Position numbers and translations under genes: made by a program. DNA of 64,000 nt from Sistotremastrum niveocremeum HHB9708 (taxonomy: Eukaryota > Basidiomycota > Agaricomycetes > Sistotremastrales > Sistotremastraceae): contig KV419450.1 of the NCBI GenBank assembly GCA_001630475.1, positions 87,193 through 151,192 on the forward strand, read 5' to 3'. This document shows, piece after piece, positions 1 to 64,000 of this stretch (position 1 is the stretch's first letter; each line of letters begins with the position of its first letter). Below the pieces are notes generated by a model. That model did not search any database and was not told where the DNA came from. It worked only from the letters and a program-made list of their open reading frames with translations.

Positions 1-99
1 ACCGTGGTCACGACTGGTCATGACTGCGGTTGCCGGTTGCCTGATTTTCAGAAACCGAGGCAACCGGCAACTGCAGTCCAGTCGCGACTTCGGTCCGGT
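1..99. repeat. Imperfect hairpin (inverted repeat) cut by window edge
   Basis: Arms of about 42 bases (1-42 and 58-99) are inverted copies of each other around a 15-base loop. The inner part, a GGTTGCC-rich block, pairs almost perfectly and the outer part is looser. This looks like the end or core of a fold-back element, but no target duplication can be seen because the window starts here. Confidence 0.5.
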
Positions 100-198
100 T
101 GCCCAATACGACCAGTCACATGGACTGGACCTTGGAACTCTAGTTTTTACCTGAAATCAAGGATCAGCAAGAGACCATGCAATTCACTTCAGAGAAAT

Positions 199-275
199 AT
201 AGACCTACTAATTCAACTCCAGACTTGGAGTACTCCTGAGTCCTGAGCACTCAAGATTCAAGTCAGTAGGTCTAT
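199..275. repeat. Small inverted-repeat unit
   Basis: The 11-base sequence ATAGACCTACT (199-209) recurs inverted at 265-275, enclosing about 55 bases. It may be a very short non-autonomous element or a chance palindrome. It lies between the edge hairpin and the MITE-like element in a stretch without genes. Confidence 0.3.
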
Positions 276-317
276 TTTTTTTTTCTGAAGACTTGAGAGT
301 CAAGAGTCAAAATAGGA

Positions 318-605
318 TAGGGATAGCAACAAATACCGCAAAAAGTACAGGTACTTGCAGGTACTCAAGTACAGGTAGGTCTTACTAAGCAAACACGAGT
401 CCAGATACAGCCCGCTCTGAGATAAAAAAAATTGAAACAGGTACCTGTGTTTTTTGGCAGAGGGACCTGCAGGTACCTGAGTACAAGTCTAGCATTTTGG
501 CCCAAAATTAGAGGCAGATACAAGTACACAGCCTGAAAAAAACCCCCCGCAGGTACCTGTGCACAGGTACCTGAGTCCACAAGTATATACTTGTTGCTAT
601 CCATA
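318..605. mobile_element. MITE-like element, 288 bp, rich in GGTACC motifs
   Basis: Near-identical inverted ends (GGATAGCAACAA at 321-332, inverted at 591-602, extendable by a few bases with mismatches) bound a region packed with GTACCTG/CAGGTAC motifs. The interior shares two 12-base blocks with the MITE at 58426-58725: CTTACTAAGCAA (381-392) and ACACGAGTCCAG (393-404). No convincing target-site duplication was found, so it is either old or the ends are slightly misplaced. It codes for nothing recognisable. The remaining bases from 606 to 955 are AT-rich and show no gene. Confidence 0.5.
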
Positions 606-955
606 GTTTCACTGTTTACCAGAATATATTCCCCCAGAAATCATATTCTGAATTATGCAATACACTATACATTATTTTTCAAGACAAGTTCATATATTGT
701 ACTACTGCTTCTACAACCTACTAAGCAATTCCTGATCATTTTTATCAGTGAACTGCTGCTGTATTTACTTTGGAGTGTAGTTACCAGCAACTTGGTTTGT
801 AAAACTTTGGATACACCAGACTATTTACTATTTGAGTGTCTGTATCCTTGATTGCATCAGTCTACTTCTTTGAGCAATACTTATTATACTTATTAGTGCC
901 AATATATACAAAAAATCATCATGCTTGGCATGGAATTGGCAACAAAAGAGTGCAG

Positions 956-2427
956 TCAACCATCCATTAATGAGAATCCTCCAAAATCTAGGAAAGCTTC
1001 TTCAATGGAAAGCTTCCTCACCACCAATGCCTCAACAATGAATCTTGGCTCCAAAGGATCATCTATCTTGACTACCTCTCCATCAGCTTCTATAACAGCT
1101 GCCTCAGCTGATTGTTCTGAGAGAAGTTGACACCTGGGACTGGTGATGATGCAGCCAGATGCAGAATCTGGTGCCTGAGATGGGGTGGAGACTGAGGAGG
1201 ATGAAGAGGAGGAGGCAGCAATAAGAGAAGGTACTAGAGGCATTTTGGATATAGCTGAGATGGGAGCAGCAAGAGTTGATATGGCAGGGATTACACCAGA
1301 CAAGGAAGCTGCTTCATCTTCCGCTACGAGTTTATCTGTCGAGAGCAACGGCAGGAATTCAGTGCTGGTAGATGTATCGAGAGCTCGTCTGGCATCCCTC
1401 CGCAGTCTCCGCTCTCTCGCTTTACGACCTTTCCCATCAGAATACAAGTCATGCATTCGTTCTTTCTCCTTCTTATCTTTCTTTTCCTTATTCGGAGGCG
1501 TCCCCTTCTTCGTGTATCGACGGTCGGGAAAGGGAGACTGAACAAGAGAGGGTCGGAGGGGACGAGAGGGTAAAGGTTTATAGACCGACGAGATTTCGAG
1601 ATCGAAGAGCAGGTCTTGGAGGTCCTCGAGGTCTGCTGAATTAGAGCGAGCCACTGCTTTGTCGGCGATCGGTGGGGAGGAAGAGGCGGGATGCGAAAGG
1701 TTGGAGTCAACCTCTATCGAAGAGCGAGGATGAATGAATGGAGAAGACTGTGCCGCAGGCCGGCCTGGATGAGAACGCATATATGGGGAAGAGAACGAGG
1801 ACGAGTCAACAAAGAGATGATCGTCGTCGTCTGCATCTGTCGTCGTCGTGTCTGCTTCCGTGGTGGTCGTGACAACCTCCGTATCGTCATCTTCATACTC
1901 ATCGACTCTCCGACCTCGCCTTCGCCGTTTGAACGCCAGTGCCATGTCCTTCACTCCACCGGCTCTTCGCGCAACTTCAACCAGTCGCTTTGGCACCTCG
2001 ATTTCCTTGACAACAATAACACTGGCAGCTATCTCTCCCGCCATCATTTCCAGGGTCTCAAGGCTTCGATCGAGGTCTTCTCTGCTTAGTCCGATGAGTT
2101 GGCCAGAGTCTGCTACGCCAAGTTCGTAGTAGGCCTGACCACCGCCTTCCAGTAGACGCCATTTCAACTGCGTGACGAGACGGAGGAAACGCTCAGGCGA
2201 TGGGTCTGTAAGTTTCAATTTATATTCGATATTGCCCTGGATGATCGAATGAGTCAAATTTGCGGGGTACGGAGAGACTATATGCGCACATCTTGGAGTT
2301 CTGGCACAAGCTTTGGGATGTTGTCGAGAGGAGACGGGCTTCGTAATGGAGAAGCCGACGGAGGTGAGATGAGAGGGTCCCAAGGGCTAGCAACCCTTGG
2401 AGATTCAGAGTCGCCCTCTCCAAACAT
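956..2427 (-). CDS. GTPBP1/GTPBP2-like N-terminal protein lacking the GTPase domain
   Basis: Two exons (2427-2290 and 2236-956) joined over a 53-bp intron (2237-2289) give 472 codons. The start at 2427 was chosen because splicing joins it in frame to the conserved block IEYKLKL..RFLRLVTQLKWRL, followed by GGGQAYYELGVADSG and LIGLSREDLDRSLETLEMMAG. That block matches the region in front of the GTPase domain in GTPBP1/2, translational GTPases linked to ribosome rescue and mRNA decay. The middle is low-complexity: acidic, serine-rich, and Lys/Arg-rich around residue 300. The protein ends soon after VEALVVRKLSIEEAFLDF, about where family members enter the G1 P-loop (GNVDAGKST). No P-loop is present in the protein or downstream. 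It is either a truncated copy or a stand-alone regulator. It is head-to-head with the thioesterase gene. Confidence 0.6.
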
Positions 2428-2677
2428 TATCTGGGTCGTTTACGAAGCTGAGTGATGTGTTGAGGCTCTTCTGGGTTTTTGGATGGATGGTCGTAGAAAG
2501 AAAAAATGATAATTAGGAATAAAGCAAAGCCAGATTGAAGGCGACGACGACGTGTACGAGCATTCTATATTCGAGGGATCATCGTGGTTTCTGGGAAAGC
2601 AGTTCGGAGGTGACTCGGCGTCGGTGCTGGCGGGTACTTCCCCGTATTTTCACATTCCCAGGCCATACTCTCGAATA
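2428..2677. promoter_or_regulatory. Bidirectional promoter region
   Basis: These 250 bases separate the divergent start codons at 2427 (minus) and 2678 (plus). No clear TATA box was seen. Both genes must use this interval, so co-regulation is plausible but not shown. Confidence 0.4.
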
Positions 2678-3836
2678 ATGTGCAGTGCACGAAATATTTC
2701 TCAAATATCTAGACGATATCTGTCCCAGGCGACACATCATCCACCGCACGAAGCACCTCATGCAACCCATCTCCATGCACCACAGCACATACCACGAAGG
2801 AGAAACCTCCGACGAACGACCGGTCTACTAGGTTCGACGCTCAGCTCTCAGCTCTACCTGCAGTAGAATGACTCAGCTCTTGTAGTCTCCGGTACTCTTC
2901 TCGGTGCAACGACGTTCACATTGGGGGCGCTTTACCCGCCAGATCCTCTTCTGTTCATCTCACCTCGATCAGCGGCTGGACCTCCAGACCCGTCCTCTCA
3001 GCTGGCCATAACGCTCACGAACTCTCTCGAATCATCGTTGCACTCACTCCCCTATCTTCAAAAACTTCGTAATAGAGCAGATGCCGATGAATGGTACGAA
3101 ACTAGACCGTTCGTGAATTATCCGGAGGAGAGGAAGGTGAACAGTTTGACTCAGGGAGCATTGAGAGGAGCGGGGAAAATGGCATTGTATCCGCTTGTAA
3201 GAGCAAGGAAAGACGAGAAGGAGGCTATCGTCATTGTTCATGTCGGTCGAGGTGTTTGCGGGCATGAAGGAATCGTGCATGGAGGTCTTTTGGCAACGAT
3301 CCTCGATGAGAGTTTGGCCAGAGTGGTACGTGGTTCTCTCTGTTGCTCTATCTCTCCTTAATGATCTTCTCTTCACCGTGATCAGGCATTCCAACATCTT
3401 CCTAATAATTTGGGAGTTACCGCGAATTTAAATATCAACTACAAGGCTGCGACGAAAGCTGATCAGGTATGTCCTCAATCTTTTCCTCATCATATTCCGC
3501 GTGGTTGATCACTTGATTTCAAAAGTTCATCGTTATTCACACGAAGCTGGAATCAGCCAAAGGTCGCAAGGCAGTGGTGTCCGGCGAAATCACTGACCTG
3601 GATGGCAAACTTTTGGTGGATGCCTCGTACGTGCTCTACATGCGTTGCCTCCTATATCGCTCCTTGACCACTTCGCTCCGTACAGCGCTGTCTTCGTTGA
3701 GCCCAAGTACGCCAAATACCTCAATACGAATGCAATCAAGGAAGCTCTGGGGGAACCGACACATGCACCCATCCTGCCTGGTTCGGGAGCACCTATTCCC
3801 ATACCTCCTTCCGCGACTCCTGCTCAATCGTCATAG
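2678..3836 (+). CDS. Hot-dog fold acyl-CoA thioesterase (THEM4-like), probably mitochondrial
   Basis: Five exons (2678-2831, 2877-3325, 3386-3466, 3526-3626, 3686-3836) give 311 codons with consistent phase. The N-terminus MCSARNISQISRRYLSQ is Arg/Ser-rich without acids, like a mitochondrial presequence. A hydrophobic stretch (LVVSGTLLGATTFTLGALYPP) follows. The 4HBT core has GVCGHEGIVHGGLLATILDES, in which HGG..a..DE is the typical THEM4-like active-site signature. The last strands are VTANLNINYKAATKADQ, FIVIHTKLESAKGRKAVVSGEI and FVEPKYAKYL. Family members hydrolyse acyl-CoA thioesters; the chain-length preference cannot be read from sequence. An upstream in-frame start at 2552 is possible, but the 2678 start gives a cleaner targeting peptide. 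The tail contains PILPGSGAPIPIPPSA, which is likely disordered. Confidence 0.82.
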
Positions 3837-5454
3837 CATATAGACTATGTTATCGCTATTTAGTTCGGCCGACAATGCTGTAGAGGCCATATCTTGAGGT
3901 TTATTCTCGAAACGAACTCAAGAATGCGATTAGAGTACATCACACATGTGCAGCAAACCAGGTTACTCGCGTTGTACTCGGATGCAGGGGACAGAAGAAG
4001 AAAGATGGAGGAAGCCTTCGAGGGGATGTCCTTTGCCGCAAGTCCACGAAAGCATGATATGAATCATGAGGATAGGAAGCTGCGCTCAAGCCGCTGGTAT
4101 CCCAGTGCAACATGCTACGTCCTCGAGGACGACGAGGACGTGACTAGGGACGCTGAGTAAGAAGTGCCTCGGCACTCTCTTATTCTTCTGAGGAGGACCC
4201 GATGTATGCTGGCCTGGCCCGTCTGGATCAGTTCAATTGTTTCTGATACAAGCTCAGAATCGGCGTCTGATATGGTCGGGGACAAGGACATAAAGACATA
4301 CCTGGCCTTATCTGATTCTCCTCCTTTCAATCGTGAGATCCGACTTTCGTGCCCAGGTGACGGCGATTTCAAGCCATGTCGTTCCTTTGAATTGGTTGTC
4401 CGAGCGAGACGATCACCGTCGCATGGATAGCGCTGTGTCATCATCTTCGACTTGGTGATCGGCCAGGCATATTGAGATTTCATACCACTCGTCCCTATAT
4501 CGACTTCTCGTTACTGTGTCCCCATCAATTTCGATCTTTCGCAGACTTCGCAGACTTCGATATTCCATCCGCTTTATCAAGGGTCCGATCAAGGGTCCGA
4601 TCAGCATGAAAGTGCGGATTGTTGGGCATCCTGGTAGTGTCGTGAAGCCTGGAGAACAGAAAATTTAGATCTTCGGTCGTCTCATTGCGGCGTCCGATTC
4701 GAGGAGGACAGAGTGAGATGGAGTTTCCGTAAGAGATGTAAAGGATCATGTGGTATGATGCAGTGTCACAGGGATGGATATATTGATGTCAAAGGATTCG
4801 AGATCGGGGAGACTAGTTCAGATCGTGCTGCAGCATTTTGTAATTTCGAGATCAGCGATACTCGAGTATAGACGGTCGGCTTTAATCGCAGGCAACCACA
4901 AAAAATCAGCAGCCGCACGTCTCTGATTCTTGAAAAAGGACCCGAATCCTATATATATGCACCATTGCATCCAGCGCACCGACCAGGCAAACAAAGTCTT
5001 TGATACGCGAGCTTCCACAGTCGCAAGACCTCAAACGACGAAGTTGACGCAGTCTAAAAGTTCGCTCCTTTTCATAAGCATAGAACCAGATTGGATGATA
5101 AATCTGAACTGTGCTTGATTTCCGAGCCACGTCGATGAAGCGTCGATGAGCCATGCTAAACAACTGTGGATTTCTCGACCTTTCAGCCACGATAGTATCG
5201 AAGAGCCCAGGGGGTAAGTCGCGCTTGCATGACGGCGACTTGGCTCTAGCATTGGAATGAGAATATTAATGGTCATGAATGCGAAAGCAGCGTGCTAAGG
5301 ACGCGAATGCTCATACTAGACGCCGGTCGGATATTCAATTTTCCACGGCTCCCAATTTCGCCCATGATTTCAGCGGAAGGACCGTCGATCCCGTTCCGTG
5401 TCTTTCTCTTCCACTTTCTTTGGTTATACACGTTAAAAAGTTCATCAGTGGTCG
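3837..5454. other. Intergenic, no supported gene; short tandem repeats
   Basis: This stretch separates the thioesterase and lactate dehydrogenase genes. It contains tandem duplications at 4540-4559 (GCAGACTTC twice) and 4576-4603 (TCAAGGGTCCGA twice). A minus-strand open frame of about 120 codons (4483-4115), Ser-rich at its C-terminus, is the only frame that looks mildly protein-like. It has no recognised motif and overlaps open frames on the other strand, so it was not called. Confidence 0.4.
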
Positions 5455-7724
5455 ATGATCAAGACGGTAACGCGCAAGGATGTGTCTGATCATCGCACGG
5501 CCAGGTACATCCGATCTTGCCTTACAAACAGTTTAGTTCGACGATCTAACCTTGGTCGAATGCGTAGTTCATGTTGGATCATCATCCAAAATCGTATCTA
5601 CGACGTGACGTCTTTCGTACCGGTAAACCTTGTTTTTCAACACCTTAGATTCAACGGAAAGTTGTTCTGATCCGTATTGCACGATTTCAGCATCACCCAG
5701 GCGGTAGCAAACTCATATTGAATTACGCTGGGAGAGACGCCACAAAGGCATTCGAAGAAGTACACACTGGCCTCGTCCTGGAAGAAACTCTACAAGCCGA
5801 TGCTCTTGTTGGCGAACTGGCCGTCGAGGAAATATCTCGCGCAGGAACGGCTGAGCAGTCGATCGAAGATCTTCGAATAGAGTCAGAACGTCGGCGCAAG
5901 CCTCCGCTCAACCAGATACTCAATCTGAGGGATATTGAGGTACGTCAGAGGTTATCAGCTGCCTCAGTAGTAATATTAATAAGTATCTGGCTTCGTGCAT
6001 TACAGAGTGTTGCTGAAAAAGTGGTGTCCCGCAAAACCTTTGCGTTTTGGTCGGGAGGCTCAGAAGATGAAATTAGTAAGACCTTCCAGCTGAAAATCAC
6101 CGTTGCATCAATTGAACCGAGGAAAGCTCTTCAGCAAAACTCTAAAGCATTCTCAAGATTTTTCTTTGTTCCGCGAGTTCTGCGTCGAATACAGCATTGC
6201 GATCCGTCCACGATAATCCTAGGATACCATTCATCTCTTCCTATATATGCATCTGCCACTAGTTTAGGCAAGCTCGCTCATCCTAAAGGTGTGGTAAAAT
6301 CCACGTTCTTTCGTCACTATCACCTTAATGAATTCGCTAGCGGAGACGAACGTAACAAGAGCGTGCGGAAAGCTGGGAATAATCCAGATGGTAGGTCGCA
6401 CCAAGGAACCCCTTGCTTTCATATTGATCATTGTGTTGCTCCGAAGTCCTCAACCCACGCCTCGAGCTCTCCCTCAGAGCTAATATCCTCCCGAATCCAC
6501 TCGTCACAGCCCTTATGGTTTCAACTGTACAAGAAGGCTGACAATCAAGTCGCCGCGACTCTCATTCGCCACGCAGAAACTTTAGGCTTCAAAGCTCTCT
6601 GTTTGACGGTCGACGCAGCGAGTCATGGAAACCGAGAGCGCGATCTGAGAGCTCAATTCATCAGCGAAGATGACGAAGTACGAAAGGGAGTCGAGGAAAT
6701 GGGAGAGAGCTCCGCGAAGGAGGACATGATCGATGATGAAGATGTAAATCTAGATGGAACGTCGGGCGCGCTCTTGAAAGGTGACGATGCTGATATGACA
6801 TGGGAAGAAGTGACTGCGCTGCTTTTTACAACAATGGAACATCTACTCACCTAGTGTTCCTTCCTTTTTCAGACCATCCCGTGGTTGAGAAGCGTTACAA
6901 AAATGCCCATTATCTTGAAAGGTAAGATCTCAGTGTCGCCTAGTTCTCTCGGTCATGGAGTGTCCAGGGATACAATGTGTCGAGGTACAAAGCCACTTCC
7001 ATTGCCCTAGAAAGATACTCAATAGGTGAACCAAGGACGCGGTCCTAGCGGCAGAATCTGGAGTTGACGGCATAATCATCTCCAATCACGGAGGTCTGTC
7101 TTCTGGACGTCAATGCTTCGTAAGCTAATTTTTATCGCGAAGGTCGACAGATGGAATAGTACGTGCATGCCCTATCTTGCGAGAGATTGATTGCTCAATT
7201 ATCCTAGTTCCTTGCCGTCCATTGAGGTTTTGAACCTACTTCGAAAACAGCGACCGGATGTATTTCAACGACTCGAAGGTCTGCTTGCTTTTCTTGAGAT
7301 TCAATCCCTAGCTTACATCATTCAGTATACGTTGACGGAGGGTTCCGTCGGGGAACAGGTGCGTGATAGGAAATCCCACGATTAACTCCTCTCGAAGATG
7401 TAATGCAGAAGTCCTCAAAGCACTGTGTCTGGGTGCGAAAGCAGTGGGCCTCGGACGACCCTTCTTATATGCCAATGCCGTTAGTGAAAATTTTGAGATA
7501 GGGGGTGAGGTCTTACATCAGTTCGCCAGGCTTACGGAGAAAATGGGATTGTCAAAACTATCAGGATCCTTGAACGCGAATTGATCACCGATATGAGGTT
7601 GCTCAGTGCGTCGTGCATCAGCGATCTTCGACCTGAGATGGTGAATTCGGCACTCATCTACTCAACTATGCCCACTCATTGTCCCCATCAGGTTGAACGA
7701 GTCGATGTTCTGGCTCAGCTCTAG
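5455..7724 (+). CDS. Cytochrome b2-type L-lactate dehydrogenase (heme b5 + FMN)
   Basis: Fifteen exons (5455-5504, 5568-5622, 5691-5939, 6006-6075, 6127-6288, 6341-6390, 6447-6809, 6873-6921, 6968-6984, 7036-7093, 7143-7158, 7208-7278, 7326-7358, 7409-7479, 7530-7724) sum to 1509 bases, 502 residues. Residues about 1-80 form a cytochrome b5 domain: SSCWIIIQNRIYDVTSF, then HHPGGSKLILNYAGRDAT with a heme-ligand His. The rest is the FMN-dependent alpha-hydroxyacid oxidase barrel: ILGYHSSLPIYASATSLGKL, QPLWFQLY, ALCLTVDA, PIILKGIQCVEDAVLA, the catalytic SNHGGRQMEY, then [32 protein letters not shown]. Such enzymes oxidise L-lactate to pyruvate and pass electrons to cytochrome c. Unlike the yeast enzyme there is no long N-terminal presequence; the product starts directly at the b5 domain, so its location is uncertain. 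The loop between TVDA and TWEE is acidic and longer than usual. Confidence 0.88.
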
Positions 7725-8803
7725 AAACGTCGGAAGCATTCTAGTTATTAAGTCTTGAGTACGGAACAAGTCGAGGTCTCTTGTGTGTTTGTCTTCCACT
7801 TTTTCCAGGGGCTTGCACGGCAAAAGACACGCCAGTGAGGAAACGAAACAGTGCTTTACAAATTTCTGTGCTTCCTAGCTCGATAAAACTAGCTCGGCCG
7901 GTCTTCAGTCATTCGAGCCGTGTCTTGTATACGAGGGCGAAGCACGCTGTTGCTGTGATCAGATGGGTCGCTTGGTATTTGATGATCTTCTTGCGCTCGT
8001 CATCCAGGAGCTTCCTCCTCTTAACTTGTTGCGAGGCAACGAAACGATTGAATGGCGCAGGGATGGCAAGAGTTCTCTAAAAGCGCTGCTGCATCTCAAA
8101 AAAAAATCCCATTGATAACACAAGCTGAGAATCCAATGTTGATAACAGATCTAGAGTAGCCCTTACGAACAGCAGCGATTGAAGACAAGATTGAAGTTCG
8201 TTGATAGACAAAGCTTGAGACGATAAATATCTTGAATTGATAGGTGGGAAGCTCTTATCTTGGACTCAGTATGTCTAAAATTCCAGCGAGTTAACAGTAC
8301 CGCGGTGGTATAGATAGTGAGAGCTCGCAATCCATGAGTTGCCGAGGAAAGCTGCCAGCATGCCAGTATGGGTGCGTGTTTGGTCCTGTTTGTCCCTCGG
8401 AGACTCACCGGCAACTTCAAGCACGGGACAGTAACTGCGATGACAGTTCATACGTGTTCTGAAAAGCTTGTGCAAAATCTCGAAATAATCATTCTGGAAT
8501 ATCTTTAACCATCCATCTCTTCTTGCATTACCAAGACCGTTCCACTCCAGCTACTCCGGGGCATCGAATATTCGGCCACTTTTTCAATTTTTGGGCTTCT
8601 TGCTTCAGTCTGCAATTCGGCGACAATACTCCTAAAGCATGTGATGCATGCCAAATTGGCTTATATTCAGTCATCCGGTCTTTTTATCAGGAGTTCCAAA
8701 TTTACGTTGCTCTCAATCGTTGTTTCAAGCCATGACGTGGCGGAAACTTGCTGTCGACTTTTCTTCCCGCCTACGACCTCTTGTATCGCTCTAGCTATCT
8801 ATC
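7725..8803. other. Intergenic, nothing recognised
   Basis: About 1.1 kb between the lactate dehydrogenase gene and the weak secreted-protein candidate. Only short unrelated open frames are present. No repeat, RNA gene or conserved motif was recognised. Confidence 0.4.
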
Positions 8804-9814
8804 ATGTTCAGTTTCATGCAGATTGCAACGTTCCTCTGGTGTCTCTCGTTTGCCTACGCTAATGTGCCATTAATGTATACATTTGACCGAGTATGGGTAT
8901 TGCTTGACTCACATGCGATACTCTCATTCTCTCAGGCCTTCTCGTACTCCAGCCACGCCAACTCCGACAACAGAACCCCTTATTTATCTCACGGATAGAT
9001 ATCGATCAACGTGAGCTATGCCTCCATCCCTTCCGCCCTCGCTCATTCGCGTCATAGTTCTTGTATAGCCCTTGCGTCTGCTACCTTCACGGTCCCTGGC
9101 TGTGCGAGCGTTCCATGTATCACGACACCTGAAACGAGTCTCCGTTGTATAACCTCAAATCCTTACCGTCACCCACATTCGTACGCCCACCATTCTTCCG
9201 TGAGCTCGATCTCACTTCTCGGCATAGTCCCCCCAATCCCTCAGAATCATGTATACCTTCTGTAGGTTACGGGACATTCTGTCCACCTGCTTCATGCTCT
9301 ATTGAGGCTCGAACTTCGATTAGTCGGAGCACGAGCGTTGTCCCTTGCTCTTCAGAAATGTGAGTGGCTACCCAGAATTCACGACAGGGACGATACTGAA
9401 TCAAACCCTTGCTTAGCCCCTGCCTCTCAACCATCACTAAAATAACTGGCACCACCACATATTCCTGCGCTTCCGGGGATACTGGTTGTACACCAAGCAC
9501 GTCTTTATTGGCAACAACTTTCACGGTTCCCTCTCAGTGCACCGGCCCTGTCGTTTTCACGAGTTTGCCGAGACAACTAGGTGATTCATGATAGGTACTG
9601 GTTTCTTTCATGTTGCGGTGTATAAGTAGAGTCCTGCTTTGAGCAGTACTAAGTAGGGCCGGCCGTGTATATCTATGATGGCACATTTATCGATACTTGT
9701 GTGCCCAAAAATCCTTATGGAGTACTAGTAGTAGTCCGAGATGGAATCGTCTGGACTTGGAAAGCACGGTGGTTTTGCCGGAAGCTTTCTTTGTATTCGA
9801 CGGTTATATCGTGA
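8804..9814 (+). CDS. Possible multi-exon secreted cysteine-containing protein (structure unresolved)
   Basis: The first ATG opens a convincing signal peptide (MFSFMQIATFLWCLSFAYA), followed by a GT..CTCAG intron. Downstream blocks read like secreted Cys/Thr/Ser-rich protein: SATFTVPGCASVPCITTPE, FCPPASCS, and after a clean intron (about 9360-9418) PCLSTITKITGTTTYSCASGD, then CTPSTSLLATTFTVPSQCTGPVVF. A further intron (about 9587-9660) would join in frame to VYIYDGTFIDTCVPKNPYG. The two TFTVP..C blocks suggest an internal repeat. I could not connect the first exon to the rest without hitting a stop near 8997. The gene may therefore be degraded, may have an exon I missed, or the signal peptide may belong to a separate short product. 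I do not recognise the family. Confidence 0.35.
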
Positions 9815-12800
9815 GAGTAGCTGGTCAAAGGGACGGCAAACACCGAGTCCGTACTCCAAAACACGTCGACCATCCTCAGCATGATACATGCTCAACGACG
9901 CTCACAATGGCACTGAACTACTATGGCGTCAACTCTCCCGGGAACGTGCCCCAGTTCTTACAGGTACAGTGGCACTCTCAGCTACTCGTGGAAGATTATG
10001 ATCGACTGTCCGGGATGACCGACCGAGCAACTTAGGATCTCTCCTCAAAGTGCAGTACGTGTCGCGGCACTGAACTAATAATGATTAAGTTTGATTCCTC
10101 ATTCAAGAGACTCCCATGACACATTTCGACACGATGAAGCGTTAGCCAATATTTGGTCCCTGCTGTTCATTCCGCGTGCTTTTTGGGGTTTTTTCACGCC
10201 TTCAAGATTCCATCGGCTTCGTTTCTATATTATATGAATTACTCTCAAGGTGAGTAAGTGATTGAATCTGCAATGATGATGACGCATTCGGACTGGCGAT
10301 TATAACAACCCCTATCAGCTCGCAGTAATCTCTAGCTCTCCGAGCCGAGACTCGACAAGAAAACTTTGAGAGGCCTACTGCTATTCGGTTCAGTTAGGTT
10401 GGTTATCACAGCTTGAACATGCCACACGAACTATGATACAGACCCTCGCGGAAAAGCTTCTGGACTGGCTGCGAGCTTTCGGAAAGCTACCGTTCTGCAT
10501 ATGACCAGACTCACCAGAGTATCCTCTCTCAGCTTGTTTCAGAAGCGAAGAATGAACATCGGGGGACCTCCATGGAAATTACAGAGGCAAAATCCTGTGC
10601 TGTGAAATTTCGGTCCCGAAGGCCACATCGCATGTTCTGATTGTCACCTTCAAACTGAGAACTGGGGCTCTCACTAATTCTCGGCCTGCTCCTAAGGCAG
10701 TTCGCTTCTCTTTTCCTGGGTGCTCGCGATCGGCCGCCCGAGCTCACATCAACACAGAAAAATCCTCGTGCCAGAATATGCTACTAGTATCAGCTTGTGA
10801 ATATGAACGTCGAAACAACGGCCATATCCGAACTACCAGTGGTCTATTGGGGCACCGACGGAGCCTGTTCCTATTTGGCACCATTAAGTGGCATCACTAA
10901 TAATACCCCTTACGATTACTGCTTTTGTGCAAGATTGCTCTCTGTCTGAACAGCCGTGAGAGACGAGTAAAGTCGAGGGACCACCCTAGTATTGTTTAGG
11001 AAGTCGGTAACGTGCTACTCTACCTTATTTGCTTGTTATCAACGTTCTGAAGTTCGGTAGCTTCCATCCTGAACCAAAAGAATTAGTATGCCTCATTGCC
11101 TCTAGCCGCTTTCAAAATAACGGAAGCAAATCGAAGGCTTCTGGTTCTCTGACCCTGCGCTGTGGTCTGGCTGGGTGCTTTGGTGTCTCTTCCGTCGGAC
11201 GCCCTGGCAATAATCGCCAGAAAACTAACGGAGTCGGCCGCGAGTGTCATCTCACATTGAGATACGGAAATCACGTTCCTTGCATCAGAACCAATCCTCA
11301 GCTTCCCGGTCTTCGTTGGGGTCGTAATTCTTTGATCATGCCGAAGCCGATGTCCTCGCTCTCTCAAGCATCCTGTTCGGCGCGCAGGAGTATATGTCCG
11401 CAAACAATGCTCCCGAAACCGGTTGCCCGCTCAGTATTTCTACGCAAACTCGAGGCAAAGAATTGAAACGAATGAGATCCGACAGTCAGACCATACGTTG
11501 CAAACCCTGGCTCACTGATCCCATGGTGCTCTTGCAGGGTGGCGGAGCAACAGAATAGTAAAGTAGGCCCGAATGTCTCGTAAGTGCCGTAATTGCCCCA
11601 CGAGATCCCCGCTGGTCGTGGGTATCTGAATACAGATAGCGCAAGCCCCGGATCAACTGGATTAGCGCATGAAGCGTCATTCCTGCGCTGATATCAGCTA
11701 AGGAGGTTTTGTTAGTCGATATACCCCGCAGCATGCATTCAATCTTTAGGCACAATGTCAATCCGGAGTACAAGATTCAAAGCCCATATCGTAACGTTCG
11801 GATATATATGCGGATCAGATGAAGCGTTACATCAGATGTCGGCCACATCCACGGACTAGACTAAAAGCCGGCAAGAATCACGATAGCGCCTCTTGGAAGA
11901 TGGGACTCAGACAGAGATAACATGTTATGACTCAGGAGGACAGCGTCGGTCACCAATATTCTTGAAAATAAAATGTAGTTCGATGGTAGGAGACAGCCAT
12001 GTTTTTCTACTAAGCATCGGCGGTGCTTGAGAGTCCGCGGAGACAACTATGATCAATCCGTCGTTAGTCTCAGGTGGAAGAGCGCTCCAGCTTCGAGCGC
12101 TGCCTTGAAGCCGATTGCCGCTTGATCTGGCTAACCGCTAACGGGTGAAAGGCCGGCTACACACACATCAGCCGGAATCGAAGCGAGGGGCACATGCTAG
12201 ATAGATTTCGAGAGATAAAGATTCATTTAGCCGTCTCTTCTTCAGAGCTTTTCGAATAGAGCACACTCCCTTGCCTTGTTCTCTCTCACGACCGGCGCTC
12301 GAGATAGACGGCGCGGTGACTGTTGCGACGTAACCAATGTTAGAAATCGGCCTAGATCAGGGATCATCCTTGTCATGTTTGATTATCGTTATCGGGGATG
12401 CTGCTATACTCCGATGTCGTGAGTATGGCCCTGAAGATCCTCTAGAGACGCTGTCCTGGCTCTTGCGCCGTAATCCGGGTCGTGTTCGTAAGCTTTGGGA
12501 AGATGCTGGCATCCTGGGTGATCGTTTGAAGAAAACGCTGAGTGGGGGTGAATCATACACGTTCAGTTTAGCATGTACGCTCATGAGAAGCACATGGTAG
12601 TGTAGTATGACTCACTACCCTTTTATTCCCTTCATTAATTACGATCCTCTCAAATTAATGTACCATGATATGAGCATGCTCGTGAGGTATTTCGCTTGTA
12701 GACTGAAGGCGAATCGAAGGTCGTGCAATGGCTTTTCCCGGGAATCAGGCCATGAGGTTCTCAAGCGAAGAAATTCAATGACAGGTTCCAGGTAATGCCG

Positions 12801-14203
12801 TGTTTCGAGTGCAGGTCCCGAACTGCTGCAAGTTGACGTCCCCGAGGGAAGTGGACAATGCCGTCCAAATAGATGAGGTATCGGCGTGCAAGGTGTGTGG
12901 ATGCTTTCCCACGATGACGAGGTGTGTCTCGATCACGGAGTCTTTTGTTTGAAAATTAGTTGGAGCTTTCGGAAGATCCGACAATAACGTTGCAAAATGC
13001 AAATCAGAATGCGTTCCGTCTTGGTACTTGGCGCGTCGTTTTTTTGCGTCTGCTGATCTCGAGGACCATTGTCCAACAATGTTTCCGCCGCAACGGCATT
13101 GTTCTCGAACATAAGCGTCTATTTCAGGGTGACAATGTAATTGTCCACTCTGCCATCAAATGCAGAGCCGTCCCTGATTACTGAGTACCCCACGGCTCTT
13201 GATATGGAACCCTTGTTCCTCGCGCACGCGATTCAAAGAGCAACCGATGGGACGACTCGTACAAAGGGGCTACGTCGGTGGGCGCCCGTCTTTTGGGGAA
13301 ATGCCCGAGCATTTGGCGGGAATCTCCGCCTTTGGGAAGCGCCTGAAGAGCTTGTTATCGCGTAGCCTCTTATATTTGCTTGAGGAAGAGTGAAGAAGAT
13401 GTTTTCGGTGGCGGGAAGCGAGAATCCTAGCCGCTCAGGAGTCACAGGCGTCTGTCGGCAATATTTGCTATGGTGATTTCCTTTTTGAGAAACTTTATCC
13501 TTGTTTTTCCGGCTACGACTGCTTGTGGGATCTTAGATCTTTAACGGAATCCTCGCTTAACTGTTCCGGTCCAAGCCGCATAATTGCCGAAGCGTCTCTC
13601 TGAACTTTAAATGTGTTCTTCAATTAACGACGATTTGGACATTCGGGAGGTTCGGAGAAGGCCAGTTCATGGTGCTTTGAAACAATGGGCGCGGTCTGAA
13701 CAATATGAGGGCGAAATGAAGACAAGAATAAGCAATGGAGTGTAATTCCATAAAAGGAAGGACCCGGCGGTTAGTGTGGTGGGCTTTGCCGACCCGCGTG
13801 GCAATATTCCGAGTTGGTGCAGGAAATAAAAGAAATCAAAACAAGGGGCTGGGTTGGAAATTGCCGGATCATCGGTGGAAAAAGAAAAAATGGTCATGGA
13901 GGAAGTGTCCCGTTGGCAACTGATCCATGGCAGGACCTCGTGGTAGCGAATCTTACCAAGCATAAGGCTAAGAGTGAGTGGCGGAAAGTTGTTTCACAAT
14001 GGAAAAAGCTAGACGGGGATTGCCGGGCGAATGAAGATGAACCTTGTGTCATCACGGACATAGCCGAGTTAGCGCATCCCTTCTCGACAATGGTCGACTC
14101 CCATACAAATCCCTCGGCAACTTCAGTTCACAGTTAAATCGGATCCCCCACCCTCCCTTTCCCTCCTCTCTTTGCCACTCCATTCTCTTCCAGTTCCTGC
14201 GTC
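9815..14203. other. Gene-poor stretch, nothing recognised
   Basis: About 4.4 kb with only short, mutually overlapping open frames and no family motif on either strand. Base composition is mixed, without long repeats. It may hold relics too decayed to read or a non-coding gene that sequence alone does not reveal. Confidence 0.4.
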
Positions 14204-15340
14204 ATGTCTATGGGCAAGTCAGTGCTTGTCGCCCTCGGCCTCCTCCATTTCTGCTGACTCTCTCCTCGTTCTCTCGCAACTCCAGGTCACTCGTCTATGT
14301 ATGTCTTGCCTCGAAATAGCAATTCCCATCCCGGACTCTCATCCGTTCCCATTCCCAAGTTTGATCTAGAGGTCGACGGACAGCCGTTTGGTAGAATAGT
14401 GTTCAGACTGCATGATGATGTGGTCCCCAGAACAGCCCAGAATTTTCGCGATCTGGCTCTTGGGCATTTGGGATATGGCTACCAAGGCTCTCGTGAGTGG
14501 CTCATCCTTGCTTCCTTTTCCTTTCTGTCCCCGGTCTTCTATTTACACCCTTTATTACGTTTTTGTGCCTGTCATTGTCCGACTTCTTTCTGACTTCCGA
14601 TTACAGCAATACACCGCATCGTTCCCGATGTACGTTTCTTCCCATTCTCTCCCATATCCTGCCTTTCTCGAGGCATTCAACTCTCTCCGATATCGCCTGA
14701 CATCAAGCTGGAGCTTACCCATTGAATACAGTTCATGATTCAGGGCGGGGATATAACTAAGAAGGACGGAACGGGCGGACGGTGCGTGTTCTTATTTCTT
14801 GCTTCTTGTTCAGCACGACGTCGTCTATCCTCCATTGTCATTTTCTATGGCCGCATTGCGTTCCAAACTCCTTCTACATATATCCTTCCATACCCCATCC
14901 ATGACTCCATTATTTATTTCGCTGTTACTGATTGACTGGTCTCTTCAGGTCCATCTATGGTCCGACTTTCAGAGGTTAGCCGAATTTCTGTATTGTCTCT
15001 CGGCGCTTAAGCGCGAATCCTAGATGAAAGTTTCCGCGTGAGGCATTCTAAACCCGGCGTTCTCTCGATGGCAAATCGCGGCCCGAACTCCAACACTTCC
15101 CAAGTAGGCTCATCCCGTACTACTTGCCGAGTGACGCTAATTTTTGATCTCTAGTATTTTATTACTACTTGCGCGGCTCCATGGTTAGATGGGCGCAATG
15201 TCGCTTTTGGAGAGGTGGAATCTGGTTTGGACGTGGTCAAAGCGATTCAGAAGAAATACGCTTCAGACGACATCCTACGGCGACCTTCAGCGAAGATAGT
15301 TATTTCCAAGTCTGGCCTTCTTCCACCCTCTCATCACTAA
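14204..15340 (+). CDS. Cyclophilin-type peptidyl-prolyl cis-trans isomerase
   Basis: Seven exons (14204-14213, 14286-14492, 14607-14629, 14732-14781, 14949-14974, 15024-15103, 15155-15340) give 193 codons. The core reads [85 protein letters not shown] and [12 protein letters not shown]. This includes the active-site pattern R..F.QGGD, Q in NTSQYF, and the Trp that contacts cyclosporin in CypA. Cyclophilins speed X-Pro isomerisation in protein folding. The region after FRDL is diverged ([11 protein letters not shown] instead of the common CTGE.G block) and the C-terminus is longer ([22 protein letters not shown]). The first exon needs a GC-AG intron with a consensus GCAAGT donor; otherwise translation may begin at the in-frame ATG at 14297. 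Confidence 0.85.
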
Positions 15341-15673
15341 TATCCCCTGCGGATCAATGCTTTCGACTTCTTGGTACCGAACGTGTCTCAACTGTGGTTT
15401 TAAGGGAGAGAGGGGCTAATTGCTGTCATCATCGTAACGTCTCTTTTTAATTGCTTGCTCAACTTTGTCTTGTTGTCGATGTCTCTCAATCTCGCTGCGC
15501 TGTCCCTCATCAGATATTATTGTATTATCGGCCCTGCTCTCCTTTCTTACCAGCATCCTTTCCGTCATTTCTTGTTCCATTGCTCGCTCGTCTCTGTCTC
15601 TACATAGCATTTGTCATCTACATCGTAGCATAACCTCTGAAATCGAAATTAGGCAACACATGTCCCTGACTGA

Positions 15674-16432
15674 GAGCCTGGCCAGCTGCGTTTCTCCGCG
15701 TTTCTCAGGCGCGTTTCTCAGGGCCAAATCTGAGAAACGCCGAGAAACTGAAATTTTCAGTTTCTGAGTCACAGAGTGTCACAGTTCAGTCACTCGTTGT
15801 CACATCCTCCCGACGTGTGTTCAACTTTTTCGACTTCAGGTTCCGAGCTTGCATCCGCCCTCTCTCGCTGTTGTATCGCCCCATGCACATCAATATATCT
15901 ATCTTCATGACTGTATGGCTTCTCGTATGATTGCACAATGGTTCGATGGGGCAGAAGCGATTGGGGAGGATGGTGACAGAAGTGTAGAGAAATGACAGCA
16001 TCCCCTGTTCAAGCACGTACTTCGTCTGTTCCGACCCTCCCTCAATCGGACTTGCAACACGTCTCGAAGACCTCCCTCTACAATTAAGACCGACGCGAAT
16101 CCGATCAAGTACTCGTTGAGTACCTCTTGAATCCATCATCCCAGTCGGTTGGAAGACAATGGAGCCGCCCTGACACGGTCCATGCACGTTTGATGACGGC
16201 GATGACAGAGATGTGGGTTGGAAACACAATATAGAACCTGCTGGGCTGTCATATCGATCATTTTCGTCAGACGGAAAGGGTGTTTGCAGCAAGCTTTTCA
16301 GCGACAAAGCGACACGGACTGGAGGCTCGGATGTCTTCGGACTAAACGGATTTATTACAGAATGTCACGCCTTGAGAAACGTGACTGAGAAACGCGCCTG
16401 AGAAACGCCGAGAAACGCAGCTGGCCAGGCTC
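15674..16432. mobile_element. Non-autonomous TIR element, 759 bp, 48-bp terminal inverted repeats
   Basis: The ends 15674-15721 and 16385-16432 are inverted repeats identical at 47 of 48 positions, starting GAGCCTGGCCAGCTG. The flanks carry TGACTGA (15667-15673) and TGACGGA (16433-16439), an imperfect 7-base target duplication. Copies of GAGAAACG/CGTTTCTC are repeated next to both ends, as expected for subterminal transposase-binding sites. The interior has no recognisable transposase. A minus-strand open frame of 173 codons (16307-15786) has no known motif. The element lies 330 bp after the cyclophilin stop codon. Confidence 0.75.
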
Positions 16433-16439
16433 TGACGGA

Positions 16440-19327
16440 TCAATGCACGGAAAATCATATCTCAAGGGTATCACCGTCTATCGCCGTTACTTTCGGATTT
16501 ACCGGCATCTCCGAGATCCGTTTTCAGTAGTTATCGGCCGGAAGCTTTCAGGTTGAGTCGGCTTGGTAGTTTCCTCCACGACTCAAATTCTCTCGATATT
16601 CGCCTAGCGAAACTCCACTGTATCGCGCCACAATGATGCAGGGGCAAACCTCGTTTGTCGACATAGAAACATCTCTGTACTGACACCAACCCTATTGCTG
16701 CTAATTCGAAGAGGCAAGATATTTAAGCGCGATGCACGGGGCCGAAGAATAATAACGAGGCTATCTGACCGGTCTCGTGTCCGAAAGTCAGCCATTAGAT
16801 CTATAGAGGTGCACGACCTACTATTGCCATTCGGTCGAATCCGGGCTTCGATGGCTTCATCCCTGGGGTTGACAGCCTAGATGAGACAAGCGGCCAGTTG
16901 GTCAGTCCGGAGTGTACTGAATCGAGAGACGATCGAGACGGATCAAAAGGGCTTCGGAAGCAATTCTGTTTCGAGGATGTGAGGAGTCAAGGCCTGGGGT
17001 GATGTAATCTCACGACTTGTTTGAGGGTAGCGAGGAGAAGCAATTCTCTGGAGTTTAGTCGGATCGTTGGAAGAGGTACGATCAGAGTGTGGGGTTCGTC
17101 TAGCATACAATTTACCTTAACAACAGAGCCTAAGTTAACCGAGAAGCACCAGATAAACAAAAAAGCTTCATCTTATCCGTGTAAATTCGAGAATGCTACG
17201 GCGGTCGCGGCTCACCTCGTTGAACATTGTTTGAAGTCCCCAATTCACCACAGACCCTCAGGAAAGTTCCGAAGTTGATAAAACACGGAAATCGCCGTCT
17301 CATCAAACTCACAACGCTCGTCCTGCCATCGGTGCTGCGTACTTCCACGGGTGTATGCGCTACGAGAAGATGAGAAGAACCCAGGCTGCGATTTAGACAT
17401 GTGATTCAAGCCCAAGGCGCTCTCACTCGGCGTGGGCGCAAATTCTCTAAACTGGCAGCAGGTGAGGCCGGAGGTTCACCAGGCCCATTAGGGGTGTCGG
17501 AGTGATGTAGATCACGGAGTCATAAGTCAGTAGCTCTTCTCAGGCGCGTCAGGAGGTAAGATGCCGCGAGGCACGCCAGCCTTCGATGGCGAGACGGAAG
17601 TTGATGTCTGTTCGACTTAGCCATTAGATATTAGGAAAGTGGTGCCACGCATACACCATGACTTGCGAGCGCAGAAGTGCGAAATTCTTAGCTGATGCTG
17701 CGCAGTCTTCGTGTCCAGTGTGTCAACACACAGCTGACCGCCCCACTTGCGTTGTTCGTGATCTGGCACACTAAGATCAGCACGTAGACACTATACTAGA
17801 GAAAAGGGATCAGTTCAATTCGAGTCACATGCCATGGAGCTGGTCATACGATCATGCGGGCTGGAAGATATGCTCACTTTGAAAAGCGTGGCGAATGCGG
17901 CGTTTAATGGCACAGGACATTATCTATATGGGCTGGACTTATGACCGATGTTCTATCAGAGTGTGAAAATACTCACCGTGTGTGTACTTGTACGAGTCTC
18001 TTGGCACGAACGATATCCTCTGCTGACGTGCTAAAGTGGGGTTGTCAGCGACAGGAGGTCAGAGGTTCATTATTCTTGCTGCTTGTGGTGATTTCAACAA
18101 GTCAAAAGAGATGAAAATGTATTAATGCTTTCCGATGATAAAAAAAGGTACGCAGACTCACCGTTTGTCGATTTATCGGACACGAAACATCCCGAATGTA
18201 CGGGGATGTCTCCATCCCGGTCGTTTCCACCTGGGTTGAACGCGAGTCACGTTTTTTTAAATCGGTCCAGAAATCGGTCCAGAAATCGGTCCAGAGACTC
18301 TGGAACGCTCCATCCTGACTGATATGTGAGTACGGAACGCATTGAAGGCGTAGCGACACAAAGTATCGGTAGTGTCGACGTTGCGGAGCTTGCCAGATTA
18401 AAAATGAGGAGGATGATCTAGCTTTGCCTCGGGACCAAGATGAATTGCGATGAAATGTTGCCAGTTGTGAGGTTCGAGTCGATCTTGCGTCCGATCGCGA
18501 CACAATCGACGGTGACCTTACAGTACGTGTTTCTTCCGAAAAAATGGCATAAGGCGGGGTATCTGTGAACAGGGTTTGTAGCTTTCGGTACAGTAAAACT
18601 AGCGTCGTTCAGTTCCAATGACCACTCACTGGCCATGGCGACGGCGTCCTCATAGAGCTCGAGATGGCCGGTGGGATTGAACGTTCATACTGATGCGAGG
18701 GCAAAGGAAATCACGCAAGGTTTGTGGCATTGGCAATCCTTCAGCCAAAAATTTCTGAGTGAAATAATCGAACAGCTTTCTCACAGCGTCAAAATTGAGT
18801 TGAGGGCGAGCTAAAGGTCGGCGTTGAAGCCAAATCAACCGGAGTTTGCCGAAGTTTGCCGCATTCGAATTCTTGACTGTGATGCCTTTCAAACGCATTG
18901 AGAAGTTATAGTCGTGATCTACACATAAAAGCTTCTCCCTGACTTCAAGCTTCCCTTTCCCCTGTTCTGCATCTCGATGTCTCCTAGAACCCGGAAAAGC
19001 CGCACCCTATGAGGCTAGTATACGCTTCGATTGAAGATGGAACAGATCAGGAGTAGGAACGTGATAGTGGATGCTGTTTGCATTTTTGTCTTTATCGATC
19101 ACGGTATGCAAATTTTCATTTTCGAATTGCTGTTCGAACTAGTTCAGACGGAAGAGCTAATGATAGTGGTTTAGTCAGCACTGGATCAGCAAATTTGGTG
19201 ATGACCAAGCTGATTACGGAACTGGCCTCGTGGCGGGACTCTAAGAAAAGACACTCGTCCCAGCGGCGCTCAGACTTTTGGTCATTCAACATCACGAGTG
19301 AATTATAACAAGATCGGACCGTCTGTG
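16440..19327. other. Intergenic, no gene recognised; one 12-bp triple repeat
   Basis: Nearly 3 kb without a recognisable coding region on either strand. A perfect 12-base unit, AAATCGGTCCAG, is repeated three times at 18259-18294. Otherwise only short random-looking frames are seen. Confidence 0.4.
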
Positions 19328-19334
19328 TATAAAG
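19328..19334 (+). promoter_or_regulatory. TATA box of SDR1
   Basis: TATAAAG lies 44 bp upstream of the start codon at 19372. The same element sits at nearly the same distance before four other SDR genes of the array. Confidence 0.6.
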
Positions 19335-19371
19335 ATATGACTGTGTCTGGAATGGAGCCTCACTCCGAACC

Positions 19372-20512
19372 ATGCCCGCACCTCCCCAAAACCTTCCAGT
19401 GACCCACTGGCACGAGTAAGTATGCCTCTTCTACGCATTCCTGTTCGGTGGAGATTGACTTCACACTGGAATCAAGCATCTACCCAGGAATCGATCCCAC
19501 CATTCATTACAAAAACCAAACATATCAGAACAAAGTTGTACTTGTCACCGGCGCTTCCAGGGGGATTGGAGAAGAAATTGCAACCTTTTATGCCAGAGCG
19601 GGAGCATCTTTGGCTCTCGTAGCTCGTACGACTGACGCACTCAAGCTGGTTCAAGAGAAGATTGTTAAAGAAGTCCCCGGCGCTCGAGTCGAAATATTCA
19701 CTGCCGATGTTTGCGAGTCGAAACAAGTGAAGGATGCTGTGGAGGGTACTGCAGAGAAATTCGGTCGACTGGACATCGTGGTTGCCAACGCCGGCCGAGC
19801 CGATCCTTGGACTATACGTGCGTCTCTTTTCCTCCCATCATCAGTACCGTATCTGACGCCTAGTCAAATGATAGCTTTCATCGAGATGGAAGCTGACACT
19901 TGGTGGAAGACGGTCGAAATCAATCTTCGAGGGGTGTATAACGCAGCTCAGTACGTCGGAATCGCTCCTTGTATGATTATTCCCAATCTTCAGTGCAGTT
20001 TCTCCGTTCCACACCTAAAAAAGACATCAGGCTACTTTGTCATTATATCAGCCGCACTTGCGCAATATATTCGACCTTTCACAAGTCCATATGCCGTGTC
20101 GAAACATGCTTGTGGTCGATTGAATGAGTTCATAGCCCTCGGTACGAAATCGTGCTAAACTTGCGTTCGGTTGCTGAATGTTTGTTCGCAGAGAATCCCG
20201 AGGTCAAAAGCTTCAGCATTCATCCTGGAGCCATCATGACCGCCTTGGTTGATAGCAACCCTCAACTCGCTCACATGGTATCTGAAACGGTTCAACTGCC
20301 AGCCGCAACCCTGCTGAGGCTGACTTCGGGAAGAGAGGACTGGCTTTCGGGCAAGTAAGTGTACCATTCACCCATTTTGTTTACCGGCTCGTTGATCGTA
20401 CCTTCTCAGATTTGTCGACGCACGATGGGATCTTGATGAAGTCGAGAAAGTTTGGAAGGCAAAAATTCTCGAAATTGATGGACTAGTGAACAGATTCTCC
20501 GTTCCTCTATAA
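19372..20512 (+). CDS. Short-chain dehydrogenase/reductase, cluster copy 1
   Basis: Six exons (19372-19415, 19477-19817, 19875-19950, 19999-20141, 20192-20354, 20410-20512) give 289 codons. A leader PPQNLPVTHWHDIYPGIDP precedes the Rossmann domain. The cofactor motif TGASRGIG is at residues 39-46, ADV at 91-93, NAG at 119-121, N145 in INLRGVY, and YAVSK at 185-189. Arg in the glycine motif and in LVAR after strand 2 favours NADP(H), from family knowledge. The position 13 residues before the catalytic Tyr, normally the catalytic Ser, is Ala here (IISAALAQ), whereas the other six cluster copies keep Ser-Ser. Activity may therefore be altered or absent. The C-terminal part (LPAATLLRLTSGREDWLSG, ARWDLDEVEKVW) is shared with the sister genes. 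The substrate is unknown. It is the first of five same-strand copies. Confidence 0.9.
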
Positions 20513-21307
20513 ATCATATCAATCTTGGTTGCCATATTCGATTTGAGATGACGACCTCCGCCCGGGAGTTGTTTGTTGTTATTTGGTTCTCACTGGCATT
20601 CTTCTGCATCTGTGCGTTGTCGGCACGCGACCTGACAGCAACTTGATTGAACAGAGATGGCTTCCGCTTGTTCCACATAAAGATAGATGATTACTCGCAG
20701 TCTTGCCTCTTCAGACTCCGCGCGGATAGCATATTTGTGGATGGCCTTTCCAGCTAATCATTTCCAATTGGCCAATTTCACGGCTGTACATCTGCAGTGT
20801 TACAATGGATGGCTCGTACGAGTATCATTATCTCCGACTCCGCGCGAAATTCTGAAGACGCTAGCTTGGCTTTGCTATGAAACCACAGACTATTCATAGT
20901 GTGACGGCACCGAACTGATTCTCAAATCGATGGTTACCTATTCTGGAAGTTTGCTATTTGCGAGTTTGCTGTGATTCGAACAAGGACTCGATGACGCTGT
21001 CTGTCTTCTCCTGACTCATAGAAGGACATCCATGATGATTGTTATCTCGTTCGCTGAGCTCTGAGCCGTATTTGCCTCGTCTTTGTCAGTCATGGCCTCT
21101 CCAGACCGAGCTTAGCCGTTGTGCCGTCGAAGGAGACGACGCGATACCTTCATGCCGACTTTCACTATAGCCAAAGAAGGAAGAAACATTGTTGACGACT
21201 CATTGATCGAGACTCCCCTGCTTCTCATTGGCTCACGTGCCGAAGACGGTACCGCTAGACTCAAGTCTGACTGTACTTTATTCCCATGATGCTATATGAA
21301 AGACAGA
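20513..21307. other. Intergenic between SDR copies 1 and 2
   Basis: About 0.8 kb without a supported gene. It separates two direct tandem copies and must contain the terminator of the first and the promoter of the second. Confidence 0.4.
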
Positions 21308-21315
21308 TATAAAAG
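21308..21315 (+). promoter_or_regulatory. TATA box of SDR2
   Basis: TATAAAAG lies 43 bp before the start codon at 21351. Confidence 0.6.
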
Positions 21316-21350
21316 ACAGGCTGAAATTGATCCTGGATCATCAACACATC

Positions 21351-22471
21351 ATGTCAATCCCACTCGAAGACCTGTCGGTCACTCATCATAATGAGTTCGT
21401 CGTTAATTTGACTTCCTCAAATTCCCATGGTTGACACTTTGACAGCATTTACTCTGCCATCGATCCTGCCATTCACTTTGGACAGCAGACTTACAAAGAC
21501 AAAGTCGTGTTTGTCACTGGCGCATCTCGGGGAATAGGACAAGAAATCGCAACATTTTACGCGAAAGCTGGCGCAACCGTTATTCTAGTGGCCCGTCAAT
21601 CCGCCGCTCTCGACGAAGTCCGGGAAGCCATTCTCAAACTAGTTCCTGGTGCTCAGCTGGCGACTCTTGTTGCCGACGTCACGAGCGTGAAAGAGGTGCA
21701 GACTGCCGTTGACGACGCTGTCCGGAAATTCGGAAAACTTGACATTGTGGTTGCGAACGCTGGAAAAGCCGAGCCGATGGACGAACATCATTGTGAGTCT
21801 TCGCATGAGTTCACAGACATTGTATTAACCGTCAATTAGCCTTAACACAAGAGGACCCGGATGATTGGTGGAGAACAATGGAAGTGAATGTACGCGGTGT
21901 ATACAACGTCGCTCAGTGAGTGCCTCTGTCATCCTGAAGGACCGAGAACGAATGTTTACGTTCATAGCTTCGCGCTTCCCTATCTGGACAAAACCTCGGG
22001 TTACTTCGTCATCATTTCATCATCGGCAGCTCAGATGAGAGCTCCATTTGCGAGCGCGTATTGCATATCCAAGCACGCAGTGGGCAGATTGAACGAATTC
22101 GTTAAAATCGGTATATGATTTGTCGTCTTTTTTACTAGAGCTTCTTAATCATTTCGGATCCAGAACACCCGAATGTCAAGAGTATTGCTTTACATCCTGG
22201 AGGAATATTGACTGCGATGTCAGCCAGAATTCCTCAAGTAGCTGCATACCTGACAGATACCTTGCAATTGCCTGCTGGCACAACTCTTCAGCTGACATCG
22301 GGAAGGTTTGATTGGCTTAATGGCCGGTCAGTGATACTCTCGCTGTGGGAATTAACTTATTTTGATCGTTCTTCCAGATACGTGTCTGCGAACTGGGATC
22401 TGGAAGAGCTTGAGCTGGTCTGGAAAGAGAAGATCATCGCGACCGAAGCCTTGGTCAGTCGGTTCCAGTAG
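21351..22471 (+). CDS. Short-chain dehydrogenase/reductase, cluster copy 2
   Basis: Same six-exon layout as copy 1, starting MSIPLEDLSVTHHN; the first intron is 21395-21445. Motifs are TGASRGIG, VADVTS, VVANAGKAEP, EDPDDWWRTMEVNVRGVYN, YFVIISSSAAQ (catalytic Ser retained) and SAYCISKHAVGRLNEF. The C-terminal block is HPGGILTAMSARIPQ, LQLPAGTTLQLTSGRFDWL and SANWDLEELELVW. It ends SRFQ, a few residues shorter than sisters ending SRLAIP(A/S). It is probably NADP(H)-dependent by the same residues as its paralogues, with unknown substrate. Confidence 0.9.
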
Positions 22472-22944
22472 AAATCCCTTGAGAAATCCCGTAAATCTAG
22501 CGCATACGAAATCCATTCGAGGTACTTGTCAAATGATTTAGTATAGAGAAAGTCGTTGTCCTTCAGTATATGATCAGTATATTTTACCCAGTCCGCCGAC
22601 TCGGATAGATCGAGAAATGCATTACTAATCTTGTGCTTACGCTTTATGGGCGCTAACACGGGCGCTTACTTGCGATACACGATCGTTAGCACTGCGACGA
22701 CACTGAATTTGATTTGCCCTCCATCTGATTGGCAATTGGACCAAACGAGATGGCTATTTTCGGCAATGATGCTATGCTTCAGCGTAGACCTCGCTATATA
22801 CGGTCAACTCCGAGTCATCGACCTCGTCGTTCTTCGGCCACCCTTTAGGGTGACGCGTATGTTTACTCAGCGACTTTCGAGGTATCGAGCGAATATAAGT
22901 AGCAAAGGACATGCTACCCCACTATATCCTTCATCATCCCTTAC
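22472..22944. other. Intergenic with SDR3 promoter
   Basis: About 470 bp. TATAAG at 22894-22899 is 46 bp before the next start codon. No other feature was recognised. Confidence 0.45.
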
Positions 22945-24077
22945 ATGTCTGTCCCTGCTGAAGACCTTCCTGTTACCCATCATCACGAGTACGAATTGAC
23001 TCAATCCTTCTGCCGTTGATCTCTGACCTTTTTCCAGTGTCTATCCCGCGATCGACCCTAGCGCACATTTTCAAAACCAGACTTACAAGGGCAAAGTTGT
23101 CTTGATCACTGGTTCCTCGCGTGGTATCGGTCAGGAGGTTGCCCTATTCTATGCGCGTGCTGGGGCGACTGTTGTACTCGTCGCACGTCAACAGAGCACG
23201 CTTGATGCCGTTCGGGATGTTATAGTCAAGGAAGTCCGGACAGCCACCTTGGCAAGCTTCGTCGCAGACGTCACCAAGACTACGCAAGTTCAGGCAGCGG
23301 TAGAAGGAGCAGTGAAGAAGTTCGGGAAGCTGGACATCGTGTTAGCCAACGCCGGGACGATTAATGAGATGAAGAAACGTGAGTTCATGTGTGCATCTGA
23401 ACTCCGCGGCTAACGATGCTTTATGATTATCAGCATTCACAGAGAACGATCCGGACGAGTGGTGGAACACTATCGAAGTAAATGTTCGTGGCGTATACAA
23501 TGTAGCCCAGTGAGTAGCCACCTCATATCCGTTTTCTCCACCTGATAGTCTATCAGCTACGCTTTGCCGCATCTCGACAAGACTTCCGGATACTTCCTGA
23601 TCACTTCCTCCGTGGCTGCCCAATTCCGATTCCCTAACAGCAGTGCTTACCAATTGTCCAAGCATGCGGTCGGAAGATTGAATGAATTCATCAAGCTAGG
23701 TCAATATCTCACTTCATTTCCCTTTGCTTTCAATTTACCTAATTGTCCCGAATAGAGCATCCCAAAGTCAAAACCATTGCAGTTCACCCCGGCGGCATCA
23801 TGACGAAGTTGGCAGACCTTGTACCCGAGATCCATCAGCTCCTCGTCGATACGTTGCAACTTCCGGCTGCTACCATCCTTCAGCTGACATCTGGAAAATA
23901 CGACTGGTTCTCTGGAAGGTGTGTTCTGTTTGGTCATGACATTGACACACCTGCTAAATTGGATTTCTAAGATTTGTGTCGTCGAACTGGGATTTGGGCG
24001 AGGTAGAAAGCCAGTTCAAGGAGAAAATCCTTGCTGAGGATGCTCTTGTAAGCCGACTGGCTATACCACAAGCTTGA
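22945..24077 (+). CDS. Short-chain dehydrogenase/reductase, cluster copy 3
   Basis: Six exons starting MSVPAEDLPVTHHHDVYPAIDP. Motifs are TGSSRGIGQEVALFYARAGA, VLVARQQ, FVADVTKT, VLANAGT, ENDPDEWWNTIEVNVRGVYN, YFLITSSVAAQ and SAYQLSKHAVGRLNEF. The C-terminal part is EHPKVKTIAVHPGGIMTKLADLVPEI, LQLPAATILQLTSGKYDWFSG, SSNWDLGEVESQF, and it ends SRLAIPQA. It is most similar by eye to copy 4, including the PEIH..LVDTLQLPAAT segment, which suggests the latest duplication in the array. Same predicted NADP(H)-dependent oxidoreductase role, substrate unknown. Confidence 0.9.
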
Positions 24078-24538
24078 AGAAGCGTGTAGCAATGTGATGA
24101 CGATAAAGGCCGGTGCGGAGAGGATCGTTTTGGTTGTAACCATCTATATATTCATGTTGATGTTGGAAAAGCATTTCTTCTAAATTCCATTCATCGATAT
24201 GTTGCCAATGACCTGCAGTTTGTCTTCAACTTGCGAATCCTCAGGGATCATTGCATACGCGCTCGTCGGATCCACTGGACTGGTAGCCGCGCGACGCCGC
24301 TTTCCATGGCAAGTTCTCAAAGCCCTCAACCTTGCATCGACATTCGTCCGGATACAAACCTCGTTGATTCCGAATGGGACCAAATTTGCAAAATGACTCC
24401 CGAACACCCTATCCGCGCAGCAAGTCCTCGATCAAGCTATCGGGCTGACGCGTTCGATCAGGTCATCGACTCGGCCGGCATCGAAGAAAAGTCTGCTATA
24501 AGGACTGCGCTTTATTCGACGCTTGAGCACATCGAATC
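24078..24538. other. Intergenic with SDR4 promoter
   Basis: About 460 bp. TATAAGG at 24497-24503 is 42 bp before the start of copy 4. A plus-strand open frame of over 100 codons here runs into the promoter and has no motif, so it was not called. Confidence 0.45.
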
Positions 24539-25680
24539 ATGTCCATCCCTCGTGAAGATCTTCCTGTAACAGAGCGTCATGAGTATGGTCGTTTAATCCC
24601 AATGCATTCCAGGCTTTGATTATATTTTTTCCAGCGTCTACCCTGCAATTGATCCTCAGCCACACTTCGATAATCAGACATATCGAGACAAAGTCGTCTT
24701 GATCACCGGCTCATCGCGAGGCATCGGTCAAGAAATTGCTTTATTTTATGCAAAGTCTGGTGCGATTGTCGTCCTTGTTGCTAGACAGCAGGATACTCTG
24801 GATGAAGTCAAAAATGCTATCGCGAAGGACGTTCCAGCGGCGACCATAGCGACTTTCGTTGCTGACGTGAAGAATACGAAGGAAGTTCAGGCGGCAGTCG
24901 AAGGGGCAGTCGAGAAATTTGGAAAGTTAGACATCGTGTTTGCGAATGCTGGAAAGGGCAATGAATGGAAGAAACGTACGTTCGACTTACTTCAGCTCAG
25001 TCTTTCGGATTGTTGAACGAATCGCAGCGTTCACGGAATGCGACCCGGACGACTGGTGGAGCACCATGGAGGTCAATGTTCGTGGGGTGTATAATGCCGC
25101 CCAGTACGTCTCGTCTGTATGTCTTCCGACATTCCTCACATTTCTCCGTCAGCTACTCTTTGCCACACCTTGACAAAACCGGGGGCTACTTCATCATAAC
25201 TTCCTCTGTCGGAGCACAGATGCGCCGACCTTTTGGAAGCGCGTACGAGCTCTCAAAGCACACCCTCGGCAGATTGAACGAGTTCATCAAGATAGGTATA
25301 GCCATTTAAATCCTTGCTTACGATTCTTAGTGCTAATAACTTTCCTCGCAGAACATCCCCAAGTCAAGAGCATGGCCGTACATCCGGGAGGCATCCTCAC
25401 GAAGTTGGCAGATCTCGTGCCTGAGATACATAAATATCTCGTAGACACCTTACAACTTCCAGCCGCTACGATGCTTCAGCTGACATCTGGAAAATATGAC
25501 TGGTTCTCGGGAAGGTGACGTCCATTCTTCCCATTTCCCCTCTCCGGCGTCACTCACACTTGCGGTTCAAATATAGATTCGTGTCGGCCAACTGGGATTT
25601 GGCAGAAGTCGAAGGAAAGTACAAAGAAAAGATACTCGCAGAAGAAGCTCTTGTCAGTCGACTGGCGATCCCGGCGTAAG
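24539..25680 (+). CDS. Short-chain dehydrogenase/reductase, cluster copy 4
   Basis: Six exons starting MSIPREDLPVTERHDVYPAIDP. Motifs are TGSSRGIGQEIALFYAKSGA, VLVARQQ, FVADVKNT, VFANAGKG, ECDPDDWWSTMEVNVRGVYN, LPHLDKTGGYFIITSSVGAQ and SAYELSKHTLGRLNEF. The C-terminus has VHPGGILTKLADLVPEI, LQLPAATMLQLTSGKYDWFSG, SANWDLAEVEGKYKEK and ends SRLAIPA. All catalytic positions of a classical SDR are present. It is a close sister of copy 3, directly upstream on the same strand. Confidence 0.9.
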
Positions 25681-26121
25681 GAAGCCATTCTATACGTCGA
25701 ATAGAATACATGGAATTTCAGTATAACATGCATCTTCAATGATTCTTCATCAGCCTGCAACATCTTCTGCTCGTCAATGCACAGATTTTGTCCTGAATTT
25801 GGGCTTCTTTGCGCTTGAACGATTTCCCGACGTCCCTGCTTCGATGACGAGATGATTTGTCAGCAACAACCTAGCTTACCGAGCAGGACGCGCCAGCTCT
25901 TTGCCGCATTCGGCACTGATACGGAACGCCATCTTGCTATAACTTTTTCTTGTAATCAACGCTCTGCACGGGGGCCATTTCACAAGAAATGTCATTCAAG
26001 ATTATGTAGATCGGAGACTCTTTCCGCACACACTTGTACATTCGAAGGATCGATTTTGGAGGGTGTCAGAACGGCTATAAAGCGACGGCTCATCTGAGCC
26101 TACCAGCATCGTCGAATTGCC
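25681..26121. other. Intergenic with SDR5 promoter
   Basis: About 440 bp. TATAAAG at 26076-26082 is 46 bp before the start of copy 5. Nothing else was recognised. Confidence 0.45.
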
Positions 26122-27252
26122 ATGTCGGTCCCCTCAGAAGACCTCCCTGTGACTCCTAGACACGAGTACGTTGCTCACTTCTCTATATTCCCTGGTGATT
26201 TCTGAAGACCCTCTTGATTAGCATTTATCCCGGAATCGATCCTACGCCTCACTTCAAAAACCAGACGTACAAGAATAAAATCGTCCTCGTCACCGGTTCC
26301 TCGAGAGGCATCGGAGAAGAGATCGCGGTGTATTACGGTCGGGCAGGAGCAACATTAGCTTTAGTCGCTCGTCAGCAGAGCGCGCTCGATGCAGTTCGAG
26401 AGACCATATTGAAAGAGGTGCCCGGTGCCGTCGTGGAGACCCTCATCGCAGACGTCACCAAAACGACGGACGTGAAGAACGTGGTGGATGAAGCAATTTC
26501 AAAGTTCGGGAGATTGGATATTGTCGTCGCCAATGCGGGCAAGGCAGATCCATGGGATAAACGTGAGTCGTTCAAAGCTGTCCTCATCGTAATCGAACTT
26601 AAATTTAATTCTAGCATTCACGGAGACCGACCCAGATAACTGGTGGAATACTATCGAAGTGAACTTGAGAGGGGTCTATAATATCGCACAGTAAGTTCCC
26701 TTCCCTCAAACTGTCGCCATATCTTTCTCTTACCGAAAATAAGTTATGCTTTGCCGCATCTTGACTTGACCTCCGGCTACTTCATCATCACGTCCTCTAG
26801 AGGCGCTCAAAATCGGCGTCCCAACGCCAGTGCTTATGCTATATCGAAACATGCCGTCGGAAGGCTCAACGAATTTATCAAACTCGGTACGTCAAATCTT
26901 CTTGCGATGATGAATTGTGGCTGAATTGGTATAGAACACCCCAAGGTCAAAACGATGGCTATGCACCCGGGTAGTATCAAGACAGCGATGGCCGTGACGA
27001 ACCCCGGGCTGGCCCATTTCTTGATCGACACGCCTCAGTTGCCCGCGGGCACTATTCTACAGCTTACTTCTGGCAGATACGACTGGTTTTCGGGGAGGTT
27101 CGTGGTATCCTATCGTCCTAAATGCCAATCTCACGGCTCATCTTATCAGATATGTTTCTGCTAATTGGGACTTGGAGGAAGTGGAACGTGATTGGAAGGA
27201 GAAGATCATCGCTTCCGAGGCCTTAGTTAGCCGGCTAGCTATTCCGTCGTAA
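26122..27252 (+). CDS. Short-chain dehydrogenase/reductase, cluster copy 5
   Basis: Six exons starting MSVPSEDLPVTPRHDIYPGIDPTPHFKNQTYKNK. Motifs are TGSSRGIGEEIAVYYGRAGA, LVARQQSALDAV, LIADVTKT, VVANAGKADPWDK, ETDPDNWWNTIEVNLRGVYNIAH, YFIITSSRGAQ and SAYAISKHAVGRLNEF. The C-terminus has HPGSIKTAMAVTNPGLAHFLID, LPAGTILQLTSGRYDWFSG, SANWDLEEVERDWKEK and ends SRLAIPS. The HPGSIKTAM segment is closer to copies 6 and 7 than to 3 and 4, so the lineages on either side of the ABC transporter are related. It is the last gene of the five-gene run before the ABM pair. Confidence 0.9.
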
Positions 27253-27648
27253 AATAATTCGGAGGTTGGCTCAGCAAGCCTGAATGCAATATTTTGGCAT
27301 TTCCGTAATGCGTTCGTTTTGTGCCCTACACATGTCGCCGATAAATCAGAGACGTTTTGAATCCTCGGTCCGCTCAAGCTTAGCGTAGCTCAAGCCCTGG
27401 CTTTTTTGCTCTTCTTCTCACCTATTTCTGTCATCGTTGTTTACGTTCATCTAGCGCCGGCTTGCGTCGCAGTCCCGAGATAAGGTGGCGATTTTCTCAT
27501 ATTCATTAACTCACATTGGGATTTAACTCAGCGCTTTACCAAATCAGTAGGTCAAATCCCCACTACTCGTTGTATAAGACCTTGACCCAGGAGCTAGGAG
27601 CGATGCTACCGTTACCTCTCAACAAACACGCCGCGTTCCACGTTCATC
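27253..27648. other. Intergenic between SDR5 and first ABM gene
   Basis: About 400 bp, with TATAAG at 27573-27578, 71 bp before the ABM1 start. No gene was recognised. Confidence 0.4.
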
Positions 27649-28157
27649 ATGAGTACCAACCCAGTCAATATTGCCAGTCGCATCATCTCCGTCGCACAAG
27701 TGAGTGCACCTCGTTCGAGGTCCCGTTCTTTCAGTGAACAATGCGAACAAGTGTTCTGACCCCTGAGCTCTCATAACAGGCCGAGGTTTTACCCGGGAAA
27801 GAAACGGAGGTCGTCAAGCACCTTGAAGCGATCCGAGCAGCTGCATTGTCAGAAGCAGAACCAGGTTGCTATACGTATCGCGTTATGCGGTACGGGACGA
27901 GATTTTTGGTCTTTGAAGAGTACGTTCTATCCCTCATACTCAACGATCAAACTGCATGCAACTTCTTATGACTGGTCAGATATGAGAACCTTGAAGCGTT
28001 GAAGCAACACACAGATGGTGCTCCATTCCAGACCTTTGCCTCGGATATATCAAACATGCTCGTAGGGGTGAGTCTGTTCGGATAATATTCAGTTGTATAT
28101 TCGAGACTAGTGTCTATTTAGGGGGAAATCAAATTGAACTTCTACTCCGCGCTTTAA
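27649..28157 (+). CDS. ABM-fold small protein 1 (antibiotic biosynthesis monooxygenase family)
   Basis: Four exons encode about 105 residues: MSTNPVNIASRIISVAQ, then AEVLPGKETEVVKHLEAIRAAA, EAEPGCYTYRVMRYGTRFLVFEE, YENLEALKQHTDGAPFQTF and a tail GEIKLNFYSAL. The pattern (strand, helix, EPGC.TYR, strand, FEEY, helix with H, short C-terminal strand) is that of the dimeric alpha/beta-barrel ABM fold. Members include cofactor-free quinol monooxygenases such as YgiN and anthrone oxygenases; others have no known enzyme activity. Intron positions (after VAQ, inside EEY, before the tail) are the same in all four copies in the window. It lies directly after the SDR array on the same strand. Confidence 0.82.
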
Positions 28158-28693
28158 TTCCCTTATAAATGCACGAGGAGAGTGGGAGCATGTCGCCAAA
28201 GCCTTGACCCACTGTGATGAGAGCAATGATGAGAGCATGATTTCTTGATAGTCGGCAGTGTATGAAACGGAATTTCTTATGATTTTTGTCGAATGAGTCT
28301 CGCCATTTCGATATCTGGGACTCTCCTGCGAATACTTTCTTAAAAAGAATGCGCTATCGACCGAGGCAATCGAGGTTCGAACGTTTGAGAGCGCAGCCGC
28401 CGTATCTCCGTTAACGCCGCACCTTTCTCCTCCGTCCATCCAATCCAGCAGGATGATATTGGATCAACGTCTCTTCCACGAAGCTCTTCAAATACCATAA
28501 ATTTGAGCGCTATGGTCAATGATCGCAGTTAGGCTTGACCCGGAGTCGGCTGCAAGAAGTCCGTCTTATCAACAGATCATCGTGTCAACGCAATCGATCC
28601 CTTGAACGCCCTATAGCACGCTAATCCGGTCCCAAAGCCTTCCAACTTAAGTATCTCGGGCTCTTGACACTTCTCCCTCTGAAATCCTCGAAA
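28158..28693. other. Intergenic between ABM1 and ABM2
   Basis: About 540 bp without a recognised gene. A minus-strand open frame of 110 codons here has no motif and was judged chance. Confidence 0.4.
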
Positions 28694-29167
28694 ATGAGTA
28701 CGGATCCCACAGCGATCAAATCAGGTCGGATCATCCTGGTCGCACAAGTGAGCGTGTACCGATCGATCTGAAAGCCATAATTCTCACAGGAAAATAGGTA
28801 GAAGCATTGCAGGAGAAGGTCACTGCAGTCGCCAGTCATCTGAAAGCAATCCAGGCTAGAGCGCTCTCCCCCGAGGAGCCGGGATGCTATACCTATCGGG
28901 TTGTGCAATATGAGACTAAATTTCTGGTATTCGAGGAGTGAGTAATCTTAAACTGATCACTGGAGTCGTTCTCATCTTGGAGTAGGTATGAGAATGTCGA
29001 GGCATTCAAGCATCACGAAAACGGGGCTCCATTCCAAACGTTCGCCGCAGATTTGTCCAATCTCATCGTCGGTCCTGGGGTAAGCGCAAACAACATTGCA
29101 TCCCATATCGACAATCTAATTCCGACATCAGGCAAACATCGACATAGGTTTCTACAGTGAAATCTGA
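28694..29167 (+). CDS. ABM-fold small protein 2
   Basis: Four exons starting MSTDPTAIKSGRIILVAQ, then VEALQEKVTAVASHLKAIQARAL, EEPGCYTYRVVQYETKFLVFEE, YENVEAFKHHENGAPFQTFAADLSNLIVG and ANIDIGFYSEI. It has the same fold and exon structure as the other three copies. The GAPFQTFA.D.SN segment groups it with ABM1. The usual PGKE after the first strand is changed to QEKV. Its stop codon lies only about 100 bp from the stop codon of the minus-strand ABC transporter, so the two are convergent. The role is inferred as in ABM1; the substrate is unknown. Confidence 0.82.
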
Positions 29168-29269
29168 TTGTTGTGATAAAACGTGGATACTGTCGATGTG
29201 CTTGTCACCATTCATAACCCCAATTGAAGCGTTCGTGTTGTAGTGATCTAGGGCTCGATACTACGTCGC

Positions 29270-32200
29270 TTAGGCTTCCGACCCTTTTCTGGCTGCCTCC
29301 TCCAGTCTTTGATACATCCCACTCTTCAAACACATATTCCTGAAGATCCCGCCCTCTTTCCTGATCAAGTTATACGGCGTATCGAATTCCGCCATCCGGC
29401 CTTGATCCAAGATGATTAGTCGATCGTAATCAATAATCGTCCATAAGCGATGTGCGACTATCATGCGAGCAAATACCCCATTAGCGGTCGAAGAGACGGA
29501 TGAGACGAAATCCGTACTTGTTATCACCAAAGCACCACGAAACTCTTCGCGGATGGTCACTTGGATCTTCTGATCTGTCTCGAAGTCGATGCTGCTTGTA
29601 GCCTAAAGAAAGATCCATCAGTTATCCCTTAGATAACACAGCATAATGTGACATGCCTCGTCAAGAATTACGATCGAGCTTTGTCGAAGAAGAGCTTTTG
29701 CAAGTGCTACGAGCTGACGCTGTCCTTGAGATAAGTTGGCTCCTCTAGCAGAGATCTTGGTGTCGAGCGTTATGGAGGCGAGAGATTCCGAAGGCTGAGA
29801 GGGCGATAGCATAGCCCTTAATTTATCATCTGGAACGAGAGGCGTCGCACGGGAGCCTGAGTCCGACATTGACGGAATCATATGTACACGGGATAAAACG
29901 TCTAAGTATTCTGCATCCGTAAAGTCGCCTAGAGCCTTGATCAGCACGATCTCAAAAACTGTCATCGATGATGAGCTCGCCGAAAGGATCGAGATTCTCT
30001 CGGACATTCCCCGCAAACAGAACTTGAAGTGGTGTTAGAGCACGAACAGAAAGAACATTATAATCATTGGTTCTCACCGGCATCCTGAGGTATGAAGGTC
30101 TGAGAGAAAGCGTCAGTTGTCGCATTGAGAGGGACACGCATTTTAGTAACGTACAAGCTTGGATCTGAGATCGGACAACCCGATACTCGTTATATCGATT
30201 CCGTCTATTTTAATCGATCCTCGATGAGGATCTACCTGGACTTCTCGTCAGCGATTATTATAAATAGGACTCACGAACGAATCCCCTTACAAATCTCAAC
30301 AAGCTCTTAACCAAAGTTGACTTCCCACTCCCCGTCCTGCCTAATAGCCCTATCCTCTCTCCTGCACGAAGCGCGAATGATACGCCATTGATGACCGAAG
30401 GCAATTCAGGCGCATATCGGATTTCAAGATCTCGAACTTCGAGCATCGGATTCTTCGTCGTCTTCGAAGGCCAATATGCCGGCGGTCTGATGGACTGAAT
30501 GTCAGGAAGCGGGTCTTGAGGTATGTGGAGGTATTCGACGACCCGTTCGACGGCGTTCATGTTAAATTCAAGGTTCATGTATGCTCTGAGAGTCGTCTTA
30601 GCGTGAGGACAAGACACTGGGTTGAATAAGCTTACCGGGAGGCCCAATAGACTGAATGCGTAAAAGTCATAGCTGCGGAAGCATAAGGTTCAGATTGAGG
30701 CCACTGCGTATTGCTACAATCCTCACCGCAAGTAATGGTGATGCCTGCTAAACCCACAGGAACTCCTCCCGCTATTGCCATCAGAGTAGTAACCAATATG
30801 GTCACCGCGCCAAGGCTACGTTTTCCTCAGCATTTCCAAATTACAAAAAAGGAGGCCGTACATATCATAGTTCACGAGGAGCCATCGGTTTCTGCGTCAG
30901 ACGTTAGACATCGCAGTGGGCGTTCAAGAGCATAGGCGTACGCCATCCAACGTGCATAATATAGCTAGGGTCGAGACATCGAACTCAGTTGGCGCAATAA
31001 AGAAATGTGTTTAACGTACTTTACCCCAAGCATCGACCTTCTCAAACATTTCCTCTGAAAATCTCTGTTCGGCAGAGAACGCTCGAACGGTCACAATCCC
31101 ATCCAGCAGCTCCAAAAAACCTTGAAATAGAGGGGACTTGTTCGTCGATTCCATTCTCCTCAGATCGCGTGCTGTATTAAGATAAGAAGTCGCAATCTTA
31201 ACAAAAATACACCCAATGAAGAACGCTGGGACAAGAAAAGGAGGGAATACAACACTGATAGTCACCACGGCTGATACTACCGTAGCCACGTTAGCTAGAA
31301 GTTTGTGGAGAGCTGGAATGATCGATTTGTCGATAGATGTCATGTCGGTTGAAAACCGGGACAATATCCGTCCCGCGGGTGTTGTATCGTGGAATTGTAC
31401 CGTAGCGTTCATGACTGAGGAAAGGAGTTGGGTGAATAGGGCACGTGAAGCGCGGATCCCTCCACGGATTTGGATCACTTTGGATATGAGACTCATCAGT
31501 TCACCGAGGAGTCCTAAAGCGCCATAGATTCCAACGTAAAAGAGGGGATAGCTGGCCGCTGATGGCAGAGAAATCCCGACACGGATGTTGGAGGGTACCC
31601 CTGTCTCCTTGTATGAGTTTTCATGACGCCGCTCATTGTTAGAATTAAGACTTTGAAAGGCGGGACGTTCTCCGGAGGAGTCGTGAAGCCTATACGCCTG
31701 CGAGATGTTAATAAGCGACTGTTATGTAATGAGTGATCAACACGTACATCGCTCCAGGCCTCGATCCAGAACTGAGTCAAAATTTCACAGATCTTTGCAA
31801 GGCAGAGGCAAAGGATCAACCCTACCCACGTCCAATATAATCTACCACTCGTCGATTAAAATCTCCCAAGCTGAAATCATCCACAGGACTTACGCAGCGG
31901 ATACATAAGCCTTGTAAACTCTCCACTCGACCGATCCAGTCTGTTGGACCACTTCTCTGTCTGCCGCCTTTGCTTTGAATCTTGTCCTGTTGGTTTCCGA
32001 CTCTTGCATGATGACCGCTGCATCAAGTGTAGCATCGGATGCAATCCCCAGATCCCTTTGCCCGCCACTCATGCCGCTCATTGCTCCTAGTTCTTCTTCA
32101 ATGCGGTCCCCTTTGTCAGCAGGAATGCTGAACACATTCCCCCCAAGTGCGTTCTTCCCCTCCAACTCCTTCACATATCCCTGATTCTCGATCCTACCCT

Positions 32201-35200
32201 CCTTCATCCTCACAAAATATTCACTTGTAGGGAGCACGAGATCCACGTGATGCGTCACAAGCACCTAAACACCCATTAGCTTACTAAAAAAGAGAATAAA
32301 CCCTGGAGGAAGAAAACACACAACAGTTCGATCCTTAAGGAGTGCTCCTTGCAAGACATCAACATACAGCGCTCTTGCGACACTTGCATCGACAGCGCTC
32401 AATGGATCATCCAACAACACCCATTTGCTACTCGAGTAAACCGCCCTTGCAAGACCCAGCCGGCCTTTCTGTCCTCCGCTCAATTGCACACCTCGATCAC
32501 CGACTATTGTGGCATCTCCTTCGGGAAGATGACGTAGATCATGGAGAAGCGCGCACGATTTCAGAACGGCATCGTAGCGAGATTGATTGAAGGGGGACCC
32601 GAATAGAATGTTTTGGCGTATAGAGATATGCTGGAGGTAAGGTTGTTGCGCAGCATAGGAAAGCGACTGCGTCAAGGGACTCGAAAGCGTCTTGGATGGT
32701 TGTTTATTGAGTAGGATACGGGATTCGAGTCCGTTTGAGGATGGTATGGTTGTCATTTCTCCCAGGAGAGCCATCTGTGAGAAAGACGATTGATGATTAA
32801 TGGACTATGTCGGAAGAATAACATGAGCACAAACCAATAAGGCTGATTTGCCAGAGGCGGTAGGACCAGTGACGACGGTTATTTTGCCTTCCGGAAATAC
32901 GATATTGACATCTCTCAATTCAAATCTTCTCTCTCTTTCGTTCCTATTTGTGGCGGAGTTGAACACGAATGAGGGCAAGACGGATAAAGAAGAATCTGGT
33001 TCGGAAAGGGTCTCCGATTCCACGTCCGTGACTATCGTCATCGATGCCTTAGGCGCAGTGGAAGGTGTTGGTTGCGGGCCCGTCTTCGAAGACAAGCTTA
33101 TCAGTCGCCAAGCACGCGGAAATGCCCTCAGCCACCCCATCAGCCGCTCCAGAGTCCCGGGACCCACAACCTCATGAGCATCGGCTCGGGACTGATTAAA
33201 CTCGTTCCATTTGAACCACCCGTTCATGATTCCCAAATCCACGGTAGCCTCGGCACTTTGTCTTTGATCGTGACTCTGAACTTGAATGCTGCGCTTGGAA
33301 TCCAGAATCAGAGTTGGGGTCGGGCCTTGGTCCGCAGCCGAATCTATGGCGGAGTTTAATGCCAGAGGTAAAAATCCTGGATCGACTTCCTCCTCTTCCA
33401 GAAATTGGGCAAGTCGCTCTACCGAAACTTTGATTTGAGGTATAGTCGAGAACTGATAGGGGAGGTCGATGAACGCGGACCGAATCGTACTGAAGAGAGC
33501 AACACTCTATCAGAATAGTCAGTTCCTTTATTCAAAGAAAGCAAAGGAGGGAGTAGAGGATTGGACGACGAAGGGGAAAATGTCGGAGCAGCGGATGATG
33601 GAAAGCCGACGACAGTCAACAGCCATCAAGGAGCAGATAAAAATAAGAGAGAATATAGGAAAAGGATCAAAACTGGAGATGCAACGTACTGTGAATGCAA
33701 CAGGTACTGTCAACTCTTTCCTCTCCACGAGCACAAACGACGCGAATGAAATCACGCTCATGCCAATTGGTGCGGCTGTCCAAATGAAGTCGAGGACCAT
33801 TATGGTATATCGTTCTATGACAATGCAACAGAAACAGATCGGTCTCAGCACCACGCAAAAAAAAAAAATCGAAGCGAATCAGGTCTATGACAGACAGACC
33901 TTTCGTCATAAACTTGATCTCCTGCTCCCTCATCCCCTCAATTTTGTCAGTCCATCTCCCAGGATCACCCCATCCCCACCACTTAATTCCCTTTATCGCA
34001 CCGACGACTTCGTTTACGAGGTTCATTCTATGGTCCTTCGCTTCCAGGAGATCTTCTACGAGTCCAGCGGATCGATTGGTGAGAAGGGAAGACATAGGGT
34101 AAAGTAGCATGAGTAGGGGAACGGAGGCAAACGTTGATGGACCGAGTAACCTGTTTGGATTATCTCAGGTGTTCGGCTCTCCACTCTCGAAAGAAGGGGC
34201 GTACTGGTAGAGAAACATCAAACCAAATATAATCTGCACGGGAGCGGTCTATTCAGCAACGTGTTGGCATCAGCAAACGTGGAAAAGAATTAGGAAAGTA
34301 CCCACATATAAGTCGTATACATCAGCGGCGTAGTACCCGCAAGCAACAACATCCGAGCTCATCAATTGGACTATCTTTCCGATATCTGCGCCGCCGACTT
34401 TGGATGCGTTTTCTCCTTTCTCCTCATCGTGAGTATTTGAACTCGAGGAGGTCACAACTCCCACTAGATCTTTCCGTTTCAGCGCTTTCTCGTGAACAGC
34501 ACACATTAGCTGGCTCGTAATCTTTATACACGCTCTCCCTCCGTGACAGAGTTGGTAGAGATTGGCTTGGGATTCAAGGATTCGGAATAGAAAGAGGAGA
34601 AGCGCGGATGCTGTTGCTTCGAGCATTCTTTGTCGACTGCTGCTGTCGGAGTCAACTGTGGAGGATGACGAAGACGACGGAGTCAGAGCAAGAGCGTCAA
34701 GGACTTGCTTAAGAAAGTAGGGTGATGCAAACGAAAGGAGCGCGGAGGTTATTGTGAGCACGAATGATAAAGCCAAGTCTCTTGCGTTCGCCTTCACGAT
34801 ACGTCTGAAAAGACCCTTGCTCCTACGATCGCTAGATCAGTGATGATCAAAAGGAGGGGACAGACAAGAAGTACCTAACTGAGGAGAATTTCGCGAAGAG
34901 ATGGCGTGACTGCATGCTCGGGTAGAGGGGCCATATATGGTCTTCGGTGAGTGTGATATTCAATCCCTAGATAAGGGACGCCATCTCAATCAGTCCTGGT
35001 AATATTCGACTTTGAGGACTGAAAGGACTAACGAGACGAATCAGAGGATATATCCATGAGAATGTGACCATTCCAAGGAGAGTTGTATATTCTTCTGGTG
35101 ATATGGTTTTTCCCTGTGCAATGATTCAACTCATTTCAATCCGATGCAAAAATACGAAGATGTAAACGTACGATTTCGAAAGGGTCAATGTCGTCGCCAG

Positions 35201-35753
35201 GGAGTGCAAGTGGCAAAGCCAACATCCCGCCGATCATGCCTAGCATGCATGCAAGCTCGAGAACGTTATTGCAAATGAACCAGGCATTGACGGGAATGCC
35301 GAGGATCGAGTCGTAGATGATTTGATAGGATGTAGAGATAGGGTGGAGAAAGGATAGGATGAGTGTGACGAGAAGTTTATAAGGCGGTGTGAATGGGGGA
35401 AAAGCAACCACAGAGAGGAAAATATACAGCGGTGGCGCGATTGAGGTACAATCAACGAGTGAGTAGTTACCACTCTTCGACTGGATGACGATGAAGGCCG
35501 AGCGAATGAAGAAGAGCATAGACGAAAATATGAGGATCAAGATGATGCGAGGTGGATATTTTCTTTGAGCATTGGCTTTGCCGGAGGTGACGACGAACGG
35601 TCGAAATGGTTCGTATACCTTCTGAATCCAATCTCTTAGAACGGGTGCGGAGGACAGACCTCGAACGAGGTCGAAGACGAGAAGGAAGGCGGTTGGAAGT
35701 AATTCGAGCATCGTAGTGGTACTGGTGCTAGTAGTTCCGCTTGGTGGATACAT
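29270..35753 (-). CDS. ABCC-type (MRP) full-length ABC transporter A
   Basis: A many-exon gene of about 1,400 codons with the order TMD0-like helices, TMD1, NBD1, TMD2, NBD2. The N-terminus (MLELLPTAFLLVFDLV..) has several hydrophobic helices. TMD1 includes ASPYFLKQVLDAL, DIGKIVQLMSSD and KGIKWWGWGDPGRW. NBD1 has Walker A GPTASGKSALL, signature LSGGQKGRLGLARAV and Walker B WVLLDDPLSAVDA, with Asp instead of Glu after Walker B as in ABCC NBD1. TMD2 has HDTTPAGRILSRFSTD and RRMESTNKSPLFQGF. NBD2 has GRTGSGKSTL, LSQGQRQLVALAKAL, SIVILDEA and VAHRLWTIIDYDRLIILD. ABCC pumps export amphipathic anions and glutathione or other conjugates across plasma or vacuolar membranes. The closest relative is the paralogue at 44108-50864. 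The reading was followed exon by exon at most joins and looks intact. An internal Met (MLELLPTAF) is an alternative start. Confidence 0.88.
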
Positions 35754-37246
35754 CTTGTCAATTCGCGTTTGCTGCGACGGACGAGAAACAGTCGCTCACC
35801 TTCTGCCTTAATATACTCGAAGCTCATAAAATCAACATCGTTGCCCACACGTTGTTATATCTGTTACAGCTCTTTCCGATTCACTTAGGACAACACCCTA
35901 AGGTCCATTCGTCTTCCTCGAGGTCTCTTTCCGAGGTCCCAGCTCGCCGTACAATACCAAAAATTATATTGTTTCATGGACATGTCGACGGCAGCCAATC
36001 GCGATGACAGAATAACGTTTCTGGAGAGGTGAACGTGCATTGTTACGTCGCGATGACATTGAAGTTTGTACGACTCTGAGATGATTGTCAGCACTATGCC
36101 AGCCTCTGTACGAGTGCCTTGACGAGTGCAGTCACTGCGGCGGTAACGCTCAAGACGGGCTTCCGAAATGCCCGAAATTCCGAACGCGACCTGATAAGAT
36201 AGTCAACAAACAGAGACTATCCAATCAGATAGCGACGATTTGGATTAGTCACTAGGTCGTGTCATCCGAAGCAGTGCGACCACAGTACCGCAACTGCGAC
36301 ATGTATGATACGACACAAATTTCAACGAAATAAGTCCATGAAACATTTTCTTCCGAGAGCCTGAATTTTGAGGCCTCGAGTCTACTATCGAATGCTATAC
36401 GCTTAGGATACTATAATCGTCATAATAATTAAATCGTGTTCCATACTTTGTCCATATTATTATTCCGCCGACACGTGTATCCTGTTTCTACTCAAGTGTG
36501 CGTTGAAAAGTGACGACCTTGTGTTGCAACTTGAGTTGCTGCACTCATGAATCTGTCCTTCCACTATCACTAGCGGTAGAGATACAGTATAACAATTATA
36601 TCCTAATCTGACCAGAGAGAACTCATCATGCGACTTCTCATGGGAGTAATAAAACTCGGTACCAGATGACTTGCATTCTACTTCATGAGCGCAATGGCAC
36701 CGATAATCGTCACAGGAAACTGGGCGACGGCTGTGAGACTCGGTCGCTTGACGAAAGACGTCGTTCGGACTGGGAGTCGAGTAAGTCGAGGGTCTCGATA
36801 GAGAACCTTTGATAGCGGTAGGCACCCAGCAATAGACACCATGATTCCCTGTAAGGAAACTCGAACGTCCCAGTATTGATGAAATGACTTTCGACACAAT
36901 CTTGTCAATGCATACGCACCAGACTAGATTTCGGCATTCCAGGCCTCGGCTCTTCTGATGCCGTTAAGGGACAACAACGTGGTGGTGATGAAAATTGAGC
37001 TACTTGTGAGAGACTTTCTCAACAAGTCGAAGCGCTTCCTCAAAATTGAATTTCGACTCAATGGTAAAAAGGTTCAGATTAGATAAGATATCTCTCACCT
37101 CTCACGTGGCCTTCCCGAATCCGGATATTCGCACTCCCCGAGCTTACAGACGGAATCCGCGGCATCCCACCCCATGACTGAGCGGAATATAAAGCCTTGA
37201 TCGTGCTTGAGAACGAGCCCTTTCTTCTTCTCAAACCGTCACCAGC
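35754..37246. promoter_or_regulatory. Divergent intergenic region between ABC transporter A and ABM3
   Basis: About 1.5 kb that must hold two divergent promoters. On the minus side a TATATTAAG sequence lies about 60 bp upstream of the transporter start. On the plus side TATAAAG at 37198-37204 is 43 bp before ABM3. A 145-codon minus frame (36897-36460) has no motif and was not called. Confidence 0.5.
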
Positions 37247-37776
37247 ATGAGTTCGAGCCCACAGAATATCAAATCTGGCCCCATCATTCTCGTCGCGACT
37301 GTAAGATTCCCTGATCAGATAAGGAGGTAATCCGATGGGATGACGTCATTTTGAATATTTTCAGCTAAACGCTGCGCCTGGGAAAGAGTCCGAGATTGCG
37401 AAACATTTGAAGATCATTTCGAAAGCCTCCAATTCGGATAAGGAACCGGGTTGTTTGACTTATCGTACTGTGCAGTACGAAACGAAATTCGTCGTATTTG
37501 AAGAGTGAGAAATTCCTTCTGTCAAGTTGCTAGGCCGGCCAATGATTAACTTGCTAATGGTCGCATCTGCTATCTGTTGCTTGTCATTGACAGATATGCC
37601 GATCAAGCTGCCGTTGACCAACACCTAACGAGCGAAGAGTTCCTCGCATTCAAGGCAGATCTCCCTACGATCCTTTCGGTAAGTGGTCGGCAACCGTCGG
37701 TTACTCAATAAAGGAGCCGGAGACTCACTGCGTGTAGGGTGATCCGAATCTGAGTTTCTACTCTGAGTTTAAGTAA
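37247..37776 (+). CDS. ABM-fold small protein 3
   Basis: Four exons starting MSSSPQNIKSGPIILVAT, then LNAAPGKESEIAKHLKIISKASN, KEPGCLTYRTVQYETKFVVFEE, YADQAAVDQHLTSEEFLAF and GDPNLSFYSEFK. EPGCLTYR and the H.. EEFLAF helix are textbook ABM features. It resembles ABM4 more than ABM1/2 (KSG.II.VA, PGKES..AKHL, SEEF.AF), so two pairs exist. It is on the plus strand, divergent from ABC transporter A and 550 bp from ABM4. Confidence 0.84.
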
Positions 37777-38280
37777 TCTCATCACGGCGAAACGAGCTCG
37801 GCACGAACATTGCGAGCCGTTTGATCGGCGTTGAAGGGTCTGATTCCAAATCTTGACAAGAAATAATCGCGCAGCGTTGTCTTTCAAAGTAAACAAATGA
37901 TGAATATAAAGATCGAGTCAACAGTCCAGAGCGCAATTAATGGCTCACACTGATTCGTCTCCGATAATCGAAACTCGAGACTGAGTTTATCGGCATCTTT
38001 CGAGTACGAAGTCCTACGGCCGTGCTATGATTCAGTAGTATGAAGGAACGGCATGCGACGGCCGCAGCGTCAGAGTCGAAGGCGCCGGCGCCGGCCCTGC
38101 GGAATTGAATGTTGGCTGTGTGAGAGATCAGATAAGATGCCTTTGGACAGCCTCAAAGGATGAACGATGATAGTGTGACTTACGCAAGTTGTGCAAATGC
38201 TCGGATCATCCTCAGATCAGTCGTAACGCTGAGCAAGTTGCTCGGCGCCGGGTAGGGTCTGAGGGACAGAGGGACAAATC
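37777..38280. other. Intergenic between ABM3 and ABM4
   Basis: About 500 bp with no gene recognised. It includes a short GCCGGCGCCGGC-type palindrome near 38085. Confidence 0.4.
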
Positions 38281-38288
38281 TATATAAG
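38281..38288 (+). promoter_or_regulatory. TATA box of ABM4
   Basis: TATATAAG lies 48 bp upstream of the ABM4 start at 38329. Confidence 0.6.
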
Positions 38289-38328
38289 AGGTCCAAGTAA
38301 CATTGAAGGACCTTCACTCTCAAACATC

Positions 38329-38817
38329 ATGAGCTCTGATCTCGCAAACATCAAGTCTGGACACATCATTGTCGTCGCCGAGGTAAGCAGGACCTCTATC
38401 CCTCGATAGATCATACAGATGAACGGAAATCGATTCGTTAGGGCGAAGCGATTCCGGGAAAAGAGTCTCAAGTCGCCAAACATCTGACGACGATCGCTGC
38501 ACTAGCAAATTCTGATGCTGAACCTGGCGTATTGGTTTATCGAGTTGTTCAATACGAGACGAAGTTCGTCACTTTTGAAGAGTACGTGTTGCTCTCAGGT
38601 CAAGCGATAGCGGGAAGATTTGTTAATGACATGATCCCAGATATGTAGACGCGGCATCAGTTGCAAGTCATCTAGGCAGCAAGGAGTTCGTTGCCTTCCA
38701 GCAGGATTTTGCTAACATTCTCGTCGGCGTGAGTCTTTGATGAATTATTCTGCGAATGGCTATCTGAAGTTGCACTAGGGAGCACCCAAGCTGGGATTCT
38801 ATTCCGAAATCAAGTGA
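38329..38817 (+). CDS. ABM-fold small protein 4
   Basis: Four exons starting MSSDLANIKSGHIIVVAE, then GEAIPGKESQVAKHLTTIAALAN, AEPGVLVYRVVQYETKFVTFEE, YVDAASVASHLGSKEFVAFQQDFANILVG and GAPKLGFYSEIK. The Cys of the EPGC motif present in copies 1-3 is Val here. Exon structure is identical to the sister genes. It is followed about 1 kb downstream by SDR copy 6 on the same strand. Confidence 0.84.
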
Positions 38818-39778
38818 GCCCTATAATCGATGGAGCCTTGGGATTGAAGGGTGAATGCGTCGATTGAGCTCGAGTCAGTGCAGAGAACGTCGAAGAAGTT
38901 TTGTCTGGAATGTTCAGCAATAAAAATTGATATAATATTTCTTCAGCCGATAATCATCGACTTGCTTTGAAAGATTCTTGATCCGTGTACCTTCGATGGT
39001 AGAGGTCCGTAGCTGTTCACTACTGTACTGTAACTTCGTGAACTCGACTCAAGGTTGAGCTTAGCGGATGACGTAAGCACATCTGGAAGCAGTCTTTTTC
39101 GATCACGACGACGTTCCAGCGACACAAGCAGTTTTATCCAAGCATTAATATTCGTCCCCAGCACACTTCCCGACGCAATTTTCCTGACTCTTGACGCTCA
39201 AGTCTTTCAGCCGCGTGCAGAGGAGGATATTCAGCTCCTCAATGGCAAGCTTGTAGCCCTGTGCCAAAAATGACGCGATCAACAACCAAGCTCTCGCCAC
39301 CCATTCCACGAGCAGCAACACACTACAATTTAGTACAAAGCTCGGTGAGTCTCGGGCATCCCATCTATACATCATCAGGAACACTCACCGACGCCGACGT
39401 TCTCGCCGACAGATCCCTCGATGACTTCGCTGTATGAGAGTCGCCATGATTCGTCATAAGACGTCTTTGCTCGGTCGAGCTTGAAGAGCTCGGTGTGTCC
39501 CTTGCTAACCGAGGGCATCCTCGGGCTGTTCCTTACTCTGAGCTCGGTTGTGTACATGGAGTGACCTGCTATAGTGTGTCTATAGGCTATTTCAAGGATA
39601 TCGACTTGGGAGGCGAGAGGAGTGGGCAACGCTTCGCCGAGGGGGTTCTCCTTTCCAGGCCGAGGAATGTCATGTTAAGAGAGCTCAAGGAGGCTCTATA
39701 AAACCTGCTCGTCAACTCGAAGATCGTACCAAGCTACCTCCCTCAATCACAGCTCGGTATCATACCATCGATTCTACA
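38818..39778. other. Intergenic with possible minus-strand gene relic and SDR6 promoter
   Basis: On the minus strand, roughly 39670-39376 is a long open frame with protein-like composition (TELFKLDRAKTSYDESWRL, EVIEGSVGENVGV). It ends at a GT donor and is followed by AT-richer sequence without a clear next exon. There is no start codon near its beginning and no known motif. It may be a leftover exon of a lost gene. TATAAAA at 39697-39703 is 76 bp before the SDR6 start. Confidence 0.35.
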
Positions 39779-40923
39779 ATGCCTGCTCCTCCAGAAGATC
39801 TCCCCGTCACCCTCCATCACGAGTACGTTTCCCATCTTCACAAACCTCCATCCATTGAATTTCGATGTAGCATATACCCCGGTATCGACCCTACGTCTCA
39901 TTTCAAGAATAAAACCTACGCCAGAAAAATCGTCCTCATCACCGGCTCATCACGCGGTATAGGACAAGAAATAGCTTTATTCTACGCTCGATCCGGCGCA
40001 TCTCTAGCTCTTCTCGCCAGGGATCAAGCTTCTCTCGACGTCGTCAAGGAGTTGATTCTTAAGGATGAGGAGGTTGTGAAGGACGGGAGTGTGAGAGTTG
40101 AAGTTTTCGTGGCGGATGTTTGTGATGTGAAGGAGGTTGAGGGCGCTGTGAGAGGTGCTGTTGGGAAGTTTGGGAAGTTGGATATTGTTGTTGCAAATGC
40201 TGGGAAGGCGGATTTATACGATCGACGTACGTCCTTTCACTCGTTTCTTCATTCCGACTCAAGCTCATTGAGACGACAGCTTTCACGGAAGACGATCCGG
40301 AGAAATGGTGGAAGACTGTTGAAGTCAACCTCAGAGGCGTGTACAATATCGCACAGTCAGTCCATCCTCCTCGACTTGCGCGTTCGATCTAATGTATACC
40401 AGCTATTCCCTCCCTTATCTCGATAAGACCTCCGGATATTTTATCATTACATCCTCTCTAGCAGCTCAGGCTCGATTCCCCTTCCTCAGCCCCTACTCCG
40501 TCTCCAAACACGCCGTGGGCCGGTTAAACGAATACATCGCCCTCGGTACGCTCTCTTTTTCTCCACTCCCACTAATCCGATCTAATACGAATACGATGCA
40601 GAACACCCCAAAGTTAAATCCATAGCATTCCACCCCGGCGCGATCAAAACAGCAATAACAGCAACAAATCCCTCAATGGCTCAATATTGCATCGATACAC
40701 TTCAACTTCCCGCTGCGGCGGTTCTGAGATTCACTTCTGGGAAGGCGGATTGGCTTTCTGGGCGGTGAGTCTTCATTTTTCTGATGAGAGGGTGGGATGT
40801 TGATGCGGTGTGATGGGAAGGTATTTTAATGCGAATTGGGATTTTGGGGAGGTTGAGGAGAGGTTTAGGGGGAGGATTGTTGAGGATGGGGGACTTGTTA
40901 GTCGGCTTGCTGTTCTGCTTTGA
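39779..40923 (+). CDS. Short-chain dehydrogenase/reductase, cluster copy 6
   Basis: Six exons starting MPAPPEDLPVTLHHDIYPGIDPTSHFKNKTYARK. Motifs are TGSSRGIGQEIALFYARSGA, LLARDQASLDVV, FVADVCDVKEVEGAV, VVANAGKADLYDR, EDDPEKWWKTVEVNLRGVYNIAH, YFIITSSLAAQ and SPYSVSKHAVGRLNEY. The C-terminus has FHPGAIKTAITATNPSMAQYCID, LQLPAAAVLRFTSGKADWLSG and ends SRLAVLL. Catalytic Asn, Ser, Tyr and Lys are all present. It is a sister of copy 7, with shared DLYDR and the PEKWWKT segment, and is separated from copies 1-5 by the ABM and ABC genes. Confidence 0.9.
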
Positions 40924-41557
40924 GAGGAGTCAGGAAATGATAGTGCATACGGCCCGTATCTGATGTTGATGACGCAGAGTGTTGAATTCGAGATTGTTTG
41001 TTTGTTTATTTCCTTTGGACCCGTTCGGAGAATGATGTAGTCCCTAATCACGAGGTGTAGTGTTCGAACGTTCATCATCAATGATCCTGGAGCGACGTCA
41101 ATTCTCAATTCTTGTTATCTTGGATGACGATGAGGGTTGATTATGGATGACTGCGGATAAGCCCGGACCCTTTTATGTCGAGTCAAGATACCGGATTCGG
41201 CATAATCATCTCACTGTCATCTCTACTGTAGCGCTCACGTTGCTCACGTCAAGGGTCAAGGGTCAAAGCTCGAGGCTCAAAGTTACAATTGAAATGGGAA
41301 TCAAGACTATTGCCGGTGGGTAGAGCCATAAGGGTAGCATAACGGGACTCGGCATTCTGGTACGCGTACGGGTTCGAATTCGAATTCGAAATGGACTTTA
41401 TTAGGCGACGCTCGAGTTTAAAAAGCCTGGACAATGGACATCGATATCGCTCGACTCGAGTTCTCAGGCTGCTAAACTCGGCCGCTGCTGATCTTGCTAT
41501 TCTCGCTGGTGCTACTGCTAGTCGTAGTGCGACTGAAGCGATATCTCACTTGCATCA
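40924..41557. other. Intergenic between SDR copies 6 and 7
   Basis: About 630 bp. Short direct repeats are visible (GTCAAGGGTCAAGGGTCAAAG near 41250, GTTCGAATTCGAATTCGAA near 41371). A TTTAAAAAG at about 41418 is a poor TATA candidate for copy 7. Confidence 0.4.
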
Positions 41558-42906
41558 ATGCCTATCCCACCTGAAGATCTCCCCGTCAAAATCCATCACG
41601 AGTACGCCCCCTCCACCCCCTCCATCCCCCCATTCCTCACTAACATAATCCTACATCATCCAGTATTTATCCCGGCATCGACCCAACACCCCACTTCGAG
41701 CAAAAGACATACACCGGCAAAACAGTCCTAATAGCAGGAGCATCCCGCGGTATCGGAGCGTGTATTGCGAGATTCTATGCGCGGGCTGGAGCTAATCTTG
41801 CCTTGATGGCTCGGTCTGAGGCTTCGCTTTCTACTGTGAAGGAGGATATATTAAAACTTGTGCCTGATGCACGAGTTGGGGTGTTTGAGGGGGATGTGTG
41901 TGATGTTGGGGATGTTGAGAGGGTTGTTAGGGAGGTTGTGGGTGATGGTACTGATGCGGGGTTGGGTAGGAGGTTAGATATTGTCGTTGCTTGTGCTGGG
42001 AAGGTTGATTTATACGATCGACGTACGTCCATCTTTTTCTTTCTCTCGATGAAGCAGATTTTCCAAATGACGAGGTGATGGTAGCATTTACGCAAGATGA
42101 TCCTGAGAAGTGGTGGAAGACAATCGAAGTTAATCTCAGAGGGGTATATAACATCGCTCAGTACGTCCCCCCCTCTCCCATCATCCCCCTTACTCACTTT
42201 ATTAAATTTGGATGAACGAAAGTTTCACGCTCCCGCATCTTGATAAGACAGAGGGATACTTCATAATAACATCCTCAACAGCTGCTCAATGCCGTATACC
42301 TTTGATAAGTCCTTATGCGATATCTAAACATGCTGTTGGTCGTTTGAATGAATATATCCCCATCGGTTCGTCTTCTTCCTCCTCTCCTCCCCCTCCCCTC
42401 TCTCCCTTCTCCTCAACTGACTAATAATTTCAATTTCAATTTCGATTTCGATTTCGATTTCGATTTTGATTTTGATTCTGATTCTGATTTTTATTCTTAT
42501 TCTGATACGCAGAACATCCGAAAGTCAAATCAATAGCATTCCACCCCGGCACGATAAAAACGGCAATGACAGATATGAACCCATCCATCGCGGAATGGTG
42601 TGTTGATAGTGTTGAGTTGGCGGCGGGGTGTTGTTTGAAGTTGACGGGGGGTGGGGCGGATTGGTTATCTGGTCGGTACGTTTTTCTTCTTTCTATTTTT
42701 ATTCCTATTTCCTATTGGTTATTCTCTATTCGTTATTCGTTCGATGTGGATGGTTTGGATTGTGTGAATTTGTAATGTGGGAGATGGCTGATTTGAGGAC
42801 TAGGTTTTATGATGCGACTTGGGATTTTGATGAGGTTGAGGAAAAGTGGAAAGAGAGGATTGTGGAGGATGGGGGGTTGGTTAGTCGGCTTTCTATCCCG
42901 GTCTAA
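41558..42906 (+). CDS. Short-chain dehydrogenase/reductase, cluster copy 7 (divergent)
   Basis: Six exons starting MPIPPEDLPVKIHHDIYPGIDPTPHFEQKTY. The cofactor motif reads AGASRGIGACIARFYARAGA instead of TG.SRGIG. The NAG motif reads VVACAGK, where the Asn conserved in the six sisters is Cys. A nine-residue insertion (DGTDAGLGR) precedes it. The later part is normal: DDPEKWWKTIEVNLRGVYNIAH, YFIITSSTAAQ, SPYAISKHAVGRLNEY, HPGTIKTAMTDMNPS and ATWDFDEVEEKW, ending SRLSIPV. It keeps Ser, Tyr and Lys but has the weakest cofactor-site agreement of the family, so it may be relaxed or neofunctionalised. The intron before EHPKVKS is stretched by a hexamer repeat. Confidence 0.85.
42429..42510. repeat. 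TTTCGA/TTTTGA/TTCTGA hexamer tract in SDR7 intron
   Basis: Tandem hexamers TTTCAA, TTTCGA (several), TTTTGA and GATTCT-like units grade into each other within the intron before the EHPKVK exon. This makes the intron about three times longer than at the same position in sister genes. Confidence 0.75.
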
Positions 42907-44107
42907 TTTTTCTCGTGGATCGTTTCGATTTGATTTATTTTGGGCTTTGGGTTTTGGGCTTTGAGTTTGGGTGTCGGGAGATTGGAAATGTGGGGAAATT
43001 GGGAATTTTCGTGGACTTTTGGTTTTATTGGGGGCTTTTGGTTGTTTGATGTGTCGCGATCGTCTTTGGGAATATATTGAAATCGTACAGTAAGTCAGTA
43101 ACAGAGGAACGTCGTGAGTACCGGGACGAGACGAACGGGAGTCGGGAGCATGGTACTGAGATTTGAGATGCCGTCTTTGACGAGGCTCGTACTCTCAGCT
43201 TTCTATGTCATCCAAAATGGCACAGGTCGTCCGTTGAGCAGGCGATTACGACGGTAGAGCACTTGAAAGCTTGATTGTAAAGCAATATTATCGTCTCCAT
43301 TGATCGATTGATCGCGATGATTCTCTCATCATGAGATATTAGTGCGATTTTTGGAGATCTCAGACTGGACGAAAGAATTCGGCCAGTGAGATCTTTGGAA
43401 TGAACTAGAGCAGAATCAATTGATGAAGGTCATGGGCCCTTTGGTCCCAAAGAGGATCAAAGACAGAACAGCCACAGCACAGCCTGGCGGATACAGAGCG
43501 CGCAGCAGGAAGCTTCTGAGACGTACTCACAGTCCGACTTCGAAGCAACCTCGGAAGCAACTCTTGAAGCAACTGCGGAAGCAGAACAGATCTGGCGATC
43601 GAGTCGAGTCATTCAGCAATCGGCCCTCAAATGGCACGAAGAAATCGCCCATGAAGCAAACTCGACGATACAATTAGCAATAGCAATATCATCACTTATG
43701 CCCGTTCGCCGAAATGGGGTGACAGGAAGAAAGAAGAGCGCCAAAGTCTAATTGGACACTCTCGTTAGCATCACATCCGAACTTCCGAAATTCTCGGCAT
43801 CTCGGAAGCACTCGATCATTGACTGGCATCATCACGGCGGAAGACCGCGCACACGACTGTCCCTCTTCCTCATTGGATACTCTCGTTAGTGTCACTGTCT
43901 CGTATGGTCCATCGAGATTATGGGCGAGATTCTGGCGCTTGCGGGGGTTTTGGAGGGAGTTGACTAATTGGAGGAGGGGGCCTAGGGGTAAATATAGATG
44001 CATGGTGGATGTGACTGGATGGAATTCGGGGTATATAAGCTGGTGAGATTGATGAGCTGATCGTCGTCGTCGTTTCAGTTCTTGGCTGACGAGCTGCAAC
44101 AGAAAGA
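42907..44107. other. Intergenic with an unexplained open frame and ABC transporter B promoter
   Basis: About 1.2 kb. From 43404 to 43751 the plus strand stays open for 116 codons with coding-like composition: ATSEATLEATAEAEQIWRS, WHEEIAHEANSTIQLAIAI. The only ATG is near its end, so it would need an upstream exon. No family was recognised. TATATAAG at 44032-44039 lies 69 bp before the transporter start codon. Confidence 0.35.
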
Positions 44108-47100
44108 ATGACTAGAGCGAGTGCGACGCTCGACGTGCTCCCTGGAGCCTTTGTGCTCTTCCTCGGTCTGCTGTATGCACTCTCGTATATCCGCGTGTTA
44201 CGAGAGTGGTCGGCAAAGTTCTACGACCCCTTCAAGCCTTTCATCGTCTTACCAACGTCTGCTCGTCCTCGAAAGAAATATACATTTCGTATTGTACTCC
44301 TGCTCGTCCTCGCCTTCGCGCTTGTCGTCCTTCGCGTCGTCATCCTTGGGTCTGAGGGTGTCAACGTCGTCGGCGTCGTAGCCCTCCTTCCACCTGTTTA
44401 CATCCTCAGCTCCCTCAGCTACTCGCCTCCTTCAACACCTCCATACAAAATCCTCCTTACGCTGATCTTATTCCTCCTCGCTCCCTTCTCCAAGATCTTC
44501 TCCATCATCCACGATTCTATCGTCGGTACACCCATCGACGCATTGTCTGTATGGAAGAATGTAGCAGAGCTCGTCTGCGTGCTGGCTTTGATCGGCGGCA
44601 TATTGGGCATGCCGTTGGCTATTCCAGCGGACGACATCGATCCATCCCAAATCGTACGTCCATCCCCGTTACTTTCCCCCCTCACAAATCTGACTCTTAA
44701 ATCGATGTACAGGGAAAAGAAATCTCGCCGGAGGACTATTCGACTCTCTTTGAGATGATAACTTTCTCATGGATATACCCTCTTATCCGTCTCGTGCGTC
44801 CCTTTCGTCCTCGATGAACACTCATTCTAACTAAGATCCTAGGGATCGACGAAAACGCTCTCGGAAGAAGACGTATGGGCGCTCTCACCCTCTATGCAAT
44901 CCCGTCCTCTCTTTACCAAATTCTCCGCAATCAAGTACGTATCCTTTCTTCTCTCAAGAACACTATAATAGGATGCTGATTGGTGCGTTAGGACGAAGAG
45001 TCTCGTACGACGTATCATACGAGCTAACGCGAGAGATCTGACCTTGGATCTCGTGCTGATGGTCGTCTCTGTCATACTCTCTTACGCGAGTCCTTACTTC
45101 CTCAAACAAATCCTCGACGCTCTCACTCTCCCTCCATCCACATCTTCCCCTTCCTCTCCCTCCTCTTCCTCCTTCCCCGCATTCTCCTCCCCCACCTCCA
45201 CCTCCACGTTCTCGGCCTCGGCTTCCGGATCCGCTGCATCCGTCGACGTCGACGTCGACGCCGAAAGACTAATCCGCGCAACATCAGCAGCCCTCTCCCT
45301 ATTCTTCTTCCAACTCCTCAAATCCCAAGCGGATCTCTTTCACCTGTATCATGGACGAAGAGCGAGTTCGAGGATTAGGAGTGAGCTTATGTGTGCTGTT
45401 TATGAGAAGGCGTTGAGGAGGAGGGATTTTGGAGGTGTTACTGCTACGAGTGCGACCGGAGCGAGCACGAACACGAATGAGAAAGGTTCGACGAACGAGA
45501 AGAAGCCTTCAAAGGACGGGAAGGACGGGACGAAAGAGACGAAAGAGAAGGATAAGAAAGAGAAGGGGAAGAAGCCAAAGGAGACGGGAAAGAAGGAGGA
45601 TCCAAACGCGAAACCGGATAGCGCGGATATAGGCAAGATCGTTCAGCTGATGTCTTCCGACGCGGAGAGATGTGCGAATATGGCGAGTGGGATATATTAT
45701 CTCTACGTACGTCCTCCCTCCCTTCCCCCCGTTCCATCTCCTCAACGTTTTTGTTAATCGTAAAATGTAGGGAGCTCCGGTTGAAATTTTGTTCGCTGTG
45801 ACATTCCTCTACCAGTACGTCCCCCATCCCCTCCCTCCCCTCCCAATCCAACAATCTGACAAACCGACGTAAATAGGCTCCTAGGACTATCCACCTTCGC
45901 AGGTCTCCTCCCTATAATACTCCTCTACCCCTTCTCATCCTATCTCTCCAAACGCGCCGTCCGTCTATCCAAAGAACTTCTCCAAGCTAAGGATCGAAGA
46001 ACTAAGATTCTGAGCGAGGTGGTGGGGGGTGTGAGAGGTTTGAAGTGGTGGGGGTGGGGTGATCCGGGGAGGTGGATTGGGAGACTTATGCGTATGCGGG
46101 AGATTGAGGTTGGGATTATGATTAAAGGTACGGTTCTTCTGAGCTTTCGAGAGAGTTGATGGTTGTCAGCTCTGATGAGATGATTGATTGATTGATTGAT
46201 TGATGATTGATGTAGGACGTGTGAATACGCTGGCGTTGAATTTTATTTGGAGTGTGGGACCTATATGTGTTAATGTGCTGTCATTCGCTTCTTTCGTGCT
46301 TTTGGAGAGGAAGGAATTAAGCGTCTCTGTGGCTTTTACCGTATGTCCCCTCCCCTCTCTCAATTCTACCAATTCCCCAATTTCACAATTTCACAATTTC
46401 ACAATTTCACAACGACTAAAATATGAATGACTGATTATTGTGGGTGGGTAGAGCGTGGCGTTGTTGAATATGCTGAGGTCCCCTTTGAACACGATTCCGC
46501 AGTATATCGTTACTGTGCTTCAGACTAGGGTGTCGGTGGAGAGGATTGCGTGGTTCTTGGATGAGGAGGAGGTTGAGGGGCAATTTTCTGGGCTTGCTTT
46601 GGCGGATTCGACGGATTCGGATTTAGGTATGACTTTTGGTATGACTTTTGGTTCGATGGGTGTGAATTTGACTGATGGTGTGGCTGCTGTGGTAGCTGCT
46701 GCGGATTTGCGAGGGGATGCGAATATCGGAGAGGATGCTGAGGCAGCCTTGCACGAAGACGGAACTCGAGGAGGAAATGGAGATGATCGTGAGGAAATTC
46801 CTCGAGGACCGGGACCGGAATTGGGAATTGTGAATGGGTGGTTTAAATGGAATGAGGTGGACCGGTCAACGGTGGAAGGGAATAAGAACAGCGATGGGAT
46901 TCTGGGGAGGATGAGAGGGGCTTTGAGATCGGTTTGGAAGTGGAGGTCATCTTCGATCTTGCCTACGACGGCTTCGACTTCGACTTCCGCCGCACCTGCT
47001 ATCACTACCTCGGTGCATACTCCCTCTCACCTCGACGCATCGTCAACTACCATCCCAAACGATATCACATCGACCTCTGCTTCGGCTTCTGCAGACGCGA

Positions 47101-50100
47101 GCACGGATGCTGATGCAGAGAATGCCAAGGAGAGGAGGTTTGAGTTGAGAGATATCAATGTTGTGTTTCCTGAAGGGAAGATGACTGTTATCACTGGTCC
47201 TACGGCTTCTGGTAAAACGGCTCTACTCGTACGTTCTCTCTTGTGTTTCGAATCTCGACTCGAAAGTTAATTGAACGACGCAGATGGCTTTGCTCGGCGA
47301 AATGACGACGCTCCCTTCTCCCAATGGTACTCCGACTCAAATCCTGCTCGACAAACAACCCTCAAAGATCCTTCCAAACGGTCTGACCCAATCCCTTTCC
47401 TACGCCTCCCAACAGCCCTACCTCCAACACTTCTCAATCCGCCAAAACATCCTCTTCGGCTCGCCCTACATCGCCTCCCGCTACAACGCCGTCCTACAAT
47501 CCTGCGCACTCCTCGAAGATCTCGCTCTTCTCCCTGAAGGAGATGCTACGATTGTAGGAGCTAGAGGTGTTAAGCTTAGTGGAGGACAGAAAGGGAGGGT
47601 GGGGCTTGCGAGAGCTGTTTATGCGCTTAGTCAATGGGTGCTTTTGGATGATCCGTTGAGTGCTGTTGATGCGGGTGTTGCGAGGGGGCTTTATGAGGAT
47701 GTTTTGAGGGGTCCGCTTTTGAGTGGTCGGACTGTGGTATGTATCATTCTTTCTTGTTCTTTCTTGATTGGAATTGATGGTTCTGGTTGGGGTAGGTGTT
47801 GGTGACGCATCATGTGGAACTTGTGCTCCCCGGCACAGATTATTTGGTGAGGATGAAAGAGGGGAGAATCGAGTATCAAGGTGCGGTGGAGGAGTTAAGG
47901 GAAAGAGGTGTATTGGAGGGGATATTGAAAGAGGAGAATGTGGTTTTGGGAGATGATTTGATTGATGATGCGGCTGATGAAGATGCGGATGCTGATGCGA
48001 CGGTAAAAGCTGGGACGAGTGAGGAGGATACAGAGGTTGAGAGTGTAGCTGGCGCTGCACCGGGAAAAGATAAAGGGAAGGCATCGACGTCTTCTGTGCT
48101 TAAGCCTGCGGTGGAGGTGGATGCGAAAACGACGAAGGCGAAGACGAAAGTGAAGACTGCGGATGAAGAAGAAGTGCGACAGACGGGATCGGTCAAGTGG
48201 AGAGTTTACAAAGCTTATTTGGTCGCATCGTAAATCTATTCAAATTCTCCGAAGCTGAATCGGGAACTGATGGTTGATGATGGCGAATGTAGATCGTATT
48301 GGACGTGGGCTGGCTTGATCCTCTTCCTCTGCTTTGCGAGGGCGTTTGAGATTTCTGATCGGTTTTGGATCAAGGCTTGGGGTGATGTAAGTTTCTTATT
48401 CGTCGGGAACGAATATATTCTGATATTATTCCAGGCTTATCGGACATCCGATTCCTTCATCGGACGACCGTCTCTTGTTGTTCCATACTCCCTCGATCAA
48501 CACCCTCTCGCAAATTCATACGCAGCAGCATTCGTACCCTACAACACACTCCTCGGCATCCCTCTTCCCTCAGCGAACGATCATCCTCTTTTCTACGTCG
48601 GTATCTACGGAGCCCTAGGACTCCTCGGAGCACTCATGAGTCTAATATCCCGCGCAATCCAATTCACAGGAGCGATCCGCGCCGCCCGAATCCTTTTCTC
48701 CCAACTCCTCAATTCAGTCATAAACGCAACGCTGCGCTGGCACGATACAACTCCCACAGGCCGCATATTGTCTCGCTTCTCGAAAGATATTACAACGATC
48801 GACAGTTCGATCGCTCCGTCTCTTCAATCGTTCTTGGCATCTGTAGCGACGTTCATAGCTGCCGTAGTGACAGTTAGTACGGTCTTCCCTCCCTTCCTCG
48901 TTCCGGCGTTCTTCATCGGGTGGCTTTATGTGAAGATTGCCATGGGATATATAAACACCGGACGTGATTTGAGGAGGATGGAGTCGACGAATCGATCGCC
49001 TATATTCCAGGGCTTTTCGGAGCTTTTGGATGGGATTGTCACTGTTCGAGCGTTCTCTGCTGAACGGAGGTTCTTGGATGATTTGTTTGAGAAAATTGAT
49101 GTTACTGCTAATGTAAGTCTCACTGTCTCTTTAGGCATTCAAAGCGGAAGGAGCTTATTCATCGTTGTAGATGTTCTATACGTTCTGGATGACGTGCGCC
49201 TGTGCGTTTATTCGGTGAGATAATGGCTGACTTTTTGAGCTAGGAATCGGTGGCTTCTTGTCTATTACGATATGTGAGTTCGTTGACTTCCGATGCTTCT
49301 GCGTGACTGAGATCGATGCAGTCTTGGTGCGGCATCTGTGCTTGTCACCGCTTTGATGGCCATCGCAGGCGGTGTTCCAGTCGGTCTCGCCGGTGTCACT
49401 ATAACTTGCGGTAAGGAATCCAACGATGCGCTATGCATTCCGATGCTTAACAGCATCTATTCGTAGCTATGAGTTTCACAACTTCGGTGTATTGGGCTTG
49501 TCGGTATGCATATTCGACTTATTACTTATTACGTCATACTGATTATCCAACGTAGGTATTCAACTCGCGTCGAATTGGACTTGAACGCCGTCGAACGCAT
49601 TGTCGAATACCTTGACATTCCGCAAGAACCGCCCGCTATCATTGAATCGAACCGACCGCCGGCATATTGGCCCTCGAAAACGACGAAGAATCCAATGCTC
49701 GAAGTTCGAGATCTGGAGATCCGATATGCGCCTGAGTTACCTTCGGTTCTTAATGGGATATCGTTCGCGCTTCGCGCGGGAGAGAGGATCGGGTTGTTGG
49801 GCAGGACGGGGAGTGGGAAGTCCACTTTGACGATGAGCTTGTTGAGATTTGTAGGTCGATCCTTTCGTGCGTTTGATTCGGTTGCTGATGTGGAGTCCAG
49901 GTTGATCCGCATAAAGGATCTATCATCATGGATGGGATTGATATTACGAGTATTGGGTTGTCCGATCTAAGATCCAAGCTTGTAAGTTGTGGAGACACGT
50001 GGCTCTCTGATCTCAACTTGATAACTGACGATTTCGCTCAGACCTTCATACCTCAGGATGCAAGTAAGTAGCATATACTTCAGCGTCGTGATCATGCTCT

Positions 50101-50864
50101 GATACCGCTTTCAGGTCTATTCGCGGGGACGATCCGAGAGAATCTTGATCCGTTCGGTGAGCTCGCTATCGATTATACTTCCGAACCTGTGCTGATGAAC
50201 TCTCTAGGTGACTTCACCGATGCGGAGTGTTTAGATGTATTGTCCCGTGTCCATATGATCCCTCCGACATCGCACTCAACGCCCTCTGCGACACCCCTCA
50301 TTCCGACCACCGAAGCGAGCGAAGCACCAGCGCCGTCCAAGCCTGCAGATTCCCTTGCCTCGATAACGCTCGACACGAAGATCTCAACGGGAGGAATCAA
50401 CTTCTCTCAAGGCCAACGTCAGCTCTTAGCTCTCGCGAGAGCTCTTCTTCGACAAAGCTCGATCGTGATTCTTGATGAGGTATGTCGAATTACGTCATTA
50501 TGCAACTCCGCAATCGCTGACGGTATATCGTAGGCTACGAGCAGTATTGATTTCGAGACGGATCAGAAGATACAAGCGTCCATCCGCGAAGAGTTTTCTG
50601 GTGCTTTGTTGATAACAGGTTCGTTCATCTTCTCCATGTTCTCCGCAAGGCGCTGACGCGTCCCCTGCTATGATAGTTGCGCATCGTCTATGGACGATCA
50701 TCGACTACGATCGGCTTATCATCCTGGATAAAGGCCGCGTGTCTGAATTCGACACGCCGTATAACTTGATCAGGAAGGAGGGCGGGATCTTCAGGAATAT
50801 GTGTTTGAGGAGCGGGATGTATGATAGACTTGAAGAAGCGGCGAAAAAGAATGTTGAAGCGTAA
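44108..50864 (+). CDS. ABCC-type (MRP) full-length ABC transporter B
   Basis: Paralogue of the transporter at 29270-35753, with the same domain and exon order. The N-terminal helices (DVLPGAFVLFLGLLYAL, FRIVLLLVLAFALVVLRVV) form a TMD0-like part. TMD1 includes ASPYFLKQILDAL and RGLKWWGWGDPGRW. NBD1 has GPTASGKTALL, LSGGQKGRVGLARAV and WVLLDDPLSAVDA. TMD2 has HDTTPTGRILSRFSKD and MESTNRSPIFQGF. NBD2 has GRTGSGKSTLTMSL, the altered signature FSQGQRQLLALARAL, SIVILDEA and VAHRLWTIIDYDR. A Lys/Glu/Thr-rich insert of about 60 residues in TMD1 (45430-45620) is much shorter in paralogue A. A long Ala/Ser/Asp-rich linker joins NBD1 and TMD2. Probable export pump for conjugates or amphipathic anions. 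It appears intact. It is downstream of and co-oriented with SDR copies 6 and 7. Confidence 0.88.
46181..46210. repeat. GATT microsatellite in intron of ABC transporter B
   Basis: About seven tandem GATT units lie near the 3' end of an intron, just upstream of the acceptor before the GRVNTLALNFIW exon. Confidence 0.8.
46379..46418. repeat. AATTTCAC octamer repeat in intron of ABC transporter B
   Basis: Five perfect tandem copies of AATTTCAC lie in the intron that follows the SVAFT exon. Confidence 0.85.
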
Positions 50865-51075
50865 TCATCTCATAGAAAATGCTTGTCGATGTACGACACT
50901 AGAGGAAAACATGCTTTCTTGCAAACTCCGCAGACACTGGTTCTCTCGATTAATTTTCTGCAAGACTGTACACTTAGATGTTTCTCGCCCAAAAGACCAA
51001 GTCCACTCTCGCTTTGAGAGCTACATGTATATATATGAAGTCCACCTTCGAGTATATCTAGGCTGATTGATGTAA

Positions 51076-52468
51076 TCAGGGCTGATTTTTGTCCGGTCGC
51101 TGATTCTCGCCCTCTTCGCGGTACTCTACATTTTCGAGCATACTCAACCCGACGATGGTCATTGGTTTGTCATGAACTTTTCTGAGATTAATGTTAAGCC
51201 GATATCCCTGAATCGGTGATCATCTTAGTGTGGTCCCGTCATAATTCAGCAGATGGACTTACAGGGTACGAAATGATCGCAGAAAACCACCTGCGTAGGA
51301 ATGATTAGAGAGGACATCGATGAGTTATCTTGAAACTTACGGAACGATGAAAGCGAAGACCTGTGGGTGATTGGTAGCATACGAGACGTTGCAGAGTATT
51401 GCCGCGACTGATGTGCCAGAATGATCATAAATAACCTGTTGAAGAAGCCAAGATCAAGACTTACTACTGAAGAGTACGAACGTCCAAAAGCCGTCTCGTA
51501 CGATCAGTGACAGGTACCGCGATCGATATTGCACTGGTATTCCAGCTGAGATCCTTTTCACGAATATTAAGACGAATAGTAGGATTTGGGTAACTACGCA
51601 AGGGATCCTGATTAATGACTGAGCCAGGACTGTCAGAAGATGATAGACAGATGCAGTACCATGCACCGATTCTAGCGGAGACCGTGAAGCCGATACAGAC
51701 TGACAAGTCCGGGCTGATCTTGAACAACTGAGGTTTGTTCCCGATGCAGATCAGGGCTGCTAGACAGACGTCTACAGCGAGGTATGAAGCCAGGAGAGCC
51801 AGGAGAAAGTAGAGGATGGGACGGCGACAGCCGTATAGAGCGTATACTGCCGATTGTCAGAAAATGTGCCAGAACGAACTCGCGTAGTATACCTATTAGC
51901 ATTAGCATGGCAGTCGACGCTATCCCTATAGCGTTGAGAGCAACTGCATCGTAGATGAAAGCTATTCGACAGTCCGTTAGAGAATTTGGATGGCCGCGCC
52001 ATCCGTTATACTCCGGGCCCATCGCACTGCAATAACAAAAATATGAAAGATGCCACGAGAAGGAAGTAAGGAGCGATCCGTACATCAAAATGATCAAACT
52101 GACGTATCGAGAATAGAAATACAAGAACTTGCAGATTGAATTTGGGGAACTGCATGTCGTATGTCACACACATTGTGGGATAGGCGATCGTAGATATACA
52201 CACGTCCAGACATACCGAACCTGAATGTAAATTTATTAAATGTTGTGGCCTACACAGGAGGATCTTTGCAGGTACCTCATCATCAAACGAGATAAACAAA
52301 TCCCAAATCAACCATGAAATCGCGGAGACTGAGGTGAGATTGCAATGAATATGATAATAGTTCAACAGAAGTTCGGAATCAAAACTGACCGCATCCCACT
52401 GTAGCATGAAAGTGCAAATCGAGAAGATCTGATTCAGAAAATTGCATCAATGGTTGGATGGGCTCCAT
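51076..52468 (-). CDS. Seven-helix membrane protein of DUF6533 family, copy 1
   Basis: A multi-exon gene of roughly 330-350 codons. The start at 52468 gives MEPIQPLMQFSESDLLDLHFHATVGC, spliced in frame to the family block VSAISWLIWDLFISFDDEVRYVW. Following blocks are CKFLYFYSRYVSLIILM, MGPEYNGWRGHPNSLTDCR, AIGIASTAMLMLI, LYGCRRPILYFLLALLA, SLIVRDGFWTFVLFS, and the cytoplasmic tail YPGYRLNINLRKVHDKPM. The W..D...T/SF.DEVRYIW block and the RLN.N.RK.H tail are hallmarks of the DUF6533 proteins of basidiomycetes. These look like receptors topologically but have no proven function. TATAAAG on the minus strand (52524-52518) is 50 bp upstream. Copy 2 follows on the same strand. Confidence 0.8.
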
Positions 52469-53270
52469 ATGCGCGAAGAATGCCGCGGATGATTCAAGGC
52501 CTTCAAAGCAGGTCAATCTTTATAGCAACATCTAAAGCATTGACTCTACCATAGTGATCCGCGGAGAGGATGAATAAGAAGGTATCTGAGATCAAGATCA
52601 TGCTGCGCAGCCCGACAGCCTGCGCAACGCATAAATCCAAAGGCCGAAGCGCTCAGATACTTTGGATTCTGCCATCAAATGGGCCATTCATAGCGATGCT
52701 GGTCATCCCGGGATCAGACAAGGCAGACCTCTGAGATTCCTTGTGCCATTCTCTTTGATCGTTCGGCGCTCAGCGTTGGCGCTTGGCGGAAAACCTTGGT
52801 GAAAACTACCAGACGTTGGAAGCAAGTCGGAGTTGAAACGGTCGAGTTCTTGAGCTCGATTCCTTACGTAATCTTATACGATTTTCATCTTATTCATTCA
52901 AATCTCGCACTATACCCAAGGCATCGTCAATGTTGCAGGCCTATTGCTCATACTTTCGGTTGTTTGAACTGCTCTAATATGCTGACGTCTACCAATCCAT
53001 TCCCTGGACTGCACCAAGGACTGCACGACAGCGGCGGAGGAAATCGGGAGAACATTTGATCTTCGAGGAACAGTACGGAAGCCAAAGCGCCTGGGCGAAC
53101 AAAACTGTATCTACTTCAATGTCATTCAATAATGATATCGTATGCTACAAATCATTTCGATCTGGTAATAGTCTACGCCTTCAAAACTTTATATACCTCT
53201 CGTCGTAAAGGTTATTATAATCAATCCAAGCGTATACCAAGTCCACCTCAGATCATATTCGGACTGACTA
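52469..53270. other. Upstream region of DUF6533 copy 1, duplicated beyond copy 2
   Basis: About 0.8 kb without a gene. Pieces such as GTTCGGCGCTCAG (near 52760) and ACGGAAGC..AAGCG (near 53075) recur in the same order upstream of copy 2 (54970-55350), showing that the duplicated unit included the upstream DNA. Confidence 0.5.
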
Positions 53271-54698
53271 TTAAGGTTCACTTTTGGGTAGCCGCTGATC
53301 TTCTCCTTCTTCGTTTTCCTGTAGATTTTCGAGCATACTTAGCCCAATGACGCTCATTGGCTTGTCGTGTACTTTGCGAATGTTCAGATTCAGTCTGGAG
53401 CCCTGCATCAATCAGTTTGTCAGCCTTGTTATATCTGCGGGATATTGTGGATACCTACAGGGTATGAGATGATCGCCGAGAACCACCTGTGCACCGATCA
53501 GAAAAGACATGGTAAGACTATATATAAGTACTGCAGAGACTCACGGAAGGGTGAAAGCGAACATCTGTGGATGCTCAGTGGCATACCACACGTTGCAGAG
53601 TATTGCAGAGACTGATAAAACAGTTCCTCAAGAGTTTATGGGTAATATATAGTCGACGCTCACTTGCGAAAAGAACGAATGTCCAGAATCCGTCTCGCAC
53701 GATGAGTGACATGTATCGCGACCGATGTTTCATCGAAAGTCCAGAAGAGAGCCTTTTCATAAATATCAAGACGAACAGGACGACTTGTGTGACTACGCAT
53801 GGAATCCTATACATAGATAAATTATCGAATGAGGAATCGATGATCGAAGAGAAACTTAACGGAGAAACGCACCATGCACCAATTTGTGCAGAGACGGTAA
53901 AATTGAGACATACAGCTATATGATAGTATATCTGCGGTGATGTCCACCAATATAGATCGATTGCCAAAACAGATCACTGCAGCTAAACAAATGTTTGCTG
54001 ACGCGTATAGAAAGCTGAAAAGAAGGAGAAAATAGAACATGGAACGTTGACAGCCGTACAGAGCATACACTAATATCAATCGTCATATGAGTGGTTGGAG
54101 CTAGTTGATTGGTTATGTTACTCCACCTCTGATCATTAGCATGGCGGTTGATGCTATTCCGGAAGCGTTGATAATGATTGAGTTGTAGATGAACGGTATT
54201 CGGCAGTCTGTTAGGGAGTTTGGATGTTGTCGCCATCCATTATATTCTGGACCCATCGCACTGCAGCAAAGAAAAAGGATGGAATGAGGTATGGATATAA
54301 CTATAGGAGACGAGCTCACAATAAGATTGCCAAACCGATGTATCGCGAATAGAAGTAGAGATATTTGCAGATCGAATTGGGTGATCTATAAGAGGCATGT
54401 CAGGAATCGTAGAGCGAGAAATGAAAGATCTATATACCTCCAGATATATCGCACCTAGATATTCTCGATCAATGCTGATCCCAAAAGAGGAAATCAAATA
54501 AGTACCTCATCATCAAACGAGATGAACATGTCCCAGACCAGCCATGAGATTGCGGAGACTGTAGGTTTAAAAATGATTGGTTAGTGATACTTCAATGAAT
54601 ATCCTGATGCATGATTCACCACATCCGATAGTAGCGTGGAAATGTAGATCTAGAAGATCAGATTTAGAAAACTGGGGTTGAGTCGAAATCGAGTCCAT
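53271..54698 (-). CDS. Seven-helix membrane protein of DUF6533 family, copy 2 (apparent frame disruption)
   Basis: The start at 54698 gives MDSISTQPQFSKSDLLDLHFHATIGC, spliced to VSAISWLVWDMFISFDDEVRYIW. Later blocks are CKYLYFYSRYIGLAIL, MGPEYNGWRQHPNSLTDCR, GIASTAMLMI, VYALYGCQRSMFYFLL, HIAVCLNFTVSAQIGAW, SLIVRDGFWTFVLF, WFSAIISYP and GSRLNLNIRKVHDKPMSVIGLSML. Exon pattern and sequence follow copy 1 closely. Between VICFGN and YYHIAVCLNF (about 53930-53975) the sister-like reading moves to another frame, 7 bases longer than copy 1 and so off by one. No normal-size intron fits there. The gene is therefore either recently inactivated, truncated after five helices, or affected by a sequence error. 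Confidence 0.7.
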
Positions 54699-55576
54699 GA
54701 TCTAGAGAATGCAGTAGCAAGGCCTCGAAGCAAGAGGGCCAGTCTTAAATCCACCCATGAGATTCAGATAACTCGGGAGATTAGCGAGGCGATGATCGAG
54801 GACATGCCAGGATATCCGGCATTGCGAGGAAGCACAATCAGTGCAACGCGTCAGTGCTCAGGCTCTAGATTGTCCTAGGACTAATCATATCTCCGCTTTG
54901 GATCTGAGTATTAGAGTATCAGATAAGGTGTGCCTTTTTATCGTGGTTTCATCCTGCAGGCCTGTTCTCATTGTTCGGCGCTCAGGCTAGCCTCTTGACG
55001 CGTCGATGCTGAAACCTGGAAGTCAGAAACTGAAGCCGGTCGGAGTTGTAAAAGTCTGTGTACACTTCTTCGGCGTTGGCTTACGTAAAATTCAACTCTT
55101 CTTCCCTTCCCACCAATTTTCCACGAAAGTTTTGCGACGCAATGATGCTTGTCCAGGCTTGATAGACTCCTCCAATCTCTAGCTCAGTCTACTCTATGAC
55201 GCTGTATGACTTGATGCAGCATTTAGAGATCCATGGGAAATTGAGAACGGTTGAGCCTTTTTGGTCCGCTGGCTGTGCGCCTTCGACGGATGAAGTCGGA
55301 AGAACGTTTGAGGACGAGCACGGAAGCAAAGCGTCTAGACTCTCGGTTCTTCAACGTCGTGTTTCGCAAGCTTGTCTAGTCCTGAGCCTCCGAATGAGCC
55401 ACCAATACCATGTGAGGTCGGGTCGAGTGCAAGGAGCGCGGCGGATTGAATCCGATTGATCCGTTACACGTTTACGTATAGCATCGCCTGCCTGCAAGGA
55501 AATATGACAGGTGCATGGACTGCAGGACGAACACGAGTCGTGCCTGTAGAGGTCTCTCTCTTGTCAATCGTGTCAG
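54699..55576. promoter_or_regulatory. Divergent region between DUF6533 copies 2 and 3
   Basis: About 0.9 kb between opposite start codons. It contains the older duplicate of the upstream block found before copy 1 (GTTCGGCGCTCAGG near 54977, TTACGTAA near 55081). No additional gene was recognised. Confidence 0.45.
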
Positions 55577-56965
55577 ATGTCTTTGGCGGATGAGCTGTTG
55601 CCGAGGGACGCGTACGCTCTTTATGGATTTGGTATGGATTTCTCTCTCGCTCAACGTATGTGCGTGGTCTGATGATGGGTGAATGAAGTTTCTGCGCTGA
55701 CTTGGCTGGTTTGGGATATCGTGATTACTCTCGAAGATGAGGTACGTTCATACATTGAGTTCGTCGGCGTAGAAAAGAATCAAACTGACGCTTGTTTGTC
55801 TTCAGATCCGGTATATCTGGAGGTTCGTTTATTATATATCCAAATCAAACCGAGACTGATGGTATACTCAAGATCATCCTGGTCGCCCTGTAAGTTCTGT
55901 CACTTTTACGCCCGATATTTCGGCCTATTACTCCTCATGTAAGCCATCCTCTCAAATATTCAACATCAACACTCATCGAGAGATACAGATCTATGGGATC
56001 TCCTTGGGTCGGGTGGACGATCGGCACACCTCCTTCGACAGCATATTGTCGTGTAATGGGAATATATCAGAGCGCTATAGGTGGAGTGGTTATGATAGGA
56101 ACCCAGACGATACTCGTCGTTCGAGGTGAGCCTTTCGTCTGCATCTATCAACTTATTCAAAAGACTGAGACTTGTTTGCGAAGTTTATGCGCTTTATGGA
56201 TGTAAGAGATCTGTTCTGGTGCTCCTAGTTACGGCTTTCGTACTGCAATATTTAACGGGGATATCGATTATGCTTGTCGACCTATTCTCTGGACGACAAT
56301 ATGATCGGGTGTTGGTATATACTTCTCAAGAGTTGGATTATTACACCTGTATAACAACTGCTCTATCCAATGCCCGTCTCGCAATATGGTGAGTCGTATT
56401 TTTGCAACGCAGATGGCTGGAAACCTGATTTGTTGGAAGGTTACCGTCTATCTTATTCGAAACTTTACTCTTTGCAATGACAGCTACGAAGATTCATCAA
56501 GAAGGTGGTTCAAGATCGTTAATCAGCTTTCCGATTTTTACAGATGGGGCGTGGTATTATATTATCACGTTATGTAAGGTCTCAAATCAAAAGGCGTTCG
56601 GCAAACGGTTGATGATGGTGATAGTGTTGAGTATAATTTGTCAAATAGCTTGGTCGCTCGAATGGGGAAACGTCATATCATTCGTCTATCCGTAAGCTTA
56701 TGTCACTCATTCTCTTCAATCTCCCACTGAGCATAAGTATTGGTTAGATGGAACATCGCAGTCCTCTGCTTCTCCGTGCGTACCTCTTCCTCCCCATACC
56801 CCAAACGCTAACTCATGCGGTCGACCTATGTAGGGTCCTCGATTGAACTTGAACCTAAGAAAAATACACGGGAAAGCAGCCTCTATTGTGGAGCTTACGA
56901 CGATGTACGAAACGGAAGTCGAGTATCGGGAATCAAGCTCTGATTCGAGCCTGCTATGGTCGTAG
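55577..56965 (+). CDS. Seven-helix membrane protein of DUF6533 family, copy 3 (divergent)
   Basis: A multi-exon gene of about 330-350 codons. The first exon MSLADELLPRDAYALYGF splices to VSALTWLVWDIVITLEDEVRYIW, then CKFCHFYARYFGLLLLM, a loop GSPWVGWTIGTPP, IGGVVMIGTQTILVVR, VYALYGCKRSVLVLLV, GRQYDRVLVYTSQELDYY, LISFPIFTDGAWYYI, MVIVLSIICQIAW and the tail GPRLNLNLRKIHGKAASIVEL. The order of conserved blocks matches copies 1 and 2, but sequence is far more diverged. It is therefore an old paralogue in divergent orientation rather than part of the recent tandem pair. Ligand, if any, is unknown. Confidence 0.78.
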
Positions 56966-58417
56966 CCTCTGAGGGACGTTCGCGGTAGTCGAAGGATCGA
57001 TTGATGGAAGCTTACGGACTTCAGATTATATTGTAATATAGAATGATACAGATACTATCATACTAAAGCGCGTGTAATACTATCAATATGGGGGCGATCG
57101 CGATTCGCGTCGGGTGTTCCGATCTTTTTCGGATTCTGTGAGCGATTCAGAAGGGTGCAAAGGCCTAGGGTGAAGGTTTAAAAAGGGTAAATATTGAGAA
57201 GCTCGGGGTGGGACGAATGATCGAAGGAAGGCTGGTGGATCTAATCTAATCAGATAACTCACATTCACATGCGTATGCATGCGTGTCCCAGTTCGGGCGG
57301 GTATTGGATGCTACAACTAATAATGTGGAACCGTTGATCCGGTGTCCGAGTCGTGTGATGTTGTTTTTCGGTTGTAGCTTTGGAGCTACGGACCTTGTGT
57401 ACAACTGCGCGTATTATTGGCGGACTGATCAAGGGTACGTCATCGGCAAATCCCGGTATATCAGGTAGGTGTGGTGGGTAGTCGACGAGGTCCTTAAATA
57501 AAAAAAAGTTACGATTTTTTTTATTGTTTGTAGAGTATTATAACAAGGTTTTGGACCATATATGAGTCCACTCGAGCTCTCTTTCGCTCTCCCATGATGT
57601 TACTCGCGATGGGCACCTCATCAGGCATTGGTAGCCAAGGATCCGGAGTCGGCAAGTTTTCAAACTCCGTCGGCATTTCGGAGATACCGGCTGTAACCGG
57701 ACATAAGGATCGGCTACGGAGATAAGACTTCCTAAATAGGCTAATCACCGAGGTGGGTAGTCGCCGAGGGCCTTAATAAAAAAAAAGACCTGATATACAA
57801 AAAAAAAAAAAAAAGGCCCCTTGGGACTGATGGTTATTTCTAGAAAGTGGGAAACACACGCGCAGTCGCGCGCTGTATGCAAATTACATATAGATTCCAA
57901 ATTGCCAATTCTGCTCGTGTCGCGTAACACTCAGAGTCAAATCTCACGTTTCATCTGCAGAGGCTCGGCTCTGTATTCCGTTCAATCGTACGTCAAGCGA
58001 CGGCTGACCACCCCGAAGTAACTCATTGAAATATGAAATATGACACATGGAGCGCGAAGACGATCGAATCAATGCGAGGTCTTGGAGCCGGGTGCGGGAA
58101 TGTCACAGTAATCGAAACAGATAAGTCATATGCTATACCGAATGACGTGTTCTAGGCGCGTAATATGACGAGTGATTCCCACATCTACTGAAATTTATGC
58201 TTATATGAAGAAGAACATGGGAATCCAAGATGCAACGTTTGGTGGGAATAAGGTGGACATGATTGAACGATCTTGTCGCTCGTTTGCTGGAACGGCCAGT
58301 TCTGAGTTTCAAGCTTCGATCATGATGGAAAATGGCAGTTTCTTGTCCTTTGAACGTTCAACTTTAGACGGATCCGGAGCGATGATCGAACGGCCCGGTT
58401 GTAGGAGGGCTTCATTC
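56966..58417. other. TE-scarred intergenic region
   Basis: No gene was recognised. A direct repeat of about 35-40 bases, GGTGGGTAGTCG.CGAGG..CCTTAA followed by a run of A, occurs at 57475-57508 and 57751-57787 and encloses about 270 bases. The enclosed minus strand is open for about 70 codons with no known motif. A poly-A run lies at 57799-57814. These look like relics of insertion. Confidence 0.45.
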
Positions 58418-58733
58418 GTAGAAGCTAAGGTTTAACACGAGTCCAGGCAAAAAACAGGTACCCGCAGGTATACCTGGCAAGGTACCTGCTTACTAAGCAA
58501 GGGGCAAGTACCAAGTATCAACATTTTGGAAAAAACACTGACCAAGCAGGTACTTGGACCAGGTACCTGCTGTTTTTAGTAGGGAAAACAGGCAGGTACC
58601 CAGGTATGAGTACCTGATTTTGGGGTTTTTTCAGAGGCAAGTATGAGCTCAGGCCCTGAAAAAAGCAGGGAGGTACCTGCCACAGGTACCCAGGTATGGC
58701 AAGTATGGACTCGTGTTAAACCTTAGTAGAAGC
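58418..58733. mobile_element. hAT-type MITE, 300 bp, with intact TIRs and 8-bp target duplication
   Basis: The element spans 58426-58725. Its ends are a perfect inverted repeat beginning TAAGGTTTAACACGAGTCC (20 bp). It is flanked by a perfect 8-base duplication, GTAGAAGC, at 58418-58425 and 58726-58733, which is the hAT superfamily hallmark. The interior is full of GGTACCTG/CAGGTACC motifs and carries no coding capacity. Perfect ends and duplication mean recent movement. It shares internal blocks with the older element at 318-605. Confidence 0.9.
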
Positions 58734-59500
58734 TGTTTTATATTTAATTTCAATGCGAATCTGACAGCCCTTGTCGAGTACCGTTGACGACCTTGCGCCC
58801 GAAAACAAGCTAGCCGAAACACCAATATTGATGCGAAGACGATCGAAGGAATTCGAGGTAATCTAATCAGATAAGTCATATGCGAGATGACGTGTTCTAT
58901 GCGCTTGATCGCATTTCCCATATCGGCCGAAATTACACGTAAATTCCCTTGTGGATCCGGACATAGTAAGAATTCGAGACTCGCTGTCCGGCGGAGATTA
59001 ATTGATTAATCTCGATATTCGTGGCGGGAAGCTTGGCTTCGACTCTGCCAGTGAGGTCGAGTGGAAAGGGAAGTGTCTTGTCCTAAGAGCGTTAGAGTGA
59101 GCGATGATTCAACGTCCGAGTCGTACGAGACGAGAAGAGACGACGAATGACGACCCCAACATTTCCCCATCGAAACACAAAAACCGACGATCCCAGAAAA
59201 AAAAACTCTTGGCACCCCATCCAATTTCCGGCCCATCACCCACCCGTCCTCCGACTCCATCGCTCATCTCACTCACAAAAAGAATAGAATAAAGTGTAAG
59301 CGGAAGCAGAGTTAACTTATCTGATAACCCCAAAATAAATTCCGCAGGGACCACGCGGACGCGTCGCGGAACCGATCAGGCAAAGATTCTCACGGGTCCA
59401 AATCATCGTTCGTACCGCCGACACCAACACGCAGCAGACGTGACTCTCCCTCTCCTCTTCTCTTGGCGTTGAAGTGATTGAGATATAGTGAGATATTGAG
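58734..59500. other. Intergenic, promoter side of MFS gene
   Basis: About 770 bp with no gene recognised. The 30-base stretches around 58055-58090 and 58835-58880 share pieces such as GCGAAGACGATCGAA and TCAGATAAGTCATATG, so the DNA on both sides of the MITE contains an older, degenerate direct duplication. Confidence 0.4.
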
Positions 59501-62500
59501 ATGGCAGGTGGATATACTCTTGTTCCTTCGACTGGTATGTATATATATATATATTCTATGAGAGAGAAAGTGATGACGATTTGAATGGCAGACCCTACCG
59601 AGTCCCTTGAGCCCTCTCCCACCGCCCAATCACATCCACCCCCTCACTCTCACTCTCACTCTCCATCGCCTTCACGCCGTCAATCCATCCTTTCCTTCCA
59701 TTCCCTCAATCGTTCCATCTCACGCAGTAGACGTGCTTTATCACCCGGCGCATTCTCATCATCCCTAGGCGCACGCGCAACAGTCGAATTGGACGAAGAA
59801 CAAGATGCTCATATGGGTGTTAAAACTGTCGAAGCGGCTCAGAAAGTATACGGACCATATTCGATATGGAGTCTTTACATCGGGTACCCCCCTCCTTCTC
59901 CCTTTTCAATTATATACTGATTGATTGATGGGTGGTGTGGGCAGGCTGGCGCTGGCGTCGTATATGTATTCGCTAGATGGATCGACGACATCGTATTATC
60001 TTACGTTTGCGACGAGCGAGTTTAGTGAGCATGCGTTGATTAGTAGTGTGCAAGTTGCTCAGGGGATCATTGGTATGTCTCCTTCTCTTCTTTCTTTTGA
60101 GGAGATATTGATGTTGGTTTCAAAAGTGGCGGTTGGGAAACCTGTCATTGCGAAAGTGGCTGATGTCACTTCTCGAGCGACAGCCTATATCACAGTCCGT
60201 ACGTGCCTTTCCTGCCGACCGAAGGAAGGCCCTTTCAATGTAGGGAGATGCTGATGAGTGTAAAGTGGTATTCTACGTCGTGGGATATATAATCATCGCG
60301 TCTGCTCAATCAGTGGGATCTATAGCAGCTGGTATAATCATCTATGCTGTGTATGTCATCCATTTCCTTCATCGTTGCCTCTCTTCCCTTCTCCTCCCGT
60401 TCGTCTCTTGCCCTCTCCCTTTGTCCTCACCCATCTTCCTTCCCCTCCCTCTTCTCTCCCTATTCTCTTTCCTCGCTCTTTTCCTCGCGTCTCTTTCCTC
60501 GCTCTTTTCCTCGCGTCTCGCATCCTCGCTCGTGCTCATACTGACGCACTCACAGCGGCTACACAGGCCTCCAACTCCTAACCCAAATAATAATAGCAGA
60601 TATCACATCTCTAAAATGGCGCGGTCTAATCTCATCACTCACTTCAAGTCCGTTCATCGTGAATGCGTTTGTGGGGGCTAATGTTGCGGGTGCTGTGCTT
60701 GAGAGGGCGGGGTGGAGGTGGGGGTGTGAGTCTCTATCATTTTTATCATCTTCTTTCGCATTCGCATTCTTTCTTCCGCCTCCGCTTTCGCATTGGCTTT
60801 TTTTCGAGCTCTTGACTCGCTCTCGCTCGTTTTTGAACGGTACTGACGATGACATAGATGGAATGTTCGCAATCCTAGTCCCAATCTCCCTAGCCCCTCT
60901 AATAACAACCCTAACATGGGCCGAACATCGTGCCAAAATACTAGGCAAAATTCCTCCTCCACCTCCTTCTTCTGAGCCTTTAGGTCTTGGTCTTGGATCT
61001 TCCCGAATTCGTGGTTCTGTTTCGCGTTCTAGAAGAGACGGGTCGCTTCGCGCTCCTTCTCCCAATGCTCGTCAACCGAGATCTCGTTCCCGTTCGACCC
61101 TTAGATCGACTACATCAAATCTCACGCTCAAATCTCCCCTCTACCCAAGCTCACCCCTCCGAACACTCCTCCACAAAATATGGATAACAGCTGAAAAACT
61201 CGATATAGTAGGATTGGTGTTGTTAGGTGCTGGGATCGCGTGTGTGTTGTTGCCGTTGACGTTGTCGAATAATTCGAATTCGAATTCGAGGAGGGGGTGG
61301 GGGAATCGTACGTACCTTTTATTCTCCCCTCCCCTCCACATCCCTCTACCCTACTAACTTGATTTAATTATAGCTTCTCTAATTGGAATGCTAATAGCGG
61401 GAATTGTGACATTGGTAGTGTTTGCGATTTATGAATTGAGAGTTGCGAAGAGGCCTGTGGTCGCACCGCGATTTTGGGGGAATTGGGCGGTTTTGGGGGC
61501 TGGTGTTATTGGGTTTTTTGATTTTGTACGTTCATTCCATCTCAGCTTTCTCTCTTCTCTCTTCGTTCCGGCACTCCGTCGGCTTTTCCATCCGCTTCGC
61601 CCCCTCCACTCTTATGGTTCTTCGTTCCTTTCGTCCGCTCTTTTCGCTCGTTTATCCGTAACTTACTAACTCCGTCCCTCCGCCCCTCGCTAACGCTCAC
61701 GCTCGCTCGCGCAAACAGATGTCATTCTACCTCTCCTACACATACCTCTACTCATTCATCATCGTCACCAAAGATTGGAGCTTGGTTGATGATATATATT
61801 TTTCGAATGTGCAGACTGTTGCGCTTACTGTGTTTGGTACGTCCTTTCTCCCAACTTCCTCCCCAACTTTTCCCATCCCCATCCTTTCCCCCATCCCTCC
61901 TCCTCTCTCGCCCTCTTCTCTCCCCGCCGGTGCTCCCGACGTGCTCCTGCGTCGCCCCGCGTCCCACAGAGAAAGCTTGCTGATTGCGTAAAAATATACA
62001 GGTATACTAGGAGGCCTCCTAATGCGCACGACACATCGGTATAAACCGATTCTTATTGCGGGGTTATGTATCCGCACGCTGGGGGTGGGGATTATGATTC
62101 ATTCGAGAGGGGCTGGGGGGTCGTACGTTATTTCCTCCGTATTTCTTTCCTCCTTTCCCAATCTCCTTGGGTGACTCGTTTCACTCGTTTTTCCCTCCTG
62201 TCTCTCAGCTTGTTCTGAGCTCGTTTCCCTCTCCCGCTCGTTGCTCGTTCCACTCGCCTTCATTCTTCGTTCGCTTCGCTCACGTAAAACCCACAGAACC
62301 CCCGAACTAATCCTAACCCAAATCCTGCAAGGACTCGGCGGCGGCTTCGCAGCCGTCACATCTCAAGTAGGTGCACAAGCTAGCGTTGTACATGGGGATG
62401 TTGCGATGTGTACTGCCCTTGTGTTGTTGATGACGGAGATTGGGGGGAGTGTGGGGAGTGCTGTTTGTACGTCCCCGTTTCTCATTCAATTTATATTTTT

Positions 62501-63160
62501 TCCTTCCGATTGTCTTTCTCCGTCCCATCCATCTTTTCTATGCCTCTTTCCTTCCTCCTTCTCAGGCTCTCTTGCTCTCTGAAGCTAAGCTCCTATCGTC
62601 GCATTTTTCGTCGCAGGAAAGAGAATGGATGCTGATTTGATATGTTACCAGCCGGCGCGATATGGTCCAATACGATGCCCCATCAATTGTCGATCCATCT
62701 GCCCTTTTTGAATGATACGGAACGGGCGAAGATATTTGGGAGTATTACGGATGCGGCGGCGAGGCCTTTGAGTGATCCTGTTAGGATGGGTACAATCGCC
62801 GGTTCGTCCCCTCCCTCCCTTCCCATTTTATCTCACTAAAATTCTCTTCCATCAAATTTTCAATCGACATCGAAATTTCAATTGACATTGAAATTGAAAT
62901 GGTTGATAGCATATAGCGAAACGATGAAAATAATGCTCATAACAGCAACGCTCACATCAATCGTACCGATTGTAGTGTCGTGTTGGATGCCGAATTGGTA
63001 CCTTGGGGATGGACAGAATGCTGTTGATTTGAGGGATGTTAGGGGGGAGAGGGTTGATACTGCTGAGGGAGAAGTTGAACTGGATGGCGAGGAGGAGGAT
63101 GACGAGGGAGGGAGGGAGGGGGAGAGGAGGGGGGATGTGGAGAGAGGACGGACGAGGTGA
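59501..63160 (+). CDS. Siderophore-iron transporter-like MFS permease
   Basis: A multi-exon gene of around 620 codons. The N-terminal cytosolic part is Ser/His/Pro-rich. The family blocks follow: LALASYMYSLDGSTTSYYLTF, SSVQVAQGII, VGKPVIAKVADVTSRATAY, YVVGYIIIASAQ, GYTGLQLL, ADITSLKWRGLISS, PFIVNAFVGANVAG, WRWGYGMFAILVPI, then WAEHRAKI and a basic Ser/Arg loop. These match the fungal Arn/Sit1/MirB siderophore transporters (14-helix MFS), which take up ferric siderophores by proton symport. The C-terminus is highly acidic (EGEVELDGEEEDDEGG). Two introns are unusually long and pyrimidine-rich (60351-60555 and 61526-61718). No siderophore synthase is in the window, so use of foreign siderophores is possible. 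The start at 59501 uses a short first exon; 59585 is an alternative. Confidence 0.82.
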
Positions 63161-63682
63161 TGTTGTTTGTTGTTAGGTGCTGTAATCGCTGTTCTTGTTC
63201 TTGTTGATCGCATTCGTATCCGTATTCGTACTCATAGTTATGGAAACGATTAGCGTTCATGTTCGGAACTTCGGAACATTTTGGGTCTCCGACCATTAGC
63301 CGTGTGCGGCATCGTCGGCATGTCACGCGCGCTGCCTCTTTTGACTCACGACCCCCAGAGACCCATAAAATATACATATTAATATGTTAAGTATATACCG
63401 AGTGACTTTCCATAACAACTGTGACACACTTAACCCCATACCTCGTCATCGTCACGTCACTGTCACCTCGCGTGAACTGTTCGTCCTCAATAGCCTTCGT
63501 CCTCGGTGTTCTCAGGTACAAGAAAACACATATCCGCATCCGCAAAAAGGCAGTCTATGCGATGACACAGGCTGTCGTCGGCCGTTCATAAGCAAGTATG
63601 AACGCACAAAGAAAAGGAAAGAAAACTAATTCGCATCCCCACATCTCCAATATCCGCGTCCTCAGGCTCTCCTGGGTGATAA
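63161..63682. other. Intergenic, nothing recognised
   Basis: About 520 bp between the MFS stop codon and the 3' end of the minus-strand gene at the window edge. No motif or repeat was recognised. Confidence 0.4.
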
Positions 63683-64000
63683 TTAGTCAAAAGGGCACAA
63701 TATTAGCGAAACAGGTGCATTACATAGTTTGGGCAGTGCTATCAGCGTGATTGGGTCGTGGCCGAACGTCCTGCGAAAGCTCTGCACGTAGAACTCGGCG
63801 ATCTCGGCATGCACCCCAGCCAATGTCTGGTCTCGACCGTTGTGTATTGGCCTCTGTAACGCGGCGGGAGCTCCCGGCCAGACCCGGATTATTCGGCGCA
63901 TGCTCTCCAAAATGGCACAGATCGTCGAGATCGGCGCCGAAGGATTCGCTAACGACGGAGTCGTCTCGCTTGGCCGACGAGTAAACCCGAAGGGTGTGGC
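63683..64000 (-). CDS. 3' part of an unidentified gene, cut by window end
   Basis: The minus strand is open without a stop from the window end to 63683. It has a GC-rich, helix-like protein composition (ICAILESMRRIIRVWPG, VHAEIAEFYVQSFRRTFG). The last residues after ALPKLCNA may be intron read-through, so the true stop could lie a little upstream or downstream. The family was not recognised; the rest of the gene lies outside the window. Confidence 0.4.
   Translation of the reverse strand, partial: ATPFGFTRRPSETTPSLANPSAPISTICAILESMRRIIRVWPGAPAALQRPIHNGRDQTLAGVHAEIAEFYVQSFRRTFGHDPITLIALPKLCNAPVSLILCPFD

Follow-up and report, generated by a model that had tools for sequence, protein, structure and literature searches.

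Fungal secondary-metabolite clusters are the described systems that come closest to the locus considered here, in that they too bring together linked oxidoreductases, an ABM-type protein and an ABC exporter. Pumps of the ABCC5 group are often associated with such clusters (PMC4692070, in excerpt). According to excerpted descriptions, the ABM-type protein Abm (MGG_04777) from Pyricularia oryzae has a small molecule as its substrate and is encoded in a gene cluster, and a fungal Abm protein turns jasmonic acid into 12OH-JA (PMC7698770, in excerpt). LsrG-like ABM proteins (PDB 2gff, 3qmq) and PA3566 (1x7v) offer structural points of reference, as do the MRP/YCF1-type ABCC transporters for pumps, and trihydroxynaphthalene reductase (1doh) and versicolorin reductase (7yb1) for SDRs.

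The locus lies in a 64,000-nt stretch of DNA (the window; positions 87193-151192 of contig C57) from a genome of 34.7 Mb in 111 contigs. Between 19372, the start of SDR1, and 50864, the stop of pump B, it holds 13 genes in which three families were recognised: seven SDRs, four ABM-domain proteins and two full-length ABCC pumps. All of these parts are of known kinds; the variant is their arrangement as three families with no synthase found. In contrast to fungal secondary-metabolite clusters, no backbone-synthase match was found among the candidates scored, the families number three, and the pumps are assigned at the level of the ABCC family. The likeness to the Pyricularia Abm is one of description, and whereas that protein is secreted and its gene stands beside a polyketide synthase gene (again from excerpted descriptions), the ABM genes here stand beside SDRs. 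LsrG-like proteins and PA3566 are matched by profile, but so distantly that their substrates are not transferable. The pumps resemble MRP/YCF1-type transporters in being full-length, two-half ABC exporters; with linkers trimmed, pump B matches the solved chains of ABCC2 at about 1e-190 and of YCF1 at about 1e-186. Trihydroxynaphthalene reductase (E 4.6e-20) and versicolorin reductase (E 1.5e-18) share the SDR fold family and motifs but are not nearest to the cluster SDR compared, SDR3, whose best solved match is (3R)-hydroxyacyl-CoA dehydrogenase (2et6, E 3.6e-27), and all three matches are informative at family level only. No description of the SDR/ABM/ABCC combination was found in the open-licence PMC literature, among the matches listed (titles, term counts and abstract beginnings).

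Gene content and gene models

From left to right, the order is SDR1-5, ABM1-2, pump A, ABM3-4, SDR6-7 and pump B (Table 1). The models are predictions from DNA, obtained with a home-made gene finder followed by spliced protein-to-DNA alignment, and the ends given for the SDR and ABM models leave out the last residues and the stop. All 13 predicted models read open. Intron layout is common within each family, with six exons at matching positions in seven of seven SDRs and four exons in four of four ABM genes. The first-pass annotation, made by reading the letters, had proposed this composition and order, with the two pumps in opposite orientation; spliced alignment bears it out, pump A lying on the minus strand and pump B on the plus strand.

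Table 1. Predicted genes of the cluster and upstream CCG-N4-CGG sites (window coordinates)
Feature	Position	Strand	Exons	Remarks
SDR1	19372..20506	+	6	TGASRGIG, NAG, YxxxK
SDR2	21351..22462	+	6	
SDR3	22945..24068	+	6	PF00106 E 2.4e-41
SDR4	24539..25676	+	6	78% identical to SDR3
SDR5	26122..27249	+	6	
ABM1	27649..28148	+	4	PF03992
ABM2	28694..29161	+	4	PF03992
ABCC pump A	29270..35753	-	23	1710 aa, open
ABM3	37247..37767	+	4	PF03992
ABM4	38329..38808	+	4	PF03992
SDR6	39779..40914	+	6	sister of SDR7
SDR7	41558..42900	+	6	AGASRGIG and CAG replace TGxSRGIG and NAG; YxxxK kept
ABCC pump B	44108..50864	+	21	1850 aa
CCGAAGACGG	21240..21249	+		111 bp upstream of SDR2
CCGCATTCGG	25904..25913	+		218 bp upstream of SDR5
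CCGGAGTCGG	28540..28549	+		154 bp upstream of ABM2
CCGAATCCGG	37115..37124	+		132 bp upstream of ABM3
CCGGCGCCGG	38085..38094	+		244 bp upstream of ABM4
CCGGATTCGG	41191..41200	+		367 bp upstream of SDR7

The classical SDR motifs (TGxxxGIG, NAG and S..YxxxK) are found in full in six of the seven SDRs. These six retain TGxSRGIG and NAG, SDR7 being the exception, while S..YxxxK and the RGIG cofactor loop are retained in all seven. The Pfam scan covered SDR3, one of the seven. An arginine in TGxSRGIG points to NADP(H) in SDRs, and its presence suggests that the cluster SDRs use this cofactor. Eight more SDRs of the same subfamily were modelled elsewhere in the genome, on contigs C1, C19, C30, C32 (two) and C71 (three), and weaker SDR matches, outside the modelled set, lie on C5, C12, C29 and C31. 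One of the two copies on C32 (SDR_C32b, L040:5643-6861, G000:C32) has an open reading frame but has lost NAG and YxxxK, and is likely a non-catalytic or decaying relative.

All four cluster ABM proteins score above the PF03992 cut-off (37.6 to 52.2 bits against 23.1; E 2.4e-9 to 7.2e-14), and four more were found elsewhere, three on C6 and one on C52. A profile built from seven of these eight ABMs aligns along most of its domain with 1x7v (E 2.7e-7), 2gff (8.8e-4) and 3qmq (0.0028); the structures that it reaches are proteins of unknown function and LsrG. Cofactor-free oxygenase activity in the cluster ABMs is putative, given their distance from characterised members.

Walker A, signature and Walker B motifs, read by eye, are present in both halves of both pumps, as in a full-length ABCC protein; the transmembrane halves are presumed from the likeness of pump B to ABCC2 and YCF1, and the export function is a prediction from sequence. 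Pumps A and B are 63% identical across 1687 aligned residues. The possibility that pump A is a pseudogene was rejected: the stop and odd insertion in a first alignment arose because introns had been missed, among them one of 183 nt (33689-33507) and one of GC-AG type (29656-29603), and the final model is open. The GC-AG intron sits where pump B has an ordinary intron. Related pumps are encoded on C5 and C12, and a more distant one on C46 has two stops in its alignment.

Linkage and search for a synthase

An SDR, an ABM and a pump locus fell within 31.5 kb in only 120 of 400,000 uniform random placements, in a test that counted tandem arrays as single loci (seven SDR, four ABM and four pump loci in 34.7 Mb) and for which the families were chosen post hoc, after the cluster had been seen. 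The linkage of the three families, as noted in the first-pass annotation, is beyond random placement.

That annotation had also described the cluster as lacking a backbone synthase, and the Pfam search of the genome agrees. On C57 it gave no match to the ketosynthase domain PF00109 (5/5 candidates scored), to terpene synthase PF19086 (32/32) or to AMP-binding PF00501 (15/61), so a backbone synthase of the kind that marks a biosynthetic gene cluster was not found, with AMP-binding candidates partly scored. Neither a P450 match (92/301 candidates scored) nor a Zn(II)2Cys6 regulator domain (71/71) was found on the contig. Terpene-synthase matches across the genome amount to 30 rows at about 19 loci, none of them on C57. 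Ketosynthase gave a single match in 34.7 Mb, which is below expectation even for fatty-acid synthase; introns may have hampered the search.

Divergence and duplication history

Identity among the cluster copies is 54-78% for SDRs and 47-64% for ABMs, and dS was beyond estimation in eight of 11 pairs. The estimable values are 1.76 for SDR6/7, 2.73 for ABM1/3 and 0.49 for SDR_C1/SDR_C19; the last two genes, both outside the cluster, form the closest pair among the 15 modelled SDRs (95% identity). Five of the SDR pairs include a cluster gene; their dN is 0.14-0.29, and their dS is 1.76 in one pair and beyond estimation in the other four. The cluster copies are old and under amino-acid constraint, which fits diversification, and their age is therefore evidence against the dosage selection that the first-pass annotation had suggested.

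In the SDR tree, SDR6 and SDR7 are sisters (100/99), as are SDR3 and SDR4 (97/98); SDR2-5 and the C30 copy form a group at 91/91, below the starred level, and SDR1 is unplaced. In the ABM tree, ABM3 and ABM4 group with a copy at C6:703k (91/92), while ABM1, ABM2 and the C52 copy lie outside this group and are mutually closest, at 63-64% identity and with their branching unsettled. Held as one clade, ABM1-4 gave p-AU 0.0065, SDR1-7 0.0116 and SDR1-5 0.0337; the groups were defined by position with earlier trees already seen, and SDR_C32b, which sits on a long branch, was excluded from the SDR tests. A single within-cluster expansion is thereby rejected for ABM1-4 and for SDR1-7. Pumps A and B are sisters (100/100), the branch to A being four times as long as that to B (0.57 against 0.14) in a tree that includes two distant pumps with long branches.

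Repeated co-duplication of oxidoreductase, ABM protein and exporter had been proposed for this locus; although the pumps are sisters, the family trees reject SDR1-7 and ABM1-4 as clades and are therefore evidence against it. As for duplication nodes shared by the three family trees, one A/B split is compatible with them, but neither SDR1-7 nor ABM1-4 is a clade. It is possible that a single ancestral block split into A and B, followed by separate tandem duplications and the escape of single copies to other contigs, a history that would fit all three families. Duplication of an inverted block was considered and rejected; the pumps are inverted, yet a simple inversion does not fit because all SDR and ABM genes are on the plus strand.

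A candidate upstream element

The dyad CCG-N4-CGG occurs within 400 bp upstream of six of the 13 cluster genes (Table 1). Shuffling gave 0.81 on average and never as many as six in 4000 trials. This dyad is the best of 63 CGG dyads tested; the runner-up, CGG-N3-CGG, occurs in five of 13 against 1.7. CCG-N4-CGG is absent from the 400 bp upstream of both pumps, SDR1, SDR3, SDR4, SDR6 and ABM1. The whole window contains 12 sites, with 12.2 predicted from base composition; there is no overall excess, so that half of the sites stand in 8% of the window. In 13 other stretches of the genome, 22 sites were counted in 117,081 bases, which gives about one expected per 13 x 400 bp. Outside the cluster, the dyad was found within 500 bp of four of 12 SDR and ABM relatives (C30, C32a, C6:703k and one of the pair at C6:795-797k), with about 1.1 expected; the tally covers SDRs and ABMs, the two pump relatives being excluded as the start codon was not located. 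A narrower pattern, CCGVAKTCGG, defined after the sites had been seen, is common genome-wide: it was matched 463 times and its reversed form 237 times, each palindromic site being counted twice. These counts are suggestive of CCG-N4-CGG as a candidate promoter element common to some of the SDR and ABM genes.

Upstream of the cluster genes, exact 6-8-base words did no better than in random sets, and Yap1, HSE, STRE and CCAAT words showed no clear enrichment there. A TATA-like word is present in nine of the 13 upstream 400-bp stretches, compared with a fraction of 0.21 of random window stretches, a weak signal, and a loose CGG-N0-11-CCG pattern in 11 of 13 against 0.51, likewise a weak observation.

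Possible function

The class II peroxidase extension domain gave 24 rows at about 16 loci genome-wide, which makes contact with lignin aromatics probable for this fungus; judged by this gene content, it is probably a white-rot, lignin-degrading basidiomycete. To our knowledge, the intracellular handling of lignin aromatic debris in white-rot fungi is poorly mapped. The reading preferred here, which is held tentatively and as a possibility of some weight, is of an old, diversified cluster that processes compounds from outside, in a detoxifying or catabolic role. It starts from the gene content, linkage and age described above, and each enzymatic step is a proposal. With NADPH as the reductant, the SDRs would reduce a range of differently shaped aromatic aldehydes, ketones or quinones, and the phenols or quinols so formed would be hydroxylated or oxidised by the ABM proteins in a cofactor-free reaction with O2. 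The MRP-type pumps would carry the products, or conjugates that arise elsewhere, to the vacuole or the cell exterior. The many SDR copies would represent substrate breadth, not dosage.

This processing role is consistent with the open models, the YxxxK and RGIG motifs kept in all seven SDRs, the linkage, the search for ketosynthase, terpene-synthase, AMP-binding and P450 domains that found none on C57 among the candidates scored, the old and constrained copies, the CCG-N4-CGG sites and the peroxidase loci. Against it stand the seven genes, both pumps among them, that lack the dyad, the genome-wide frequency of its narrower form, and the lack of a P450 match on the contig (92/301 candidates scored). 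It also counts against this role that SDRs and ABMs from these subfamilies are found apart from one another elsewhere in the genome, so that neither depends on the cluster. In the white-rot fungus Dichomitus squalens, the genes raised by vanillin and cinnamic acid include NADP-dependent oxidoreductases or SDRs (PMC6763618, in excerpt); this and the conversion of jasmonic acid by a fungal Abm are precedents in favour of the processing role. Phlebiopsis gigantea on wood extractives raises P450, GST and ABC genes (PMC8206109, in excerpt), which counts against that role here.

The SDR array, the ABM array and the pump pair might instead be neutral neighbours, products of ordinary tandem duplication with no common function. 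Tandem duplication is evident in SDR3/4 and SDR6/7, the pumps are without the dyad, and SDRs and ABMs also occur apart on other contigs. Random placement, however, rarely joins the three families, old copies whose dS is mostly beyond estimation are still adjacent, and some SDRs and ABMs have an upstream element in common. Neutral adjacency is considered unlikely, if worth serious attention.

It is also conceivable, at a level that we would call improbable, that the pathway is split, with a scaffold, most plausibly a terpene, made elsewhere and then completed at this locus by the SDRs and ABM oxygenases before export. This explanation stays because the genome has some 19 terpene-synthase loci, and three SDRs adjoin terpene synthases in a cluster of Hypholoma fasciculare (PMC8181146, in excerpt). 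The contig itself offers no backbone match (AMP-binding partly scored), and the genome as a whole one ketosynthase match. Terpene tailoring with many SDRs and no P450 is unusual, and it is seven SDRs that are found here with no P450 match on the contig (partly scored). Dosage amplification of one detoxification step is very improbable: each family is indeed present in several or many copies, but these have diverged as far as the identities and dS values above indicate, and the most similar of the 15 modelled SDRs lie outside the cluster.

If the processing role is extended, the locus would be a reduce-oxidise-export cluster with no backbone gene, one that stayed together as its copies diversified. 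Its SDR and ABM genes, with some at dispersed loci, would be under one regulator through CCG-N4-CGG, as a catabolic or detoxification regulon of a lignin degrader, similar in look to a natural-product cluster but consuming its compound instead of making it; this wider proposal is doubtful. As a compact group of three families in which a candidate control site but no synthase was found, the locus is a defined and testable gene set, and it would suggest that gene clustering in basidiomycetes reaches beyond metabolite production. Should it be a chance array, it would be an instructive false lead for cluster-finding programs.

Neighbouring genes and dispersed relatives

The flanks of the cluster hold a 4HBT thioesterase, an intact or remnant gene for cytochrome b5 plus FMN-dehydrogenase, and a repeated pair. 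The second of these (5455-6854) may be broken or mis-modelled, because its FMN-dehydrogenase match falls in two stretches and covers part of the profile only. The repeated pair (51332-54561) consists of stretches that are 76-87% alike and is probably two minus-strand genes; one exon matches DUF6533 weakly, short of the cut-off.

Among the dispersed relatives, the ABM gene on C52 and a flavin amine-oxidase-like gene are arranged tail to tail (L045:1720-5126, G000:C52). On C30 (L037:108-7141), an SDR of the same subfamily as those of the cluster shares its strand with an ABCC pump about 1.3 kb away; this pump belongs to another subfamily and is 42% identical to the one on C5, and the two genes make a second SDR-ABCC neighbourhood.
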